DNA of 64,000 bases from Streptomyces sp. NBC_00691 (GTDB taxonomy: Bacteria; Actinomycetota; Actinomycetes; Streptomycetales; Streptomycetaceae), in assembly GCF_036226665.1 (NCBI RefSeq), contig NZ_CP109007.1:1488001-1552000 (forward strand), given 5' to 3'. Numbering within the stretch: the first letter of the stretch is position 1; every line of letters begins with the position of its first letter. Both the position numbers and the translations under genes were made by a program. The notes below the pieces were generated by a model. The model was not told the DNA's origin, did no database searches, and saw only the letters and a list, made by a program, of their open reading frames with translations. Positions 1 to 64,000 of the stretch are shown piece after piece.

Positions 1-236
1 AAGAGGTGCGCCTCGATCTCGTCGAGACCTCCGTGGAGGTCCAGGTAGAGACGGGCGTAGTAGAGGGAGCGGTTCTCGACCTGCCAGTCGTGGCGGGGGT
101 CGTCGAGAACGCAGTGGTTGAGGGCCGCGAGGGCCTCGGCGCGTGGCGCGGCGAGTGCGTGCAGGGTGCCGTCGCCGCGGCCCCGCTGCAGCAGACCGAG
201 CAGGGTGCCGCTCGGCGCTATGACTGGATCGAACAT
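1..236 (-). CDS. 5' part of an unidentified protein (cut by window edge)
   Basis: The reverse strand opens with an ATG at 236-234 and stays open to the window edge, giving the first 78 residues (begins MFDPVIAPSGTLLGLLQRGR). The fragment is rich in Leu, Ala and Arg and looks helical. I have a weak recollection that Streptomyces proteins with this start are annotated as HEAT-repeat proteins, but no repeat can be shown from so short a piece. A GAG-rich stretch 5-10 nt upstream could be the ribosome binding site. The rest of the gene lies outside the window. Confidence 0.6.
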   Translation of the reverse strand, partial: MFDPVIAPSGTLLGLLQRGRGDGTLHALAAPRAEALAALNHCVLDDPRHDWQVENRSLYYARLYLDLHGGLDEIEAHL

Positions 237-492
237 GGGGAGACGCCTCACATCAAGCTGTCGACACGACCGGGGGATACCGGGAGGACCCGGTTCGGGC
301 GGTGCTTCGCCCGTACGCCTAGGCCGTGCGGCAACATGTCGGGCCGCTCGTCGTCCATCGCCTGCCAGTGACCATCTTCCTCAGCCTCTCGTCGGTGGCC
401 CGTTTTGCCGGGCCCGACGTCATGATGACCCACCCATTTCGCCACCGCGACCACATTTACGACGCCGCTCTCACCTGGGGTTCAGCGCTCGT

Positions 493-885
493 TCACCGGG
501 ATCCGAAGAGTTCGACGAGTTCAGCCTTGCCGAACATCCGTGCGGTGTCGAGGGCGGACGGAGTGCCGGCTTCCGGATTCGCGCCGCCTGCCAGGAGGGC
601 GCGGACGACGGCGTCCTCGCCCTTGAAGACGGCTCCGGCGAGCGGGGTCTGGCCGCGGTCGTTGGCGCGGTCGGCGTCGGCGCCACGCGCGAGGAGGGCG
701 GAGACCGCGGCGGCGTGACCGTGGTAGGCGGCGAGCATGACGAGGGAGTCGCCCTTGTCGTTGGTGAGGTTCGCGGGGACTCCCGCGTCGACGTAGGCGG
801 CCAGCGCTTCGGCGTCCCCGGTGCGGGCGAGGTCGAAGACCTTGGACGCCAGCTCGATGACCTCGGGGTCCGGAGTCTCGCTCAT
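493..885 (-). CDS. ankyrin-repeat protein
   Basis: This 130-residue protein consists almost wholly of ankyrin repeats. An N-terminal helix is followed by three to four units with the usual pattern: NDKGDSLVMLAAYHGHAAAV, then a unit starting DRGQTPLAGAVFKGEDAVV, and a last unit ending in KAELVELFG. There is no signal peptide or membrane segment, so it is probably a cytosolic protein-binding scaffold. The family is known for protein-protein contacts and the partner cannot be told. The ATG at 885 follows a purine-rich stretch. It lies on the same strand as the partial gene at the window start but about 250 nt upstream of it. Confidence 0.85.
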   Translation of the reverse strand: MSETPDPEVIELASKVFDLARTGDAEALAAYVDAGVPANLTNDKGDSLVMLAAYHGHAAAVSALLARGADADRANDRGQTPLAGAVFKGEDAVVRALLAGGANPEAGTPSALDTARMFGKAELVELFGSR

Positions 886-1193
886 CGGGTGGGCCCGCCT
901 CTCTCCTGCGTTGTCGACCGGCGCACGGCAAGCGCGGCCGTACGAGTGAATCGACAGGGTACTGCCCGTTCGGTGACATGACCGCGCCCGGCCGAGGCAA
1001 AGATCACGGCAGTCCGCCGCCGGCCGCTCCTCTAGCGCACGCCGGGCATTTCGCCACTCGACAGCCCGTTCGACGTCCGCCGGTCAAGTGAAATCGCCCG
1101 TTTTTCACTCTAATGCACCTTTAGTCACATAGATACTTGCTGTGAACTTGGAAGGACTCATGGTGACTGTCCCCTCAACCAGGAGAACAACCA
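886..1193. other. intergenic region between divergent genes
   Basis: 308 bp separate the ankyrin gene (leftward) from the small membrane protein (rightward). No ORF or repeat is convincing. About 1087-1142 is clearly richer in A and T than its surroundings and probably holds the promoter of the downstream pair, but I cannot assign boxes with confidence. Confidence 0.4.
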
Positions 1194-1388
1194 ATGATCC
1201 TGTCCATCTCAGGCGTGGTCCTGCTCGGCATCATCTGCTTCCTGTTCTTCAAGAAGGACGGGATGAAGGCCTCGCACGCCCTCGTCAGCGCGCTGTTCGG
1301 CTTCTACCTCGCGGGTACGGCCATCGCCCCGAGCATCACGGCAGGCGGGCAGAGCCTCGCCGGCCTCCTGGGCGGGATCAAGTTCTGA
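1194..1388 (+). CDS. small membrane protein
   Basis: A 64-residue protein starting at ATG 1194, with AGGAG at 1181-1185 (8-nt spacer). Residues 1-20 form one hydrophobic helix (MILSISGVVLLGIICFLFF) followed by a KKDGMK turn. A second, weaker hydrophobic stretch lies at about residues 28-47, and the tail is rich in Gly and Ser. It ends 37 nt before the FtsK-like gene, so the two are probably one operon. The function is unknown. The pairing suggests a small partner of the downstream membrane-anchored protein. Confidence 0.75.
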   Translation: MILSISGVVLLGIICFLFFKKDGMKASHALVSALFGFYLAGTAIAPSITAGGQSLAGLLGGIKF

Positions 1389-1425
1389 CGCCCTTCCGTC
1401 CCTTCCACCACCTCAGGAGTACTTC

Positions 1426-3054
1426 GTGGCCCGGCGACCACTCCCCCGCATTCTGAGCAGCGGCAGCGCACAGATCGCTCGAAGTCGAGAGATCGCGCGC
1501 ACGGCCGCCGACAGTGCCACCGACGTGCTCCATCCACTGATCACGGTCTCCCGTGGTCTGCGGAAGCTGGCCGCGTCCGCGCGCGCCAAGTGGGCCGCGA
1601 CCCCCAAGGAACGGCGTGGACCGACGCTGCTCCTGGTCGCGGCCTGCGTCCTGGTCGTCGCCCTCATGCCGTACGGGCCGCTCCTCGCGCTCGTCACGCT
1701 CATGGCCGCGGCCGCGTGGAAGGGGCGCGAGCGCCCGGTCGTCAGGACCGGACCCGACGACGCCGAGATCGCCCGGCTCAAGGGCCTGTACGAGGCCCTC
1801 GTGCCCTACTTCTCCGTCCCCGAGGACCCGGCCCCGCTCTTCGCCCACGGCGGCGACTGGAGCGGTGCCTTCACGGAGTACGCCTTCGACGAGGACGGGC
1901 GTCCCACCCGGCTGAAGATCGCCTACCCCCCCTACTTCACCGACGGCGAGCCCGCCGCACGCGCGCGCATCGAGCAGCTCCTGCACGCCAAGTCCGGGCG
2001 CGGCCGTGAGTACCGCTTCGACTGGGACGAGGAGGGCAACCGGCTCGTCATGAGCGTGCTGCCCGCCCTGCCCACCACCATCGCCGCCCAGCGCTTCGTC
2101 ACCGTGCCGGGTGAGACCGTCCTGGGCTTCACCGACGCGGACGCCGTCCAGCGGACCGTCCCCGTGGTCGCGTCGGACGGTACGGAGGACGCGCCCGCCG
2201 TCGTCTGGCGTACCGGCCCCCGCTCCACCGAGCCGCACCTGCTGGTCGTCGGCCAGCCGGGCAGCGGCACCTCCTCCCTGCTGCGCTCGATCGCGCTCCA
2301 GGCCCTCGCCCACGGCGACGTGCTGATCGTCGAGGGCGGCGGCACCGGCGAGTACGCGTGCCTCACCGGCCGCGACGGCGTCCTGGCCGTCGAGTGCGGG
2401 CTCTCCGGCGCGCTGGCCACCCTGGAGTGGGCGGCGCACGAGACGGAGCGACGGCTGATCGCCGCCAACCGGGCCCGCCAGGCGGGCCGGCCCGCCCCCG
2501 AGGACACCCGGCGGCCGCTGTGGATCCTGCTCGACCGGCCGGGCGTCCTCGGCGACCTGGCGGCCGCCGACGGCCGCACCGACCCGCAGGAGCTGCTCCA
2601 GGTGCCGCTGCGGCACGGCCGTGCGGCCCAGGTCACGGTCGTGGTCGCCGAGCAGTTCGACAGCGCGGACACCCTGAGCGAGGCGGTACGGACCCACACC
2701 AGGGCCCGGATCGTGCTCGGCCCCGCCGCCCCCGACCAGATCGCCGCCGTCCTCGGCACCGCTCCGCACACCACCCCGACGCCCCAGGTCCCCGCGGGCC
2801 GCGGCTACGCCCGCCTGGGCAGCGGACCGGTGCTGCGCCTCCAGGTGCCGGCCACCCCCGACCCGTACGACGACGCGACGAGCGAGGCGCACCGGCAGGC
2901 GGTGCTCGAACTCCTCCCGGAGCGCCGCGACGCCGCGACGACCATGGCGATCGAGACGATCACCGTGAAGAGCCCCGAACCGGCCCCGGCACCCCGCGCC
3001 GAGCCGGACCCCGGCCCCGCCCCGCTGCACGCCCCCGTCGCCGCGGAGGGCTGA
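1426..3054 (+). CDS. membrane-anchored FtsK/TraB-like P-loop protein with degenerate Walker A
   Basis: A 542-residue protein starting at GTG 1426 behind AGGAG (1415-1419). Residues about 60-100 hold a pair of hydrophobic helices, then comes a cytoplasmic domain. The motor-like core has a P-loop-like LLVVGQPGSGTSSLLRSI at about 270 and a Walker B-like LWILLDRPG at about 365. The layout (N-terminal helices, C-terminal RecA-like domain) resembles FtsK/SpoIIIE/TraB DNA pumps. The Walker A lysine is replaced by threonine (GSGTSS), so ATP hydrolysis is doubtful. No gamma winged-helix domain is visible and the C-terminus is a Pro/Ala tail. It is followed at once by a strong terminator. The FtsK assignment is inference from architecture. 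Confidence 0.7.
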   Translation: MARRPLPRILSSGSAQIARSREIARTAADSATDVLHPLITVSRGLRKLAASARAKWAATPKERRGPTLLLVAACVLVVALMPYGPLLALVTLMAAAAWKGRERPVVRTGPDDAEIARLKGLYEALVPYFSVPEDPAPLFAHGGDWSGAFTEYAFDEDGRPTRLKIAYPPYFTDGEPAARARIEQLLHAKSGRGREYRFDWDEEGNRLVMSVLPALPTTIAAQRFVTVPGETVLGFTDADAVQRTVPVVASDGTEDAPAVVWRTGPRSTEPHLLVVGQPGSGTSSLLRSIALQALAHGDVLIVEGGGTGEYACLTGRDGVLAVECGLSGALATLEWAAHETERRLIAANRARQAGRPAPEDTRRPLWILLDRPGVLGDLAAADGRTDPQELLQVPLRHGRAAQVTVVVAEQFDSADTLSEAVRTHTRARIVLGPAAPDQIAAVLGTAPHTTPTPQVPAGRGYARLGSGPVLRLQVPATPDPYDDATSEAHRQAVLELLPERRDAATTMAIETITVKSPEPAPAPRAEPDPGPAPLHAPVAAEG

Positions 3055-3067
3055 GCACCACGCGCGC

Positions 3068-3113
3068 GTGAAGAGGCCGGTACGGACCCCGGGGTCCGTA
3101 CCGGCCTCTTCAC
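3068..3113. terminator. perfect 46-bp palindrome, bidirectional terminator
   Basis: Two 23-nt arms meet with no loop (3068-3090 and 3091-3113, centre CCCCGGGG). It lies between the convergent stops of the FtsK-like gene (3054) and the MocR regulator (3137). There is no T tract, as is common in Streptomyces. Confidence 0.85.
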
Positions 3114-3136
3114 GTGCCGCGCGATCGCGCGGGCGA

Positions 3137-4636
3137 CTACGCCACGAACGAGCGCGGCGGCTCGGTCCCGCCGCCCGCGCCCGACTCCACGAGCCGGGCA
3201 GCGGCGGCCAGCCGGGCGGCGGCCTCGTCGGCGACCGGTCCGCCGACCGTGAAGGGCAGCCGGACGAAGCCCTCGAAGGCCCCGTCGACGCCGAACCGGG
3301 GCCCCGAGGGGACGCGGACGCCGACCCGCTCCCCCGCCTCGGCGAGCCGGGAGCCGGAGAGGCCACCGGTGCGGACCCAGAGGGTGAGGCCGCCGCGCGG
3401 CACCGAGAACTCCCATTCAGGGAGCTCCCTGCGGACCGCGGTGACGAGCGCGTCCCGGTTCTCCCGCGCCTGGTCGCGGCGGAGGGCGACGGCCTCCTCC
3501 CAGCCACCGGTGCGCATGAGCCAGTTCACGCCGAGCTGTTCGAGGACGGGGGTGCCGAGGTCGGCGTACGCGCGCGCGGCCACCAGGGAACGGATGACGT
3601 CGGGCGCGGCCCGGACCCAGCCGATGCGCATGCCCGCCCAGAAGGCCTTGCTGGCCGAGCCGACCGTGAGCACGGTGGAGCCGGCCGGGTCGAAGGCGCA
3701 GACCGGCCGGGGCATCTCCAGGTCGTCGTCCAGGTGGAGCTCGGCCATGGTCTCGTCGACGACGAGGACCGTGCCGGCCGAGCGGGCGGCGTCCACGAGC
3801 TGCCGCCGCTGGTCCTCGTCGGCCAGGGCGCCGGTCGGGTTGTGGAAGTCGGCCACCACGTACGCGAGGCGGGGCGCCGCGTCGCGCAGCACCTGCCGCC
3901 AGCGGCCCAGGTCCCAGCTGCCCAGCCCCTCGGACATGGCGACGGGCACGAGCCGGGCCCCCGCCTCCCGCATCAGCTGGAGGATGTTGGCGTACGACGG
4001 GGACTCGACGGCGATGCGCTCGCCGCGGCCCGCGAAGAGGTGACAGATGGCGTCGATGGCTCCCATGGCACCGGTCGTGACCATGATCTGTTCGGGCATC
4101 GTGGGGATGCCGCGCGCGGTGTACCGGTCGGCGAGCATCTGCCGCAGCGCGGGCAGCCCCGCCGGGTAGTCGCCGTGCGTGTGGGCGTAGGGGGGGAGCT
4201 CCTCCAGGGCGCCCTGGACACCGCGGGTGAGCCAGGGCTCGGGCGCGGGCAGCGCCGCGCAGCCGAGGTCGATCATCGAACCGAGGGCTTCCGGGGGCAG
4301 CGGTTCGAGTCCTCGCGCGGGCAGCGGGTTCCCGGCCGGTACGGCGGTCCAGCTGCCGGCGCCCCGCCGGGACTCCAGGAAGCCCTCGGCGCGGAGCGCC
4401 TCGTAGGCCGCGGCCACCGTCGTACGGCTGACGGTCAGGGCGAGGGCGAGTTCCCGTTCGGCGGGCAGCCGGGCGGCGACCGGGACCCGGCCCTCCAGGA
4501 CGAGCAGCCGGATCCCGTCGGCCAGAGCACGGTAGGCGGGCGGCTTCCGCGTCCCGGGTCCGGCGGGCCGCGGCTGCTGCGCCTGGAGCTGCCGGGCGAG
4601 CTGGGCCGGTCCTACCGCCGAAGTCCACTGGGCCAT
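3137..4636 (-). CDS. MocR-family regulator (GntR HTH fused to aminotransferase-like domain), YczR type
   Basis: The likely start is ATG 4636, giving 499 residues beginning MAQWTSAVGPAQLARQL; longer in-frame starts would run into the opposing gene. Residues about 30-100 form a GntR winged helix (PAYRALADGIRLLVLEGRV, then the recognition part SRTTVAAAYEALRAEGFLES). Residues about 130-490 are a class I aminotransferase fold with the PLP lysine in SASKAFWAGMRIGW and DFHNPTG upstream. MocR proteins sense PLP or amino-acid adducts and usually control a neighbouring gene. Here the neighbour is a divergent YczE-family membrane protein, the arrangement described for YczR/YczE pairs. Three AGTCCAC repeats lie in the shared promoter region. 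Confidence 0.9.
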   Translation of the reverse strand: MAQWTSAVGPAQLARQLQAQQPRPAGPGTRKPPAYRALADGIRLLVLEGRVPVAARLPAERELALALTVSRTTVAAAYEALRAEGFLESRRGAGSWTAVPAGNPLPARGLEPLPPEALGSMIDLGCAALPAPEPWLTRGVQGALEELPPYAHTHGDYPAGLPALRQMLADRYTARGIPTMPEQIMVTTGAMGAIDAICHLFAGRGERIAVESPSYANILQLMREAGARLVPVAMSEGLGSWDLGRWRQVLRDAAPRLAYVVADFHNPTGALADEDQRRQLVDAARSAGTVLVVDETMAELHLDDDLEMPRPVCAFDPAGSTVLTVGSASKAFWAGMRIGWVRAAPDVIRSLVAARAYADLGTPVLEQLGVNWLMRTGGWEEAVALRRDQARENRDALVTAVRRELPEWEFSVPRGGLTLWVRTGGLSGSRLAEAGERVGVRVPSGPRFGVDGAFEGFVRLPFTVGGPVADEAAARLAAAARLVESGAGGGTEPPRSFVA

Positions 4637-4714
4637 CGAAATCAGTCCACCTTCCTGGAATTGGCCATGGTTGGCACCCGTTCCATCGCCACAGAGTGTC
4701 ATGAGCCAGTCCAC
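4622..4714. promoter_or_regulatory. AGTCCAC direct repeats in the MocR/YczE divergent promoter
   Basis: AGTCCAC occurs at 4622-4628, 4644-4650 and 4708-4714, all in the same orientation, with steps of 22 and 64 bp, close to whole helical turns. MocR regulators such as GabR and PdxR are known to bind direct repeats near their divergent target promoters, so this is a candidate operator. The first copy lies in the 5' coding end of the regulator. Confidence 0.4.
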
Positions 4715-5408
4715 TACCACCACCCTGGGGGGAAGAACCTTGTCCATCGCCTCCGGCCGCCACGGCCGGCACCTCACCCGTCGGCTCGTCCAGCTCTACG
4801 TGGGGCTGACGCTGTACGGGGTCAGCTCGGCACTGCTGGTGCGCAGCGGTCTCGGCCTGGAGCCCTGGGGCGTGCTCCACCAGGGCCTCGCCGAGAAGTC
4901 GGGCCTGACCATCGGCGTGGTGTCGATCATCGTCGGGGCCGTGGTGCTGCTGCTGTGGATCCCGATCCGGCAGCGGCCGGGGCTCGGCACGGTGTCCAAC
5001 GTGTTCGCGATCGGCCTGGCGATGGACGGCACGCTGGCGCTCGTCCCGGACGTCCACGGTCCGGCGGGCCGGATCGCGCTGCTCGTGGCCGGCATCGTCC
5101 TCAACGGGGCGGCCACCGGCCTGTACATCGCGGCCCGGTTCGGCCCCGGCCCGCGCGACGGTCTGATGACCGGTCTGCACCGGCTCACCGGCCGCTCGAT
5201 CCGGCTGGTGCGGACGGCGATCGAGGTCGCGGTGGTCGCCACCGGCTTCCTGCTCGGCGGCTCGGTCGGTGTCGGCACGGTGCTGTACGCGCTGGCCATC
5301 GGGCCCCTCGCCCAGTTCTTCCTGCGCTGGTTCGCCGTTCCCGAGCCGGACTCCGGAAGCACCGCGGTCGCCCCCGCGACACCGGAAGGCGCCATACTGC
5401 GGCGGTGA
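4701..5408 (+). CDS. YczE/YyaS/YitT-family membrane protein
   Basis: A 235-residue protein if started at ATG 4701. A TTG at 4740 has a better ribosome binding site (GGGGGAAG just upstream) and would give 222 residues, so the true start is uncertain. Five or six hydrophobic helices follow, beginning LVQLYVGLTLYGVSSALLVRSGLGLEPWGVLHQGL, with the conserved GLEPWGVLHQG and the later GPRDGLMTGL motifs typical of the family. The transported substrate of the family is not known. Its divergent MocR partner implies control by PLP or an amino compound. Its stop overlaps the GTG of the next gene, so the two are translationally coupled. Confidence 0.85.
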   Translation: MSQSTTTTLGGRTLSIASGRHGRHLTRRLVQLYVGLTLYGVSSALLVRSGLGLEPWGVLHQGLAEKSGLTIGVVSIIVGAVVLLLWIPIRQRPGLGTVSNVFAIGLAMDGTLALVPDVHGPAGRIALLVAGIVLNGAATGLYIAARFGPGPRDGLMTGLHRLTGRSIRLVRTAIEVAVVATGFLLGGSVGVGTVLYALAIGPLAQFFLRWFAVPEPDSGSTAVAPATPEGAILRR

Positions 5409-6169
5409 CTCGCGTACGCCACCCCTACCTCGACCATCCCGCGCCCCTCCCGTTCGCCCACCGCGGCGGCACGGCGAACGGCCTGGAGAACACCGCGGCC
5501 GCCTTCCGCCGGGCCGCCGCCGCGGGCTACCGCTACTTCGAGACCGATGTGCACACGACATCGGACGGGGCCCTCGTCGCCTTCCACGACGCGACCCTCG
5601 ACCGGGTCACGGACGCCTCGGGCCGGATCGGCGACCTGCCGTGGGCGGCGGTGCGGGAGGCCCGCGTGGCGGGCAAGGAACCGCTGCCGCTCTTCGCCGA
5701 CCTCCTGGACGAGTTCCCCGAGGCCCGCTGGAACGTGGACATCAAGGCCGAGTCGGCACTGGGTCCGCTGGTGGACCTGATCCGTGAGAGGGACGCCTGG
5801 GACCGGATCTGCGTGGGCTCGTTCACCGAGGCCCGGGTCGCGCGGGCCCAGAGGGCGGCCGGCCCGAAGCTGGCGACCTCGTTCGGGGTGCGCGGGGTGA
5901 TCGGGCTGCGGCTGCGCTCGTTCGGCATCCCGGCGGCGGTACGGGCCGGGGCGATCGCCGCGCAGGTCCCCGAGCGGCAGGGCGGCGTCCGTGTGGTGGA
6001 CCGCCGCTTCGTCCGGGAGGCTCACGCGCGCGGGCTCCAGGTCCATGTGTGGACGGTCAACGATCCGGCCCGGATGAACGCTCTCCTCGACCTCGGGGTC
6101 GATGGCATCATGACCGATCAACTGGAGACGCTGCGCTCGGTGCTGACCGAGCGGGGTGTGTGGGTCTGA
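5405..6169 (+). CDS. glycerophosphodiester phosphodiesterase
   Basis: A 254-residue protein whose GTG at 5405 overlaps the previous stop (GTGA). It has the GDPD TIM-barrel signatures in order: FAHRGG near residue 16, GLENT, then ETDVHTTSDGALVAFHDATLDRVTD (metal-binding E, D and catalytic H). Later come NVDIKAES and the C-terminal VHVWTVNDP...GVDGIMTDQ. The family hydrolyses glycerophosphodiesters to sn-glycerol-3-phosphate and an alcohol with a divalent metal. There is no signal peptide, so it is likely cytosolic and recycles membrane-lipid headgroups. Length and motifs are normal for the short bacterial form. Confidence 0.92.
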   Translation: MTRVRHPYLDHPAPLPFAHRGGTANGLENTAAAFRRAAAAGYRYFETDVHTTSDGALVAFHDATLDRVTDASGRIGDLPWAAVREARVAGKEPLPLFADLLDEFPEARWNVDIKAESALGPLVDLIRERDAWDRICVGSFTEARVARAQRAAGPKLATSFGVRGVIGLRLRSFGIPAAVRAGAIAAQVPERQGGVRVVDRRFVREAHARGLQVHVWTVNDPARMNALLDLGVDGIMTDQLETLRSVLTERGVWV

Positions 6170-6239
6170 GCGCGCGTCCCGGGGAGACCGGGCCCGGATC
6201 ACCGGGGCCGTGCACGGGGACGAACGAGGGGGCGCGGCC

Positions 6240-7601
6240 TTGACCGCTGGAACCACCGAACCGGAGGAGTACACCTCCGATCCCGCCGAACGCAGGCGGG
6301 AACAGCGGGGCTGGTACTTCTACGACTTCGCGTGCTCGGTGTACTCGACGAGCGTGATCACCGTCTTCCTCGGCCCGTACCTGACCTCGGTGGCGCGGGC
6401 GGCGTCCGACGCCGAGGGCTACGTGCACCCGCTGGGCATACCCGTGCGGGCCGGCTCGCTCTTCGCGTACGCCGTGTCCGCCTCGCTCGTGGTCGCGATC
6501 CTGGTGATGCCGCTGGCCGGCGCGGTCGCGGACCGTACGGGCCGCAAGAAGCCGCTGCTCGCGGCCGCGGCCTACCTGGGAGCGACGGCGACGGCCGGCA
6601 TGTTCTTCCTGGCGGGCGACCGGTACCTGCTGGGCACGTTCCTGCTGATCGTGGCGAACGCCTCGCTGTCCGTCTCGATGGTGCTCTACAACGCGTATCT
6701 CCCGCAGATCGCGGAGCCGGACGAGCGGGACGCCGTCTCCTCGCGGGGCTGGGCGTTCGGCTACACGTCCGGCGCGCTGGTCCTCGTCCTGAACCTGATC
6801 CTCTACTCGGGCCACGACTCCTTCGGGCTCACGGAGGGCGAGGCGGTCCGGATCTGTCTGGCCTCGGCCGGTGTGTGGTGGGGCGCGTTCACCGTCATTC
6901 CGCTGCGGCGGCTGCGGGACCGGCGCCTCGGCCCGGCGGTCCGGGACGGCGGCGCGGTCGGCAGCGGCTGGCGGCAGCTGCGGGAGACCCTCAAGGACAT
7001 GCGGCGGCATCCGCTGACGCTGTCCTTCCTCCTCGCCTACCTGGTCTACAACGACGGTGTGCAGACGGTGATCTCGCAGGCCTCCGTGTACGGATCGGAG
7101 GAGCTGGGGCTCGACCAGACCACGCTCATCACCGCCGTCCTGCTGGTCCAGGTGCTCGCGGTGGCGGGCGCGCTCGGCATGGGGCGACTCGCCCGGTCGT
7201 ACGGCGCCAAGCGGACGATTCTGGGATCCCTCGCGGTCTGGACGCTGATCCTGGTGGCGGGCTATCTGCTGCCGGCCGACGCGCCCGTGTTCTTCTTCTG
7301 CCTGGCGGCCGCGATCGGCCTGGTACTGGGCGGAAGCCAGGCTCTGTCGCGCTCGCTGTTCTCGCATCTGGTGCCGCGCGGCAAGGAGGCGGAGTACTTC
7401 TCGGCGTACGAGATGAGCGACCGGGGGCTCAGCTGGCTGGGTCCGCTCGTGTTCGGTCTCGCGTATCAGCTGACCGGGAGCTACCGGGATGCCATCATCT
7501 CCCTGGTGATCTTCTTCGTGGTCGGATTCGTCCTGCTCGCCAGGGTGCCGGTCCGACGCGCGGTGGAAGCCGCCGGAAACCCGATACCCGACCGTATTTA
7601 G
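6240..7601 (+). CDS. MFS transporter, UMF1/ATG22-like family
   Basis: The preferred start is TTG 6240 because GAGGGGG lies 8 nt upstream; this gives 453 residues beginning LTAGTTEPEEYTSDPAERRREQRGWYFYDFACSVYST. The WYFYDFA...S signature at the first helix and about 12 hydrophobic helices identify the UMF1 branch of the major facilitator superfamily. The loop GAVADRTGRKKPLLAA is the conserved MFS loop 2-3 motif. The substrate of this bacterial branch is not established. It follows the phosphodiesterase by 70 nt on the same strand and may be co-transcribed with it. Confidence 0.88.
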   Translation: MTAGTTEPEEYTSDPAERRREQRGWYFYDFACSVYSTSVITVFLGPYLTSVARAASDAEGYVHPLGIPVRAGSLFAYAVSASLVVAILVMPLAGAVADRTGRKKPLLAAAAYLGATATAGMFFLAGDRYLLGTFLLIVANASLSVSMVLYNAYLPQIAEPDERDAVSSRGWAFGYTSGALVLVLNLILYSGHDSFGLTEGEAVRICLASAGVWWGAFTVIPLRRLRDRRLGPAVRDGGAVGSGWRQLRETLKDMRRHPLTLSFLLAYLVYNDGVQTVISQASVYGSEELGLDQTTLITAVLLVQVLAVAGALGMGRLARSYGAKRTILGSLAVWTLILVAGYLLPADAPVFFFCLAAAIGLVLGGSQALSRSLFSHLVPRGKEAEYFSAYEMSDRGLSWLGPLVFGLAYQLTGSYRDAIISLVIFFVVGFVLLARVPVRRAVEAAGNPIPDRI

Positions 7602-7768
7602 ACGTGGCAGTGAAAGGGCGGTAGTGTACGCGTTTGGCCTGCCAGGCGGACCGTTACTGCGTGCTGCTTCAGTGAAGACACTGGGTCACATCTGCCGTCA
7701 GAGGTGACAAAACGGGCACTGGTGGGTACAACAAGGGGCGGCACGACGGGCGACGCATGACCCGGCAC

Positions 7769-7795
7769 GGGAATCTTTACCGCCGACCGGACGTT
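7769..7795 (+). promoter_or_regulatory. sigma-R-type promoter of rbpA
   Basis: GGGAAT at 7769-7774 is followed after exactly 18 nt by GTT at 7793-7795. This fits the GGAAT-N18-GTT pattern of the Streptomyces thiol-stress sigma factor SigR. rbpA is a known SigR target in S. coelicolor. A second, housekeeping-like pair (TTAGAC near 7600 and TAGTGT about 18 nt later) lies further upstream. Confidence 0.85.
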
Positions 7796-7856
7796 GACCG
7801 GATAACGACGACAGCGACACCTGTCCTGTGGGCGACAAGCCCGGGAGGCACGATTC

Positions 7857-8231
7857 ATGAGTGAGCGAGCTCTTCGCGGCACGCGCCTCGTGGTGACGAG
7901 CTACGAGACCGACCGCGGCATCGATCTGGCCCCGCGCCAGGCCGTGGAGTACGCATGCGAGAAGGGCCATCGTTTTGAGATGCCCTTCTCGGTGGAAGCG
8001 GAAATTCCGCCGGAGTGGGAATGCAAGGTCTGCGGAATCCAGGCACTCCTGGTGGACGGGGACGGACCTGAGGAGAAGAAGGGCAAGCCTGCGCGTACGC
8101 ACTGGGACATGCTCATGGAGCGACGCACCCGCGAGGAGTTGGAGGAGGTCCTCGCCGAGAGGCTGGCCGTCCTGCGCTCCGGCGCCATGAACATCGCCGT
8201 GCATCCGCGCGACAGCCGCAAGTCCGCCTAG
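7857..8231 (+). CDS. rbpA: RNA polymerase-binding protein RbpA
   Basis: This 124-residue protein starts at ATG 7857 with GGGAGG at 7843-7848. RbpA binds the principal sigma factor and the RNA polymerase beta subunit and stabilises the open promoter complex in actinobacteria. The N-terminal tail and core carry CEKGHRFEMPFSVEAEIP and WECKVCG, which hold the zinc-binding cysteines. The basic linker KKGKPARTHWDMLMERR precedes the C-terminal sigma-interaction helices REELEEVLAERLAVLR. Length and motifs are those of full RbpA. It stands alone between its SigR-type promoter and a strong terminator, so thiol-oxidative stress is the likely inducer. Confidence 0.98.
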   Translation: MSERALRGTRLVVTSYETDRGIDLAPRQAVEYACEKGHRFEMPFSVEAEIPPEWECKVCGIQALLVDGDGPEEKKGKPARTHWDMLMERRTREELEEVLAERLAVLRSGAMNIAVHPRDSRKSA

Positions 8232-8261
8232 CGGACGCACCGGCGGACAAGCACGACGCAC

Positions 8262-8310
8262 AACGCCGCGGGGCCCGGTACACGAACTGTGTACCGGGCC
8301 CCGCGGCGTT
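8262..8310. terminator. rbpA terminator hairpin
   Basis: A 22-bp perfect stem (8262-8283 with 8289-8310) encloses a 5-nt loop, 30 nt after the rbpA stop. It is followed within 4 nt by a second hairpin serving the opposing gene. Confidence 0.88.
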
Positions 8311-8313
8311 CTC

Positions 8314-8353
8314 CGTGCCCGGCTCCCTCACCGCGGTGAGGGAGCCGGGCACG
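8314..8353. terminator. fxsA-side terminator, perfect 40-bp palindrome
   Basis: Two 20-nt arms (8314-8333, 8334-8353) are perfectly complementary. It lies 11 nt beyond the fxsA stop on the reverse strand and back to back with the rbpA terminator. Confidence 0.85.
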
Positions 8354-8364
8354 GGTGTGGGACA

Positions 8365-8958
8365 TCAGGGCATCAGGGGCGGGCGGGGCTCGTCGGCCCG
8401 CCGCGGGCCCTGAGAGGCGTCCTCGCGGATGACCTCACCCTGGACGACCTTGCCGTCCGGGCGGTGGATACGAGCCTGCTGAAAGGCGTCCTGGAGGCTG
8501 CCGGGAGGCGCGGCGGCCATACGGCGCTCGGCGGCCCGGTCCGCGTACCGCCCGAGGAGCGAGCGGACCGGCGGGATCAGCAGGAGCAGGCCGAGGGCGT
8601 CCGAGATCAGGCCGGGGAGCATCAGGAGCAGACCGCCCAGCATCAGGAAGCCGTTGCGGTCCTCCGCGCCCGTCCGCTCCGGCGCCGGCGGCACGGCGCC
8701 CGCCTGCGCGGCGGCCTGGGCCTGCTGGAAGGTCGAGGTGAGGTTGCGGAAGGCACGGCGGCCCGCCCGCTTGACGACGGCGGCACCGAGCACGATGCCG
8801 CCGACGAGCAGGGCGAAGACGGTGAGTCCGCCCGCCACGTCCGCCACCACCGTGAGCAGCCAGATCTCGAGGACCAGCCAGGCGGCGACGGCGAGTGGAA
8901 GGAAGGTACGCGCGCGTGAGCGCTTGGGGGCGAGGGGAGGCGTTGCGCCGGTCGTCAT
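8365..8958 (-). CDS. fxsA: FxsA-family membrane protein
   Basis: A 197-residue protein. Residues about 18-60 hold two helices (FLPLAVAAWLVLEIWLLTVVADVAG... and LLVGGIVLGAAVVKRAG), followed by a soluble loop. Then comes the conserved LMLGGLLLMLPGLISDALGLLLLIPPVR segment that defines FxsA. The basic C-terminal tail is cytoplasmic. E. coli FxsA relieves exclusion of phage T7 by F plasmid when overexpressed; its housekeeping role is unknown. The gene follows the mannosyltransferase by 73 nt on the same strand and may be co-transcribed. Confidence 0.93.
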   Translation of the reverse strand: MTTGATPPLAPKRSRARTFLPLAVAAWLVLEIWLLTVVADVAGGLTVFALLVGGIVLGAAVVKRAGRRAFRNLTSTFQQAQAAAQAGAVPPAPERTGAEDRNGFLMLGGLLLMLPGLISDALGLLLLIPPVRSLLGRYADRAAERRMAAAPPGSLQDAFQQARIHRPDGKVVQGEVIREDASQGPRRADEPRPPLMP

Positions 8959-9031
8959 GGTCCCCAGTGTGCCTGGGGCTCCGCCGGAACGTCGTAAAGG
9001 AAGGATCAGTACGGGACGCCCCGGCAGGGGG

Positions 9032-9808
9032 TCAGGAGGCCTTGCGGCCGAGCTTCCTGCCGACCTTCTCCGCCCGCGCCGACAGGCCCCAGCCGGTGAC
9101 CCGCCAGAGCGCCTCGACGACGATGTTCCGGCTCATCTTCGAGTCGCCGATCTCGCGCTCCACGAAGGTGATCGGGACCTCGACGACATGGAAGCCGGCG
9201 GCGACCGCGCGACGGGCCAGGTCGACCTGGAAGCAGTACCCGGCCGAGGCCACGTCCTCCAGGCCCAGGCCCTCCAGGGTCTCCTTGCGGAAGGCCCGGT
9301 AGCCGCCGGTGACGTCGCGGATCGGCACGTCGAGCATCACGCGCGAGTAGAGGCTGCCGCCCCGGGAGATGAACTCGCGGGACTTCGGCCAGTTCACGAT
9401 CCGGCCGCCCGGCACCCAGCGGGAGCCGAGGACGAGGTCCGCGCCCTTGAGGGCGGTGAGCAGCCGCGGGAGCTCCTCGGGCTGGTGGGATCCGTCGGCG
9501 TCCATCTCGACGAGGACGCCGTACCCGTGCTCGATGCCCCACCGGAAGCCGGCCAGGTAGGCGGCGCCGAGCCCCTCCTTGCCCTTGCGGTGCAGGACGT
9601 GCACATGGTCGTCGTCGGACGCGATCTCGTCCGCGAACTTGCCCGTGCCGTCAGGGCTGTTGTCGTCGGCGACGAGGATGTGCGCCTCGGGTACGGCTTC
9701 CCGCACCCGCGCGACGATCGGCTTGATGTTCTCCGCCTCGTTGTAGGTCGGAATGATCACCAAGGCCTTGCCGAGCGGGCCGTAACGCCTCTGGCCACCG
9801 TCGTTCAC
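9032..9808 (-). CDS. ppm1: polyprenol-phosphate mannosyltransferase (Ppm1 catalytic domain)
   Basis: The start is GTG 9808, behind GAAGGGG, giving 258 residues. It is a GT-A GT2 enzyme: ALVIIPTYNEAENI at the N-terminus, VADDNSPDGTG, the metal-binding MDADGSHQPE at about residue 95, then GSRWVPGG and the C-terminal GYCFQVDLA...EVPITFVER. It transfers mannose from GDP-mannose to polyprenyl phosphate on the cytoplasmic face. The product feeds protein O-mannosylation, which in Streptomyces also affects phage infection and antibiotic sensitivity. The protein is the free-standing catalytic form, without the acyltransferase domain fused in some mycobacteria. Confidence 0.92.
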   Translation of the reverse strand: MNDGGQRRYGPLGKALVIIPTYNEAENIKPIVARVREAVPEAHILVADDNSPDGTGKFADEIASDDDHVHVLHRKGKEGLGAAYLAGFRWGIEHGYGVLVEMDADGSHQPEELPRLLTALKGADLVLGSRWVPGGRIVNWPKSREFISRGGSLYSRVMLDVPIRDVTGGYRAFRKETLEGLGLEDVASAGYCFQVDLARRAVAAGFHVVEVPITFVEREIGDSKMSRNIVVEALWRVTGWGLSARAEKVGRKLGRKAS

Positions 9809-10310
9809 TACTGCCCCTTCGGATACATACACAGGCCCCCACCATAGCGAGGTCCCCGGAGTGCTCCGGCGCGGCGGGTCGGCCGTGAGGGGCGGGGGCG
9901 GCGGCCGGAGGGGCGGGAACCGCGGGTGAGGCGGTGGCCCGGCGGGGCCGTACACGCGTGTGACGTGCGGTGCGGGGCCCGTCGTCCTTCGGTCCGACCC
10001 GGGATCCGCTGGCGGCGGATCGACCGAAAGCCGTTGTCTACTGAACGTCCGGGCCCCACCCGGGTCGCACCTTCCGCCGGAGAAACCTTCCCTCGCGGCC
10101 GAGGCGCGGGCGGCGTTCGGCGCATGCGTGGAGATGCTGTCCGGTCGGACGTCCTGTGGTGGACGCGGAGAACCTACCCGCCCCCGACGGTCGACTGTCA
10201 ACACCCGCTTGACCTGCGGATACTTCCCAAAAGGCCAGGCCGGAGGGGAAGATCCGCAGGTCGGGGACAAACGTGCGGAAGGGCTGTCCCTGGTGGGACA
10301 TATCCCTACA
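9809..10310. other. long leader/promoter region upstream of ppm1
   Basis: These 502 bp hold no convincing gene. On the reverse strand TTGACA (10201-10196) and TAGGTT (10176-10171), 19 nt apart, form a plausible housekeeping promoter about 360 nt upstream of ppm1, which would give a long 5' leader. The 11-mer GTCTACTGAAC at 10036-10046 recurs twice near 19.4 kb. The codon-like bias of the region is weak and I reject the overlapping ORFs. Confidence 0.4.
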
Positions 10311-11954
10311 TCACTCGTTCGGCCGTACGAAGACCGGCTGCCCGTGCACCACCGTCCGCAGACAGACGGGGAGATCCACTCCGGGGGACAGATCGGGCAG
10401 ACCGGGCGTTCCGGAGCGCGGGTCGGTGGACCAGCGGGCCACCCGGTCGTCGGGGGCCTGGACGACGAGCTCCTCGGTGCGCCAGACCGCGTAGTCGGCC
10501 GGTGCTCCCGGGACGAGCGTCCCCGCGTCGTCGCGGCCCACGGCCCGCCACCCGCCCCGCGTGTGGGCCGTGAAGGCGGCCCGGGCGGAGATCCGGTGCT
10601 CGGGCGTGCGGTGGAAGGCGGCGGCCCGGACGGTGCCCCAGGGGTCGAGCGGGGTCACCGGGCTGTCCGAGCCGAAGGCAAGCGGCACACCGGCGCGCAG
10701 CAGCGCCGCGTACGGGTTGAGGGTGCGGGCCCGCTCGGCTCCGAGCCGGTCGGCGTACATGCCCTCCTCGCCGCCCCAGAGCGCGTCGAAGGCGGGCTGG
10801 ACGGAGGCGGTGAGGCCGAGCTCGGCGAAGGCGGCGACGGTCTCCGGGGTGAGCATCTCGACGTGCTCGACGCGGTGCCGGGCGGCCCGGATCCGCGCCA
10901 GGCCGAGCTTCTCGGCGGCGGCCCTGACGCCCTCGACGACGGCGGTCACGGCGGCGTCCCCGATGGCGTGGAAGCCGGCCTGGAGGCCCGCCTCGGTGCA
11001 GGCCACGACATGGAGGGCGATGGTGGCCGCCTCCAGGTGGGCGGCGCCGGTGTGGGCGGTGTCGGTGTGGTCGGCGTAAGGCTCGTGGAGGCACGCCGTG
11101 TGGGAGCCGAGGGAGCCGTCGGCGAAGAGGTCGCCGGCCGCGCCCAGGGCGCCGAGTGCACGGGCCCGCTCCACGTCGAGGTCCGCCCAGTAGCCGACGA
11201 TCCGGGGGCCCGCCTCGTCGCGGGCCAGGTCCAGGAGGCCGGTGAAGTCGTCCTCGGAGGAGATCCGGGGGCCGCCGCACTCGTGCAGGGTGCCGATGCC
11301 GAGGGAGGCGGCGCGGCTCCGGGCGGCGCGCTGGGCCTCGGTGCGCTGGCGCGCGGAGACGGCGCCGAAGGCGGCGGCCCGCACGGCGTGGTGGGCGTCA
11401 CCGGTGAGCGGCCGCTGCCCGTCGTGAAAGCCGTCCAGGGCGCGGACGCCGGGAACGAGGTCCAGGAGGGCGGTGGTGACGACGGCCGAGTGGACGTCGA
11501 TACGGGTGAGGTAGAGCGGGCGGCCGCCGGTGAGTTCGTCGAGTTCGGCGCGGGTGAGCGGGCGGCGCTCGGGCCAGCGGGAGGCGTCCCAGCCGTGACC
11601 GATGAGGATGCGGTCCTCGGGGCGGGCTGCGGCGTGGGCGCGGATCAGCTCCGCCGCCTCGGCGAGCGAGGCGGCGGCGGACAGGTCGAGCCCGGTGAGG
11701 GCGAACCCGGTGGCGGTGGTGTGGACATGCGCGTCGACGAACGCCGGGGTGACGAGCGCACCCTCCAGGTCGACCACCTCGTCCACGCCGGTGGCGAAGG
11801 CGTCGGCCGCGCCCTCCGAGCCCACCCAGGCGACATGCCCGCGCTCCACCACCATGGCGGTGGCGAAGGGATCGGCGGGGCTGTGGACTTCTCCACCGCG
11901 CAGCAGCACCGTGCGGTGTTCGGCGGGAGACGCAGGAGGCATGGACTCACTCAT
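10311..11954 (-). CDS. YtcJ-like amidohydrolase (amidohydrolase_3)
   Basis: A 547-residue metal-dependent hydrolase. The N-terminal beta-sandwich ends in LVTPAFVDAHVHTTATG (metal-binding HxH). The barrel contains GHGWDASRWPE, ADGSLGSHTA, the histidine-bearing HAIGDAAV and RVEHVEM, and the C-terminal FGSDSPVTPLDPW with the catalytic aspartate. The closing sandwich includes GTLVPGAPADYAVW. Relatives include exoenzyme regulator AepA-type and N-substituted formamide deformylases; the substrate cannot be told from sequence. There is no signal peptide. It lies downstream of, and on the same strand as, the Lrp regulator, with a 181-nt gap rich in CGCGCG. Confidence 0.9.
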   Translation of the reverse strand: MSESMPPASPAEHRTVLLRGGEVHSPADPFATAMVVERGHVAWVGSEGAADAFATGVDEVVDLEGALVTPAFVDAHVHTTATGFALTGLDLSAAASLAEAAELIRAHAAARPEDRILIGHGWDASRWPERRPLTRAELDELTGGRPLYLTRIDVHSAVVTTALLDLVPGVRALDGFHDGQRPLTGDAHHAVRAAAFGAVSARQRTEAQRAARSRAASLGIGTLHECGGPRISSEDDFTGLLDLARDEAGPRIVGYWADLDVERARALGALGAAGDLFADGSLGSHTACLHEPYADHTDTAHTGAAHLEAATIALHVVACTEAGLQAGFHAIGDAAVTAVVEGVRAAAEKLGLARIRAARHRVEHVEMLTPETVAAFAELGLTASVQPAFDALWGGEEGMYADRLGAERARTLNPYAALLRAGVPLAFGSDSPVTPLDPWGTVRAAAFHRTPEHRISARAAFTAHTRGGWRAVGRDDAGTLVPGAPADYAVWRTEELVVQAPDDRVARWSTDPRSGTPGLPDLSPGVDLPVCLRTVVHGQPVFVRPNE

Positions 11955-12135
11955 GCGACCAGGCTAGGACCTGCCGGGACCCGGTTTGTCCGGCAGGTCC
12001 CCCTTGAGGGCCCCACGCGCGCGCGGGGAGCCGGCCGCGCACCTGTCGCCGCCACCCGCCGCTCGCACGAGGGCCCACGCGCGCGGGGAGCCGCACCCGG
12101 GCGCCGTACGGCCCCGCCCGGCGCGCCCGCCCCGG

Positions 12136-12576
12136 TCAGATGCGCGGCGGCCGCGCCTCGTACGGGGTGGAGAGGACGACGGTGGTGCGGCTGGAGACAC
12201 CGGCCTGGGAGCGGATGCGGCTGAGCAGGTGCTCCAGCTCCAGCGGGGTGGCGACCCGGACCTTGAGGATGTAGTTCTCGTCACCGGCGACGCTGTGGCA
12301 CGCCTCGATCTCCGGGATGTCGGCCAGCCTGTCGGGGGTGTCGTCGGGGGAGCTGGGGTCGAAGGGTTTGACCGAGATGAAGGCGGTCAACGGCAGGCCG
12401 ACGGCCTCCGGGTCCACCACGGCCGCGTAGCCGCGGATGACTCCGCGCTGCTCCAGACGGCGGACGCGCTGATGCACCGCCGACGTGGACAGGCCCGTGG
12501 CCTTGCCCAGGTCGGTGTAGCTCATGCGCCCGTCCTTGACGAGCAACTCGACGATCTGACGATCCAGCTCCTCCAT
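12136..12576 (-). CDS. Lrp/AsnC-family transcriptional regulator
   Basis: A 146-residue protein. Residues 1-55 are the Lrp winged helix (MEELDRQIVELLVKDGRMSY, then GLSTSAVHQRVRRLEQRGVI). Residues about 65-140 are the RAM/AsnC effector domain with LTAFISVKP and the GDENYILKVRV segment, where amino acids bind in relatives. Such proteins form octamers and respond to amino acids. The divergent neighbour at 12802 and the downstream amidohydrolase are the nearest possible targets. An ATGCGG/CCGCAT inverted repeat at 12721-12736 lies in the divergent region. Confidence 0.93.
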   Translation of the reverse strand: MEELDRQIVELLVKDGRMSYTDLGKATGLSTSAVHQRVRRLEQRGVIRGYAAVVDPEAVGLPLTAFISVKPFDPSSPDDTPDRLADIPEIEACHSVAGDENYILKVRVATPLELEHLLSRIRSQAGVSSRTTVVLSTPYEARPPRI

Positions 12577-12801
12577 GCGGTGACCCTATTGCTCCCGGGG
12601 AGCGGCGGCACCGCCGGGGTCGACCGCAATCGGGCGGTATGGGTCATCACGGGGCACCTGCGGCGGGCATGTGACGAACGCCACAGGATTGCGTCCGGCC
12701 TGGGGTACTGCCACACGATTATGCGGACGGCCGCATGGGAAGTGCTTGCTGTGGTCGAGGCCGTACAGATCCGGCCGACCCACCCGAGGGGGAGATTCTC
12801 C

Positions 12802-13170
12802 ATGCAGGAGCCTGTTGATTCGGTCGACACGTCCGAAGAGCTCGACGCGTACGACACCTTTGAGATGTTCCGGGTCATCTGCCCGGAGTGCGTGCAGCCG
12901 ATCGCGCTGCTCGCGGACGAGGACGCGCTGCCGGAGCACGCGCTCTGCCCGACGCCGTGGAACCCCTTCGTCCTGACGGTCTGCCCGGGGACGGGTCTGT
13001 CGGCGACCGAGGCCCGCCCGGCCGACGACACCCTGGAGGTACAGGAGCAGGACACCGCCCTGCTCCTGACGCTGCCCCTGGGTCTCGACTGGCGCACACA
13101 GCCCTTCTCCCACGTCGGCGGACCGGGCTCCCGCCCGATCCGGGTGCCGCAGATGCGGCGCGCGGCCTAG
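12802..13170 (+). CDS. conserved hypothetical protein with cysteine cluster
   Basis: The start is ATG 12802 with a GAGGGGGA ribosome site 9 nt upstream; 122 residues. After an acidic N-terminus, ICPECVQPIA (Cys 27 and 30), HALCPTPWNPF (His 46, Cys 49) and LTVCPGTG (Cys 61) look like a metal-binding or redox cluster. The C-terminal half is plain and ends in a basic tail. I recognise it only as a conserved actinobacterial hypothetical. It is transcribed divergently from the Lrp regulator, which may control it. Confidence 0.72.
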   Translation: MQEPVDSVDTSEELDAYDTFEMFRVICPECVQPIALLADEDALPEHALCPTPWNPFVLTVCPGTGLSATEARPADDTLEVQEQDTALLLTLPLGLDWRTQPFSHVGGPGSRPIRVPQMRRAA

Positions 13171-13204
13171 GGAGTGTCCGGACGGGGCCTCCGGGCCCCT
13201 CCGC

Positions 13205-14296
13205 TCACCAGTAGCTTCCCCGCACCATCGCCGCCAGCGTGGCGTGGTGCAGGATCAGGCCGTCGGGGTCCGCGGGCACCTCGACCTCGCCGAAGTGGGC
13301 CTGCCGGTAGGCGATCCTGAGCATCACGATCGCGTGGCGCAGCGCCGCGTAGAGCGTGTGGAACTCCATGTCGCGCGGGATGTGCCCGGTCAGTTCCGCG
13401 TAGCGCCGTTCGACCGCGTCGCGCCGCAGGAATCCGGGCAGTCCGGGCTGCCCGAAGCCGACCGTCAGGTCCTGGAAGAAGCGGTGCAGGTAGACCGCCC
13501 ATCCGAGGTCGACCTCGCGCGGCGCGCAGGCCGCCATCTCCCAGTCGAGGACGGCGGCGGGGACGAATCCGTCGTAGACGATGTTCCCGATGCGCGCGTC
13601 CCCCCAGACGAGGACGGCCGGGCCCTCGTCGGCCGGCCAGTGCGCCTCCAGCCAGTCGAACGCAGACTCGATGAGCGGCGAGGGGGCGAGACCCTCCACC
13701 ACCCAGGCGTAGTAGGCGCGTTGGGCGTCGACGTGCCGGCGCAGCGGCGTTCCCGGACCGTCGGGCAGCAGGAACTCGGCCTCCTTCGCCGGGAACTGGT
13801 CGTGCAGGCGGGCGAGGACCGAGACGGACTCGGCCTCCAGCAGGGCGCGTTCGTCGTCGGTGGCGGCGTGCAGCCAGTTCCCCTCGTACGTATAGGGCAT
13901 GACATCCGGCGGGACCCGGCCCTCGGCGCGGGCCATCACGAAGAAGGGGGCGCCGAGCGGCCCGGGGTCCTCTTCGAGCCACAGCACGCGCGGCACGGGG
14001 ATGTCGGTGTGCTCGCCGACCAGCCGCATGACCCGGTGCTGGCGGGCCATGTCGTAGACGGGGAAGACGGTGTACGCCGCGGGGTCGGCGGCCAGCCGCA
14101 GGGCGCAGCCGCGTACCGGGGCGTCCGGGTGGTCCAGGTCGAAGAGCAGGGTCTCGCTGGACATGCCGTTGGAACCCGGAACGGCGAGCCCGGTGACGCG
14201 GGCGCCGGGCAGCTGCCGGTCCAGCCAGGCGGTGAGCCGGCGCCCGAGTTCCTCGGGGTCGCGGGTGGTGGTGCGGGGGCGGGGCGCGGAGGTCAA
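13205..14296 (-). CDS. aminoglycoside phosphotransferase-like kinase (ACAD10/FadE36 type)
   Basis: The preferred start is TTG 14296 (AGGAG 7 nt upstream), giving 363 residues; an ATG at 14338 would add 14. The fold is APH kinase-like: N-lobe with ETLLFDL and ALRLAADPAAYTVFPVYDMARQ, C-lobe with the catalytic loop VLVWGDARIGNIVYD and the metal aspartate of AAVLDWEMA. The brackets match the phosphotransferase half of ACAD10 and mycobacterial FadE36-type proteins, often linked to acyl-CoA metabolism. The HGD of the Brenner motif is here WGD, a frequent variant in this branch. A CrtC-like gene lies upstream on the same strand and an acyl-CoA dehydrogenase is close by. Confidence 0.85.
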   Translation of the reverse strand: MTSAPRPRTTTRDPEELGRRLTAWLDRQLPGARVTGLAVPGSNGMSSETLLFDLDHPDAPVRGCALRLAADPAAYTVFPVYDMARQHRVMRLVGEHTDIPVPRVLWLEEDPGPLGAPFFVMARAEGRVPPDVMPYTYEGNWLHAATDDERALLEAESVSVLARLHDQFPAKEAEFLLPDGPGTPLRRHVDAQRAYYAWVVEGLAPSPLIESAFDWLEAHWPADEGPAVLVWGDARIGNIVYDGFVPAAVLDWEMAACAPREVDLGWAVYLHRFFQDLTVGFGQPGLPGFLRRDAVERRYAELTGHIPRDMEFHTLYAALRHAIVMLRIAYRQAHFGEVEVPADPDGLILHHATLAAMVRGSYW

Positions 14297-14353
14297 GGGG
14301 AGCTCCTCGGAGAGCCGTCGACAGGGAGGGTTCGGCATGGTGGGGCGGTCGGC

Positions 14354-14474
14354 GCGGGAGGTTCGGCGGCGCAGCCGGGCCGCCGGCGCGGGAGGTTCGG
14401 CGCGGGAGGTTCGGGTGGGGCGGTTGCCGTAGGAGGGCCGGCGCGAGCGGCCGCCGAGGACGCGGGAGGTTCGG
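14354..14474. repeat. four copies of a 13-bp direct repeat
   Basis: GCGGGAGGTTCGG occurs at 14354-14366, 14388-14400, 14402-14414 and 14462-14474, all in one orientation, in the gap between two co-oriented genes. The second and third copies are almost adjacent (14-bp step). No coding role is apparent. Confidence 0.85.
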
Positions 14475-14573
14475 CGCGGTTGGGGCCGCCGGGGACGCGT
14501 GCCTTCGGGTCGCCCGGCGCGAGGGAACGGGGACCTCTCGGCAGTCCGCCCGAAGCGCGGGGGTGACGGTTCC

Positions 14574-15710
14574 TCAGCGGGCGGTCGACGTGTGGTCGGC
14601 GAAGCCGCTGGGGTCGTGGCGGCCGAACGAGCCGTGCTCGAAGATGCCGTAGCCGGTGTGCCCGTCGAGGGTGAAGCGGGCTGCGTGGTCGGTCACGCCG
14701 TACGCCGCCATGGGGTGGGCGGCCGGGTCCGTGAGGTCGTAGACGCGCCGGTCGGTCCAGCCGCGGCCCTGCCAGGTGCCGTGCTGCCAGTCGGTGGCGG
14801 GCGGGTAGCCGGCGCCGACGGCGAGCGGGGAGGAGGCGAGGATGTCGACGCCGATCTCCAGGGGCTTCCCGGTCGGGTCGGTGAGGTGGATCGTGGCCCC
14901 TTCCGGGTGGCGGGTGCCTGTCCGGTAGGTGATCTCGGTGCGGGGCCAGCCGAGTTGGGTGTCGCGGTGGCCGTCGCGTACGAGCAGGGCCTCGTTGAGG
15001 GTGCGGTAGCCGTCGGCGTCCTCCTGGGCGATGACCATGAGGAAGCGGTCCTCGAAACGCATGGGTATCCAGAGCCAGTGGAATCCCTCGGGGCGGAACT
15101 CGGCACCGCGGCCGGGCTCCTCGCCGGGGATCGGGCGGACTCCCCAGCTGCGGTCGCGGGTACCGGTCCACTCCCCCGGGGTGACCGCGAACTCCTCGCC
15201 GCCCGCCCTGATCGTGCCCGCGCAGTGTCCGGCCTGGACGAAGCGGCGGCCCTCCAGGGTGAGGCGGCCGCCGTGTCGCTGCGTGTGGTGGGGTTCCCAG
15301 ACGGCGGGGAAGGCGCCTGTCCAGCTCAGGTCGTACGAAAGGCCCTCGGGGTCGGCCGGGTCGGCCGCGCAGCTCAGGGAGAGGCGCTTGAGGGGCTCGT
15401 CGACCGTGATGGTGAACGGGCCGACGGAGAGGTTCATGCGGTCGTCGCCGAGCGCGTCGGAGGCCCGGACGGCGTGCAGCCGGTCGCCGGCGCGGAGGGT
15501 GGCGTAGGCGTCGACGACCCCGGTGTTCGGGTACACCCCGAGGCCGGCGATGAGCAGGGCGCGTCCGGTGTGGTCGAAGACGTGGAAGATGCAGCGGTCG
15601 TAGGCGTTGCGGTCGCCGCTGACGTGGTGCTTCATCGAGAGCGGGGCCTGGTGCACGGGGTATTCGTCGAGTGCGACGGGCCGGTCGTCGACGTGCCGGT
15701 GCACGGACAT
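14574..15710 (-). CDS. CrtC-like (hydroxyneurosporene synthase-like) domain protein, DUF7065 type
   Basis: ATG 15710 with AGGAGG close upstream gives 378 residues. There are no membrane helices or signal. The composition (many Trp, Tyr and Gly in short beta-like segments, for example VTPGEWTGTRDRSWGVRPIPG and FHWLWIPMRFEDRFLMVI) fits the two-domain beta-barrel of CrtC/AttH-like proteins. These are often found beside phosphotransferases and acyl-CoA dehydrogenases in actinobacteria. No catalytic function is established for this subgroup. Its neighbours suggest lipid, steroid or CoA-ester metabolism; that is inference. Confidence 0.75.
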   Translation of the reverse strand: MSVHRHVDDRPVALDEYPVHQAPLSMKHHVSGDRNAYDRCIFHVFDHTGRALLIAGLGVYPNTGVVDAYATLRAGDRLHAVRASDALGDDRMNLSVGPFTITVDEPLKRLSLSCAADPADPEGLSYDLSWTGAFPAVWEPHHTQRHGGRLTLEGRRFVQAGHCAGTIRAGGEEFAVTPGEWTGTRDRSWGVRPIPGEEPGRGAEFRPEGFHWLWIPMRFEDRFLMVIAQEDADGYRTLNEALLVRDGHRDTQLGWPRTEITYRTGTRHPEGATIHLTDPTGKPLEIGVDILASSPLAVGAGYPPATDWQHGTWQGRGWTDRRVYDLTDPAAHPMAAYGVTDHAARFTLDGHTGYGIFEHGSFGRHDPSGFADHTSTAR

Positions 15711-15870
15711 GGCTGACCTCCTGGTCGGCGAACGCGTGTCTTCCGCGAGAGGACCTGACGGTACGTCAGGTTCCTGTCGAGGGGCCAGAGCCGTGCACCG
15801 GGTACCGGACGAACTGCCGCTCGAATCCCCTCGGCGGTGACCACGGCCGCCGGGGCGCGTTGGTCCGGGC

Positions 15871-16224
15871 ATGACCACGCTGTACACGACCCCCAGCGGA
15901 ATCGGTCGGCACCGACAGGCCGAGCCGCGCCTTGAAGAATCGGTTCCTCACCCGCCGTCGGCGCCCGCGCCGACGGCCGCACCGGCACATCCGCCCGCGC
16001 CGGTCCCCGTACCCGTCCCGGTACCGGCGCAGGCGCCCTCGCCGACCCACCTCCCCGCCGACCCGCCCATCTACAAGGCCGTGCTCTCTCTCTGGGCGAG
16101 CCAGGGGCGCACCCTCCCCGGCCATCGCGACCAGGAATGGGCGCGGCTCGCCTCGGGCCCCGTCTGGGCGGACCGCACGGTACGGGTCAGCGGGACCCTG
16201 GTCCGGCCGGGCGACGGGCGGTGA
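15871..16224 (+). CDS. small proline-rich hypothetical protein
   Basis: A 117-residue reading frame from ATG 15871, divergent from the CrtC-like gene. Residues about 25-60 are a low-complexity linker of Pro, Ala and Val (repeats of PVPVP). The C-terminal 50 residues are a compact segment (IYKAVLSLWASQGRTLPGHRDQEWARLA) that looks like a real small domain and argues that the frame is coding. No function is recognised. Confidence 0.6.
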   Translation: MTTLYTTPSGIGRHRQAEPRLEESVPHPPSAPAPTAAPAHPPAPVPVPVPVPAQAPSPTHLPADPPIYKAVLSLWASQGRTLPGHRDQEWARLASGPVWADRTVRVSGTLVRPGDGR

Positions 16225-16376
16225 CCACCCGCCGATTCTGACGGGAAGGGACGCGCACACGCGGTGCGGCCGGCCGAACCCGGCCTGCCCGGCGTGCACT
16301 CCGGCGTGCCCGGCGCGTGAGCCCGTTCCGCCGGCGCGCGAACCGGTCGGCCAGCCCCGCCCGTGAACCGGGCGCC

Positions 16377-16940
16377 CTAGCGCACCACGCGGTAGCGCAG
16401 GTACACGAACCTGCGGCCGAACGTGCGGGTCTCGACGAGGTCGAGCTCCACCTGACGCTCGTTCCGGGCGAAGAACGGAATGCCACCGCCGACCAGCACC
16501 GGGTAGACGATGACCTGGTACTCGTCGATCAGGTCCAGCGAGGCCGCCTCGGCGGCGAGCGTCGCGCCGCCGATCGCGATGTCGCCCTCCCCCGGCTCGG
16601 CCCGCAACCGCTCGATCTCCTCCGCCACGCCACCGGTGGCCAGGCGCGCACGGCCCCGCACCTCCGTCAGCGTGCGGGAGAACACCACCTTCGGGAGCGG
16701 ATTCCAGAGACCGGTCCACTCGCGTTCCGCCTCGTCGAGCGACCCCTCCTGCTCGGCGGTCTCCCAGTACAGCATCGTCTCGTACAGGCGCCGTCCCAGC
16801 AGATGGACGCCGACCCCCCGGATCTGGTCGATCCAGAAGCGGAAGACCTCGGCGTCGGGGACCGACCAGTCGAAGCCGCCGTCCGGGCCGACGATGTAGC
16901 CGTCGAGCGAGATGTTCATCGAGTACGTCACGCTGCGCAT
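16377..16940 (-). CDS. dihydrofolate-reductase-like / RibD C-terminal domain protein
   Basis: A 187-residue protein with GAGGAGG just upstream of its ATG at 16940. The fold signatures are MRSVTYSMNISLDGYIVGPDG at the N-terminus, LLGRRLYETM in the middle and the nucleotide-binding IAIGGATLAAEA near residue 125. DEYQVIVYPVLVGGGIPFF follows. These are standard for the stand-alone DHFR/RibD-C family (YyaP/YwjB type), which binds NADPH. The true substrate is unknown. It is not part of the riboflavin cluster 40 kb away and stands alone, 67 nt from the acyl-CoA dehydrogenase. Confidence 0.9.
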   Translation of the reverse strand: MRSVTYSMNISLDGYIVGPDGGFDWSVPDAEVFRFWIDQIRGVGVHLLGRRLYETMLYWETAEQEGSLDEAEREWTGLWNPLPKVVFSRTLTEVRGRARLATGGVAEEIERLRAEPGEGDIAIGGATLAAEAASLDLIDEYQVIVYPVLVGGGIPFFARNERQVELDLVETRTFGRRFVYLRYRVVR

Positions 16941-17007
16941 CAGAAGTCCTCCTCGGGGGCGGGAGACCCGCGCGGAGATCGTCGCGACGGCGGGTCCGGC
17001 TGCCCTG

Positions 17008-18183
17008 CTACTTTCCCCCCTTCAGCAGCTCCCGGCTGATCACCACACGCTGGATCTGGTTCGTGCCCTCGACGATCTGGAGCATCTTCGCCTCGCGCAG
17101 ATACCGCTCCACGGGGAAGTCCGCGGTGTACCCGTACCCGCCGAGCACCTGGACCGCGTCCGTCGTGATCCGCATGGCGGCGTCGGAGCAGAAGAGCTTG
17201 GCCATCGCCGCGCTCCGGCCGAAGGGCCGCCCCTCGTCCCGGAGCCGTGCCGCCTCCAGGTAGAGCGCACGGCCCGCCTCGATCAGGGTCGCCATGTCGG
17301 CGAGGAGGAAGCGCAGCCCCTGGAAGTCGGCGATCGGCCGGCCGAACTGGCGGCGTTCCCCGGCGTACGCGACAGCGGCGTCCAGAGCCGCCTGGCCGAG
17401 CCCGACCGCGCAGGCGGCGATGCCCAGCCGCCCCGAGTCCAGGGCGTCGAGGGCGATGGCGAAGCCCTGCCCCTCCGCGCCGAGGCGCCGTGCGTCGGGG
17501 ACCCGTACGCCGTCGAAGTGGAGCTGCGCGGTGGGCGAGCCCTTCATGCCCATCTTCCGCTCGGGCGGGGCCGCGCCCAGTCCCGGCGCGTCTCCCGGCA
17601 CCAGGAAGGCGGTGATGCCCCGCGACCCCTCCTCGCCGGTCCGGGCCATCACGGTGCAGAAGTCGGCGATCCCCCCATGGGTGATCCACGCCTTGGTCCC
17701 GTCGATCACCCAGTCGCCGCCGTCGCCGTCCCGGACGGCCCGGGTGCGGAGCGCCGCCGCGTCCGATCCGGCGGAGGGCTCGGAGAGGCAGTACGCGCCG
17801 AGCAGGCCGCCGCCGAGCATCGCGGGGAGGTGGGCGGCGCGCTGCTCGTCGGTGCCGTAGCGGGCGAGCGCGTGACAGGAGAGGCTGTGGACGCTGACGC
17901 CGAGCCCGACGGTGAGCCGTGCCGCGGCCAGCTCCTCGAGGACCTGGAGGTAGACCTCGTACGGCTGACCGCCCCCGCCGTGCGCGGGGTCGTAGGGCAG
18001 TCCGAGCAGCCCCGAGCGGGACAGCAGGGTGAACAGCTCGCGGGGGAACCGCCCGGCTTCCTCCTCCTCGGCGGCGCGCGGGGCGATCTCCCGCCGCGCG
18101 ATGTCCCGCGTCAGTGCGAGCAGCTCGCGGGCCTCGTCGGTGGGCAGCCGGCGCTGGACGCCGTCCGGGGTGCTGTCGGCCAT
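17008..18183 (-). CDS. acyl-CoA dehydrogenase
   Basis: ATG 18183 with AGGGAGGAG upstream gives 391 residues. The order of motifs is canonical: N-terminal helical domain; YCLSEPSAGSDAAALRTRAV (FAD and substrate contacts); WITHGGIADFCTVMARTG; and in the C-terminal helical domain RQFGRPIADFQGLRFLLADM. Near the end QIVEGTNQIQRVVISREL carries the catalytic glutamate. The enzyme introduces a trans-2 double bond into an acyl-CoA using FAD and electron-transfer flavoprotein. It resembles short/branched-chain type dehydrogenases, but chain specificity cannot be read. Nearby phosphotransferase and CrtC-like genes fit acyl-CoA metabolism. Confidence 0.95.
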   Translation of the reverse strand: MADSTPDGVQRRLPTDEARELLALTRDIARREIAPRAAEEEEAGRFPRELFTLLSRSGLLGLPYDPAHGGGGQPYEVYLQVLEELAAARLTVGLGVSVHSLSCHALARYGTDEQRAAHLPAMLGGGLLGAYCLSEPSAGSDAAALRTRAVRDGDGGDWVIDGTKAWITHGGIADFCTVMARTGEEGSRGITAFLVPGDAPGLGAAPPERKMGMKGSPTAQLHFDGVRVPDARRLGAEGQGFAIALDALDSGRLGIAACAVGLGQAALDAAVAYAGERRQFGRPIADFQGLRFLLADMATLIEAGRALYLEAARLRDEGRPFGRSAAMAKLFCSDAAMRITTDAVQVLGGYGYTADFPVERYLREAKMLQIVEGTNQIQRVVISRELLKGGK

Positions 18184-18332
18184 GGCCGGGCGCTCCTCCC
18201 TGCCGGGCGCGCACACGGGCACGGGCGTGCGGGGCGCGCGCGGGGTCGCGGGGAGTATGCCCGTTCGAGGCGTCGGGATCACCCGGCGACCGGGGGATCA
18301 CACGGACGCCGGAGAGGCTCCCGGGCCGCCCC

Positions 18333-18488
18333 CTACATGAGGCCGGCCCGCGTGACGAGCACGGCGAGCAGGACGACCAGGGTCCAGCCGAGGACGTGCT
18401 CGAGGAGCTTGGGGCCCTGGTCGTCCTTCGGACCGCCCGTCCGGGCGCGGAGGAGGAATCGGGTGGTGGCGGCGGAGGCGGAGGTCAT
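18333..18488 (-). CDS. small single-pass membrane protein
   Basis: A 51-residue frame from ATG 18488 (AAGGTGG upstream): MTSASAATTRFLLRARTGG, a short charged stretch, then one transmembrane helix LGWTLVVLLAVLVTRAGLM at the C-terminus. A longer start at 18539 is possible but lacks a good ribosome site. It lies between the acyl-CoA dehydrogenase and the displaced peptidase 3' end, on the same strand. The single helix with a positive N-terminal side is plausible for a real micro-protein, but evidence is limited to composition and the ribosome site. Confidence 0.5.
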   Translation of the reverse strand: MTSASAATTRFLLRARTGGPKDDQGPKLLEHVLGWTLVVLLAVLVTRAGLM

Positions 18489-18563
18489 GGCGACCACCTT
18501 GCGGTACGGGGGCGGCCCCGGGGTAGAGACGTCGGTCACGTCCCCCGGGGCCGGGCCGCCGCG

Positions 18564-18708
18564 TCAGACGACGCCGAGGGCCGCGAGCGCCTTGCGCTGC
18601 GCGGGCGAGGGCCGCTCGGGGAAGTAGAGGTAACAGACCCCTCCTGTGCCGGAGACCACTTTCCCGCTCGCGTTGTACCGCTTGGTGCGGAGCCAGATGT
18701 TCTCCACA
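18564..18708 (-). pseudogene. displaced 3' end of the C39-like peptidase gene
   Basis: The reverse strand encodes 46 residues and a stop, beginning ENIWLRTKRYNASGKVVSGT and ending QRKALAALGVV, with no start. This matches the C-terminus of the peptidase at 44679-46085: 29 of 45 residues from ENIWL onward are identical. The stretch from the shared core to the stop is 142 nt in both places (18564-18705 and 44679-44820). Joining 18564-18705 to 44821-46085 restores an ORF of the same length, in frame. I read it as the native 3' end cut off by island insertion. Codon use here is normal for the chromosome. Confidence 0.85.
18691..18705. repeat. left attachment core of the island
   Basis: AGCCAGATGTTCTCC at 18691-18705 is repeated exactly at 44806-44820. 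It lies where homology to the peptidase 3' end stops on this side. In the peptidase it encodes ENIWL. Confidence 0.75.
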
Positions 18709-19549
18709 TGGGAGGGCGCCGCACACTACGCGGCACCCTCCTGCACAAACATGCAGGTCAGAGGCACGAACCATGCGAGGTAAATCGGGCGCAGATGCGC
18801 TGGTGCTGACCTGGTGCTGACTTCCGCCGGCGTCCGTTCCGGTCCGTTCGGGTGCGTCGTGCCGGATCGGTGCTGACTCCCTCCCCCGCCACATCTCCGT
18901 GCGGCGGTTCCCCGCCCGGGGCACGCGCAGGTGCTCGCACGCGTCATCGACACCGTCATGCGACGAGCAGAGACCTCCCCGCCGGACATCAGTCCGCTCC
19001 TTCCGTCCGACATCAACCGCATGGCACTCCTCCGGTTGGCTCGGATCCGCTCCATCGGCCGCGGCAGGTCGTTCCTGGACAACATTCCTTCCCGTAGGCA
19101 TTGCTTCGGCGCCGCCCCCTTCCTCAACTTCACGTCGGCACGGGAGGCGGGCCGTCTCCGTTCGGGTGGTGTCTACGTCATGACAGCCATGGAGATCGGC
19201 TAGACCTTCAGCGCGCCCGCGCTTCGCCATTGAGGCCCACAGGGCGAGGCCGGCGCTGACGGAGCGGAGGTGGCGCGGACTTCCAGCGGCGCGAATCCGC
19301 ACTGCGAATACGAGCGCGACCTGCCACGGCGGTTCAGATCGGTGTGCCACGGTTCAGTAGACGAGCGACTGACACTCGACAACAGAACCACAAGAACGTC
19401 TGCACGTTCAGTGCGGGTCTACTGAACTGGCTTCACCCTCTCATCTCCTCGCAATCAAAGCGTCCTTCATGCTTGACATGGATCCGACCGCGGGTGCCTC
19501 ATGGTGGACACCCCCGACGTGCAGGCCAGCGGCTCGGTCACAGAACTCT
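18709..19549. other. island left end, no recognisable gene
   Basis: About 840 bp without a supported gene. It begins with a hairpin (GGAGGG/CCCTCC arms, 18711-18741), then a small CTGCA/TGCAG stem, then three GGTGCTGAC repeats. Small frames on both strands around 18.7-19.2 kb lack family features and normal composition. An inverted repeat, GTTCAGTAGAC at 19352-19362 with GTCTACTGAAC at 19417-19427, frames the region upstream of the first mannanase. Confidence 0.5.
18802..18877 (+). repeat. left arm-type repeats (three GGTGCTGAC)
   Basis: GGTGCTGAC at 18802-18810 and 18813-18821 (11-bp step) and again at 18869-18877. The pair matches the pair at 44708-44727 near the other junction. Tyrosine integrases bind such tandem direct repeats on both arms of attP, which is the reading proposed here. 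Confidence 0.6.
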
Positions 19550-19561
19550 GACAACGTTGTC
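19550..19561. promoter_or_regulatory. LacI-type operator (motif A) upstream of the first mannanase
   Basis: The perfect palindrome GACAACGTTGTC lies 57 bp before the mannanase ATG, in the context TGACAACGTTGTCTA. The same 15-mer recurs at 36469-36483 in front of the ROK kinase gene. LacI-family operators typically centre on CG within such palindromes. Confidence 0.75.
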
Positions 19562-19618
19562 TAGTCGTCGGAGTTCTGCGCGGACGGGCTCCTTCCACCA
19601 TTTCTCACAAGGAGAGGC

Positions 19619-20911
19619 ATGACCAAGTCACCGCGCAGGACGTGGCTCACGGCCGCAGGCAGCGCCCTCGCCGGCGTCGCCGGGCTGCTGCTGCCCGTCT
19701 TCGGCACCGCCGGAGCCGCCCAGGCCGCCGACGGCGGCATCCACGTCAGCAACGGCCGCGTGTACGAGGCCAACGGCAACGAGTTCGTGATGCGCGGGGT
19801 CAACCACGCGCACGCCTGGTACCCGACCGAGACCGGGGCCATCACGGACATCGCCGCCAAGGGTGCCAACACCGTCCGCGTCGTCCTGTCCAGCGGCGAC
19901 CGCTGGACGGAGACGAGCGCCTCCCAGGTGTCGTCGATCATCGGCGACTGCAAGACCAGCAAGGTCATCTGCGTCCTGGAGGTGCACGACACCACCGGGT
20001 ACGGCGAGGACGGCGCCGCCGCCTCCCTCGACCAGGCCGCCGACTACTGGGTGGGCGTCAGGAGCGCCCTTCAAGGCCAGGAGGACTACGTCGTCGTCAA
20101 CATCGGCAACGAACCCTACGGAAACAGCGGTTACACCGCTTGGACCGGCGCGACCAAGAGCGCCATCGGGAAGCTCCGGAGCGCCGGCATCGAGAACGCG
20201 CTCATGGTGGACGCCCCCAACTGGGGCCAGGACTGGTCGAACACGATGCGCGACAACGCCGCCTCGGTCTTCGCCTCCGACCCGCGCCGCAACACGATCT
20301 TCTCGATCCACATGTACGGCGTGTACGACACGGCCGCCGAGGTCCAGAACTACCTCAACCACTTCGTGAACAACAGACTGCCGATCGTCGTCGGAGAGTT
20401 CGGCGACAACCACAGCGACGGCAACCCCGACGAGAACGCCATCATGGCCACCGCCCGCTCGCTCCGCGTCGGCTACCTGGGCTGGTCCTGGAGCGGCAAC
20501 GGCAGCGGCGTCGAGTACCTCGACATGGTCACCGGCTTCGGTCCGAACGCGCTCACCGCCTGGGGCGACCGCTTCTTCAACGGCGCCGACGGCATCTCCG
20601 CCACCTCCACCCGCGCCACGATCTATGGCGGCGGATCCAACGGCGGCGGCACCGGCGGCACTGCCCCGAACGGCTACCCGTACTGCCTGAACGGCAGCTC
20701 CTCCGACCCCGACGGCGACGGCTGGGGCTGGGAGAGCAACCGCTCCTGCGTCGTCCGCGGCAGCACCGCCGACACCGGGTCGGGCGGCGGCACTGCCCCG
20801 AACGGCTACCCGTACTGCCTGAACGGCAGCTCCTCCGACCCCGACGGCGACGGCTGGGGCTGGGAGAGCAACCGCTCCTGCGTCGTCCGCGGCAGCACCG
20901 CCGACCGCTGA
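19619..20911 (+). CDS. secreted endo-beta-1,4-mannanase, GH5 (subfamily 8-like) with two CBM10-like modules
   Basis: ATG 19619 with AAGGAG at 19609-19614; 430 residues. The signal peptide (SPRRTWLTAAGSALAGVAGL...AQAA) has a twin arginine and may use the Tat route. The GH5 domain spans about 38-335. The acid/base glutamate is E165 in VVVNIGNEPYGN, and the nucleophile is E260 in IVVGEFGDN. After a Gly/Thr linker come two copies of a CBM10-like module (NGYPYCLNGSSSDPDGDGWG). It cuts internal beta-1,4 bonds of mannan outside the cell. Its paralogue at 32433 shares the catalytic domain but has a CBM2. A motif A operator lies just upstream. Confidence 0.92.
   Translation: MTKSPRRTWLTAAGSALAGVAGLLLPVFGTAGAAQAADGGIHVSNGRVYEANGNEFVMRGVNHAHAWYPTETGAITDIAAKGANTVRVVLSSGDRWTETSASQVSSIIGDCKTSKVICVLEVHDTTGYGEDGAAASLDQAADYWVGVRSALQGQEDYVVVNIGNEPYGNSGYTAWTGATKSAIGKLRSAGIENALMVDAPNWGQDWSNTMRDNAASVFASDPRRNTIFSIHMYGVYDTAAEVQNYLNHFVNNRLPIVVGEFGDNHSDGNPDENAIMATARSLRVGYLGWSWSGNGSGVEYLDMVTGFGPNALTAWGDRFFNGADGISATSTRATIYGGGSNGGGTGGTAPNGYPYCLNGSSSDPDGDGWGWESNRSCVVRGSTADTGSGGGTAPNGYPYCLNGSSSDPDGDGWGWESNRSCVVRGSTADR
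20654..20905 (+). repeat. exact 120-bp duplication encoding two CBM10-like modules
   Basis: 20654-20773 and 20786-20905 are identical over 120 bp, separated by a 12-bp spacer. Each unit encodes one module. The absence of even silent differences points to a very recent duplication or gene conversion. Confidence 0.92.
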
Positions 20912-20917
20912 GGCACC

Positions 20918-20955
20918 GGGGTGCCCTCCCGTACTCGGCGACGGGAGGGCACCCC
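20918..20955. terminator. bidirectional terminator between mannanase and ABC exporter
   Basis: A 15-bp perfect stem (20918-20932 with 20941-20955) with an 8-nt loop lies between convergent stops at 20911 and 20971. Confidence 0.88.
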
Positions 20956-20970
20956 ACGTCGTACTGCGGG

Positions 20971-22731
20971 TCAGGCCAGCTGGGTGGCCTGCAGACGGGC
21001 GTACGCGGAGTCGCGGGCGAGCAGTTCCCGGTGGCTCCCGGACTCCACCACCCGCCCCCGTTCCAGCACCACGATCCGGTCCGCCCGCCTGATCGTGGAG
21101 AGCCGGTGAGCCACGACGAAGACCGTCCGGCCGGCGACGAGGCGGGCGAGAGCCTCCTGGACCTGTGCCTCGGAGCGGGCGTCCAGCGCCGAGGTCGCCT
21201 CGTCGAGCACCAGCACCCGGGGGTCGCGGACGAGGGCCCGGGCGATCGCGAGCCGTTGGCGCTGGCCGCCGGAGAGCCGGGCGCCGCGCTCGCCCACGAC
21301 GGTGTCGAGGCCGTCCGGGAGCGCGTCGACGAACTCCGCGGCGTTGGCGTCACGCAGGGCGCGCCGCAGTGTCTCGTCGTCGACGCGCTCCATGCCGTAG
21401 GTGACGTTCTCGCGGATGCTTCCCTCGAAGAGGACGGACTCCTGGGGGACGACGGAGACGAATCTGCGGAAGCTCCGCAGATCCAGCTCCGCCATGTCCT
21501 GTCCGTCGAGGCGGACCCGGCCGGCCGTGGGGCGGTGGAAGCCGAGCACCAGGTTGAGCAGGGTGGACTTCCCGGCGCCGGAACCGCCGACGATCGCGAG
21601 GGTGGTCCCGACCGGCACGTCGAGGTCCACGTCGCTCAGGGCGGGCTCGTCGGCGTCGCCGTGCGTGAGACCCACGCCCTCGAACCGGAACGCCCCGGCG
21701 ACCGAATCGACCCGCCGCTTGCCGTCGTTCGTCTCCAGGTCGGGTGCCTGGAGGACCTCACCGACGGACTTGAGGGACTCCGCGGCCTTGCCCACCACGG
21801 GCGCGAGGGCGAGCAGGCTCGTCACGGCTCCGGTGAGGGTGGAGAAGTAGGCGCTGAGCATGACGACCTCGCCCGGTGTGACCGACGTCCACCCGTAGTA
21901 GGCGACGAGCGCCGCGCCCGCGAGACAGGCCGTGCCGAGGCCGTTGAAGACGACCCAGGACAGGGATCCGAAGCGGGCGTTGAGCAGGTCGAGCCGGGTC
22001 CCCTCGCGCTGCACCCGGTCGAGCTCGTGTCCGACGCGGCCCAGGGCCGCGCGCTCCAGCGCGTGGGCCCGGGTGATGGGGATGAGGGTGGCCATGTCCG
22101 TGACGGAGGCGGACATGCGCTCCACCGAACGCCGGTAGGAGGTGTTCCCCTCGCCGAGCCGCGCGCGCAGGGCCCCGATGAGCAGCACGGCCACGGGGAC
22201 GAGGACGAGGAAGACCGGCAGGAAGACCGGGGTCACGACGGCGATGACGGCGAGGCCGCCGGCCAGCGTCGCGACGGCGGTGAGGCCGTTGTCCGCGGTC
22301 TGCTGGAGTCCCGTCTCCAAGGTCTCGACGTCCCGGACCACCTTGGCGTGCAGCACGGACGAGCTGGTGCGGCTGTGGAAGCCGATGGAGAGCTGCTGCA
22401 TCCGGGTCACGAGGGCGGACCGCAGATCGCGGCCGAGCCGGCGTACCGCCCCGTGCATCCAGCGGACGTACAGCAGGTGCAGCGGTGGGTTCAGGAGGAG
22501 GACCGTGAGCATCACGGCGCAGTTCCCCCACAGTTCGGAGATCGGCCGGTGCTCGACGACGACGTCGATCACGTTCGCCGTCACCGGGGGGAGCAGCCAG
22601 ACGGGCGCGTGCTTGGCGAAGAAGACCGCCACGGCCCCGGCGAGACGCGCGTGATCGGGCAGGAAGAGGTGGTGGACGGTGCGGATCGGGTGTTCGCCGC
22701 GGTAGCGGTGGTCGAGCGGACTGTTGTTCAT
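20971..22731 (-). CDS. ABC exporter, fused membrane and ATPase domains
   Basis: A 586-residue type IV half-transporter. Residues about 25-310 form the six-helix membrane domain. The nucleotide-binding domain has Walker A GGSGAGKST at about 385, the Q-loop VVPQESVLFEGSIRENVTYG, the signature LSGGQRQRLAIARAL, Walker B VLVLDEATSALD and the H-loop VVAHRLST. All catalytic residues are present. Half-transporters of this kind dimerise and export lipids, peptides or oligosaccharides. The substrate is unknown. It is inside the mannan island but has no obvious role in import, and it converges on the first mannanase. The start at ATG 22731 has only a distant GAAGGAAG. Confidence 0.9.
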   Translation of the reverse strand: MNNSPLDHRYRGEHPIRTVHHLFLPDHARLAGAVAVFFAKHAPVWLLPPVTANVIDVVVEHRPISELWGNCAVMLTVLLLNPPLHLLYVRWMHGAVRRLGRDLRSALVTRMQQLSIGFHSRTSSSVLHAKVVRDVETLETGLQQTADNGLTAVATLAGGLAVIAVVTPVFLPVFLVLVPVAVLLIGALRARLGEGNTSYRRSVERMSASVTDMATLIPITRAHALERAALGRVGHELDRVQREGTRLDLLNARFGSLSWVVFNGLGTACLAGAALVAYYGWTSVTPGEVVMLSAYFSTLTGAVTSLLALAPVVGKAAESLKSVGEVLQAPDLETNDGKRRVDSVAGAFRFEGVGLTHGDADEPALSDVDLDVPVGTTLAIVGGSGAGKSTLLNLVLGFHRPTAGRVRLDGQDMAELDLRSFRRFVSVVPQESVLFEGSIRENVTYGMERVDDETLRRALRDANAAEFVDALPDGLDTVVGERGARLSGGQRQRLAIARALVRDPRVLVLDEATSALDARSEAQVQEALARLVAGRTVFVVAHRLSTIRRADRIVVLERGRVVESGSHRELLARDSAYARLQATQLA

Positions 22732-23640
22732 GGCTTCTGCGGGCTTCCTTCGTCGGGGCCGGCCGCACCTCTCGCCGTGGCACGCGCCCGGTGACGGCGG
22801 GTGAGCCAGGGCAGAGGCCCGCCGCGTACGAAGGCAGCCCGGTTCCCCGGCCGTGGGACAGCCGGGTTCTCCCTGGGGCGAGGACGGCGGCGTGCTCTCC
22901 TAGAAGGATGCGTCGCGCGAACCCTTCGATTCCAGTGCTGACGGTGCCATTCGGAAGATTTGCGAAACCCTGGCTGAACCATCCCTCCGCCTCGCGGGTT
23001 CACGCGGAGCCAAGGCTCGGACGGGCAGGATGCAGCACCGGATCAGCCGGTCGGACAACCCGGCTTCCGGCAACCGAGGCAGGAAACGACAAGGCTGCTC
23101 CATTTGCGGACACCGGCGCGACGTCGATGGTCTTCACTGGCCGGCCCCGAACCGCCATCGTCGGGCAGCCAGTTCCTCCACCACGGCGCTGTCGTATTCC
23201 CCGTGAACTTCGGCTTCAGCGGCACGTCGGTGGCCGACACCAACAGGGTGTCGGCCGCGTTCACCCTGCCGCTGAGGAAGGCACCCGCGACCGTGCCGGT
23301 TCCCCCGCCCTGGGTGGCGTCCACAGGACTCCTTCCGAACCGGGCAGGGCCGGCGTAGCGGCGCGGGCCTCATGACGCGACCGGGCCGGGCACGGCCCTC
23401 CCGCACGGGCCGGGTTCCGGTGCCGCGGCTCTTCCAGGGGTCTCGCCCCCAGGGCTGGTGGTCGGACTTGTGCACCACCGCGGTCACGAGGTGGTTGCCG
23501 TCGACGGTGACCACATCTCGGTGGCAGATGCCCTGAGCGAAGAAGAAGAGGCAGGCCACCTCGAAGGTGTCCCCGGTGAGCCTGCGTACGCCGAGCAGCT
23601 CGCGCCATCCGTCCTTACGGACAGACAGGTCTGCCGGAAT
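22732..23640. other. gene debris between ABC exporter and IS remnant
   Basis: About 900 bp without an intact gene. On the reverse strand, 23134-23640 encodes an in-frame continuation of the transposase remnant that loses family resemblance after AHLHW. It then reads DLSVRKDGWRELLGVRRLTG and AVVHKSDHQPWGRDPW, which I do not recognise. A short reverse frame, 23043-23324, is equally orphan. The stretch is probably a mosaic of decayed mobile DNA. Confidence 0.45.
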
Positions 23641-24060
23641 CCAGTGCAGGTGGGCGAAGGCGCGCTCGACAGAACATCGTTGGTTTCCGAGCCCGGAGCC
23701 GTGTTAGGTGCCGCGTCGCGCGATCAGTGGCTTCACGTCGAGCGCGCGGACGAGGCGACGGTACTTGTCGTGGTCGTAGCCGCAGTCACCGAGCACGACG
23801 TCGGGGCGGCGCCGGGGCCGGCCGCGCTTGCCCCGCACGGGCGGCACTGCCTGGAGCAGCGGGATCAACTGGGTGACGTCGTTGCGGTTGCCGCCGGTCA
23901 GGGTGACGGCGAGCGGGATACCGCCGGCATCGGTGATCAAATTCAGTCCCGGATACCGGACCCGACGCTGCCCCTTGGGCAGCAGCGGATCGATCACCGC
24001 CCCCAACTCGCCATCGACTTCCGACGGCTTCTGCCGAGCCACTCCACACCCCCGGATCAA
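23641..24060 (-). pseudogene. decayed IS5-family transposase
   Basis: On the reverse strand, fragments of an IS5-type DDE transposase are recognisable. ELGAVIDPLLPKGQRRVRYPG comes from the N-terminal part and is fused directly to NLITDAGGIPLAVTLTGGNRNDV from the core, so the middle is deleted. LGDCGYDHDKYRRLVRALDVKPLIARRGT follows. A TAA at 23704-23706 interrupts the frame where relatives have glutamate (RRGTEHG), after which VERAFAHLHW is still readable. The protein cannot be active. No intact terminal inverted repeats were found. It lies 100 bp upstream of the first LacI gene. Confidence 0.8.
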
Positions 24061-24165
24061 CTGTCCCGGAGCGACCTGACCACCTTGTAGATCATTTCGT
24101 CAGGAGTTCCAAGAGCATGACCTGGCGGTATGGTCGGGGTGTCGAGGGTTCAGGATGGAGCTGGG

Positions 24166-25203
24166 GTGGCAGTGAAGCGGCCGACGATGGCGGACATCGC
24201 ACGTCGGGCGGGTGTGTCAAAGGTGGCGGTCTCGTACGCGCTCAACGACCAGCCCGGAGTCTCGGAGGCCACCCGTGCCTCGATCAAGAGCATCGCCGAG
24301 GAGCTGGGGTGGCGGGCTAACAGTGCGGCCCGGGCGCTGACCGGCGGGCGGGCGCAGGCGGTCGGGCTGGTTGTGCGGCGGCCGGCGCGGACGCTCGGGG
24401 TGGAGCCCTTCTTCATGGAGTTCATCAGCGGTGTGGAGGCGGTGCTCGCCGAGCGTTCGTACGCGCTGATGCTCCAGATGGCGGCCGACCAGGCGCAGGA
24501 GATCGAGGTATGCCGGCGCTGGTGGGGCGAGCGCCGAGTCGACGGCGTCTTCCTCATGGACCTGCTGACCGAGGACGAACGGGTCGGAGCGGTCCGGGAG
24601 ATCGGACTGCCCGCGGTCGTGATCGGGCCGCCGGAGGGGGCCGGGGGCCTGCCGGCCATCTGGTCGGACGACGGCGAGAGCGTGTACGAGATCGTGCGGT
24701 ACCTGGCGGCTCTGGGGCATCGGCGGATCGCGCGGGTGGCGGGCCCTGCCGGGCTCGCGCACACGGCGGCCCGCGACGCAGCGCTCGCTGAGGCATGCCG
24801 GGAGGTCGGCGTCCCGGCGGCGACGGTCGTGCACACGGACTACACCGGGGACGAGGGCGCGCGGGCCGCGCGGGCCCTCCTGATCGCGCCCGAACGGCCG
24901 ACGGCCATCGTCTTCGACAACGACATCATGGCGGTGGCTGCGCTGTCGGTGGCACAGGAGCTGGGCCTGTCGATCCCCGCCGACGTGTCGATCGTGGCCT
25001 GGGACGAGTCTCCGCTGACGCAGGTGGTGCGCCCGATGCTGTCGGCGGTCACCCGCGACATCCCGGCGTACGGGGCCCGCTCCGCGACCGCGCTGCTCGC
25101 CCTGATCGGCGGGGAGGACGTCGGCAGCATGCGCGAGGGGTACGCACACTTCGTGCCCCGGGGCAGCACCTCTCCCCCGCCGTCGGAGCCGGGCCCGCGC
25201 TGA
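24166..25203 (+). CDS. LacI-family regulator 1 of the mannan locus
   Basis: GTG 24166 (GGAG 5 nt upstream; GTG 24172 is an alternative) gives 345 residues. The DNA-binding head is TMADIARRAGVSKVAVSYAL with the hinge region SAARALTGGRAQ. The effector domain has the periplasmic-binding-protein fold (PFFMEFISGVEAVLAERSYA, IVFDNDIMAVAAL, ADVSIVAWDESPLTQVVRP). It closely resembles the second LacI protein at 31226 in the effector domain but differs in the recognition helix (VAVSYAL against GAVSIAF), so the two probably read different operators. It converges on the importer operon and likely senses a manno- or cello-oligosaccharide; that is inference. Confidence 0.9.
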   Translation: MAVKRPTMADIARRAGVSKVAVSYALNDQPGVSEATRASIKSIAEELGWRANSAARALTGGRAQAVGLVVRRPARTLGVEPFFMEFISGVEAVLAERSYALMLQMAADQAQEIEVCRRWWGERRVDGVFLMDLLTEDERVGAVREIGLPAVVIGPPEGAGGLPAIWSDDGESVYEIVRYLAALGHRRIARVAGPAGLAHTAARDAALAEACREVGVPAATVVHTDYTGDEGARAARALLIAPERPTAIVFDNDIMAVAALSVAQELGLSIPADVSIVAWDESPLTQVVRPMLSAVTRDIPAYGARSATALLALIGGEDVGSMREGYAHFVPRGSTSPPPSEPGPR

Positions 25204-25204
25204 T

Positions 25205-25263
25205 CGCCCGTCCACGGGCGGACCGTGCGGGGCCGGATCGTCCCCTGGTACGGCCCGGCCCCG
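25205..25263. terminator. two hairpins after LacI regulator 1
   Basis: CGCCCG/CGGGCG (25205-25220) and CGGGGCCGG/CCGGCCCCG (25228-25236 with 25255-25263) lie between the convergent ends of the LacI gene and the importer operon. Confidence 0.65.
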
Positions 25264-25277
25264 CCTCATGGCTCCCC

Positions 25278-26156
25278 CTACTTGGTGGCTCCCTGGGCGA
25301 AGCCGTTGTAGATCCACCGCTGGAGGATCAGAAAGACGATCAGCGTCGGGACGATGACGAGGATCGCTCCGGCGGAGATGGCCTCCCAGTGGGCTCCGAA
25401 GGGGCCCTTGAAGCGGAAGAGAGCTGTGGAGATGGTCCCCAGGTCCTCGGAGTGCATGTAGAGAAAGGGGATGTAGAAGTCGTTGTAAGTGGTGATCCCC
25501 TTGATGATGACGACGGTGGCGATGGCGGGCTTGAGCAGCGGGAAGATGATCTTCCGGTAGATGGTGAAGGCGTTGGCACCGTCGAGCCGGGCGGCCTCGT
25601 CGAGTGAGACGGGGATGCCCCGGATGAACTGCAGGAAGATGTAGACCGAGACGATGTCGGTGCCCATGTAGAGGAGGATCGGGGCCCACCGGGTGTCGAT
25701 CAGGCCGAAGCTGTTGATCACCTGGAAGGTCGCGACCTGGGTGGTGACGCTGGGCACGAGGGTGGCGATCAGGAAGCCGGCCATCACGAGCTTCTTGCCG
25801 CGGAAGTCGAAGCGGTCGACGGCGTACGCGGTCATCGACCCGATGACCACCGTGCCGCCGATGGAGAAGACGAGGATGAACGCGGTGTTCCCGAAGGCCG
25901 TGAGCATCTTGCCGTCGTTGAACGCCGTGACGTAGTTGTCGAGGTTCAGCCAGTTTCCCGGCAGGGACAGCGCGCTGCCCTCGCCCACCTCCTCCGAGGT
26001 CTTCAGCGAGGTGAGGAAGACGACCGCCAGCGGGAGCAGCACGACCACCGAGGCCACGATCAGCGACAGGTAGGTCAGCACGCCGCCGACGGGCAGGCGC
26101 CGGCGGGCGGAGCGAGCCGGACGGGCCGGGGCGGCGGTGAGGTCGGGGGAGGTCAT
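25278..26156 (-). CDS. sugar ABC importer permease, MalG type
   Basis: ATG 26156 overlaps the upstream stop (ATGA), giving 292 residues. Six membrane helices follow the N-terminal basic stretch PARSARRRLPVGG. The coupling loop toward the ATPase is SLDEAARLDGANAFTIYRKIIFPLLKPA, the EAA motif of carbohydrate importers. It is the last gene of the binding protein-MalF-MalG operon. No ATPase gene is present; in Streptomyces many such importers share the MsiK ATPase encoded elsewhere. Context points to beta-manno-oligosaccharides as cargo. Confidence 0.92.
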   Translation of the reverse strand: MTSPDLTAAPARPARSARRRLPVGGVLTYLSLIVASVVVLLPLAVVFLTSLKTSEEVGEGSALSLPGNWLNLDNYVTAFNDGKMLTAFGNTAFILVFSIGGTVVIGSMTAYAVDRFDFRGKKLVMAGFLIATLVPSVTTQVATFQVINSFGLIDTRWAPILLYMGTDIVSVYIFLQFIRGIPVSLDEAARLDGANAFTIYRKIIFPLLKPAIATVVIIKGITTYNDFYIPFLYMHSEDLGTISTALFRFKGPFGAHWEAISAGAILVIVPTLIVFLILQRWIYNGFAQGATK

Positions 26157-27148
26157 ACGAGTTCCACCTTGTCGTCGGGCACGAGCCGGCGCTGGATCCA
26201 GGTGATCAGCAGGATGATCAGGAGCAGCACCACGGCCGCGGCCGAGGCCAGGCCGGTCTTGTTGAACTGGAAGGCGAGCTTGATCGTCTGGATGACGAAG
26301 GTCTGGGTGCCGGTGGCTCCGCCGGTCATGATGTAGGGGATCTCGAAGACCGACAGCGAGCCGGAGATCGCCAGGATGGCGCTCAGGCTGATCACGGGCT
26401 TGATGCTGGGCGCGATGATGTGCCGGAACTGCTTCCACTTCCCGGCCCCGTCCAGCTCCGCCGCCTCGTACAGCTCGCCAGGGATGGACTGGATCGCGCC
26501 GAGGAAGAGGACGAAGTTCAGTCCGGTGAACCGCCAGACCGAGACACCGGCGAGGGAGACATTGGCCGAGGTGGGGTCGCCGAGCCAGGGGTGGTCGGTG
26601 GTCACGCCGAGCCAGTCGAGGACCGAGTCGAGGGTGCCGCCGTCCTGGAAGAAGTACAGGAAGACGAAGCCGATGGCGACGCCGTTGATCAGGTAGGGGA
26701 AGAAGAGGATCCCCTTGAAGAAGTTCCGGAAGCGCAGGTTGAAGCTGAGGATCACCGCGAAGTACAGCGCGACCACGATCTGGACCACGGACGCCGCGAG
26801 GTAGTAGCCGCTGACGAAGAAGACGCGAAAGAGCTCGGGCCGGGTGAAGATCTGGACGTAGTTGTCGAACCCCACGTTCTCCCGGTCCGGGCTCACGCCG
26901 TCCCAGTCGGTGAAGCTGTACGAGATCATGCTCGCGACGGGGACGTACGTGAACGTGATCAGCAGCGCCAGCGGGGCCGCCAGGAAGAGCCAGGGCGTGA
27001 TCCGCCGGAGTGGCGAGTCACGCCACGACCTTGTGCGTCCGGCGGCGGGACCGCGCCGGCGGCCCTCTGTATCAGGCTTGGCCTTGTCCGTGCTGGATCG
27101 CCCTGTCATGGCGGCGCCCTCTGGTGCGGTGTCGGTGGTCTGGGTCAT
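26153..27148 (-). CDS. sugar ABC importer permease, MalF type
   Basis: A 331-residue permease. After a hydrophilic 45-residue N-terminus comes the first helix PWLFLAAPLALLITFTYVPVASMISYSFTDWDG, typical of UgpA/MalF proteins, then five more helices. The EAA loop is LYEAAELDGAGKWKQFRHIIAPSIKPV. It overlaps the MalG-type gene by 4 nt and lies 80 nt after the binding-protein gene, so all three form one transcription unit. It forms the heterodimeric channel with the MalG-type partner. Confidence 0.92.
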   Translation of the reverse strand: MTQTTDTAPEGAAMTGRSSTDKAKPDTEGRRRGPAAGRTRSWRDSPLRRITPWLFLAAPLALLITFTYVPVASMISYSFTDWDGVSPDRENVGFDNYVQIFTRPELFRVFFVSGYYLAASVVQIVVALYFAVILSFNLRFRNFFKGILFFPYLINGVAIGFVFLYFFQDGGTLDSVLDWLGVTTDHPWLGDPTSANVSLAGVSVWRFTGLNFVLFLGAIQSIPGELYEAAELDGAGKWKQFRHIIAPSIKPVISLSAILAISGSLSVFEIPYIMTGGATGTQTFVIQTIKLAFQFNKTGLASAAAVVLLLIILLITWIQRRLVPDDKVELV

Positions 27149-27228
27149 GTCGGCCTTTCGTGTCCGCAGCTGCGGGAGGTCCAGGGGCCCCGGCCGGTGT
27201 CGTGCGGCCGGGGCCCGCTCCGCCGGTC

Positions 27229-28554
27229 TCAGCTACCGACGGTCTTCGCCGCCTCGTCCCACCTCTTGTTGAGGTCGGCGAAGAAGTCCTCGAGGCTGCC
27301 CTTCGCGGCGCCGCGGGCCGTGTCGATCAGCTTCTGGCGGTAGTCCTGCTTGTTGAGGCCGATCTCCGAGGCGTCGTCGATGTCGTTGACTGCGGCAGTC
27401 TTCGCCTCGGAGCGGTCAAAGAACTTGACATCGTTGTCAACGAACTCTTTGAGCGTGGCGGGCATGGGAGCGGACTTGACCGCGGAGACCACGCCCTCCT
27501 TCTCCGCGAAGCCGGACTTCTCGGTGAACCAGTCGACCCAGGCGCGCGCGGCCGTCTTGTTCTCCGAGTAGATGCTCACGGCCTGCTGGTAGTCGGAGAC
27601 GAGGGCCGCGCAGTGCTTGCCGTCCTCCTGGACCGGGAAGGGCATGAAACCGATGTCCTCCGCCGAACCGCCGGCCTGCTTCGCCGCGTCCTGCATCTGC
27701 GTGATCGACCAGGAGCCCAGCATCATCGTGGCGATCTTGCCCTCGCCGAGGAGCGTCTTGGACGTCTCCCAGTTGGTGGTCGTCGGGTCCTTCTCCGACA
27801 GCCCCTGCTTCACGATGTCGTACAGGAGGCCATCGGTGGTGTTCAGTTCGCTTCCGGCCTTCCAGGGCGAGACCGGACCGGCGAGGGCGTTGCCCGCCTG
27901 GGCGTCGCAGCCGGCGACGCCCAGGTTGCTGGTCCACTGGACCAGCGGCCAGCCGTCCTTGAAGTTGGTGTAGTACGGGGTCGCGCCCGTCTTCTCCTTG
28001 ATCGCCTTCAGGCCGGCCAGGAACTCCGCCCGGGTCTTCGGCCACGCGGTGACACCGGCCTGCTTCCACAGTTTCCTGTTGTAGACGAAGCCGTTGGCGG
28101 TTCCGAACTGGGCGATGCCGTAGACCTTGCCGTCGACCTCGGCCTTGTCGCCGAAGCGGTACTTCGACAGCTCGGCGGTCGTGCCGAGGGGCGCGAAGAA
28201 CTTCGGGTAGTCGCTCTTGGCCACCGCGCCGGGGATGAAGAGCACGTCACCGTACGCCTTGGTGTTCATACGGATCTTCACCTCGCCCTCGTAGTCGGTG
28301 ATGCCGTCGAACGTGACCTTCACCTTCGGGTAGACCTTGTTGAACTCGGCCGCGTACTGCTTCAGGACCCCGTTCTGCACCAGGTCGGTCCGCTGCGTGA
28401 GGACCTTGATCTCGCCGGAGACTTCCTTCGGGTCCGAGGGCGGAGCGGCCACCTCACCGGTGGCGCCGCCGCCTCCGCCGCCGCACGCCGACAGCGCGAG
28501 CATCGCGATGGCCAGCACAGCACCCGAGAGCGCGGTCGTCTTCTTGTTCCCCAT
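27229..28554 (-). CDS. sugar-binding lipoprotein of ABC importer
   Basis: A 441-residue extracytoplasmic binding protein. The lipobox LSAC (Cys 24) follows a short hydrophobic signal, then a Gly-rich spacer. The body has the class I fold (EIKVLTQRTDL, YGIAQFGTANGFVYNRKLWKQAG, MMLGSWSITQMQDAA), as in ABC sugar importers. It captures oligosaccharides made by the secreted mannanases and delivers them to the two permeases. A sequence close to motif A (GACATCGTTGTC) lies inside the gene at 27427-27438. The start ATG 28554 is preceded by AAGGAG-like purines. Confidence 0.93.
   Translation of the reverse strand: MGNKKTTALSGAVLAIAMLALSACGGGGGGATGEVAAPPSDPKEVSGEIKVLTQRTDLVQNGVLKQYAAEFNKVYPKVKVTFDGITDYEGEVKIRMNTKAYGDVLFIPGAVAKSDYPKFFAPLGTTAELSKYRFGDKAEVDGKVYGIAQFGTANGFVYNRKLWKQAGVTAWPKTRAEFLAGLKAIKEKTGATPYYTNFKDGWPLVQWTSNLGVAGCDAQAGNALAGPVSPWKAGSELNTTDGLLYDIVKQGLSEKDPTTTNWETSKTLLGEGKIATMMLGSWSITQMQDAAKQAGGSAEDIGFMPFPVQEDGKHCAALVSDYQQAVSIYSENKTAARAWVDWFTEKSGFAEKEGVVSAVKSAPMPATLKEFVDNDVKFFDRSEAKTAAVNDIDDASEIGLNKQDYRQKLIDTARGAAKGSLEDFFADLNKRWDEAAKTVGS
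27427..27438. promoter_or_regulatory. motif A-like site inside the binding-protein gene
   Basis: GACATCGTTGTC (one change from GACAACGTTGTC) lies within codons for VDNDVK of the binding protein. It matches the promoter copy at 41222-41233 exactly. It could be a roadblock or looping site, or chance. Confidence 0.35.
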
Positions 28555-28620
28555 GGCCCAACTCCTTCAAAGTCACGGCTCAAGTCATCGGTGGGATGAC
28601 GGCACTATGCCAGCCAGTTG

Positions 28621-28747
28621 TGAACCGGTAAAGTATTGATTTCCAGCGTGATGCCCAATCGTTACCAGGGCCAGGCGATTCACAAGGGCCGACGAAGCCC
28701 CGTGCTCGATGCGCTACACGCGATGCAGGTCGCGCTTCACCGGTTCA
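28621..28747. promoter_or_regulatory. pair of CCGGTT-centred sites between importer operon and beta-mannosidase
   Basis: TGAACCGGTAAA (28621-28632) and TTCACCGGTTCA (28736-28747) share the 9-mer ACCGGTTCA in opposite orientations, in the divergent promoter region. A further GTTAAGT lies at 28754-28760. These resemble the CCGGTTAAGT sites at 34038, 36497 and 41199. Confidence 0.55.
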
Positions 28748-28829
28748 TGGACAGTTAAGTAAATGTGCGGCTAACTTGTCGGCCCGTACACGCATCCCGC
28801 CCGCTGCCAGGCGATTGGAGCCGCACACC

Positions 28830-31229
28830 ATGAAGGACGTCACCCAGCTGCACGAGGGGTGGAGCCTGCGCCACGAGGGCGCACTGCTCCCCACGCAGGT
28901 GCCCGGCTGTGTCCACACCGATCTGCTCACCGCCGGGGTGGTACCGGACCCGTTCATCGGCCTGAACGAGAAGGAGATCGCCTGGGTCGGGCGCCGGGCG
29001 TGGTCGTACGTGACGGAGCTCGCCGCCCACGCCGGGGGGCACGAGCGGAGCGAGCTGGTCTTCGAGGGACTCGACACCGCCGCCGAGGTCCTGCTCGGCG
29101 GCGAGACCCTCGGCTCGACCCGGAACATGCACCGCGTCCACCGCTTCGACGTCACGGGCCGAACCGGAACCCTGGAGGTGCGGTTCGACTCGGCGTACGA
29201 GGAGGCCGATCGGGTCCGCGCCCTCACCGGCGACCGGCCCAACGTCTACCCCGAGCCCTTCCAGTACATCCGCAAGATGGCCTGCTCCTTCGGCTGGGAC
29301 TGGGGCCCCACGGTGGTCACCGCCGGCATGTGGCGGCCGGTACGGATCGAGCACTGGTCGACCGCCCGGCTCGCCGAGGTCCGCCCCCTGGTCACCGTGG
29401 ACGGCGCGACCGGCCGCGTCGAGCTGCAGGTCCGGACCGCCCGCACCGAGAGCGGGAAGGACCGGCCCCTCACCCTGCGCGCCACGGTGGCCGGGGTGGT
29501 CGCCGAGACCTCCTTCGAGGGCGCGGAGACGGTGCTCCGCCTCGACGTGCCCGAACCAGACCTGTGGTGGCCGCGGGGCTACGGTTCCCAGCCGCTGTAC
29601 GGGCTCGACATCGAGCTCCTGGACGAAAGCGGCGCACCGCTCGACTCCTGGTCGCGGCGGATCGGCTTCCGGACCGTCACCGTCGACCGCTCCGCCGACG
29701 CGCACGGCACCGGCTTCACCTTCGTCGTCAACGGCGTCCGGATCTTCGCCCGTGGCGTCAACTGGATCCCCGACGACATCCTGCCCTCCCGGGTCACGCC
29801 CGAGCGGTACCGCGCCCGCCTCACCCAGGCAGCCGAGGCCAACATCGACCTCGTCCGCATCTGGGGCGGCGGGATCTACGAGGACGACGTCTTCTACGAC
29901 GTCTGCGACGAACTGGGCCTGATGGTCTGGCAGGACTTCCTCTTCGCCTGCGCCGCCTACCCCGAGGAGCAGCCCCTGCGCGGGGAGGTGGAGGCAGAGG
30001 CGCGTGACAACGTTGTCCGGCTGATGTCGCACGCCAGCCTCGTCCTGTGGAACGGGAACAACGAGAACCTCTGGGGCTTCCGCGACTGGGACTGGGAGAA
30101 GCCGCTCGGCGGCGACTCCTGGGGCGAGGGCTACTACCTCGGGATCCTGCCCCGGATCGTCGCCGAACTCGACCCCACCCGTCCCTACACGGCCGGCAGC
30201 CCCTGGTCCGGCTCCTGGAACCACCACCCCAACGACCCCCGGCACGGCACCCACCACTCATGGGAGGTCTGGAACCGGCAGGACTACGCCGAATACCGGG
30301 CCGATGTGCCCCGCTTCTGCGCCGAGTTCGGCTGGCAGGCTCCGCCCGCGATCAGCACCCTGCGGCGCGCCCTGCCCGGCGAGGACCTCTCCCCGGACTC
30401 CCCCGGCATGCTGCACCACCAGAAGGCCGAGGACGGCAACGGGAAGCTGAACCGCGGCATCGAGCGCCACTTCGGCCTGCCCGAGGGCGACTTCGACCGA
30501 TGGCACTACCTCGCCCAGGTCGTCCAGGCCCGCGCGGTGGCGGCCGGCATCGAACACTGGCGCTCCCACTGGCCGGTCTGCGCCGGCACTGTCGTCTGGC
30601 AGCTCAACGACTGCTGGCCGGTGAGCTCCTGGGCCGCGATCGACGGCGACGGACACCTCAAGCCCCTCTACCACGAGCTGCGCCGGGTCTACGCCGACCG
30701 CCTCCTGAGCCTGGTGCCCGCCGAGGAGGGCCCGGTGCTGGCCCTCGTCAACCAGGCCGGCACTACCTGGCGCACCACCGTCACCCTGCGCCGCCTCACC
30801 GCCGACGGCACCGTGCTGAAGGAGACCGCGATCGGTCTGGAGGCCGCCGCCCGAACGGTGGTGCGGTTGGCCGTCCCGGCGTCGCTGCTGCCCGAGGCCG
30901 GCTCAGGCAAGGAGTTGCTGGTCGCCGACGCGGACGGTCTGCGGACGGTCCACCTCCCGGTCTTCGACAAGGAATTCGCCTACCCGATGCCCGTGTACGA
31001 CGTCCTGGTCGAGTCGGCCGGCGACGGCGACTCGATCGTGACGGTCACTGCCCGCACTCTTGTGCGGGACCTCCTGCTCCAGGCCGACCGGCTGGACCCG
31101 GCGGCGAGCGCCGACCACGGGCTGGTCACCCTGCTGCCGGGTGAGGAGGTCCGGATCACCGTACGCGGCTGGACGGGCGACGACCCGGAGGTCGTCAGGG
31201 CCGCCCTGTTCAGCGTGGGAGCGTTGTGA
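28830..31229 (+). CDS. beta-mannosidase, GH2 family
   Basis: ATG 28830 (GGAG 9 nt upstream) gives 799 residues; a TTG at 28776 would be longer but has no better ribosome site. The GH2 layout is seen: N-terminal sugar-binding domain (LHEGWSLRHEG, VPGCVHTDLL), immunoglobulin-like domain, then the catalytic barrel. The acid/base glutamate is E412 in LWNGNNENLWGF and the nucleophile E499 in RFCAEFGW. WGGGIYEDDVFYDVCDELG is typical of mannosidases. There is no signal peptide, so it releases mannose from imported oligosaccharides in the cytoplasm. A perfect motif A operator lies inside the gene at 30006. The stop overlaps the start of the next LacI gene. Confidence 0.95.
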   Translation: MKDVTQLHEGWSLRHEGALLPTQVPGCVHTDLLTAGVVPDPFIGLNEKEIAWVGRRAWSYVTELAAHAGGHERSELVFEGLDTAAEVLLGGETLGSTRNMHRVHRFDVTGRTGTLEVRFDSAYEEADRVRALTGDRPNVYPEPFQYIRKMACSFGWDWGPTVVTAGMWRPVRIEHWSTARLAEVRPLVTVDGATGRVELQVRTARTESGKDRPLTLRATVAGVVAETSFEGAETVLRLDVPEPDLWWPRGYGSQPLYGLDIELLDESGAPLDSWSRRIGFRTVTVDRSADAHGTGFTFVVNGVRIFARGVNWIPDDILPSRVTPERYRARLTQAAEANIDLVRIWGGGIYEDDVFYDVCDELGLMVWQDFLFACAAYPEEQPLRGEVEAEARDNVVRLMSHASLVLWNGNNENLWGFRDWDWEKPLGGDSWGEGYYLGILPRIVAELDPTRPYTAGSPWSGSWNHHPNDPRHGTHHSWEVWNRQDYAEYRADVPRFCAEFGWQAPPAISTLRRALPGEDLSPDSPGMLHHQKAEDGNGKLNRGIERHFGLPEGDFDRWHYLAQVVQARAVAAGIEHWRSHWPVCAGTVVWQLNDCWPVSSWAAIDGDGHLKPLYHELRRVYADRLLSLVPAEEGPVLALVNQAGTTWRTTVTLRRLTADGTVLKETAIGLEAAARTVVRLAVPASLLPEAGSGKELLVADADGLRTVHLPVFDKEFAYPMPVYDVLVESAGDGDSIVTVTARTLVRDLLLQADRLDPAASADHGLVTLLPGEEVRITVRGWTGDDPEVVRAALFSVGAL
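30006..30017. promoter_or_regulatory. intragenic motif A operator in the beta-mannosidase gene
   Basis: TGACAACGTTGTC occurs intact at 30005-30017, encoding DNVV with the rarely used codon GTT. It is identical over 13 bp to the promoter copies at 19549 and 36469. Confidence 0.5.
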
Positions 31230-32272
31230 GCACCGCAGCACCCCGCGGCCCCGGCACTCGTGTCACGATCAACGACGTCGCCGCGCTGGCCGGGGTTTCC
31301 AAAGGCGCCGTCTCCATCGCCTTCAACAACCGTCCTGGGGTGTCCCCGACGACCCGGGAGCGCATCTTCGCGGCGGCCCGGGAACTCGGCTGGAGCCCGA
31401 ACCAGACCGCGCGCAACCTCTCCGGCCAGCGGGCGGGCATCGTCGGCCTGGCGATCTGCCGGCCGGCCCGGCTGCTCGGGCTCGAACCCTTCTACATGGA
31501 GTTCATCTCCGGCATCGAGGACGTCCTCGCCGAGCGCTCCTGCTCCCTCCTCCTCCGGCTCGTCCGCGACCTGGACGAGGAGACCGCCCTCTACCAGGAG
31601 TGGTGGCGCAGCAGGATCGTCGGCGGGGCGATCCTCGTCGACTTCCACCGGGACGATCCGAGGATCCCGCCTCTGCGAGCCCTCGGCATGCCCGCGGTGG
31701 CCGTCGGACACCCTGCCCTGACCGGTGGCTTCCCGTCGGTCTGGACGGACGACGCCTCGGCGGCCGCCGAGGCGGTGCGGTACCTGGCGGCGCTCGGGCA
31801 CCGGCGGATCGCCCGCGTCGGGGGCCCGTCCGGGCTCGGCCACAGCGGGATCCGCGCCGCCGCGTTCGAGGCGACCATGGCCGAGCTGGGCCTGGACGGG
31901 CGGCGGCAGGTGGCGACCGGTTTCGTGGGTGAGGAGGGCGCGCGGGCCACCCGCAGCCTGCTGATGTCCCCGGACCGGCCGACGGCGATCGTGTACGACA
32001 ACGACATCATGGCCGTCGCCGGGGCGGCGGTCGCCTCGGAGATGGGCCTGTCGGTCCCCGACGACGTATCCCTCCTGGCCTGGGACGACTCGCAGTTGTG
32101 CCGACTGACCCACCCGCCGCTGTCCGCGATGAGCCATGACGTGCACCACTTCGGCGAGGAGGTCACCCGGACCCTGTTCGGCGTGATCGAGGGGACCCAC
32201 GTGGGTGCCCGGCAGGTGCCCACGCCGTCTCTGACGCCACGGGGGTCGACGGGGCCGCCGCGGCGGGCGTAG
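31226..32272 (+). CDS. LacI-family regulator 2 of the mannan locus
   Basis: GTG 31226 overlaps the beta-mannosidase stop (GTGA); 348 residues. The head is TINDVAALAGVSKGAVSIAF with hinge TARNLSGQRAG. The effector domain shares PFYMEFISGIEDVLAERS and IVYDNDIMAVAGAAV with the first LacI protein. Co-translation with beta-mannosidase links it to mannoside catabolism. By family rule it represses without ligand and releases on binding an oligosaccharide. It is a candidate reader of the CCGGTT-centred or the GACAACGTTGTC motif; which one cannot be told from sequence. Confidence 0.92.
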   Translation: MSTAAPRGPGTRVTINDVAALAGVSKGAVSIAFNNRPGVSPTTRERIFAAARELGWSPNQTARNLSGQRAGIVGLAICRPARLLGLEPFYMEFISGIEDVLAERSCSLLLRLVRDLDEETALYQEWWRSRIVGGAILVDFHRDDPRIPPLRALGMPAVAVGHPALTGGFPSVWTDDASAAAEAVRYLAALGHRRIARVGGPSGLGHSGIRAAAFEATMAELGLDGRRQVATGFVGEEGARATRSLLMSPDRPTAIVYDNDIMAVAGAAVASEMGLSVPDDVSLLAWDDSQLCRLTHPPLSAMSHDVHHFGEEVTRTLFGVIEGTHVGARQVPTPSLTPRGSTGPPRRA

Positions 32273-32282
32273 GCGTCACGCA

Positions 32283-32324
32283 CGACGTCGAGGGGCTGCC
32301 CACGGGGGCGGCCCCTCGACGTCG
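32283..32324. terminator. terminator after LacI regulator 2
   Basis: A 14-bp perfect stem, 32283-32296 with 32311-32324, starts 11 nt after the LacI stop. Confidence 0.85.
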
Positions 32325-32354
32325 CGCGTCCCCGGAGGGGCGCCGAAAACGGAC

Positions 32355-32400
32355 GAGGAGCGGGTTACGGGGCAGGGGCGTGCCTCGGAACCCGCTCCTC
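32355..32400. terminator. terminator of the second mannanase
   Basis: GAGGAGCGGGTT (32355-32366) pairs perfectly with AACCCGCTCCTC (32389-32400), 33 nt beyond the mannanase stop on the reverse strand. Confidence 0.75.
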
Positions 32401-32432
32401 TCGCGCCAGGTGCGGTGGGTGCGATACAGGGG

Positions 32433-33740
32433 TCAGCCCTTGGCGCAGGGAACGCCGTCGAGGCTGAAGGTGGCGGGCACGGTGCCGGGGCCCGCGACGT
32501 TGACGCCGAAGCTCACGGCCCCGCCGGCCGGGACGGACGCGGTCCAGGACTCGCTGGTGGCGCGGACCTGCCGGCCGGTCTGGGTGACAGAGGCGTTCCA
32601 GGCGGAGTTCAGCGTGGTCCCGGCGGGGAGCTCGAAGTCCAGCTTCCAGCCCTTGAGGGGCTGTTCGCCGGTGTTGCGGACGGTGATGTCGGCGTTGAAA
32701 CCGGTGCCCCAGTCGTCGAGCCGGTAGGCGATGGAGCAGCCGCGCCGGTAGACGCCGGCCTCCTTCGAGGTCTGGCGGATACCGTCGGGGCCGCGGAAGA
32801 GGCGCTCGCCCCAGGAGGTGAGCCGGCCGGCGTCGAAGCCGGTGGCGAGGTCGAGGTATTCGACGCCGCCGCCGTTGCCGCTCCAGGACCAGCCGAGGTA
32901 GCCGAGGTCCAGCCGGCGGGCGGTGGCCATGATGGCGTCCTCGTCGGGGTTGCCGTCCGAGTGGTCGTGGCCGAACTCGCCCACGACGATGGGAAGTCCG
33001 CGGTCGACGAAGCTGCCGAGGTAGTCCTCGACCTCGGCGGCGGTGTCGTAGACGCCGTACATGTGGATCGAGAAGACGGTGTTGCGGTCGGGGTCGGAGG
33101 CGAAGACGGCGGGGGCGTTCTCGCGCATGGTGCCCGACCAGTCCTGGCCCCAGTTGGGGGCGTCGACCATCAGGGTGTGATCGAAGCCGGCCGCGCGCAG
33201 GCGGCCGATGGCGTCCTGCGTGTCCTGTGTCCAGGCGGTGTAGCCGGCGTTGCCGTGGGGCTCGTTGCCGAGGTTGACGATGACGTACTTCTCCTCTCCC
33301 TTGAGGGCGTTCGCCACTTCCAGCCAGTAGTCGACCGCCTCGGAGAGGGCGGCCGCACCGCCCTGCTCGCCGTAACCGGTGGTGTCGTGCGCCTCCAGGA
33401 CGCAGACGAGCCGGTTGGCCTTGCACCGGGAGACGACGGCCGCGACGTCGGCGGCGTCGTTCTTCGTCCACCGGGTGCCGGTGGAGAGCACCACCCGCAC
33501 CGAGTTGGCCCCGAGCGCCTTGACGTCGGCGAGGGACCGCCCGGTGCGGTCCGTGTACCAGGTGTGGGCGTGGTTGACGCCGCGCAGGACGAAGTCCTTG
33601 CCGGTGGCGTCGACGAGCCGTCCGTCCACGACGCGGAAGCCGTCGGAGCGCTCGGCGGCCTGGGCGGGGACCGAGACCGAGGTGATCGCGGCGGCGAGGG
33701 CGAGCAGCGTCGCTGCGGAGAGGACTCGTGTCCTGTTCAT
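32433..33740 (-). CDS. secreted endo-beta-1,4-mannanase, GH5 with C-terminal CBM2
   Basis: ATG 33740 (GGGAGC upstream) gives 435 residues. A Sec-type signal peptide ends near VSVPAQA (about residue 28). The GH5 domain spans about 33-325, with acid/base E160 in VIVNLGNEPHGN and nucleophile E255 in IVVGEFGHD. The last 105 residues, starting RRGCSIAYRLDDWGTGFNA and ending in a cysteine near the C-terminus, form a CBM2, which binds crystalline cellulose. The enzyme may therefore attack mannan held on cellulose. The catalytic domain is paralogous to the one at 19619. A TAACCGGTTA palindrome lies about 300 nt upstream. Confidence 0.93.
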   Translation of the reverse strand: MNRTRVLSAATLLALAAAITSVSVPAQAAERSDGFRVVDGRLVDATGKDFVLRGVNHAHTWYTDRTGRSLADVKALGANSVRVVLSTGTRWTKNDAADVAAVVSRCKANRLVCVLEAHDTTGYGEQGGAAALSEAVDYWLEVANALKGEEKYVIVNLGNEPHGNAGYTAWTQDTQDAIGRLRAAGFDHTLMVDAPNWGQDWSGTMRENAPAVFASDPDRNTVFSIHMYGVYDTAAEVEDYLGSFVDRGLPIVVGEFGHDHSDGNPDEDAIMATARRLDLGYLGWSWSGNGGGVEYLDLATGFDAGRLTSWGERLFRGPDGIRQTSKEAGVYRRGCSIAYRLDDWGTGFNADITVRNTGEQPLKGWKLDFELPAGTTLNSAWNASVTQTGRQVRATSESWTASVPAGGAVSFGVNVAGPGTVPATFSLDGVPCAKG

Positions 33741-34079
33741 GGGGTGCTCCCAACTCGGTGCCACGCCCCGGGAGAAAAGCGGGCGCGGCGGCGCCTGACA
33801 TGGAGAGAGACAGCGGCCGGTCGGGCCAATGGCCCCGGGCGGGCCCACGGGTGGTGGGCGGACCGCCGCCGGGCCCCACTGCCCAGATATTGCTGCGGCT
33901 CGATTCCGGGCAGTGGGGATTGACCGCAGGCGCGGTTCAGGTCGTCGCCTCGTCGATCGGCGAGTTCTCCTGCCGGTTCCTGGCGGCCGAGTTGAGGCTA
34001 GAGGCCGTGATGGCCGATAACAAGAGCCGGAACATAACCGGTTAAGTTTAGCGACGGTTTTGCTGACCGCCCCCACCGT
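33741..34079. other. promoter region of the second mannanase
   Basis: 339 bp between the mannanase start and the ManA stop. It carries the operator at 34035-34047 and a run richer in A and T at 34010-34060. No ORF is supported. Confidence 0.5.
34035..34047. promoter_or_regulatory. CCGGTT-centred operator (motif B) upstream of the second mannanase
   Basis: The perfect palindrome TAACCGGTTA (34035-34044) extends into CCGGTTAAGT (34038-34047). The same 10-mer occurs at 36497-36506 and, reversed, at 41199-41208, each next to a mannan-locus promoter. Confidence 0.65.
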
Positions 34080-35276
34080 TCACCCGAGGCGTTCCGCAGT
34101 GCCTGTCGTGGCGCGGAAGGCCGTGCCGGCACCTTCCAGTCCGACCTCGGCGCCCGCGGGCACGTACACGGCCTGTCCGGGGCCGACGTCGAGGCTCTCC
34201 CCGGACGAGGAGACGGTCACGCTCCCGGTGACACAGAGGAGGATCTGTGGGGCGTCCAGCGCCACGCGCCGCCGCGGTCCACCGGCGCGGAGGACGTACC
34301 GCGACAGGCGGAAGTCGTCCACGGGCGCCGGGTACACCTCTTCGCCCTCCTCCTCCCGGGGAGTCAGGACACGGGCCGGGAGCGCGTCGACGCGGACGAC
34401 CCGGGTCAGCTCCTCCGCGTCGACGTGCTTGGAGGTCAGTCCGCACCGCAGGACGTTGTCGGAGCTCGCCATGATCTCCACGCCGAGCCCGGAAAGGTAC
34501 GCGTGGGGGACCCCGGCACCGAGGAACAGCGCTTCGCCTGGGCCCAGTTCGACGTACCGGAGCATCAGCGCGGACAGCAGTCCGGAGTCGCCCGGATAAG
34601 CCCGCGCGATACGGTCGTAGGCGGCGATGTGGACCTCGTCCGAGCCCGCCGCCGCGACCGCCAGCGCTCGGGCGACGGCATCGAGCAGGTCCGGCGGCGG
34701 GCGGAGGAAGGCACGGAACACCTCCGCGACCGCCTGGGGCCCGGGCACGACGCGCAGGGTCTCGATGTACGGGCGCAGCGCGGGCGCCTTCAGGGAGCCG
34801 AGCAGGTCGGCGGTGTCCGCCGGGCTCCGGAAGCCGCAGAGGCCCCGGAACGGGGTGAGGGCGACGATCATCTCGGGCTTGTGCTGGTCGTCGCGGTAGT
34901 TGCGGTGCGGCGCGTCCAGGGGCACGCCGAGCGCGTCCTCGCGAGCGAATCCGGCTTGGGCCTGGGCGAGGTCGGGGTGCACCTGGACGGAGAGCGGCGC
35001 GTCGGCGGCCAGGAGCTTGAGCAGGAACGGGAGGCGGGGCCCGAACCGGCGCATGGTGACCGTTCCGAGTTCGCCCTCCGGATCCTCGGCGACCACCCGG
35101 TCCAGGGGCATCAGGGTGCCGTCCCTGGACACCCGGGAGGGCGCCGCTGGATGGGCGCCCATCCAGAGTTCGGCCTGGGGTGCTCCCGTGGGCGGCACGC
35201 CCATGAGGTCCGGCAGCAGGGTGCGGGAGCCCCAGTCGTAGGGCTGGACGGTGTTGCGGAGGAGGTCCATGGTCAT
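34080..35276 (-). CDS. manA: mannose-6-phosphate isomerase, type I
   Basis: A 398-residue enzyme. The zinc-site motifs are LLKLLAADAPLSVQVHPDL (Gln and His), DDQHKPEMIVAL (Glu), and ALFLGAGVPHAYLSG (His). ASSDNVLRCGLTSKHVD is the conserved C-terminal signature, and the start PYDWGSRTLLPDLMG is typical of actinobacterial ManA. It converts mannose-6-phosphate to fructose-6-phosphate in the cytoplasm, passing mannose from mannan into glycolysis. It lies directly downstream of the ROK kinase on the same strand, the kinase-isomerase order expected for mannose catabolism. This is probably an island-specific second copy beside the core ManA; that is inference. Confidence 0.95.
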   Translation of the reverse strand: MTMDLLRNTVQPYDWGSRTLLPDLMGVPPTGAPQAELWMGAHPAAPSRVSRDGTLMPLDRVVAEDPEGELGTVTMRRFGPRLPFLLKLLAADAPLSVQVHPDLAQAQAGFAREDALGVPLDAPHRNYRDDQHKPEMIVALTPFRGLCGFRSPADTADLLGSLKAPALRPYIETLRVVPGPQAVAEVFRAFLRPPPDLLDAVARALAVAAAGSDEVHIAAYDRIARAYPGDSGLLSALMLRYVELGPGEALFLGAGVPHAYLSGLGVEIMASSDNVLRCGLTSKHVDAEELTRVVRVDALPARVLTPREEEGEEVYPAPVDDFRLSRYVLRAGGPRRRVALDAPQILLCVTGSVTVSSSGESLDVGPGQAVYVPAGAEVGLEGAGTAFRATTGTAERLG

Positions 35277-35327
35277 TTCCTGGGGTGCGTGCGGTGAGCT
35301 GGAAGGGCAGGGACGTCACGACGCCCC

Positions 35328-35387
35328 GGAGGACGCCCGGTGCCGGTGGAGGACGCCCGGTGCCGGTGGAGGACGCCCGGTGCCGGT
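35328..35387. repeat. three perfect 20-bp tandem repeats
   Basis: GGAGGACGCCCGGTGCCGGT is repeated three times without change (35328-35347, 35348-35367, 35368-35387) in the gap between the ROK kinase and manA. It may reflect slippage. It includes GGAGGA purine runs but is not adjacent to the manA start. Confidence 0.92.
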
Positions 35388-35437
35388 GTACGCGGGCACG
35401 AAGAGGAGGCCCGCCCTCGTCCGGTGGAGGCCGGACG

Positions 35438-36412
35438 TCAGGGTGCTGTCCGCCCCCTCGTGCCCGTTCCGGCGAGGGACAGCCCGGAGGCGGCGACGCC
35501 GGCGGCGGCCGCGCCGATCAGTCCGGCGTCGAGGGCCAGCCCGGCGGGCACGACCGGAACGTCACGGGTGAAGTCGAGGACGGCGTACGACTTCAGGTGG
35601 TGCCGCAGCGGCGCGAACAGCATCTCGCCCGCCTGGGAGACCCCACCTCCGACGACGACCAGGTCGAGTTCGACGAGCGCGGCCGTCGACGCGATGGCGG
35701 CGGCCAGTGCGCGGCCGGCCCGGTCGAACGCGGCGAGCGCCCTCGCATCGCCGGCGCGGGCCGAGACCTCGACCTCGCGGGCGGTGGCGGGAAGGCCGGC
35801 CGGAGGTGTCCAGCCCGATTCCAGTGCGCGGGCCGCGATCGCCGTACCGCTGGCGTAGCGCTCGACACATCCCCGGGCGCCGCAGGGGCACACGGGACCG
35901 TTCTGGTCGACGGTGATATGTCCGATGTGACCGGCGTTCCCGGTCATCCCCGCATGTACGGAACCTCCCAGGATCAGGCCGCCGCCCACGCCGGTCGAGA
36001 CGACCATGCACAGGGCGTTCGCCGCGTCCTTCGCCGCGCCGATCCAGTGTTCCGCCGCCGCCATGGCGACCGCGTCGCCGACGAGCACCGGCTCGATGCC
36101 CGCGGGGACGGCGGGATGGCTCCGCACCCGCTCCACCAGAGGGAAGGAGCGCCAGGCCGGGATGTTGACCGGGCTCACCGTGCCCGCGGAGGTGTCCACG
36201 GGTCCGGCACTCCCGATCCCGAGGCAGAACAGCGAAGCCCACTCGGGGTGGGTGGCCAACTCGTCGACGACCGAGGTCACCGCGGCCATCATCGCCTCGG
36301 CGGACTCGCGCGCGGGCGTCGGCCGCTGCGCCCGCGCCACCACGCGCCCCTCGGCATCGACCAGCGCCCCGGCGATCTTCGTACCACCGATGTCCAGCGC
36401 TCCGTACACCAT
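35438..36412 (-). CDS. ROK-family sugar kinase
   Basis: A 324-residue kinase without a DNA-binding head. It begins ALDIGGTKIAGALVDAEGRVV (phosphate 1), has GIGSAGPVD, STGVGGGLILGG (phosphate 2) and the zinc motif CPCGARGCVE after GHIGHITVD, all intact. The family phosphorylates glucose, mannose, fructose or N-acetylmannosamine at O6. Placed upstream of manA and under both mannan-locus operator motifs, mannose is the likely substrate, though glucose from the beta-glucosidase is equally possible. It completes the route from mannan to fructose-6-phosphate. Confidence 0.93.
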   Translation of the reverse strand: MVYGALDIGGTKIAGALVDAEGRVVARAQRPTPARESAEAMMAAVTSVVDELATHPEWASLFCLGIGSAGPVDTSAGTVSPVNIPAWRSFPLVERVRSHPAVPAGIEPVLVGDAVAMAAAEHWIGAAKDAANALCMVVSTGVGGGLILGGSVHAGMTGNAGHIGHITVDQNGPVCPCGARGCVERYASGTAIAARALESGWTPPAGLPATAREVEVSARAGDARALAAFDRAGRALAAAIASTAALVELDLVVVGGGVSQAGEMLFAPLRHHLKSYAVLDFTRDVPVVPAGLALDAGLIGAAAAGVAASGLSLAGTGTRGRTAP

Positions 36413-36469
36413 CCGCCCAACCTCTCCAGAACCTTCCGAACCGTGCGGAGCACTACTCTGCCGACGGAT

Positions 36470-36506
36470 GACAACGTTGTCTAGAGAAGAACGGATCCGG
36501 TTAAGT
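36470..36506. promoter_or_regulatory. composite operator upstream of ROK kinase/manA (motifs A and B)
   Basis: GACAACGTTGTC (36470-36481) and CCGGTTAAGT (36497-36506) lie 15 bp apart, 57 bp upstream of the kinase start. The same two motifs in the same relative order occur at 41199-41233 with a 13-bp gap. Confidence 0.7.
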
Positions 36507-36701
36507 CACATGACCGGGTCCTGAGGCGGACGCCTGCCGGACCCGGTCCTCCCCGCCGCACTGCGCCGGGATGAGCGGCTCGGCGCGAGCAATGCCGCGC
36601 CGCCGGCGCCGGTCGCGTCCGTCATGCCGTCCCTCGCGGCGGCGGCGAGCGTGGACGCTGCCCGCGAGCGTGATCGACGTGCGCCTGCGCCGCGGCGATG
36701 A

Positions 36702-37262
36702 TCAGGCGGTTTCCGTCAAGGCGCCGCGGGCGGCGATCAGGATCTCCTCCGAGAGCGGGGAGCCCTTGGTGGCCCGGGACAGGACCAGCGCGCCGAACAG
36801 GGTGCAGAGACGGACGATGCCGCCCCGGTCGTCACCACCGAGGAAGTCGGCGAAGTCGGCCACCCCTTCGGTGTAGACACGCCGGGCCTCACGACCCCCG
36901 CCTTCGCGGGCGATGTCCGTGGCCAGCGCGGCGACCGGGCAGCCGTCCGCCGGGTCGTCGCGGTGTTCGACGGAGAGGTAGGCGTCGATCAGCGCCCGCC
37001 GGGCGGCGTCGTGCCGCCCTTCGTGCTGCGCGAGCCCTGCGGCATGAGCCCGGGCGAGCTCGTCGAAGGCGCGGACGGTGGCCTCGTCGACGAGTGCCTC
37101 CTTGGAGGGGAACTGCTTGTAGAAGGCGCCGTGGGTCAGTCCGGCCGCCTTCATCAGGTCGACGACGCTCACGTGAGTGCCCTGCTCCCGGAACAGCCGC
37201 GAGGCGGTGTCCACCACCCGCCTGCGGTTCTCCTGCGCCTGCGCCTGCGATACGCGACCCAT
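36702..37262 (-). CDS. TetR-family regulator
   Basis: ATG 37262 is preferred over GTG 37268 because GGAGG lies 6 nt before it; 186 residues. The N-terminal helix-turn-helix is RRVVDTASRLFREQG...VVDLMKAAGLTHGAFYKQFPSKEAL. The C-terminal ligand domain has the ADGCPVAALATDIARE segment common in the subgroup that senses electrophiles or aldehydes beside oxidoreductases. It is divergent from an SDR gene, and a near-perfect 15-bp inverted repeat in the gap is its likely operator. This regulator and the three genes after it look unrelated to mannan use. Confidence 0.92.
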   Translation of the reverse strand: MGRVSQAQAQENRRRVVDTASRLFREQGTHVSVVDLMKAAGLTHGAFYKQFPSKEALVDEATVRAFDELARAHAAGLAQHEGRHDAARRALIDAYLSVEHRDDPADGCPVAALATDIAREGGGREARRVYTEGVADFADFLGGDDRGGIVRLCTLFGALVLSRATKGSPLSEEILIAARGALTETA

Positions 37263-37302
37263 GATCACCCTCCATTTGGATGTCGACTGGCATCTATCGT
37301 AT

Positions 37303-37340
37303 CCCCATGTTTAGATTGAGTTCGTAATCTAAATATGGGG
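37303..37340. promoter_or_regulatory. TetR operator (15-bp inverted repeat)
   Basis: CCCCATGTTTAGATT (37303-37317) is repeated inverted at 37326-37340 with one mismatch and an 8-bp spacer, midway between the divergent TetR and SDR starts. It is far richer in A and T than its surroundings. Confidence 0.85.
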
Positions 37341-37380
37341 CGTGCGACTCGACGGCGCCCGCCGAACACCAGGAGCAGGC

Positions 37381-38073
37381 ATGGAACTGAAGAACGCGGT
37401 CGCGGTCGTCACCGGCGCCAACCGGGGCCTCGGGCGGCACCTGGCCGCCCAGCTCGCGGAGCGCGGCGCGAAGGTGTACGCGGCGGCCCGCCGCCCCGAG
37501 ACGGTCGAGGTGCCGGGCGCCGTCCCGCTGCGCCTCGACGTGACGGACGAGGCATCGATACGGGAGGCCGCCCGCATCGCGTCGAATGCCACCCTGCTGA
37601 TCAACAACGCGGGCATCTCCACCGGTGCGACGCTGATCGAAGGCGACATCGACGAGGTGCGCCGGGAGATGGAGACCAACTTCTTCGGTCCGCTCGCCGC
37701 GACCCGCGCCTTCGCCCCTGTCATCGAGGGCAACGGCGGCGGCGCCGTACTCAACGTCCTGTCCGTCCTCTCCTGGCTGCACCCGGCCGGACTGGGCTCC
37801 TACGCCGCGTCCAAGGCCGCCGCCTGGGCGCTGACCGGCGCGACCCGCGACGAGCTGGCGCCCCGCGGCATCGCGGTCTCGGCGCTGCACGTCGGCTACA
37901 TGGACACCGACATGGCCGCCGGCATCCCCGCAGACCAGAAGACCGCCGCCTCCTACGTCGCGGCCCAGGCCCTGCACGGCATCGAGACGGGCCTGCCCGA
38001 GATCGTCGCCGACGAGCTCACCCATCAGGTCAAGCAGAGCCTGGCCACCACACACCAGCCGAACCCTGCCTGA
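37381..38073 (+). CDS. short-chain dehydrogenase/reductase
   Basis: ATG 37381 (AGGAGC upstream) gives 230 residues. It is a classical SDR: VAVVTGANRGLGRHLA (NAD(P) binding), LLINNAG, and the catalytic NVLSVLSWLHPAGLGSYAASKAA (Ser, Tyr, Lys). The arginine-rich ARRPE after the second strand favours NADP. The substrate is unknown. It is controlled by the divergent TetR protein through the shared operator, so an aldehyde or ketone stress role is plausible. A decayed aldo/keto reductase and a zinc-free oxidoreductase follow on the same strand. Confidence 0.92.
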   Translation: MELKNAVAVVTGANRGLGRHLAAQLAERGAKVYAAARRPETVEVPGAVPLRLDVTDEASIREAARIASNATLLINNAGISTGATLIEGDIDEVRREMETNFFGPLAATRAFAPVIEGNGGGAVLNVLSVLSWLHPAGLGSYAASKAAAWALTGATRDELAPRGIAVSALHVGYMDTDMAAGIPADQKTAASYVAAQALHGIETGLPEIVADELTHQVKQSLATTHQPNPA

Positions 38074-38104
38074 GCCTCCCGCCCGCGCCGCGCCACAGCC
38101 CCCT

Positions 38105-38340
38105 GGCCTACGCACCGAGAGCCTCGGGCTCGGCGCCGCCCTGTGGTCCCCACTCGACGGCGGACTCCTCACCGGCACGTACCGCACCTCCGCACAAGGG
38201 TGCCCGAGCGACCTGGGCGTGGTCGTCCACACCGAGAGCACCGGCCAGAAGACCGCCGCCGTCGACACCGTCCCGGCCATCGCCCAGGAGACCGGCGTGA
38301 CGCCCGCCCAGGTGGCGGCGGCCTGGTGCGCGGGCGCGCC
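38105..38340 (+). pseudogene. aldo/keto reductase fragment
   Basis: The frame starting RTESLGLGAALWSPLDGGLL and continuing TGTYRT, DLGVVVHTESTGQKTAAVDT, GVTPAQVAAAW matches the C-terminal half of an aldo/keto reductase. Both the N-terminal half and the end are missing. No start codon or ribosome site fits. It sits between an SDR and an NADP oxidoreductase and looks like a deletion remnant of a former redox operon. Confidence 0.7.
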
Positions 38341-38498
38341 GTCCGGTCGTGCCGGTGGCCTGACGGGTGAACGCGGTGAAGGACACAGTGCGCCGGCACC
38401 GCACGCAGAAGGACAACACAGACCAGTTCGTACGGGGAGAAGCCCGGCGCGAACGGAAGCCCCGCCCTCCCCTGGAGGGAGACGGAACGGAGACGACG

Positions 38499-39503
38499 AT
38501 GAAGGCATTCCTGATCGACAAGTACGGCGGCCCCTCCGAAATGCGCGCAACCGAGGTACCCGAGCCGCGGGTGGGCACCGAGGACGTCCTGGTCGAGATC
38601 CGGGCGGCGGGCGTGAACCCGCTGGACATCAAGCTCCGCGACGGGGCCTTCAAGGCGTTCCTGCCCTACCGGCTCCCGCTCGTCCTGGGCAACGACCTCG
38701 CCGGGAAGGTCATCCGGGTCGGCCCGTCCGTCACCCGCTTCGCCGTGGGCGACGAGGTCTACTCCCGGCCCGGCAAGGACCGCATCGGCACCTTCGCCGA
38801 ACGCCTCGCCGTCCACCAGGACGACCTGGCCCCCAAACCGGCCGCCCTCACGATGACCGAGGCCGCCTCTCTCCCCCTGGTTGCCCTGACCGCATGGCAG
38901 GCGCTGGTCGAACGGGCACGTGTGCGACCAGGCCAGAAGGTCCTCATCCACGCGGGCGCGGGTGGCCTCGGCTCCATCGCGGTCCAGCTGGCCAAGGCAC
39001 TGGGCGCGTACGTGGCCACCACCGCGAGCGCCGCCACGGCCGATCTGGTCAAGGAGCTCGGGGCGGACGAGGTCATCGACTACCGCACCCAGGACTTCGC
39101 GACTCTCCTCGACGGTTACGACCTCGTTCTGGACAGCCTGGGCGGCGAGAACCTCGCCAGATCCCTGGGGGTCCTCAAGCCCGGCGGAATGGCCATCAGC
39201 GTCGTGGGCCCGCCCGACGCCGCCTTCGCCCGCGAACTCGGCGTCAACCCGTTCCTACGCCTGGCCATGAGCGCACTCAGCTTCACGACCCGGCGCAGCG
39301 CCAAGCGTCGGGGCGTGACGTACTCGTTCCTGTTCATGAAGGCCAGTGGCGACCAGCTGCGCGAACTCACCCCACTCATCGACGCCGGAGAGATCCGCCC
39401 CATCGTCGACACCGTCTTCCCGTTCGACGACACCCTCCAGGCCGTGGAGTACGTCGAGAAGGGACGGGCCAAGGCCGGCAAGGTCGTCGTCGCAATGGCG
39501 TGA
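38499..39503 (+). CDS. NADP-dependent quinone oxidoreductase-like (zinc-free MDR)
   Basis: ATG 38499 with GGAG 6 nt upstream gives 334 residues. It is a medium-chain reductase without the zinc ligands: MKAFLIDKYGGPSEMRATEV, GVNPLDIKLRDGAF, LPLVLGNDLAGKVI, the NADPH motif GAGGLGSIAVQLAKALGA, and DLVLDSLGGENL. Such enzymes reduce quinones or enones with NADPH. It follows the SDR and the aldo/keto reductase remnant and may belong to the TetR-controlled unit. Confidence 0.92.
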   Translation: MKAFLIDKYGGPSEMRATEVPEPRVGTEDVLVEIRAAGVNPLDIKLRDGAFKAFLPYRLPLVLGNDLAGKVIRVGPSVTRFAVGDEVYSRPGKDRIGTFAERLAVHQDDLAPKPAALTMTEAASLPLVALTAWQALVERARVRPGQKVLIHAGAGGLGSIAVQLAKALGAYVATTASAATADLVKELGADEVIDYRTQDFATLLDGYDLVLDSLGGENLARSLGVLKPGGMAISVVGPPDAAFARELGVNPFLRLAMSALSFTTRRSAKRRGVTYSFLFMKASGDQLRELTPLIDAGEIRPIVDTVFPFDDTLQAVEYVEKGRAKAGKVVVAMA

Positions 39504-39704
39504 CGACGGAATCGAGCCGACGCACCGGTCGTCGCCGGCGACGGGGGATCCCCTACGCCCCGCTCCCCGCCGACACCGTCCGGGAACCCGGTCGTGAGGA
39601 CGGCGCGCAGTTCCCCGCCCGGCCCCGACGTCGTACGAGGAGCGTACGGACGACCGCGACACAGCCCTCTCGATACGGCGGAGCGAACGGCGCCCGCCGC
39701 GGTA

Positions 39705-41087
39705 CTAGCGGGTCGCGGAGGCCGCGATGGCCGCCTTGTACCAGTGGTAGGACGCCTTGGGGGTGCGCGTCCCGGTCGGAAAGTCGACGTGCACCAGGCC
39801 GAAGCGCCTGCTGTAACCGAACGCCCACTCGAAGTTGTCCAGGAGTGACCACGCGGTGTAGCCGCGCAGGTCGACGCCGTCCGCGATGGCTGCGGAGACC
39901 GCTCGGAGGTGGCCCTCCAGGTAGGAGATCCGGTCGACGTCGTACACGGTGCCGTCCGCGGCGGGGGCGTCGTGCTCGGCGGAGCCGTTCTCCGTGATGT
40001 GGATCGGCGGAAGGAGGGCGCCGTAGCGATCGCGGAGGGAGACGAGCAGGTCCCTCAGGGCGTCGGGGACGACGGCCCAGCCCATGGCGGTGTGGCGGAC
40101 GCCCGGGTGCGCCACACCTTCGAAACGGTTGTCCATCGCGGTGCGCAGGGCCGGATCGGTCTCGCGCCAGGGCGCCGCGCGCACGGTGGACGGCGTGTAG
40201 TAGTTGAGGCCGAGGAAGTCCATCGGAGCGGAGACGAGCGCGAGGTCACCCTCGCGGCGGAAGTCCTGGCGCTCGATCAGTTCTCCGAAGGCGTTCGTCT
40301 CACCGGGTGCGTAGCGTCCCGCCAGCAGGGGGTCGGTCCACATGAGGTTGCGCTGGGTCTCGGCACGCAGGGCGGCCGCGGCGTCGGCGGGGTCCGGCGT
40401 GGCCGGGCGGACCCGGTCGAGGTTGAGGGAGATGCCCGCTTCCTGGACCCCGGCGGCGCGCAGGGCGCCCATGGCCAGGCCGTGGCCGACCAGGAGGTGG
40501 TGGGCCGCGGCGAGCGCGGGCGTCCCCTCGCACGCTCCCGGAGCGTGCTCGCCGTTCGCGTATCCCAGGAAGGCACTGCACCAGGGCTCGTTCAGGGTGG
40601 TCCACCGGGGTACGCGGTCCCCGAGCTTCCCAACGACCAGGGCCGTGTACTCCGCGAAACGCTCGGCCGTGTCCCGGGACCGCCAGCCGCCCCTGTCCTC
40701 CAGGGGCTGGGGAAGGTCCCAGTGGTAGAGGGTGACGACCGGCTTGATGCCGGCCTCCAGCAGGTCGTCGACCAGGCGGGCGTAGAAATCGAGCCCCCGG
40801 GCGTTCACCGGTCCCGAGCCTTGCGGCTGGATGCGCGGCCATGCGACGGAGAAACGGTAGGCGGACACCCCGAGGTCCGCGAGGAGGGCCACGTCCTCCC
40901 GGTGCCGGTGGTAGTGATCGCAGGCCGTCTCGCCGCTGCCGCCGTCCGACACGGCGCCGGCGCGCCCCGAGAAGGTGTCCCAGATCGACGGCCCCCGCCC
41001 GTCCTCCTGTGTAGCGCCCTCGATCTGGTAGGCCGACGTGGCGGCACCGAATTCGAAGCCAGTGGGAAAGACCGGGAAGTCGCTCAC
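39705..41087 (-). CDS. beta-glucosidase/beta-mannosidase, GH1
   Basis: A 460-residue enzyme with the GH1 signatures FEFGAATSAYQIEGAT, YRFSVAWPRI, the acid/base E167 in TLNEPWCS and the nucleophile E366 in IHITENGSA, plus YTAWSLLDNFEWAFGY. No signal peptide is present, so it acts in the cytoplasm. In this locus it probably removes glucose from imported glucomannan oligosaccharides, complementing the GH2 beta-mannosidase; some GH1 enzymes also cleave mannosides. The divergent CE7 esterase shares its promoter region, which carries both operator motifs. Confidence 0.95.
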   Translation of the reverse strand: MSDFPVFPTGFEFGAATSAYQIEGATQEDGRGPSIWDTFSGRAGAVSDGGSGETACDHYHRHREDVALLADLGVSAYRFSVAWPRIQPQGSGPVNARGLDFYARLVDDLLEAGIKPVVTLYHWDLPQPLEDRGGWRSRDTAERFAEYTALVVGKLGDRVPRWTTLNEPWCSAFLGYANGEHAPGACEGTPALAAAHHLLVGHGLAMGALRAAGVQEAGISLNLDRVRPATPDPADAAAALRAETQRNLMWTDPLLAGRYAPGETNAFGELIERQDFRREGDLALVSAPMDFLGLNYYTPSTVRAAPWRETDPALRTAMDNRFEGVAHPGVRHTAMGWAVVPDALRDLLVSLRDRYGALLPPIHITENGSAEHDAPAADGTVYDVDRISYLEGHLRAVSAAIADGVDLRGYTAWSLLDNFEWAFGYSRRFGLVHVDFPTGTRTPKASYHWYKAAIAASATR

Positions 41088-41395
41088 GGAAACGGAGACC
41101 TCTCGTGCGGGGCGGGGACAACAGGTCCGAGCATGAAGGAATTCAGTTGCTCGATCCAGGGATTGCGGGTCCCGAAGAATCGGTTTTGCTAAACCCCGAC
41201 TTAACCGGGAAGGCTTCGCTGGACATCGTTGTCAAGAACGGGGCAGAGTGATCCTCGGCAGCCGCTGCCGGGCTGTCGCGGAAAAGCGGAACGCGAGGGC
41301 CTACGGAGCACGACACCGTTCCACCCCTCCCGTCGTACGACGACCCCGCCCCGCTCCCGGGCGCGGTCACCCCGTTCCGAGGAGAACCCCTTCCC
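41088..41395. other. divergent promoter region of GH1 and CE7 genes
   Basis: 308 bp without a gene. It holds the composite operator at 41199-41233 and an AT-rich stretch at 41170-41205 where both promoters are likely. Confidence 0.5.
41199..41233. promoter_or_regulatory. composite operator between GH1 and CE7 (motifs B and A)
   Basis: ACTTAACCGG (41199-41208, the reverse of CCGGTTAAGT) and GACATCGTTGTC (41222-41233) lie 13 bp apart. The arrangement repeats that upstream of the ROK kinase, relative to the CE7 gene direction. Confidence 0.65.
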
Positions 41396-42376
41396 ATGCC
41401 GTACACCGACCTGCCCCTTGACCACCCGGCCGCCCGGGACGAACCCCCGGTCGAGCCGGACGGCTTCGACGTCTTCTGGTCCGAGACCCTGCGGACGGCC
41501 CGCGAGGCCGGACGCGCTCCTGAGGTCCGTCCCGTGCCGGACTCCCCCCTGACCACCCTCGACACCTACGACGTACGGTTCTCCGGCTGGGGCGGTCACC
41601 CGGTCGCCGCCTGGCTCGTCCTCCCGTCGCAGGCCGAGGAACCGCTGCCGACGGTGATCACCTACCTCGGATACAGCGGCGGACGGGGCCTGGTGACCGA
41701 CCATCTCCTGTACGCCTCCGCCGGCTACGCCCAACTCGTCGTCGACAGCCGCGGCCAGGGCCACGACACCCCGGACCCCCACCCGGACGCGGGCCCCCAC
41801 TGGGTGCACGGCTACATGACCCGGGGCATCGAGGATCCACACGCCCACTACTACCGCCGCCTCGTCACCGACTGTGTCCTCGCCGTCGACGCCGCGCGCT
41901 CCATCCCGCACGTGGACCCGGACCGGATCGTCGTTCAGGGGGCCAGCCAGGGCGGTGGCCTCGCCCTCGCCGTGGCCGGTCTGGCCGGCGACGGCATCGC
42001 CGGAGCCCTCCCCGACGTGCCGTTCCTGTGCCACATCCGGCGGGGCGCCGAGACCGCGACCGAGGGGCCGTACACGGAAGTCGTCGACTACCTGCGCCTA
42101 CACTCCCCGCACGCGGCCGAGCGTGCGTTCGGGACCCTCGCCCACTTCGACGGCGTGCACTTCGCACGGCGGGCGACGGCCCCAACCCTGTTCAGCGCCG
42201 GGCTGATGGACCCCATCTGCCCCCCGTCCACCGTGCTGACGGCCTACCGGAACTACGCGGGCGAGAAGGACATCAGGGAATGGCCCTTCGCCGATCACGC
42301 GGGCGGAAGGGGCGCGACTGCCCTCGAGCACATGCGCTGGCTGCGCCTGCGGGGACTCGCCCCCACGGAGCGCTGA
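41396..42376 (+). CDS. CE7-type acetyl esterase (acetyl xylan esterase family)
   Basis: A 326-residue alpha/beta hydrolase. The CE7 order is present: VVDSRGQGHDTPD (RGQ motif), the nucleophile S184 in VVQGASQGGGLAL, the acid D272 in GLMDPICPPSTV and H301 in FADHAGG. Where classical members have a His-Glu pair, this one has His-Ala. There is no signal peptide, so it would remove acetyl groups from imported oligosaccharides, as expected for acetylated galactoglucomannan. It is divergent from the GH1 gene under shared operators. Confidence 0.92.
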   Translation: MPYTDLPLDHPAARDEPPVEPDGFDVFWSETLRTAREAGRAPEVRPVPDSPLTTLDTYDVRFSGWGGHPVAAWLVLPSQAEEPLPTVITYLGYSGGRGLVTDHLLYASAGYAQLVVDSRGQGHDTPDPHPDAGPHWVHGYMTRGIEDPHAHYYRRLVTDCVLAVDAARSIPHVDPDRIVVQGASQGGGLALAVAGLAGDGIAGALPDVPFLCHIRRGAETATEGPYTEVVDYLRLHSPHAAERAFGTLAHFDGVHFARRATAPTLFSAGLMDPICPPSTVLTAYRNYAGEKDIREWPFADHAGGRGATALEHMRWLRLRGLAPTER

Positions 42377-42717
42377 GGAGCCGATCCGCCACCGGCTCCC
42401 ACGACGCGGCGGCCGCGGGAGCCGAGCGGCTCCCGCCCTGCCCGTCAGCGTCCCGGACCGTTGCTCGGCCGGCGCCGCGTCCCGCCGGATCAACCCGTGC
42501 TGCTCACGGGAATGCCGACGCGCAGAGCTCGACGCGAGAGCCCGTGAGCCCTCGCCGCCCAGGAACGACCCCGCTTCGATCCGGGTTTCACCGCTCCCGA
42601 GCGGGCGCGCCAAGGGTCACAGCCCGTCCGGCCTGCGCGTCGCGCAGAGACCCGCGGTCCCCACGCGACGCGAAGGGCCTGCGGCATCGGCATGCGGGCG
42701 GCGGCCGTCGGGGGCGG
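42377..42717. other. convergent gap with one terminator
   Basis: 341 bp between the CE7 stop and the phytase stop. CGGGAGCCG/CGGCTCCCG (42416-42435) is a terminator hairpin. The rest shows no gene or repeat that I can support. Confidence 0.6.
42416..42435. terminator. terminator after the CE7 gene
   Basis: A 9-bp stem CGGGAGCCG/CGGCTCCCG with a 2-nt loop lies 40 nt after the stop. Confidence 0.7.
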
Positions 42718-44028
42718 TCAGTCGTCGAAGGCATCCATGACCTTGCCGAGGTCGACGAACTTGAAGTTGGTCGAGTCCCGGTCGCCGTCGCCGGGGGCGT
42801 TGTGCCCGTCCTGGACGACGAGGAGGCCGTGGGGGTACTTGGAGCCGAGCGGGGCGTTGAGGACGGCGGCGCCGTCGCACTCCTCGGAGCCGTCGAGGGT
42901 GTCGTTCGCGGCGGCGACCCGGAAGCCGCCCTCGTACTCGTTGGCGTCCTCCAGCTCGCGGTCGTAGGCGGCGAAGGTGTTGTCGCCCTGGCTGGAGGCG
43001 AGGAGGTAGCCGTCGCCGTCGGACTCGGTGAGCAGCGTCAGGCCCTCGACGTCCGCGGAGATCTTCTTGCCGCCGAAGCCGGGGTCGGCGCCCGGCGTGC
43101 ACTCCTCGGTCTCCTCGTCGTAGACGCCGGGGACGCCGTACTCGCGGACCTTGTCGATCAGCTTCGGCGTGCCGGTGAGGTCGGCGCGCAGCCGCCAGAT
43201 GCCGATGTCCTCCTGGCCGGCGTAGAGCATGCCGTTGGCCGGGTCGACGACCATGCCCTCGACCTGCGGCAGTTCGCCGGGCTCGCCGCACGGTGACCAC
43301 GAGGTGCCGTCGGGCAGCCGGAAGGAGGAGGGCAGGTCCAGGGTGCGGACCTTGCGGTAGGTGACCTTGCCGTCCACGGCCGGCAGCAGTTCCAGCAGGG
43401 CGATGCTGGTGCGCTCGCGGCGGCTGACCAGGGCGTACGACTTCCCGGTCGCCGGGTCCGTCCAGGTCGCCAGGCCGTAGGCGGTCCGCTGGTCGTTGAT
43501 CTCGGCCTGGTCCTGTGAGAACACGGGCGGTGCGGCGGGGCCGGTGACATCGGTCAGCGGACCGTCGGTGCGGTCGCGGTCGATGCGGTAGAACCGCAGC
43601 CGGTCGTGGCCCCGGTCGCTGGTGACGGCCAGGTCGGCCCTCCCCGAGGAGAGCCGCAGCCCGTGGACGAGGTCCACGTTGTTGAACCGGCCCGGGGCGT
43701 CGCCCCCGCCCTCGGCGGGTGGCGCGGCTATCGACTGCACCAGCCGCGCGTCCAGGTCGTAGACCCTCAGACCGCCCTCCTTGGCGGTGGCGACGACGAG
43801 ACTGCGGCCGGGGGCCACGGCGTTGCGCCAGATGGCCGGGTCGTCCGCGTCGGCGTTGCCACCCGCGTCGTCGTCGTGCAGCACCGGCGTCTCCGCACGA
43901 GGCGTCACGACCGGCAAGGTCTCGGCGTACGCGCGGTACCGGGCCTCGGCGGGCACGGCCAGTGCCGCCGCCACGAGAGCCGTGGTCACGGTCAGGACGG
44001 CTGATCGGACGATGGTGGAGCGATTCAC
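42718..44028 (-). CDS. secreted 3-phytase-like beta-propeller
   Basis: GTG 44028 with GGAGAC upstream gives 436 residues. A Sec signal peptide (residues 1-28, ending VPAEA) is followed by a six-bladed propeller typical of BPP phytases: DADDPAIWRNAVAPGRSLVVATAKEGGLRVYDLDAR, FNNVDLVHGLRL, LPQVEGMVVD, LYAGQEDIGIWRL and ISADVEGLTLL are hallmark segments. The acidic DDDAGGNADADDP stretch fits calcium binding. The family releases phosphate from calcium phytate outside the cell. It lies inside the island next to the integrase remnant and has no regulatory motif shared with the mannan genes. Confidence 0.93.
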   Translation of the reverse strand: MNRSTIVRSAVLTVTTALVAAALAVPAEARYRAYAETLPVVTPRAETPVLHDDDAGGNADADDPAIWRNAVAPGRSLVVATAKEGGLRVYDLDARLVQSIAAPPAEGGGDAPGRFNNVDLVHGLRLSSGRADLAVTSDRGHDRLRFYRIDRDRTDGPLTDVTGPAAPPVFSQDQAEINDQRTAYGLATWTDPATGKSYALVSRRERTSIALLELLPAVDGKVTYRKVRTLDLPSSFRLPDGTSWSPCGEPGELPQVEGMVVDPANGMLYAGQEDIGIWRLRADLTGTPKLIDKVREYGVPGVYDEETEECTPGADPGFGGKKISADVEGLTLLTESDGDGYLLASSQGDNTFAAYDRELEDANEYEGGFRVAAANDTLDGSEECDGAAVLNAPLGSKYPHGLLVVQDGHNAPGDGDRDSTNFKFVDLGKVMDAFDD

Positions 44029-44544
44029 GCAAGTCTCCTCTGCAGGGGGGTGGTTGGACCGGCGAGAGCCTGGTTCCGCAGAGTGTCGGTAGGGCAGCCG
44101 CCGCACGGCGGGTAACGCCGGACTCCGGTGTACTTCCGGTGAACGAGCATCCGCCGCGCCGTCGCACACGCCCGTGGCCCTGTAGATGTGCGCGCGGATC
44201 GCGTGGCCCGTGCCGGGCAGGCTCCTGACGGTCGTTCCTGTCACCCTTGCCGTGGACACCGCCGCCGCGGTCCGCCTCGATCAGCAGGGCTTCATCACGG
44301 AACCTCTTCCCGGCTCACGTCGATGCGAGGTGAGGGACGAGAAACGCCTTCTCCCGGATCGTCCGCGTCGCCTCGGCCGGGGACGGGGCGATGACGGCCA
44401 GGGCCCCGACGGGTTCACGTACGGAGCGGCGGACCAGCACGCGAAGCTCCTGGCAGACGCGGGTGATCTCGGTCGAGGACCCGTCCAGCAGGAGCTTCGT
44501 CGTTGCGCAGGCATGCCCAGCTCGCGGTCGGCACCGCCGGCCTG
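44029..44544. other. region upstream of phytase and integrase remnant
   Basis: About 500 bp. The first 150 bp should hold the phytase promoter (reverse strand). Farther right a reverse-strand frame ending at 44315 (SSTEITRVCQELRVLVRR, EATRTIREKAFLV) has protein-like composition but no recognisable family and no start. It may be another gene fragment joined to the integrase remnant. Confidence 0.4.
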
Positions 44545-44731
44545 GAAGAGGCTCCAGGTGTCGCGCCGGCTCGGACATCGTTCGATCAAGGTCACGGTGG
44601 ACCGGTACGGCCACCTCACGCAGGACGGCCAGGAGCGTTGCCGTCAGGTCGTCGAGACGGCCGTGGGGCCGCACATGCTCAAAGCAGGCCGAGCTCCCGC
44701 AGCGCGCGGTGCTGACTTGGTGCTGACTTGA
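44545..44731 (+). pseudogene. C-terminal remnant of a tyrosine integrase
   Basis: The frame reads RRLGHRSIKVTVDRYGHLTQ, then DGQERCRQVVETAVGPHM and ends GADLVLT at 44731. LGH and the DRYGHL tyrosine are the last two active-site boxes of phage-type tyrosine recombinases. Upstream, the catalytic Arg/Lys and HxxR regions are absent, so the gene is truncated. Its 3' end runs into the right arm-type repeats and overlaps the peptidase 3' end on the other strand by 53 bp. This is the layout expected for an integrase gene abutting its own att site. Confidence 0.8.
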
Positions 44732-46085
44732 CCGGCCAGAAGATGTAGCAGACACCCCCCGTACCGCTTCTGACCTTGCCGTTTGCGTCGTACCTCTTCG
44801 TACGCAGCCAGATGTTCTCCCACTCGCGCCGCCGGTAGACCCGGCGGACGGCCTCGTTGCTGGGTGAGGCGGGGTCGTTCGCGATGACGTCGCCGTCCGC
44901 CGTGAAGCCGATGACGGTCATGAGGTGGCCGGAGGTGCCGTACCCGGCGCCGGTCAGTTCCTCCTTGAGGAAGGACTGGGACGTTATGGCCGGGATGCCG
45001 GCCCGGATCAGGCTCTCCAGTTCGGTGAGCGAGCGCAGCCGGGTGACCACGGCGTTCATGTCGGGGTACGTGGCCGCGTAGGCGGCGTTGAAGGGCCAGT
45101 TGCCGCAGCCCTCGTACTGGTGGTCGAAGGTGAAGCGGGCCGCGTGGCAGACCTGGGGGTCGGCGAAGTCCGGGTTCACCCAGGCCAGCTCCTCGGCCGA
45201 CGGCCGGCGTCCCCAGTACTCGACGATCATCTGGGAGGAGGTCGGGCTGCACCAGGCCTCGCCGCCGTTGTCGTACTCCGGGTACTGACCGACGTGGGTG
45301 TTCTGCGAGTAGCGCGGCACGGGCAGCTCGGCGGCCGGGCCCGGCGCGGAGGCCGGGACGGAGAAGCGGTCCGGGATGTCGGAGGCCATCGCGCCGAGCC
45401 GCCAGACCGTGGGCGTGAGACCGCTGCCCGGGGCGCGGTGGAGCGTGAGCCGCAACCGGTACGAGGTCAGCCGCACCCCGCTCGTCGCGTCGTCGATGGC
45501 GAAGGTGTCCGTCCAGACGGTGCTCCTGCCGTCGGTCTGGTCGTCGACCGAGGTCCGCCGGATGTCGTCGTCCCCGGAGGCCCAGCGGCCCAGGACGTAC
45601 CAGGGGGTGGAGCTCGTGTCCGTGTACGTGCCGGAGAGCTCGACCTGGATCCAGGTGCCGGGCGGGGTGTGGGCGTTCCAGGAGGCGATGACCTCGGTGG
45701 CGGGCACCGTCGGGGTGTGCGTCGGCGAGGTCCAGGTCGCGTACTCCCACGCGGAGGTGCGCCCGGTGTGCGGGTCCGTGTAGTCGGTGCGCCCGGCCGG
45801 GGTGGCGAGGACCAGGGCCGGGCGGTGCCCGGCCACCGCCTTCGTACCGGCCGCGCTGCCGCACCTCCAGTCCGTGTACGAGGACCAGAAGCGGTTGTCG
45901 ACGAGGCCGGGCGCGGGGGCGTGGCCGCGCCCCGTGCCCTCGGCGGTGGCCGGGTCCGGGGCCGCGGGTGGCCGGTCGGCGGCGCGGTCGGGAACGGCGG
46001 CCACGGCGGGAGCGGCCGCGGCGGCCGTGCCGGCGGCCGCGAGGGCCGCCGCGAGAACGGTTCTGCGCGGGGTGGAGCTGGTCAT
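44679..46085 (-). CDS. secreted C39-like (peptidase_C39_2) protein, 3' end replaced by the island
   Basis: ATG 46085 gives 468 residues. A twin-arginine signal (STPRRTVLAAALAAAGTAAA) suggests Tat export. After a beta-rich N-terminal half, the papain-like domain has C279 in GGEAWCSPTSSQ, H387 in GTSGHLMTVIG and an Asp/Asn in VIANDPAS. The last 46 codons come from the inserted island: after the shared ENIWL core the codons change to forms rare in the chromosome (AGG, AGA, GGT, GCA), while the protein remains similar to the displaced native end at 18564. The gene therefore stays complete. Substrate and partners are unknown. Confidence 0.92.
   Translation of the reverse strand: MTSSTPRRTVLAAALAAAGTAAAAAPAVAAVPDRAADRPPAAPDPATAEGTGRGHAPAPGLVDNRFWSSYTDWRCGSAAGTKAVAGHRPALVLATPAGRTDYTDPHTGRTSAWEYATWTSPTHTPTVPATEVIASWNAHTPPGTWIQVELSGTYTDTSSTPWYVLGRWASGDDDIRRTSVDDQTDGRSTVWTDTFAIDDATSGVRLTSYRLRLTLHRAPGSGLTPTVWRLGAMASDIPDRFSVPASAPGPAAELPVPRYSQNTHVGQYPEYDNGGEAWCSPTSSQMIVEYWGRRPSAEELAWVNPDFADPQVCHAARFTFDHQYEGCGNWPFNAAYAATYPDMNAVVTRLRSLTELESLIRAGIPAITSQSFLKEELTGAGYGTSGHLMTVIGFTADGDVIANDPASPSNEAVRRVYRRREWENIWLRTKRYDANGKVRSGTGGVCYIFWPVKSAPSQHRALRELGLL
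44708..44727 (+). repeat. right arm-type repeats (two GGTGCTGAC)
   Basis: GGTGCTGAC at 44708-44716 and 44719-44727 (11-bp step), in the integrase 3' codons and also within the replaced peptidase 3' end. They match the left pair at 18802-18821 in sequence, spacing and orientation. Confidence 0.6.
44806..44820. repeat. right attachment core of the island
   Basis: AGCCAGATGTTCTCC at 44806-44820, identical to 18691-18705, inside the peptidase codons for ENIWL. Confidence 0.75.
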
Positions 46086-46425
46086 GGGCGGTGACCCCCA
46101 GTCGAGAACGGTGGACGTACGGACCTGTGGACGTGCCGGGTGAGGCGAGCGGGCGGCGGACCGAGTGCGTGGGCGGCGGACGGGGTCCGGAGGCGGGTGG
46201 ACCTGCCCGCCGGGGCGGTCCCTCGGGCGGGCATGCGAGCGGTCGGACCTCCGGGCGCCGGGATCCCGTGGGGCGCACGGACGGGCCGCGCGCGCCCCAC
46301 TATCGCGGCTTCCGCATGCCTCCGCCAGCACTTCGCCTCGCGTCGCCGCACCAATATTGGTCTCCACCACTGACGGCGGTACCTCGCTGACCTGCGGCGG
46401 TCCCCCACTCCCCTACCCTGGGCCC
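46086..46425. other. divergent promoter region of peptidase and P-loop kinase
   Basis: 340 bp without a supported gene. The perfect AT-rich palindrome ACCAATATTGGT (46350-46361) stands out in GC-rich DNA and could be an operator for either gene. Confidence 0.45.
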
Positions 46426-47055
46426 ATGAACGACCTCGACCGCGCGGCCCACGCGCTGCTCCGGCTGCCGCCCTCCTGCGGACCGGTCCGGCTGATCGCG
46501 GTCGACGGCCACGCGGGCTCCGGCAAGTCCACGCTCGCCGCGCGTCTCTCCACCGCGCTGGGCGGGGCCCCCGTCCTCCACCTCGACGACCTCTCCACGC
46601 ACGAGGAGCTCTTCGGGTGGACGGGGCGGCTGCGGGAGCAGGTCCTCGATCCTCTCGCCCGTGGCGAGAGCGCCTCGTACCACCCGTACGACTGGAACCT
46701 GCGTCGCTTCGGCGCGGTGCGCGAGCTCCCGCCGGCCCCGGTCGTCCTCGTCGAGGGGGTCGGCGCCGGCCGGGCGGCGGTGCGGCCGTTCCTCGCGTGG
46801 CTGCTGTGGATGGAGCGCGGTCCCGAGGAGTCCTGGACGCGGGGCCGCCATCGGGACGGCCCGGACCAGGCCGCTTTCTGGGACGGATGGACCGTGGCGG
46901 AGACTCGCCATTTCGCCGGGGACCCCTCCCGGCCCTTCGCCGACACCCTGGTACGCGAGTGCCGCGAGGGGTACGACTGGGTCCCCGGGCCGGGTGTGAC
47001 AGCGGGCGCGGACCAGATCATCACGTACCGTGACGGCTTCATGTCCGTGAACTGA
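46426..47055 (+). CDS. uridine kinase-like P-loop ATP-binding protein
   Basis: A 209-residue protein from ATG 46426. The Walker A motif GHAGSGKSTLAARL lies at about 29-42, followed by VLHLDDLSTHEELFGW and VVLVEGVGAGRAAV, matching the uridine/cytidine kinase-like layout (LDD and VEG motifs). Actinobacterial proteins of this type are often annotated only as ATP-binding; the true phosphate acceptor is unknown. It is followed by a hairpin and a possible small RNA. Confidence 0.87.
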   Translation: MNDLDRAAHALLRLPPSCGPVRLIAVDGHAGSGKSTLAARLSTALGGAPVLHLDDLSTHEELFGWTGRLREQVLDPLARGESASYHPYDWNLRRFGAVRELPPAPVVLVEGVGAGRAAVRPFLAWLLWMERGPEESWTRGRHRDGPDQAAFWDGWTVAETRHFAGDPSRPFADTLVRECREGYDWVPGPGVTAGADQIITYRDGFMSVN

Positions 47056-47094
47056 GGGGCCGGAAGTCCGCTTCCGCAAGTGCCTCAACTCCGC

Positions 47095-47123
47095 TTGACC
47101 CAAGGGGCGTACAGGTCTTACGT
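47095..47123 (+). promoter_or_regulatory. housekeeping-type promoter
   Basis: TTGACC (47095-47100) and TTACGT (47118-47123) are 17 nt apart. Initiation would fall near 47130, just before a compact hairpin-rich stretch. Confidence 0.55.
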
Positions 47124-47129
47124 TCTGAA

Positions 47130-47200
47130 TGTGCGGCTTTTCGGAGCCGCCGCGGACGCGAAGCCCCCGGTTGTTCCCCCGTGATCGGGGGCTTCGTTCT
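47130..47200 (+). ncRNA. candidate small RNA or leader ending in a terminator
   Basis: Downstream of the promoter at 47095-47123, a GCGGCT/AGCCGC hairpin is followed by an 11-bp stem (47159-47169 with 47186-47196) and TTCT. Together they make a ~70-nt transcription unit with no ORF, 165 nt before the AAA ATPase gene. It could be a small RNA, an attenuator for that gene, or merely the upstream gene's terminator. Confidence 0.45.
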
Positions 47201-47364
47201 GCCCCTGACGGCCCCCTCCGGGGCCCTTCGCGACCCCTGACGCTCACCCAGGGTGACCGCTTCCGGATCATGCGCTTCTCCTTAAGTACGCACCCCCTGC
47301 GCAGGTACGATGCCCCCAGGTGCGGTCAAATCCCGTCCATGCGAAGACGGTTGTGGGGGACCCG

Positions 47365-49293
47365 ATGGACATCGGCACGCAGGGCGCGCAGGCCCCGGCC
47401 GAGCTCGCCTGGCTGCGCGGAATCGACGCCTACACGATGGGCGCGTATCCGCAGGCGGAGGACGAGTTCCGGACGGCGGTAAGGATCGACCCCGGGATGG
47501 CGGACGCCTGGCTCGGGCTGCACGCGCTCCGGGTGGACACCACGACCGCGCTGCTGCGCATGTACCGCAACCGCGACCGCTTCGGCGAGCAGCGGACCCG
47601 GTACCGGCGCACCCTCAACTCCTGGTACTGGCTCGGCTGGTGGGTGCAGCCGGTACTGGAGAGCCCGCGCGACCTGCTGCTCGCGCACGCCTCCCACTGG
47701 CTCGACGGTCGCCACGTACCCGAGCTGGACCGGGCCCTCGCGGGGCTCCCTCCGGTCGACACCGACCCGCAGGTGCGTTTTCTGCATGCCTGCCGGGCCT
47801 ATCTCGTCAAGGACTGGGACCAGCTCGTCCGGCACACCGAGACCCTCGTCGACGACCCGCTGCTCGGCATCGAGGCCGGGCTCTTCGGCGGCATGGCCCG
47901 GGTGCGCCTGGAGATGTACGGGCAGGCCGAGCCGCTGCTGTCGGCCTCGCTGATGCGCTGTCGCAGCGAGCAGCCCCAGCGCAAGGAGCTGCGGTACTGG
48001 CTGGCCCGCGCACACGAGGGGACCGGGCGCAGCGCCGCCGCGCTGCCCCTCTACCGCGCCGTGCACCGGATCGACCCCACCTTCATGGACACGGCCGCCC
48101 GGCTCGCGGCGATCGCCGAGTACGACGGCTTCGAGGGGTACGACGGCGTCGACGACCCGGCCGGGCTGGCGGCGGTCGCCCTGGGCACCGTCGGCGGCGG
48201 TCTCGGCCAGGACGCCGTGGACAGCGTGCCGGGTGCCGAGCCCGACCCGGCCGGGCCGCTGGGCGACGGCGTGCGGCTCGCGCCCGATCCCGTGCCGCCG
48301 GTGGCCCCGGCCACGCCGCCGGAGACCGTCCGGCAGAAGGCGCCGCTGCCGTCCCAGCCGGTGCCGCCGCGCTTCCCCGCGGGTCCCACCGATCCGGTGC
48401 GGCTCGCGGAGGCGCTCGCCGAGCTGGAGGGCATGGTCGGCCTGGAACCTGTGAAACGGCAGGTCAAGGCCTTGTCGGCGCAGCTGGAGATGGCGCGGCT
48501 CCGTGCCGGTCAGGGGCTTCCCGTCCAGCCACCCAAACGGCACTTCGTCTTCTCCGGTCCCTCGGGCACCGGGAAGACCACGGTCGCGCGGATCCTCGGC
48601 CGGGTCTTCTACGCCCTCGGACTGCTCGGCGGCGACCATCTCGTGGAGGCCCAACGGGCCGATCTGGTGGGCGAGTTCCTCGGCCAGACCGCGGTCAAGG
48701 CCAACGAGCTGATCGACTCGGCCGTCGGCGGGGTGCTCTTCGTGGACGAGGCGTACGCCCTCTCCAACACCGGCTACAGCAAGGGCGACGCCTACGGGGA
48801 CGAGGCCCTCCAGGTGCTCCTCAAGCGGGCCGAGGACAACCGCGACCATCTCGTGGTCATCCTGGCCGGCTACCCGGAGGGCATGGACCGGCTGCTCAGC
48901 ACCAATCCCGGCCTCTCCTCCCGGTTCACCACCAGGGTCGACTTCCCCTCGTACCGGCCCCTGGAGCTCACCGCCATCGGCGAGGTCCTCGCGGCGGCCA
49001 ACGGCGACGGCTGGGACGACGAGGCCCGCGAGGAGCTGCGCTCGATCAGCGGGCACGTCGTCGAGCAGGGCTGGATCGACGAGCTGGGCAACGGCCGCTT
49101 CCTGCGCACCCTGTACGAGAAGTCCTGCGCCTACCGCGACCTGCGGCTCTCCGGGTACGCCAGCACCCCGACCCGGGACGACCTGGCGACCCTCCGGCTC
49201 GCCGACCTCATGCAGGCGTACGGCGAGGTCCTGTCGGGCCGCGGACCGATCGACCGCGGCCCCCAGCAGGAGCCCCCACCAGGCTACCAGTGA
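47365..49293 (+). CDS. CbxX/CfqX-type AAA ATPase with N-terminal TPR-like domain (EccA/SpoVK-like)
   Basis: ATG 47365 (GGGGGA 5 nt upstream) gives 642 residues. Residues about 1-260 are helical TPR-like repeats (GIDAYTMGAYPQAEDEFRTA is typical). A Pro/Ala linker (about 290-340) joins the AAA domain: Walker A GPSGTGKTT near 397-405, Walker B GVLFVDEAYAL near 455, then VILAGYPEGMDRLLSTNPGLSSRF with sensor and arginine-finger residues. The layout is that of EccA chaperones of type VII secretion and of CbxX remodelling ATPases. No ESX genes are nearby, so the client is unknown. Confidence 0.93.
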   Translation: MDIGTQGAQAPAELAWLRGIDAYTMGAYPQAEDEFRTAVRIDPGMADAWLGLHALRVDTTTALLRMYRNRDRFGEQRTRYRRTLNSWYWLGWWVQPVLESPRDLLLAHASHWLDGRHVPELDRALAGLPPVDTDPQVRFLHACRAYLVKDWDQLVRHTETLVDDPLLGIEAGLFGGMARVRLEMYGQAEPLLSASLMRCRSEQPQRKELRYWLARAHEGTGRSAAALPLYRAVHRIDPTFMDTAARLAAIAEYDGFEGYDGVDDPAGLAAVALGTVGGGLGQDAVDSVPGAEPDPAGPLGDGVRLAPDPVPPVAPATPPETVRQKAPLPSQPVPPRFPAGPTDPVRLAEALAELEGMVGLEPVKRQVKALSAQLEMARLRAGQGLPVQPPKRHFVFSGPSGTGKTTVARILGRVFYALGLLGGDHLVEAQRADLVGEFLGQTAVKANELIDSAVGGVLFVDEAYALSNTGYSKGDAYGDEALQVLLKRAEDNRDHLVVILAGYPEGMDRLLSTNPGLSSRFTTRVDFPSYRPLELTAIGEVLAAANGDGWDDEAREELRSISGHVVEQGWIDELGNGRFLRTLYEKSCAYRDLRLSGYASTPTRDDLATLRLADLMQAYGEVLSGRGPIDRGPQQEPPPGYQ

Positions 49294-49359
49294 CCTGAGT
49301 CGGAGTCCCGTCGTCGCCCGGGGGCGGCCTGGAGTGTGACGACAGGACCCGGCCGGTGC

Positions 49360-50412
49360 TCAGCCGCGCACTGCGGCCGGCACCGTCCTCACCCGGTGCG
49401 CGGGGTCGCGGACCTCACCCACCAGCATCTCCAGGACGTCCTCCAGGGCGACCAGGCCGAGCACCCGGCCCGAGCCGTCCGCGACCTGCGCCAGATGCGT
49501 CGCGGCGCGGCGCATCACGGTGAGGGCGTCGTCGAGAGGCAGTTCGGCTCGGACCGTGGCCATCGGCCGCCACAGCCGCTGGGGCACCGCCCGCTCCCGT
49601 TCGTCCAGGTCGAGGACGTCCTTCACATGGACGAAGCCCATGAAGGTGGCGCTTCCCCCGGCGCGGACCGGGAAGCGCGAGTACCCGGTGCGGACGGTCA
49701 GCTCCTCGATCTCGCGCGGGGTGACCGTCGGCGCGACCGTGACCAGGGAGGACGATGCGATGAGGACGTCCGTCACCGGGCGGGTGCCCAGTTCGAGGGC
49801 GTCCTCCAGACGCTCCTGCTCCGCCGGGTCGAGCAGCCCGGCCTGGCCGGCGTCCTCGACGAGCCGGCCGAGCTGGACGCTGGTGAAGACCGCCTCCACC
49901 TCGTCCTTCGGCTCGACCTTGAAGGCCCGCAGGACCAGCCGGGCGCAGGCGCCGAGCGCGGCCGTCACGGGCCGGCACAGCCGGGCGAAACCGACCAGGC
50001 CGGGGGCGAGCCAGAGCGCGGTCCGCTCGGGCGCGGCCATCGCCAGGTTCTTCGGGACCATCTCGCCGATGACGAGATGGAGGAAGACGACCGCGGCGAG
50101 GGCGATGACATAGCCGAGCGGGTGGATGAGCCCCTCCGGGACCCCGACCGTGTGGAAGACGGGTTCGAGGAGGCGGGCCACGGTCGGCTCGGCGACCGCG
50201 CCGAGCGTCAGCGAGCAGACGGTGATGCCGAACTGCGCCGCCGCCATCATCTGCGGCAGGTTCTCCAGACCGTGCAGGACCTGCTTGGCACGGGCGCCGC
50301 CGAGCGGCTCGATCTGGCTGCGGCGGACGGAGACGAGCGCGAACTCGGCCCCGACGAAGAAGCCGTTGGCCAGGACGAGGAGGACGGCGAAGAGGAGTTG
50401 CAGGGTGCTCAT
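49360..50412 (-). CDS. CNNM/CorC-type membrane transporter 2 (HlyC family)
   Basis: ATG 50412 overlaps the upstream stop (ATGA); 350 residues. The N-terminal DUF21 domain has four hydrophobic segments (LQLLFAVLLVLANGFFVGAEFALVSVRRS and VFLHLVIGEMVPKNLAM are conserved). Two CBS motifs follow (IASSSLVTVAPTVTPREIEELTVRTGYSRFPV, and VLGLVALEDVLEMLVGEV). Unlike its partner it lacks the C-terminal CorC/HlyC domain. The family exports or regulates Mg2+ or Co2+, with CBS domains binding adenine nucleotides. Tandem long and short copies suggest a heterodimer. Confidence 0.93.
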   Translation of the reverse strand: MSTLQLLFAVLLVLANGFFVGAEFALVSVRRSQIEPLGGARAKQVLHGLENLPQMMAAAQFGITVCSLTLGAVAEPTVARLLEPVFHTVGVPEGLIHPLGYVIALAAVVFLHLVIGEMVPKNLAMAAPERTALWLAPGLVGFARLCRPVTAALGACARLVLRAFKVEPKDEVEAVFTSVQLGRLVEDAGQAGLLDPAEQERLEDALELGTRPVTDVLIASSSLVTVAPTVTPREIEELTVRTGYSRFPVRAGGSATFMGFVHVKDVLDLDERERAVPQRLWRPMATVRAELPLDDALTVMRRAATHLAQVADGSGRVLGLVALEDVLEMLVGEVRDPAHRVRTVPAAVRG

Positions 50413-51836
50413 CGGACGGCCTCCGCCGGGACGGGAGCCTGGGCGGGAGCCGGGGGCGCGGAGGCCGCGGCCGGGGCGGCGGTGGCCGGGTCCGGGACGG
50501 AGGCCCCGCCGACCGCGGCCGGGTCCGGAACGGTACGGACGATCCGTACCCGCTCGGCGCGGTAGCGGTCGACCTGGCGCACCGAGAGCCGCCAGCCGGG
50601 CAGTTCGGCCCGGTCGCCGGGGGCGGGGATGCGCCCCAGGAGATCGGCGACGAGCCCGGCGACGGTCTCGTACGGCCCGTCGGGCACGTCGAGGCCTATC
50701 CGGCGCAGGGTGTGGACCCGGCAGGAGCCGTCGGCCTCCCAGGCGGGCCGGCCGTCCTCGGCGGGAGCGGCGGCCAGCTCGGGCCGTCCGTCGGCCGCCG
50801 TGTCGTGCTCGTCGCGGACCTCGCCGACGAGTTCCTCGACGATGTCCTCCAGGGTGACGACACCGGCCGTGCCGCCGTACTCGTCGACGACCACCGCGAT
50901 CGGCTGCTCCCTGCGCAGCCGCTCCAGAAGGGTCTGGGCGGGCAGCGTCTCGGGCACGAGGAGCGGCGGGACCGCGATCCGGCCGACGGGGGTGCGCAGC
51001 CGGGCGTGCGGGGAGACGGCGAGCGCGTCCTTGAGGTGGACCATGCCGACGATCTCGTCGATGCGGTCGCGGTAGACGGGGAAGCGCGAGAGGCCGGTGG
51101 CCCGGGTGAGGTTGAGGACGTCGGCCGCGGTGGCGTCCCACTGGAGGGCGCTCACCTTCACGCGCGGGGTCATGACCTGCTCGGCGGTGAGGCCGCCGAG
51201 GGACAGGGTCCGTACGAAGAGGTCGGCGGTGTCCTGTTCGAGGGCTCCGGCCAGGGCGGAGTGCCGGGCCAGGGAGACCAGTTCGCCGGGGGTGCGGACG
51301 GAGTCCAGCTCCTCGGTGGGCTCGACGCCCAGGAGCCGTACGAGCCGGTTCGCGACCCGGTTGAGCAGGGAGATCACCGGCCGGAAGAGGGCGGAGAAGC
51401 GCCGCTGCGGGGTGGCGACGAAGCGGGCGACCTGGAGGGGCCGGGAGACCGCCCAGTTCTTCGGTACGAGTTCGCCGACCACCATCTGCACGGCGGAGGC
51501 GAGCAGCATCCCGATCACCACCGCGATCCCGGAGACGGCCCCGGCGGGCAGCCCGGTCGCGGTGAGCGGTCGGTGCAGCAGTCCGGCGAGCGCGGGCTCG
51601 GCGAGCATGCCGACGACGAGGGAGGTGATGGTGATGCCCAGCTGGGTCCCGGAGAGCTGGAAGGACAGCTCGCGCAGGGCGGAGACGACGGTGCGGGCGC
51701 GCCGGTCGCCGGCGGCCGCGGCCCGCTCGGCCTCGGCGCGCTCGACGGTCACGAGTCCGAACTCGGCGGCCACGAAGAAGCCGTTGGCGAGAATCAGGAC
51801 AAAGGCCGCGAAGAGCAGCAGAAGGGAGATGATCAT
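50409..51836 (-). CDS. CNNM/CorC-type membrane transporter 1 (HlyC family, with CorC domain)
   Basis: A 475-residue protein. DUF21 helices (ISLLLLFAAFVLILANGFFVAAEFGLVTVERAE, VVIGMLLASAVQMVVGELVPKNWAV) are followed by two CBS domains (QVMTPRVKVSALQWDATAADV, then VVVDEYGGTAGVVTLEDIVEELVGEV). A C-terminal CorC_HlyC domain comes next (WEADGSCRVHTLRRIGLDVPDGPYETVAGLVADLLGRIP). It is normally placed in Mg2+/Co2+ homeostasis. A Pro/Ala-rich tail ends the protein. It is co-translated with the shorter copy downstream. Confidence 0.93.
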   Translation of the reverse strand: MIISLLLLFAAFVLILANGFFVAAEFGLVTVERAEAERAAAAGDRRARTVVSALRELSFQLSGTQLGITITSLVVGMLAEPALAGLLHRPLTATGLPAGAVSGIAVVIGMLLASAVQMVVGELVPKNWAVSRPLQVARFVATPQRRFSALFRPVISLLNRVANRLVRLLGVEPTEELDSVRTPGELVSLARHSALAGALEQDTADLFVRTLSLGGLTAEQVMTPRVKVSALQWDATAADVLNLTRATGLSRFPVYRDRIDEIVGMVHLKDALAVSPHARLRTPVGRIAVPPLLVPETLPAQTLLERLRREQPIAVVVDEYGGTAGVVTLEDIVEELVGEVRDEHDTAADGRPELAAAPAEDGRPAWEADGSCRVHTLRRIGLDVPDGPYETVAGLVADLLGRIPAPGDRAELPGWRLSVRQVDRYRAERVRIVRTVPDPAAVGGASVPDPATAAPAAASAPPAPAQAPVPAEAVR

Positions 51837-51958
51837 GCCGCCGCCTCCTGGGAGGGGGCGGCGCAGGTACTACCGGACGATCCGTCCATTGCTGGAGGGA
51901 GTCACTCCTCGGGTCGAAGGGTGGCCTCGCGGGCCGTGGAACCGTGGCCCTGCACATG

Positions 51959-51990
51959 CGAGGCGGTGGTGCCGCTCGGCACCACCGCCT
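51959..51990. terminator. terminator of the rib-his-PH unit
   Basis: A 14-bp perfect stem (51959-51972 with 51977-51990) and a 4-nt loop lie about 105 nt after the last gene of the cluster on the reverse strand and before the CNNM gene pair. Confidence 0.7.
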
Positions 51991-52095
51991 CCAGAGTAGT
52001 CACGCGAAGGCCCCGAGGGGCAGGGGGTCGGCCCCGGATGGGGGACGGACGCGGGTCCGCCCGGGTCCCCGGCCGGGGCGGCGACCGCCCGTCGG

Positions 52096-52551
52096 TCAGG
52101 CCGTGCGCTCGGCGCCCGTGCCACGGCTGTCGGCCAGGGCCCGCAGGGCGCGGGCGTCACGGATGGCCGATTCCTTGGCGATCCCGGGCTGGATGCCCAG
52201 CGCGGGCAGGCTGGTGCCGTCGCTCAGGTCGAGGAAGACCCAGGGGTCGCCGGGGCGCAGGTTGACCTTGAGGATCTCCGCCCAGGCCAGCCGGCGGGTC
52301 CGGGTGATGTTGACGACCGTGACGCCCTCGTCGTCGGCGACCACCTTGGGCCGGCTCAGCAGCACCAGGCCCCCGGAGAGCAGCGCGGCGGTGAAGAAGA
52401 AGCTGGCGCGCTCCCCCGGGCCGAGCCGCTCCAGCATCACCGCGACGACACTGATGACAGCGAAGATCGCGACGCTCATCGTGATCAGGACGACCCGGGT
52501 GCGCCCGGGCCGGAACGTGACCGGCAGGACGGGCGTCTGTGCTTGGGACAT
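52096..52551 (-). CDS. PH-domain membrane protein
   Basis: A 151-residue protein. Two helices at about residues 20-40 and 50-66 (VVLITMSVAIFAVISVVAVML and ASFFFTAALLSGGLVLLS) are followed by a bacterial PH-like domain (VVADDEGVTVVNITRTRRLAWAEILKVNLRPGDPWVFLDLSDG). This is a common actinobacterial arrangement of unknown function. It starts 41 nt after hisG on the same strand and may be the last gene of the long riboflavin-histidine unit. Confidence 0.85.
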   Translation of the reverse strand: MSQAQTPVLPVTFRPGRTRVVLITMSVAIFAVISVVAVMLERLGPGERASFFFTAALLSGGLVLLSRPKVVADDEGVTVVNITRTRRLAWAEILKVNLRPGDPWVFLDLSDGTSLPALGIQPGIAKESAIRDARALRALADSRGTGAERTA

Positions 52552-52592
52552 CGGTGGTTCCTCGGGGCCTTCGGTGCGGGCGGTCCGTGCCG

Positions 52593-53441
52593 TCAGAGGC
52601 GGCAGGCGTGGATGGCGGTGGTGAGGATGGCGCGGGCACCGATCTCGTACAGGTCGTCCATGATCCGCTGCGCCTCCTTGGCGGGGACCATCGCGCGGAC
52701 GGCGACCCAGCCCTCGTTGTGCAGCGGGGAGACGGTCGGCGACTCCAGGCCCGGGGTGAGGGCGACGGCCTGCTCCAGGTGCTCGGCACGGCAGTCGTAG
52801 TCCATCATCACGTACGAGCGGGCGACGAGGACGCCCTGCAGGCGGCGCATGAACTGCTGGACCTGCGGGTTGTCGTCGGTGGCGCCGTGGCGGCGGATGA
52901 CGACGGCCTCGGAGGTGAGGATCGGCTCGCCGATGACCTCGAGTCCGGCGTTGCGCAGGCTGGTTCCGGTCTCGACGACGTCCGCGATGATCTGGGCGAC
53001 GCCCAGCTGGATCGCGGTCTCGACGGCGCCGTCCAGGTGGACGACGGAGGCGTCGATGCCCTGGTCGGCGAGGTGCTTGGCGACGATGCCCTCGTAGGAG
53101 GTGGCGATCGTCATGCCGCCGAAGTCCTCGGGGCCGTTCGCGGTGCCCGGGCGGGTGGCGTACCGGAAGGTGGAGCGGCCGAAGTTCAGCGCGAGGATCT
53201 CCTCGGCGCTGGCGCCGGAGTCCAGGAGCAGGTCACGGCCGGTGATGCCGATGTCCAGCTTCCCGGAGGCGACGTAGATCGCGATGTCCTTCGGGCGCAG
53301 GTAGAAGAACTCGACCTCGTTGTCGGGGTCGATGACGACGAGCTCCTTGGACTCCTTGCGCTGGCGGTAGCCGGCCTCATGGAGCATTGCCGACGCAGGT
53401 CCGGAGAGGGAACCCTTGTTGGGAACGGCGATGCGCAGCAT
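52593..53441 (-). CDS. hisG: ATP phosphoribosyltransferase (long form)
   Basis: A 282-residue enzyme of the first step of histidine synthesis, joining ATP and PRPP. MLRIAVPNKGSLSGPA opens the protein, DIGITGRDLLLDSGA and the PRPP-binding ADVVETGTSLRNAGLEVI lie in the catalytic part. The last ~75 residues are the ACT-like regulatory domain of HisG long type, where histidine inhibits. Other his genes are not nearby except hisE upstream. It follows hisE by 65 nt. Confidence 0.97.
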   Translation of the reverse strand: MLRIAVPNKGSLSGPASAMLHEAGYRQRKESKELVVIDPDNEVEFFYLRPKDIAIYVASGKLDIGITGRDLLLDSGASAEEILALNFGRSTFRYATRPGTANGPEDFGGMTIATSYEGIVAKHLADQGIDASVVHLDGAVETAIQLGVAQIIADVVETGTSLRNAGLEVIGEPILTSEAVVIRRHGATDDNPQVQQFMRRLQGVLVARSYVMMDYDCRAEHLEQAVALTPGLESPTVSPLHNEGWVAVRAMVPAKEAQRIMDDLYEIGARAILTTAIHACRL

Positions 53442-53506
53442 GGGGTGAGCTTCCTTTGCCTGGGAGTGGTGGGGAGTCCGGGCCGTACGCGCCCGGAGGG
53501 GTGTGC

Positions 53507-53788
53507 TCAGAGGTGGGCGTAGACGTCGTCGAGCGAGATCCCGCGGGCGACCATCATCACCTGGACGTGGTACAGCAGCTGCGAGATCTCCTCGGCGGCG
53601 GCTTCCTTGCCCTCGTACTCCGCGGCCATCCAGACCTCGGCTGCCTCTTCGACGACCTTCTTGCCGATGGCATGGACGCCCTTGTCCACCAGCTCCGCGG
53701 TGCGGGAGGTGGCCGGGTCGCCGGTCTCGGCCTTGAGCTTGAGCTCGGCGAAGAGCTCTTCGAAGGTTTTACGGGTTCCGTTCGCCAT
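53507..53788 (-). CDS. hisE: phosphoribosyl-ATP pyrophosphohydrolase
   Basis: ATG 53788 gives 93 residues. It is a stand-alone HisE of the MazG-like fold: [12 protein letters not shown] at the N-terminus, then [37 protein letters not shown], with the acidic metal-binding EE...E...E pattern. It hydrolyses phosphoribosyl-ATP to phosphoribosyl-AMP, the step after HisG. Its start lies 35 nt after ribH, so it could be read from the riboflavin promoter. Confidence 0.96.
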
Positions 53789-53823
53789 GATGGTCCTAAG
53801 AGTACGGGGTAAGGGTCGCGCAC

Positions 53824-54309
53824 CTAGCGCCAGGGTTCGCTGACCGTGCGCAGCGTCGTCGCGGTGGCGACGGCGGCGGTGACGGCCTCGTGGCCCTTGT
53901 CCTCGCTGGATCCTTCGAGGCCGGCCCGGTCGAGGGCCTGCTCCTCGGTGTCGACGGTGAGGACGCCGAATCCGACGGGTACGCCGGTGTCGATCGAGAC
54001 CTGGGTGAGGCCGTGGGTGACGCCCTGGCACACGTACTCGAAGTGCGGCGTTCCGCCGCGGATGACGACGCCGAGCGCCACGATGGCATCGTAGCCGCGC
54101 CCCGCGAGGACCTTCGCCACGACCGGGAGCTCGAAGCTGCCGGGGACCCGGAGGAGGGTCGGCTCGTCGATGCCCAGCTCGCTCAGGGCGCGCAGGGCGC
54201 CGTCGACGAGACCGTCCATGATCTTCTCGTGCCACTGCGCCGCGATGACCGCGACCCGCAGGTCGCCGCAGTTCTTCACGCTGAGGACGGGTGCGCCCTT
54301 GCCGCTCAT
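53824..54309 (-). CDS. ribH: 6,7-dimethyl-8-ribityllumazine synthase
   Basis: A 161-residue lumazine synthase. [26 protein letters not shown] opens it, followed by [16 protein letters not shown] (ligand-binding), [17 protein letters not shown] and the catalytic-region [32 protein letters not shown]. It condenses 5-amino-6-ribitylaminouracil with dihydroxybutanone phosphate. Such proteins form 60-subunit or pentameric shells. It is the last rib gene before hisE. Confidence 0.97.
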
Positions 54310-54338
54310 GATTCTCCTTGCCGGTGTGGTGTACGTGA

Positions 54339-55616
54339 TTACTGGTTACCGCAGGTGGAGGCCGTGGAGCCGTCCAGCCAGGGCAGGTCGTGGCCCATCC
54401 GGTCCCGCTTGGTGCGCAGGTAGCGGAGGTTGTGCTCGCCGGCCGTGACGGGCATGGGCTCGCGGCCCTCGACCACGAGGCCGTGCCGGGTCAGGGCGTC
54501 GATCTTGTCGGGGTTGTTGGTCATCAGACGCAGGCTCCGGACACCGAGGTCGACGAGGATCTGCGCGCCGGCCCCGTAGTCACGGGCGTCGGCGGGCAGC
54601 CCCAGTTCCAGATTGGCGTCGAGGGTGTCGCGGCCGCGCTCCTGGAGCTCGTACGCGCGGAGCTTGGACAGCAGGCCGATGCCGCGGCCCTCGTGGCCCC
54701 GGAGGTAGACGACGACGCCGCGCCCGGCCTCGGTGACGCGGTCCATGGAGGCCTGCAGCTGGGGGCCGCAGTCGCAGCGCAGCGAGTGGAAGATGTCGCC
54801 GGTCAGGCACTCGGAGTGGACCCGGACCAGGACGTCCTCGCCGTCGCCGATCTCGCCGTGGACGAGGGCGACGTGCTCGACGCCGTCGACGGTGGAGCGG
54901 TAGCCGTACGCGGTGAAGTCGCCGTGCGCGGTGGGGAGCCGGACCTCGGCCTCGCGGCGGACGGTCGGCTCGGCGGAGCGCCGGTAGGCGATCAGGTCCT
55001 CGATGGAGATGATCGTGAGGCCGTGCTTGCGGGCGAAGGGGACCAGCTCGGGGAGTCGCAGCATGACGCCGTCCTCGCCGGCGATCTCGACGATCGCGCC
55101 GGCCGGGCGGAGGCCCGCGAGGCGGGCGAGGTCGACCGCGGCCTCGGTGTGGCCGTTGCGGGCCAGGACGCCGCCGGGCTTCGCGCGGAGCGGGAAGATG
55201 TGGCCGGGCCGGACGAAGTCGGAGGGCTCGTGCCGTCCGCCCGCCAGCATCCGCAGGGTGGTGGCGCGGTCGGCGGCGGAGATGCCGGTGGTGACGCCGT
55301 GAGCGGGGGCCGCGTCGACGGAGACGGTGAAGGCCGTCCGCATCGACTCGGTGTTGTGCTCGACCATCTGCGGGAGTTCGAGGCGCTCCAGCTCGTCGTT
55401 CTCCATGGGCGCGCAGATCAGTCCGCGGCACTCGCTCATCATGAAGGCGACGACCTCGGGGGTGGCTTTCTCGGCGGCGATGACGAGGTCGCCCTCGTTC
55501 TCACGGTCCTCGTCGTCGACGACGACGACGGGCCGGCCGGCGGCGATGTCGCGGATGGCCTGCTCGACGGGGTCGAGGGCGAGGTCGGTGGCGTCCCAGA
55601 TCGGCAGCGCGCTCAT
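54339..55616 (-). CDS. ribBA: bifunctional DHBP synthase/GTP cyclohydrolase II
   Basis: ATG 55616 overlaps the ribM stop; 425 residues. The N-terminal half is DHBP synthase ([20 protein letters not shown], the substrate loop, [21 protein letters not shown]). The C-terminal half is GTP cyclohydrolase II with zinc ligands in [22 protein letters not shown] and the catalytic [17 protein letters not shown]. It supplies both precursors of riboflavin. Both halves keep their catalytic residues. Confidence 0.97.
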
Positions 55617-56257
55617 GCGTGGGCTCCTTCCAGAGCGGTGGCGGAGGTCGTGCGCGTCCGGAGCCACCAGTCGCGCATGCCCCAGACGACGAGGGCGAAG
55701 TAGATGACGTAGACCAGGCCGGAGAAGGCGAGGCCGCTGTTGAAGGCGAGCGGGACGCCGACGAGGTCGACGAGGAGCCAGGCGAACCAGAACTCGACCA
55801 GGCCGCGGGCCTGGGCGACCATCGCGACGAGGGTGCCGACGAAGATGTACGCGTCGGCCCACGGGCTCCAGGAGAGCGACGGGTAGAGGGTGAACAGGCC
55901 GCCGACGGCGAGGGTTCCGACGGCCGCGCCGGCGAGGAGCAGTCCGCGCTCCTTCCAGGTGGCGAACCGGATGGCGATGGATCCGTCCTGGGCCTGCCGC
56001 CTGCCGCGGTTCCACTGCCACCAGCCCCAGGTGGCGACGCCGATGACGAGGAGCTGCTTGCCGACGCCGCCGGAGAGGTGGGCGGAGGCGTAGGCGCCGA
56101 CGAGGATCAGGCCGGAGAGCAGCTGGGCGGGCCAGGTGAGGATGGAGCGGCGCCAGCCGAGCGCGAGGGCTATGAGTCCGATCGTGTTGCCGATCATGTC
56201 GGACCACATGATGTGCTGACCGAAGGCGCTGAACGCCTCGGAGTTGAGCCAGCTCAC
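55613..56257 (-). CDS. ribM: riboflavin transporter of the PnuC superfamily (RibM)
   Basis: GTG 56257 overlaps the ribE stop (GTGA); 214 residues with six to seven helices. The signature [20 protein letters not shown]...[20 protein letters not shown] marks the PnuC fold, and the late [20 protein letters not shown] is also conserved. PnuC homologues inside rib operons, such as RibM of Streptomyces davaonensis, take up riboflavin and roseoflavin by facilitated diffusion. The position between ribE and ribBA under an FMN riboswitch supports flavin rather than nicotinamide riboside. Confidence 0.9.
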
Positions 56258-56862
56258 TTGTCGCTCTCCTTGGCGTTCGGGCCGAGCAGCCGCTCGACGT
56301 ACTTGGCGATGACGTCCACTTCGAGGTTGACCGGGTCGCCGGACTGCTTGATGCCGAGCGTGGTCAGGTCGAGGGTGGTGGGGATGAGGCTGATGGTGAA
56401 CCAGTCGTCGGTGACCTCGACGACGGTGAGGCTGACGCCGTCGACCGTGATCGAGCCCTTCTCGACGACGTACCGGGAGAGGTGGACGGGCAGGCCGACC
56501 TTGACGAGTTCCCAGTGCTCGGACGGGGTGCGTTCGAGGATCGTGCCGGTGCCGTCCACGTGACCCTGGACGATGTGACCGCCGAGGCGGCCGCCCACGG
56601 CCATGGGCCGCTCCAGGTTGACGCGGGAGCCGACCTCCAGGGCGCCGAGGCTGGACCGCTTGAGGGTCTCGGCCATGACGTCGGCGGTGAACTCGCCGTC
56701 GCCGAACTCGACGACCGTGAGACAGACACCGTTGACGGCGATGGAGTCGCCGTGCTGGGCGCCTTCCGTGACCAGGGGTCCGCGCAGGCGGAAGCGGGAG
56801 GCGTCCTCCAGCTGCTCGACGGCGGTGACCTCGCCCAGTTCTTCGACGATTCCGGTGAACAC
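56254..56862 (-). CDS. ribE: riboflavin synthase alpha chain
   Basis: GTG 56862 starts 2 nt after the ribD stop; 202 residues. Two lumazine-binding halves are visible: [24 protein letters not shown] segment, [13 protein letters not shown]; then the second repeat with [15 protein letters not shown] and DLTTLG. It dismutates two molecules of dimethylribityllumazine into riboflavin. Confidence 0.97.
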
Positions 56863-56864
56863 GG

Positions 56865-57959
56865 TCAGGCTCCCTTGAGGGTGGCGGTGAGGTGCGGGGT
56901 GGCGGTGACGCGGAGGTCGGGTCCGACGCGCGTGGTCTCGGTGATGTCGAGCCGCAACGCGTCGCCGATGGTGCTGATTCCCGCGTCGGCCAGGGCGTTC
57001 GGGCCGGCGCCGAGGAGGACGGGGGCGAGATAGCCCACGACCTGGTCGACGGCGCCGGCGGCGACGAAGGCGCCCGCGAGGGTGGGGCCGCCTTCGAGGA
57101 GGACGGAGCGGACGCCGCGCGCGTGGAGGGCGTCGAGGAGGGCGGGCACGGACAGGCCGCGCTCGGCCCTGGGGAGGCGTACGACATCGGCGTCGAGGAA
57201 CGTCTCGGCGTCCTCGGCGATCGCGATCAGGGTCGGGGCGGCGTCGTCCAGGACCCGGGCGCCGGGCTTCACGGCGGTCGCCTCCGTGTCGACGACGACC
57301 CGGAGCGGCTGGACGGCCCCCTCGATGCCGCGTACGGCCAGGTGGGGGTCGTCGGCGCGGGCGGTGCCCGAGCCGGCCACGACGGCGTCGGCCTCGGCGC
57401 GCAGCCGGTGGACGTCGGCGCGGGACTCGGCGGAGGTGATCCAGCGGGAGGTGCCGTCGGCGGCGGCGATCCGGCCGTCGAGGGTGGCCGCGTACTTCCA
57501 GCGGACGAAGGGACGGCCGTGGCGGACGGAGGTGAGCCAGGCGATGTTGCCCGCCTCCGCCTCGGCCTCCAGGAGGCCCTGCTCGACCTCGGCGCCGGCG
57601 GCACGCAGGGTGTCGGCACCGCCGGTGGCCTGCGGGTTCGGGTCGCCGACGGCGTACACGACCCGGCTGACCCCGGCCTCGATCAGGGCCTGGGCGCAGG
57701 GGCCGGTGCGGCCGGTGTGGTTGCAGGGTTCGAGCGTGACGTAGGCGGTTCCGCCGCGGGCGAGGACGCCTGCCTCGCGCAGTGCGTGGACCTCGGCGTG
57801 GGGGCCGCCGGCGCGCTGGTGGAAGCCTTCGCCTACCACGTGTCCGGAGGCGTCGGTGATGACGCACCCGACGACCGGGTTGGGGCTGGTGGCGCCGAGA
57901 CCGCGTGCGGCGAGCTCGACGGCGCGTCGCATGGCGGTGATGTCGGCCTGCTGGGCCAC
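56865..57959 (-). CDS. ribD: bifunctional pyrimidine deaminase/reductase
   Basis: GTG 57959 with GGAGG close upstream gives 364 residues. The N-terminal deaminase has the zinc motifs GGPHAEVHALREAG and TLEPCNHTGRTGPC. The C-terminal reductase has VRWKYAATLDGRIAAADGTSRWIT, TARADDPHL and LEGGPTLAGAF. It deaminates and reduces the pyrimidine intermediate of riboflavin synthesis. It is the first gene of the cluster, about 180 nt downstream of the FMN riboswitch. Confidence 0.97.
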   Translation of the reverse strand: MAQQADITAMRRAVELAARGLGATSPNPVVGCVITDASGHVVGEGFHQRAGGPHAEVHALREAGVLARGGTAYVTLEPCNHTGRTGPCAQALIEAGVSRVVYAVGDPNPQATGGADTLRAAGAEVEQGLLEAEAEAGNIAWLTSVRHGRPFVRWKYAATLDGRIAAADGTSRWITSAESRADVHRLRAEADAVVAGSGTARADDPHLAVRGIEGAVQPLRVVVDTEATAVKPGARVLDDAAPTLIAIAEDAETFLDADVVRLPRAERGLSVPALLDALHARGVRSVLLEGGPTLAGAFVAAGAVDQVVGYLAPVLLGAGPNALADAGISTIGDALRLDITETTRVGPDLRVTATPHLTATLKGA

Positions 57960-58111
57960 CGGGTCCTCCTGCCTCTTCGGGCACGGACTCCGGGGCCTGT
58001 CGATGACGACAGAGAGCGGAACGACACTTCTCGCAGGGTGCGCCGGGGCCGCGCCCTGCGGGTACACCGATCGATGACGACACGGCGACCAACGGACGTA
58101 CGGCCGGCACA

Positions 58112-58125
58112 CCCCTGAAAAGGGG
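58112..58125 (-). promoter_or_regulatory. possible expression-platform hairpin behind the FMN aptamer
   Basis: CCCCT (58112-58116) and AGGGG (58121-58125) pair across GAAA about 15 nt beyond the aptamer. A larger GC-rich stem with arms CGCAGGGTGCGC and GCGCCCTGCG follows at about 58033-58060. The leader also carries TCGATGACGACA twice (58000-58011, 58071-58082). Confidence 0.45.
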
Positions 58126-58140
58126 TCGCCCGCCGCGCAC

Positions 58141-58260
58141 TGCCTCCCATCCGGACTTTCACCGTCGGTCCAGGAATCTCACCTGGTCAACCGGCCGCTG
58201 GCTGCGGACGGGTCGCGGACTATACCGCCGGTTCGGAATTACACCGACCCCGGAGTGCGC
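58141..58260 (-). promoter_or_regulatory. FMN riboswitch (RFN element)
   Basis: On the reverse strand the conserved RFN blocks appear in order from 58258 to 58143: the 5' block with CGGGGTCGGTG, ATTCCGAACCGGCGG, AGTCCGCGAC, a variable arm, GATTCCTGGACCGACGG and the closing TGAAAGTCCGGATGGGAGG. The first and last blocks pair to close the multiloop. It binds FMN and lowers expression of the downstream ribDEM-BA-H genes. Confidence 0.97.
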
Positions 58261-58355
58261 TGCTGCTGATACAGGGCCAGTGTGCCACGACCCGCGAGGG
58301 GCGATGCGACCGAGTTCCTGTGGCCTGGCTCACAGACTCCCAGAGAAGTCTTCTT

Positions 58356-58397
58356 TGGTCCAGACCTATTGACGCACTGGTCTAGTCCTCTTAATCT
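58356..58397 (+). promoter_or_regulatory. chitinase promoter with two DasR-type direct repeats
   Basis: TGGTCCAGACCT (58356-58367) and TGGTCTAGTCCT (58378-58389) are the 12-bp repeats known from Streptomyces chitinase promoters and overlap the DasR (dre) consensus. They are 22 bp apart. TTGACG (58369-58374) and TAATCT (58392-58397), 17 nt apart, form the promoter, so the second repeat fills the spacer. Release by glucosamine-6-phosphate is the established DasR mechanism. Confidence 0.92.
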
Positions 58398-58536
58398 CCG
58401 TGTCACCTCCTAGGAACGGCCCGGCGGCGTGCGCACTCCACGGGCCCAACACGACCCACCCGCTTGTTCGTTGTGTTCTGCCGACTCCCCCTACGCCGCG
58501 AGAGCGTGGGGCACCCCACCCCAGGAGGACCCGATC

Positions 58537-60918
58537 GTGCTGTCCCCCACCGCGAAAAGAGCCTCGCTGCTCTCCTCCGGCGCGGCCGTCGCCGGGTTGC
58601 TGCTCAGCTCGCTCTCCGGCGGCGTCTCGTACGCGGCCGACAACGAGTCCTGTCGCCCCGACGGGCTCTACAAGACCCCGGGCGTCGACGTCCCCTACTG
58701 CTCGGTCTACGACGCCGAGGGCCGCGAGAAGATGGGCGCGGACCACCAGCGCCGGGTCATCGGCTACTTCACCGGCTGGCGCGACGGCAAGAACGGCCAG
58801 CCCGCCTACCTGGCGAAGGACATCCCGTGGGAGAAGATCACCCACATCAACTACGCCTTCGGTCACATCGGCTCGGACAACAAGCTCTCCGTCGGCACGG
58901 ACGGTCCGAACAACGCGGCCACCGGGATGACCTGGCCCGGTGTCGCGGGCGCCGAGATGGACCCCGCGTTCGCCTACAAGGGCCATTTCAACCTGCTCAA
59001 CAAGTTCAAGAAGCAGCACCCGAACGTGAAGACGCTGATCTCGGTCGGCGGCTGGGCGGAGACCGGCGGCTACTTCGCGGACAACGGCAACCGGGTCAAC
59101 TCCGGCGGCTTCTACTCGATGGCGACCAACGCCGACGGTTCGGTCAACCAGGCCGGGATCGACACCTTCGCCGCCTCGTCCGTCGACTTCATCCGCAAGT
59201 ACGGCTTCAACGGCGTCGACATCGACTACGAGTACCCGACGACCATGAAGGACGCCGGCAACCCGCTCGACTGGCAGCTCGCCAACGCGCGGCGCGCCGG
59301 ACTCGTGCAGGGCTACGCGGCCCTCATGAAGTCCCTGCGCGAGAAGCTGGACGTCGCGGGCGCCGCCGACGGCAAGCACTACCTGCTGACCGTCGCCGCC
59401 CCCTCCTCCGGCTACCTGCTGCGGGGCATGGAGACCTTCCAGATGCAGAAGTATCTGGACTACGTCAACATCATGTCCTACGACCTGCACGGCGCCTGGA
59501 ACGAGTACGTCGGCCCCAACGCCTCCCTCTTCGACGACGGCAAGGACGGCGAGCTCGCCGCCGCCAACGTCTACGGCTCGGCGCAGTACGGCAACATCGG
59601 TTACCTCAACACCGACTGGGCGTACCACTACTTCCGCGGCTCGATGCCGGCCGGCCGGATCAACATCGGCCTGCCCTACTACACCCGCGGCCACAAGAAC
59701 GTGCAGGGCGGCACCGACGGACTGTGGGGCAAGGCCTCCGCGACCACCTGCCCGGCCGGAGCCGGTCTGACCAAGTGCGGCGACGGCGCCACCGGCATCG
59801 ACAACCTGTGGCACGACAAGGACACCAACGGTGTCGAGTCGCCCGCCGGCTCCAACCCGATGTGGCACGCCAAGAACCTCGAGAAGGGGATCGTCGGCGA
59901 CTACGTCACCCAGTACGGCTTCCCGGCGAACACCACCCTGACCGGCACCTACGCCCGCAAGTACGACTCGACCCTGGTCGCGCCGTGGCTGTGGAACGCG
60001 CAGAAGAAGGTCTTCCTCTCCACCGAGGACGAGCAGTCGGTGGCCGCCAAGGCCGACTACGTGGTCAACAAGGGCATCGGCGGCACGATGGTCTGGGAGA
60101 TGGCCGGCGACTACGCCTGGAACGCCACCAAGGGCCAGTACGAGACGGGCTCGACGCTCACCTCGCTGATGTACGACAAGTTCAAGGCGGCCGCCCCGTA
60201 CGGCGCGAAGAAGTCCAACGCGTCCCTGCCGACGCAGGCCGTGAAGATCGACGCGCAGTTCACCGAGTTCAAGCTGGGCGACTCGAACTACCCGATCACC
60301 CCGAAGATCAAGATCACCAACAACACGGCGGCCACCCTCCCGGGCGGCACGGAGTTCCAGTTCGACTACGGGACCTCGGCCCCGGCCAACGCCTCCGACC
60401 AGTCGGGCTTCGGCACCAAGGTGATCAGCAGCGACCACACGGGCGGCAACGTGGGCGGCCTGAAGGGCGACTTCCACCGCGTCTCCCTGAAGCTCCCGGC
60501 CTGGCAGTCGCTGGCCCCGGGCGCCACGGTCGACCTCGCGTTCAACTACTACCTGCCGGTGTCCACCCCGTCCAACTGGACCGTGAACATCAACGGCACC
60601 ACGTACGCCCTCGCCGGTGACCTGGCGCGCGGCACGACGGTGGTGGAGCCGGGCACCACGACCCCGCCGACCACCCCGCCGACGACGCCGCCCACCACGC
60701 CGCCGACGACCCCGCCCACGACTCCCCCGACCACGCCTCCGACGACGCCGCCCACGGGCTGCGGCACGGTCCCGGCGTACGTGGCCGGCACGGTCTACAA
60801 CGCGGGCAACGAGGTCTCCCACAACGGCCGCAAGTACAAGGCCCAGTGGTGGACCCAGAACGAGACGCCGGGCACGACCGGCGACTGGGGCGTCTGGAAG
60901 GACCTGGGTCCCTGCTGA
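58537..60918 (+). CDS. secreted GH18 chitinase with CBM5/12
   Basis: GTG 58537 (AGGAGGA upstream) gives 793 residues. A signal peptide (ending near VSYA) is followed by the GH18 barrel with the DxDxE catalytic motif in [11 protein letters not shown] (E232). [10 protein letters not shown] and [11 protein letters not shown] are further family marks. Residues about 560-705 form a C-terminal accessory domain, then a PTT-PP linker (about 708-738) and a 55-residue CBM5/12 ([21 protein letters not shown]). It degrades chitin outside the cell. The DasR-type repeats at the promoter place it in the chitin/N-acetylglucosamine regulon. It corresponds in position to S. coelicolor ChiI (recalled). Confidence 0.96.
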
Positions 60919-60981
60919 CGCACCCCCTCTGAACCCCCGGCGGCGGAACATCACGGCCCTTGCCGCCGCCGGGCTCCCACA

Positions 60982-61012
60982 GCGCCGCGCCCCCCTGTCC
61001 GGGGCGCGGCGC
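60982..61012. terminator. chitinase terminator
   Basis: A 12-bp perfect stem, 60982-60993 with 61001-61012, with a 7-nt loop, lies 64 nt after the chitinase stop. Confidence 0.85.
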
Positions 61013-61080
61013 GTCCGTGTGTCGCGGCCGGCGCGCCCGCCGCGTGTGCGGAGCACGGCCGGGACCGTCAGGCTGGAGAC

Positions 61081-61845
61081 ATGAGCACCATCCTGGTGAC
61101 CGGTGGCACGGGAACACTCGGGCGGCCCGTCCACGAGCGGCTGCGCGCGGACGGCCACGACGTACGGGTCCTCAGCCGGCACTCACCGCCCTACGCGGTC
61201 GACCTCCGGCAGGGCGGGCCGCTGCTCGACCGGGCCGTCGACGGGGTCGACGCGATCGTCCACTGCAGCAACATCATGCGCGGGGACAAGGACGCCGCCC
61301 GCCACCTGATCGAGGCGGCCCGGCGGGCCGGAGTGCCGCATCTGCTCTACATCTCGATCATCGGCGTCGACCGGGTGCCGCTCGGCTACTACCGCACCAA
61401 GTACGCGGTGGAGCGCATGATCCAGGGCTCCGGGATCGGCTGGACGCTGCTGCGCACCACCCAGTTCCACGACCTGATCCTCCAGCTGCTCCAGGGCCTG
61501 GCCAAGCCGCCCGTGATGCTGCTGCCCAAGGAGGTGCGGGACCAGCCCCTGGAGGTGACGGAGGCGGCCGCGCGCCTCGCCGCGCTGGCCGCGGGACCCC
61601 CGGCGGGCCGGGTGGAGGACATGGCCGGACCCGAGATCCGGACCTTCGCCGAGCTGGCCGGCTCCTATCTGCGGGCGAGCGGCAGACGGCGGCGCCTCGT
61701 CGAGGTGCCGCTGCCGGGCCGGGTCTACCGGGGGCTGCGGCGCGGCGAGCACCTGGCACCGGACCGTGCGGTGGGCCGGGTGACGTTCGACGAGTTCCTG
61801 GCGCGGCGGTTCGGCGGAGCGGGCGGGCCGGAGACGGACGCCTGA
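61081..61845 (+). CDS. NAD(P)-binding SDR-like (NmrA/atypical) oxidoreductase
   Basis: A 254-residue protein from ATG 61081. STILVTGGTGTLGRPVHERLRADGHDVRVLSR is the dinucleotide-binding start typical of atypical SDRs (NmrA/YwnB type). The YISIIGVDRVPLGYYRTKYAVERMI segment keeps a YxxxK-like pair (YYRTK). LRTTQFHDLI follows. The family includes redox-sensing and sugar-nucleotide-like enzymes; no substrate can be assigned. It converges with the ROK regulator. Confidence 0.88.
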   Translation: MSTILVTGGTGTLGRPVHERLRADGHDVRVLSRHSPPYAVDLRQGGPLLDRAVDGVDAIVHCSNIMRGDKDAARHLIEAARRAGVPHLLYISIIGVDRVPLGYYRTKYAVERMIQGSGIGWTLLRTTQFHDLILQLLQGLAKPPVMLLPKEVRDQPLEVTEAAARLAALAAGPPAGRVEDMAGPEIRTFAELAGSYLRASGRRRRLVEVPLPGRVYRGLRRGEHLAPDRAVGRVTFDEFLARRFGGAGGPETDA

Positions 61846-61867
61846 GACGCCGCACGGGGACCCTGTC

Positions 61868-63142
61868 CTAGAGTCCCGCGTTCGGCGCTCCGAAGAGCGC
61901 GTCCTGCGCCGCGTCCCGGGCAAGGAGCAGGGCGCCGCGCAGCACCGCCGCGCCGCCCAGGGCCGTCGCGCGGACCTCCGTACGGAGCGGGGAGAGGGCG
62001 GCGAGTTCGGCCTCCACGCGCGCGGCGAGCGCGGCGCCGCCCTGGTGTCCGGTCTCCCCTGCCAGGACCACACAGCCGGGGTCGAGGACCGAGACGACGG
62101 CGGCCGCGCCGATGGCGAGACGGCGGGCCAGGGCGTCGAGGAAGGCGTCACGGCCCGGGGCGGGCGCCTCCCCCGGAGTCCCCGGAGCGCGGCCCGGAGC
62201 GAGCGGCTTCCCGGGAGTGTCACCCGGGGCGAGCGGTTCTCCCGGGGCGTGGTTCCCCGTCCCCGCACCCTCCGTCCAGGCGTCCCCCGACGCGAGCGCC
62301 TCCGGCGCCGTCAGGCCGTGGGCGGCGGCCAGGGACTCGACGGCCGCCGCGCAGGCCAGTTCGTGGAAGCCACCGTCGCAGCCGGTGGCCGAGGGGAGCC
62401 CCGAGGTGCCAGGCACGGGCAGGAAGCCGATCTCGCCCGCGCCGCCCGAGGCCCCGCGGCGCAGCCGCCCGCCGAGGACGACGGCCGCGCCGACGCCCTG
62501 GCCGAGCCAGAGCAGGACGAAGTCCTCGCGGTCGCGGGCCGCGCCCTCGCGCAGTTCGGCGACGGCGGCGAGGTTGGTCTCGTTCTCGACGAGGACGTGC
62601 GCGGACAGTCGTTCCTGGAGGACGCCGACGAGCCGCCGGTGCCAGGCGGGCAGCCCCGAGGAGTCGCGGAGTTCGCCGGTGTCCGGGTCGATGAGGCCGG
62701 GGGCGCCGACGGCCACGCTGTGCAGCCGGTCCGCGCCCGCCTCCTTCACGGTCCGTTCCAGGAGGGTGACCGCCTTCTCGACGGCGGGTCCGGTGTCGCT
62801 GTCGTCGCCGACGGGCACGGAGGCCTCGGCGAGGGTGGTGCCGAGGAGGTCGGCGACGGTGACGGAGACCGACCGGGTCCGTACGTCGAGGGCGGCGAGG
62901 TGCGCGCGGTCGGCGACGAGTCCGTACAGCTTGGCGTTGGGGCCCCGGCGTTCCGCTCCGGACTCCCCCACGACATGGACGAGCCCGGAACCCTGGAGCC
63001 GCTCGACGAGGTCGGCGACGGTGGGCCGGGAGAGTCCCGTGAGGGTCTTGAGCTGAGTGGCCGTCAACGGGCCTTCGTCCTGGAGCAGTCGCAGGGCGAA
63101 CCGGTCGTTGATGGCTCGTGCGGTGCTCGGGGATGCGGCCAT
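61868..63142 (-). CDS. ROK-family transcriptional repressor
   Basis: A 424-residue protein. Residues 1-70 are a MarR-like winged helix (RAINDRFALRLLQDEGPLTA, then TGLSRPTVADLVERLQGSGLV). The rest is a ROK domain, but the zinc motif is reduced to GCDGGFHELAC and the catalytic Asp is replaced by VENETNLAAVAE. It should therefore bind sugar without phosphorylating it. An insert of Pro/Gly-rich repeats (GEPLAPGDTPGKPLAPGRAP) near residues 300-335 is unusual. It is divergent from an MFS transporter with a shared inverted-repeat operator. Confidence 0.92.
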   Translation of the reverse strand: MAASPSTARAINDRFALRLLQDEGPLTATQLKTLTGLSRPTVADLVERLQGSGLVHVVGESGAERRGPNAKLYGLVADRAHLAALDVRTRSVSVTVADLLGTTLAEASVPVGDDSDTGPAVEKAVTLLERTVKEAGADRLHSVAVGAPGLIDPDTGELRDSSGLPAWHRRLVGVLQERLSAHVLVENETNLAAVAELREGAARDREDFVLLWLGQGVGAAVVLGGRLRRGASGGAGEIGFLPVPGTSGLPSATGCDGGFHELACAAAVESLAAAHGLTAPEALASGDAWTEGAGTGNHAPGEPLAPGDTPGKPLAPGRAPGTPGEAPAPGRDAFLDALARRLAIGAAAVVSVLDPGCVVLAGETGHQGGAALAARVEAELAALSPLRTEVRATALGGAAVLRGALLLARDAAQDALFGAPNAGL

Positions 63143-63194
63143 GCGGCGATCCTCTCAGACGCGTCCGGGTGGGGATGACGTCCTGCGGTCTATT

Positions 63195-63215
63195 TATCAG
63201 GCAGGGTTCCTGATA
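63195..63215. promoter_or_regulatory. ROK/MFS operator
   Basis: TATCAGG (63195-63201) and CCTGATA (63209-63215) form an inverted repeat with a 7-bp spacer in the divergent promoter region, in AT-richer sequence. It is the likely binding site of the ROK repressor. Confidence 0.7.
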
Positions 63216-63279
63216 GTTTACGGCCGCACGATCCGGCCGCACCACCCGGCCACGCCACACCACCACCCAGGGAGGGCCC

Positions 63280-64000
63280 ATGGCGGCGGAGACCGTCACC
63301 AGCACCGATCGCCTGCGGCGGGCGCGCTTCGCCGTCGCCGCCGTCTTCTGCGTCCACGGCTCCGTCACCGGCAGTTTCGCGACCCGCATCCCCTGGATCC
63401 AGGAGCACGCGGGCGTGAGCGCGGGTCAGCTCGGACTCGCACTCGCCTTCCCGGCCCTCGGCGCCTCCCTGGCGATGCCGCTGGCCGGGGCCGTGTCGCA
63501 CCGCTTCGGCGCCCGCACCGCGCTGCGCGGACTGCTCAGCCTCTGGACGCTCGCCCTGACCCTGCCCGCGCTCGCCCCGAACATCTGGGGTCTGTGCGTC
63601 GCGCTCTTCGTGTACGGAGCGACGGCCGGCATGTCGGACGTGGCGATGAACGCGCTCGGGGTCGAGACCGAGAACCGGCTCGGGAAATCCATCATGTCGA
63701 GCCTGCACGGCATGTGGAGCGCGGGCGCCCTCATCGGCTCCGCCGCCGGTACGGTCGCCGCCCACCTCGGCGGCGACGCCCGGCTCCACCACCTGATCGC
63801 GGCCCTGGTCCTCACCGCCCTCGGCCTGGTCTTCTGCCAGGGCGTCCTGGACATGCGCAGCACGCCGGACGAGGAGCCGCCCCCGCGCTTCTCGCTGCCG
63901 CCGAAGTCCGCGCTGGTCATCGGCGCGATCGGCTTCTGCGCGGTGTTCGCGGAGGGCGCCAGCCTCGACTGGTCGGCCGTCTACCTCCGGGACGAGCTGG
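63280..64000 (+). CDS. MFS transporter (5' part, cut by window edge)
   Basis: ATG 63280 with GGGAGGG upstream. The first 240 residues are visible with about seven hydrophobic helices (GSFATRIPWIQEHAGVSAGQLGLALAFPALGASLAMPLAG, LRGLLSLWTLALTLPALAPN, GMSDVAMNALGVETENRLGKSIMSSLHGMWSAG). The GxSxGxxxxxxxxxA pattern and GMSDVAMNALGV are typical of bacterial sugar-type MFS proteins of the fucose-permease-like branch. Together with the divergent ROK repressor it suggests a sugar transporter; the substrate is unknown. Confidence 0.9.
   Translation, partial: MAAETVTSTDRLRRARFAVAAVFCVHGSVTGSFATRIPWIQEHAGVSAGQLGLALAFPALGASLAMPLAGAVSHRFGARTALRGLLSLWTLALTLPALAPNIWGLCVALFVYGATAGMSDVAMNALGVETENRLGKSIMSSLHGMWSAGALIGSAAGTVAAHLGGDARLHHLIAALVLTALGLVFCQGVLDMRSTPDEEPPPRFSLPPKSALVIGAIGFCAVFAEGASLDWSAVYLRDEL

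Follow-up and report, generated by a model that had tools for sequence, protein, structure and literature searches.

Results

An island separates the peptidase gene from its native 3′ end

The window, by which we mean the whole 64-kb stretch of DNA analysed here, encodes on its minus strand a C39-like peptidase of 468 amino acids (46085–44679), with a match to PF13529 (Peptidase_C39_2) at residues 254–406. The upstream part of the gene (44821–46085, minus strand) is host sequence, 95% identical at the nucleotide level to its nearest relative, locus L002, over a 990-column alignment. The last 142 nt (44679–44820, minus strand), which code for 46 residues and a stop, have a homologous counterpart on the same strand at 18564–18705, where the open frame comprises 53 amino acids only. 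The two ends agree at 92 of 142 positions (mean 38.3 and maximum 56 in 2000 letter shuffles of one end) and share one reading frame, giving tails of equal length that are 64% identical over 45 residues (29/45). Common to both is an exact block of 15 bp, GGAGAACATCTGGCT (= AGCCAGATGTTCTCC), located at 44806–44820 on the peptidase side and at 18691–18705 on the far side, with differing bases on either side of it; the core of the peptidase gene contains ATCTGGCT. From core to core the island measures 26,115 bp, and its body between the two ends occupies 18706–44678.

The initial annotation had taken 18564–18705 to be the displaced native end and 44679–44820 to be a diverged, frame-restoring substitute sharing the same core, and each of these points is borne out. 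Since the nearest relatives have a tail of the 18564–18705 type on an uninterrupted gene (those of L002 and L009 are nearly identical to it), this copy is the native end, and 44679–44820 is an element-type tail brought by the island. When joined, the flanks of the window align in one piece across the junction in L009 (92.8%), L011, L026 and L028, where the island body is absent and an acyl-CoA dehydrogenase gene lies 273–396 bp downstream of the peptidase gene. The annotation had proposed a search for such uninterrupted relatives and for other elements with a matching core in this gene; both were found, the latter at further loci, and the unrelated peptidase ends that it had named as evidence against its reading were not seen. 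At the level of sequence comparison, these data confirm that a 26.1-kb island cuts the native last 142 nt off from the rest of the peptidase gene, and that the resident copy ends in an in-frame substitute of equal length.

Mannan-type cargo had also been proposed, and the Pfam matches back it. From the left, the island carries a mannanase-like GH5 enzyme with CBM_10 (19619–20911, plus strand; PF00150, PF02013), an ABC transporter with fused membrane and ATPase domains (20971–22731, minus; PF00664, PF00005), a LacI-family regulator (24130–25203, plus; PF00356, PF13377), sugar-uptake genes for a permease and a solute-binding protein (26153–28554, minus; PF00528, PF01547), a mannosidase-like GH2 enzyme (28830–31229, plus; PF22666, PF00703), a second LacI-family regulator (31226–32272, plus; PF00356, PF13377), a GH5 enzyme with CBM_2 (32433–34076, minus; PF00150, PF00553), a phosphomannose isomerase (34080–35276, minus; PF20511) and a ROK sugar kinase (35438–36412, minus; PF00480). 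Pfam assigns the remaining cargo (36702–44259) to a TetR regulator, a short-chain dehydrogenase, a zinc dehydrogenase, a GH1 enzyme, an AXE1 esterase and a phytase.

A tyrosine integrase runs antisense into the substitute tail

On the plus strand at 44555–44731 lies the C-terminal remnant of a tyrosine integrase, with the box LGHRSIKVTVDRYGHL, which is 86% identical to residues 327–383 of the L041 integrase and has its stop codon inside the substitute tail. The window holds this remnant only, but full-length integrases adjoin the att site in L008, L041, L082 and L083. Among 38 aligned relatives K250, H307, R310, H333 and Y343 are invariant and R209 is nearly so; together these are the catalytic R-K-H-R-H-Y residues of a lambda-type integrase. 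The structure model (mean pLDDT 86.3) has an N-terminal unit of three strands plus a helix, and its Foldseek matches include Tn1549 Int and lambda Int. Six integrases match the query over almost its entire length with an identity of at least 60%; one of them, in G086 (L084, one internal TGA), has no adjoining peptidase tail, and another, in G156, which has one, contains two internal TGAs. A tRNA gene as target was rejected: the 64-kb window has none, nor do 15 loci that hold sister integrases. By eye, the codon variants WEN/WET/WEQ were uninformative as to where in the core the crossover falls.

Paired repeats flank the core

At the left end of the island (18706–18890) an inverted repeat, GGAGGG..CCCTCC, adjoins the core and is accompanied by TGACCTGCATGTTTG. 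A related element end adjoins the core at all 18 left-end junctions aligned: the other 17 are 68–87% identical to the last 180 nt of the window's own, against shuffled maxima of 62–66%, with L035 and L134 barely exceeding shuffles over this length.

Both island ends carry a pair of CAGCACC repeats with an 11-bp period, at 44708–44726 in the substitute tail and at 18802–18820 in the left end (both minus strand), the latter found by junction alignment and pattern search; we regard these as likely P′ and P arm-type integrase sites, respectively. The paired pattern occurs nowhere else in the 64 kb and 0 times in 100 shuffles. A third, single CAGCACC is present at 18869–18875, and three of the 18 junctions (L035, L042 and L129) have no exact CAGCACC in the left arm. 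The initial annotation had included neither these pairs nor the integrase remnant on the plus strand (end 44731). In the tail, the 44708–44726 repeat is read as S-A-P-S-Q-H in the peptidase frame and as G-A-D-L-V-L-T in the antisense integrase frame. The predicted N-terminal fold of the integrase and the repeats on both sides of the core would fit an arm-binding layout.

The pairs might instead reflect nothing more than codon usage in the peptidase tail, since they are in frame and code for tolerated residues, but we think this quite unlikely: they also occur in the left end, which is not part of the gene, and they are found again next to most of the sister integrases located at other sites, where a score of at least 12 at the integrase 3′ end was reached by 13 of 16 integrases at 35–60% identity versus none of seven below 35%. 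Within the gene, the repeat is perfect (14/14 positions) in all 9 tails that adjoin integrase sequence spanning 250 aa or more, and the mean score is 12.0 in 17 tails with shorter remnants, 9.95 in 19 element-type tails without integrase and 8.6 in 43 native-type tails. Tails with no remaining integrase similarity thus have degenerate repeats, with the frame kept. Entropy at the four third-codon positions of the arms is zero, against 0.73 outside (permutation p 0.009), although p values in these repeat comparisons are optimistic because the sequences compared are related. The CAGCACC pairs are likely to be arm sites of the integrase, and as such to determine part of the peptidase sequence.

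The gene end is a hotspot in Streptomyces

Of 140 Streptomyces genomes sampled, 136 have the peptidase gene; the genus figure of 26 of 136 is a hand count from two listings, with the window's own genome included. Tail typing covered all 80 related loci and found an element-type tail in 37 and a native-type tail in 43. On a quick tree of 88 genes, built from the upstream 990 columns, tail type has to change 16 times, by gain or loss, and starred branches force at least 8 of these changes. A second tail is present in 17 genomes, 3.2 to 111.5 kb away from the resident tail. Decayed native tails sit directly behind element-type tails in L010, L017, L022 and L046, and none was seen behind native-type tails; G098 combines an intact native gene with a remnant elsewhere that has an element-type tail. 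The island in the window is evidently, from these comparisons, one case of a hotspot at this peptidase gene end.

Hybrid tails in L032, L036 and L062 indicate that ordinary recombination also acts here and that the two tail types are not clean. They lend some colour to the idea of a tail swap through ordinary homologous recombination, duplication or inversion, with an island of separate origin. We find that account barely tenable, as it leaves unexplained the displaced native tail at the far end of the island, the related left end next to the core at the aligned junctions, and the distribution of antisense tyrosine-integrase sequence (gene or remnant), which lies within about 4 kb downstream of 18 of 37 element-type tails versus none of the 43 native-type tails.

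Two members carry a conjugation gene set

Search criteria for T4SS-type ICEs, in the relevant passages of PMC3218068, are an integrase with a T4CP, a VirB4-like protein and a relaxase. Two elements with both ends present, one of 72.6 kb from S. macrolidinus (G230, locus L041) and one of 109.8 kb (G191), contain the integrase, relaxase, coupling protein and VirB4-like ATPase between their att ends. The window's island has the integrase remnant only of this set and no match to the T4SS genes tested, no transfer gene among those tested was found in the G064 element, and the G090 element has no coupling-protein or relaxase match. The absence of tested T4SS genes from the window's island and from G064 would suit a family of prophages or AICEs (TraB/Rep), as would the PF01580 (FtsK/SpoIIIE-type ATPase) matches inside three elements of about 110 kb (G064, G191 and G090; the window's island and the contig that carries the G230 element have no match). 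However, NCBIfam identifies the G064 ATPase as EccC of type VII secretion, with the G191 and G090 copies 91–92% identical to it, and these EccC-type matches speak against a TraB-type AICE. The remnant gave no match in the phage search, and the full integrase matched phage and plasmid records at less than 60% identity only. Together with the conjugation genes of G230 and G191, this makes a prophage or AICE origin very unlikely. The island in the window is a decayed member of the integrative family, with mannan-type cargo.

Discussion

We conclude that the window very probably contains a 26.1-kb decayed member of an integrative-element family that enters the 3′ end of the C39-like peptidase gene, likely by means of its own lambda-type tyrosine integrase. 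Each element would bring its own substitute gene end, so that the resident gene stays in frame and the native end comes to lie at the far end of the island. Strand exchange would take place inside the 15-bp core, with the CAGCACC pairs on either side serving as arm-type sites for the predicted N-terminal domain of the integrase. As the P′ set would lie inside the last codons of the peptidase, recombination DNA of the element may dictate part of the C-terminal sequence of the enzyme, and the degenerate repeats of tails without integrase may reflect decay after integrase loss.

With somewhat less assurance, we consider it probable that the last 46 codons of this near-universal Streptomyces gene are a triple-use module of a conjugative-element family—enzyme tail, antisense integrase C-terminus and arm sites—and that repeated insertion and loss have switched the C-terminus eight times or more across the sampled tree. 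A rewritten tail could outlive the element, turning selfish recombination DNA into a lasting part of a host protein. The locus offers a natural record of mobile elements overwriting a conserved host gene end, in which empty sites stand beside occupied ones, both tandem and serial occupancy are represented, and fossils mark past loss. A further prediction is a site-specific integrase family with a defined attB in a near-universal Streptomyces gene, which would be useful for strain engineering, and the tail repeats lend themselves well to testing how strongly a recombination site can shape the sequence of a protein.

Insertion into a protein gene is known for phage 21 in Escherichia coli icd. 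The prophage e14 likewise inserts at the 3′ end of icd, supplying a homologous in-frame end of 163 bp and displacing the native one, as set out in part of PMC6379469. The peptidase family shares these features: the target gene is uninterrupted in relatives, a short identical core lies at both junctions (15 bp in the window, and recurring at most of the other junctions listed), and an in-frame homologous substitute is paired with a displaced native end. Unlike e14, it targets a Streptomyces C39-like peptidase gene, and two members have conjugation genes. The predicted arm sites of the family lie inside the exon. PAISt of Streptomyces turgidiscabies, which moves by a tyrosine recombinase, sits in bacA at a core that is an 8-bp palindrome, TTCATGAA, and the passages on it mention no substitute exon. 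Substitute gene ends also follow the rule from Islander/TIGER that attP usually carries replacement sequence by which a tRNA or protein target gene still works, although the pertinent passages of these papers (PMC10111431, PMC12884075) name neither the peptidase target nor this integrase clade.

Among 11 Streptomyces strains, 14 of 51 insertion sites were protein genes in the survey data given in part of PMC9513070. AICEs carry an FtsK/SpoIIIE-type protein and use mostly tRNA genes, whereas in the peptidase elements one integrase clade tracks one protein gene, with one exception in six. In this they resemble the dusA-targeting integrases, a single family that keeps to one protein gene across many hosts (PMC4482086), but those use the 5′ end of their gene and the peptidase family the other end of another gene. 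Compensating gene ends are already known, as for e14 in icd; for the C39-like peptidase target and for arm sites within the exon, a search of the open literature, with the supplementary tables of likely papers outside its scope, found no report.

Because the integrase body is lost and the core and arms are kept, the island in the window would be movable only in trans, if at all. Whether it is now a wholly immobile relic we judge to be evenly balanced: it retains the last stretch of the integrase only and no transfer gene among those tested, but the core and both repeat pairs are perfect, and a related integrase might act on them in trans. This question bears on the present state of the island and not on its origin. 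Across loci, the site holds cargo that includes genes of mannan type, genes for lanthipeptides and for type VII secretion, and type I-E-like Cas genes.

The substitute gene end and the uninterrupted site

The window corresponds to positions 1,488,001–1,552,000 of contig 1 in a genome of 8.33 Mb, which its relatives place in Streptomyces. The product of its C39-like peptidase gene (46085–44679, minus strand) is 468 residues long and has a C39_2 domain at 254–406; the swapped tail lies outside, past this domain. The two 142-nt ends, the island-borne element-type tail (44679–44820) and the displaced native-type tail (18564–18705), stand in the same reading frame, have an exact 15-bp block (the core) in common and are identical at 92 of 142 nt, where 2000 letter shuffles of one end gave a mean of 38.3 and a maximum of 56. 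From core to core the island measures 26,115 bp. For an empty-site test, the left flank (to 18705) was spliced to the right flank (from 44821) and aligned to relatives. One locus, L009, aligned in one piece through the junction at 92.8% identity, and three others (L011, L026 and L028) did so at 85–89%; all four carry a native-type tail, with an acyl-CoA dehydrogenase gene 273–396 bp past the stop. The nearest peptidase gene (L002, 95% over 990 columns) has a native tail, and its contig stops shortly downstream.

Tail types across relatives

The end of the peptidase gene is a hotspot, of which the window's island is one instance. A contig scan yielded 368 relatives, and the best 80 of these were typed by the residues behind RY of the WLRTKRY motif: D-A-N-G and similar for the element type, N-A-S-G and similar for the native type. 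The 37 element-type and 43 native-type genes obtained are a biased proportion, because the query that defined the best 80 itself bears an element-type tail. Of 140 Streptomyces genomes sampled evenly, 136 contained the peptidase tail, and by hand count the resident tail was at least 5 bits nearer the element type in 26 of these, the window's genome among them. Antisense similarity to the L041 integrase, from the 72.6-kb element of S. macrolidinus (tblastn, E at most 1e-4), lay within about 4 kb downstream of 18 of the 37 element-type genes versus none of the 43 native-type genes among the best 80 of 368. For 88 genes (the 80, seven loci that came from integrase searches, and the window) the corresponding figures were 26/45 and 0/43. 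A dehydrogenase gene follows 39 of the 43 native-type genes at 273–4355 bp, and a second tail was found in none of the 43 native-type loci.

A quick tree built from the part of the gene that precedes the core (88 genes) requires 16 changes of tail type, with at least 8 changes forced by starred branches; shuffled labels on the same tree gave 29.6 changes on average. Each change could be either a gain or a loss, because excision would bring back the native tail. Closely related genes can have opposite tail types (for example L017/L028 and L043/L108), and the hybrid tails of L032, L036 and L062 show that the tail is reshuffled by homologous recombination as well. An element-like tail (83.6 bits) was also seen in another genus of the same family (genome G375, contig 529, 4,062–4,196), which suggests that the element family may extend beyond Streptomyces.

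The integrase

Full-length tyrosine integrases (PF00589, PF14659) are encoded at loci L008 and L041, on the strand opposite the peptidase gene, and cover its last 53 nt. The remnant in the window overlaps the gene likewise (44679–44731) and consists of the final stretch only, with 86% identity over residues 327–383. Among 199 Streptomyces genomes there are six integrases at least 60% identical over nearly the full query, five of them adjoined by a peptidase tail (two in G090 and one each in G064, G191 and G156, the last with two internal TGAs). No peptidase tail was found beside the sixth (G086 contig 3, 359,338–360,471; L084), which is 65–66% identical, contains one internal TGA and has arm-like repeats. 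At the 23 loci of integrases of at most 44% identity (L086–L107 and L109) the only peptidase matches were two, with E values of 0.12 and 0.36, and the phage and plasmid records searched held no integrase of at least 60% identity.

Residues K250, H307, R310, H333 and Y343 are invariant, and R209 nearly so, in an alignment of 38 relatives. The structural model (mean pLDDT 86.3, pTM 0.72) predicts a fold of three strands and a helix at 8–59, ahead of the core-binding and catalytic parts. The best Foldseek matches were Tn1549 Int (residues 82–397, TM 0.56) and lambda Int; the latter matched over 350 columns (TM 0.50) with an rmsd of 10.7, and the domains therefore sit differently.

Probable arm-type repeats inside the exon

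The window contains TCAGCACCNNGTCAGCACC at two places, one at each island end, and the sequence appeared in none of 100 shuffles. Within the tail it codes for peptidase residues S-A-P-S-Q-H, and on the opposite strand for the last residues of the integrase. All 14 specified positions of CAGCACCNNNNCAGCACC are present in each of the nine tails adjoining integrase sequence of at least 250 aa; the integrases of L015, L019 and L042, three of the nine, are broken. The mean score was 12.0 beside shorter integrase remnants (n=17 tails), 9.95 in element-type tails without an integrase (n=19) and 8.6 in native tails (n=43). At the four third-codon positions of the arm, entropy in the nine integrase-adjoined tails was 0, versus 0.73 outside (permutation p 0.009); in element-type tails without an integrase (n=18) it was 0.82 versus 0.65.

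The exact pattern has 39 occurrences in 2.5 Mb of fetched loci, with overlapping loci counted repeatedly, and 37 of them were assigned by position to peptidase tails, to left ends or to sister integrases, which are more distant relatives at other sites. Five of the 37 lie beside sister integrases without a peptidase tail (L087, L088, L089, L092 and L102), and the copies at L006:17392 and L146:1807 may be decayed tails. Repeats were scored at 29 of the 30 loci L081–L110, up to 200 bp beyond the integrase 3′ end (L101 has no usable C-terminal segment). Scores of at least 12 were reached by 6/6 loci at 60% integrase identity or more, 13/16 at 35–60% and 0/7 below 35%, with a control mean near 9; leaving out L110, a middle-group locus that holds the decayed remains of a close-kind integrase, gives 12/15. 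In the left arm, at least one exact CAGCACC is present in 15 of 18 junctions. On this comparative evidence, we read the CAGCACC repeats as predicted arm-type sites of the integrase.

At seven sister-integrase loci with CAGCACC-type repeats (L087, L088, L089, L090, L092, L095 and L102; about 38–55% best-segment identity), the place of the peptidase core is taken by a different common context, ACGTTGAAGCGGAACGTT or a close variant. The wider integrase clade probably uses this context as an additional target site.

The nearest known case is e14 in icd, in which, as in the peptidase elements, the 3′ end is displaced and replaced: 163 bp of the gene are displaced and the element supplies its own end (PMC6379469). 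That attP usually bears replacement sequence is stated as a rule in PMC10111431. A survey of 11 Streptomyces strains assigned 14 of 51 insertion sites to protein genes, and the peptidase is unnamed in the portion of that paper examined (PMC9513070). In the literature passages searched, we found no earlier report of the peptidase target or of arm sites in a substitute exon.

Second tails and the history of the site

A native-tail search over 49 genome handles (G143 and G202 being one genome) located a second tail on the same contig as the resident one in 17 genomes, 3.2 to 111.5 kb away, along with some weaker partial matches and with tails on other contigs. The shorter distances include 26.1 kb in the window, 13.2 kb in G218 (L023), 27.6 kb in G209 (L014) and 5.3 kb in G214 (L019), and the longer ones 72.6 kb in G230 (L041), 108.7 kb in G064, 109.8 kb in G191 and 111.5 kb in G090. 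Eighteen left-end junctions were aligned, three of them (L140, L144 and L147) on contigs other than that of the resident gene. TGACC(T/A)G followed by TTT stands near the core in all 18, and CCCTCCCA adjoins the core in 12. Against the window's last 180 nt, the other 17 left ends are 68–87% identical, where shuffles reach 62–66%; the weakest, L134 (68%) and L035 (69%), scarcely exceed these.

Several second tails are themselves of element type (L135, L136, L137, L139, the 3297 copy in L138 and the L042 copy), which indicates serial occupancy of the site. In G090 a second substitute tail and a second full-length integrase lie 111.5 kb on, a tandem arrangement; the native-tail search found no third tail for the second element (contig 1, 7,897,680–8,009,314; L117, L118, L161–L165). 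At four loci, L022, L010, L046 and L017, the element-type tail is followed within 900 nt by a decayed native tail (E 2e-23 to 1e-7); no such decayed tail follows any of the 43 native-type tails. At the four loci the downstream genes of the host come next, and the decayed tails are probably fossils of lost elements. Contig 1 of G098 holds both an intact native peptidase gene and, at 328 kb, an element-type tail accompanied by the remnant of an integrase (sites 328,037 and 6,672,025; L123 and L148); the remnant is presumably a secondary-site insertion or a translocation.

Cargo and transfer genes

The window's island encodes two GH5 enzymes, a GH2, a GH1, a phosphomannose isomerase, a ROK kinase, an AXE1 esterase and a phytase, with two LacI regulators and transport genes, and none of the transfer genes tested had a match in it. 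The G230 element, 72.6 kb long, encodes members of the SCO6881 and SCO6880 families together with a VirB4-like ATPase, a relaxase and a TraG/TraD coupling protein; G191 has the same set. In G090 the VirB4-like part is present and the coupling protein and relaxase are without a match, and G064 has none of the transfer genes tested.

Cargo of the G230 element includes Cas genes, which we take from the gene set to be type I-E-like, and LanB/LanC genes (Cas3, Cse1, Cas_CT1975 and LanB/LanC at L149:5275–13052 and L152:4583–8899). Distant homologues of these Cas genes are present in the G064 element. The type VII secretion proteins EccC and EccD are common to G064, G191 and G090, whose elements at the peptidase site are about 110 kb long (EccD/EccC at L154:10436–17089, with homologues in G191 and G090), and in G064 an Imm49 gene lies near the type VII secretion genes.
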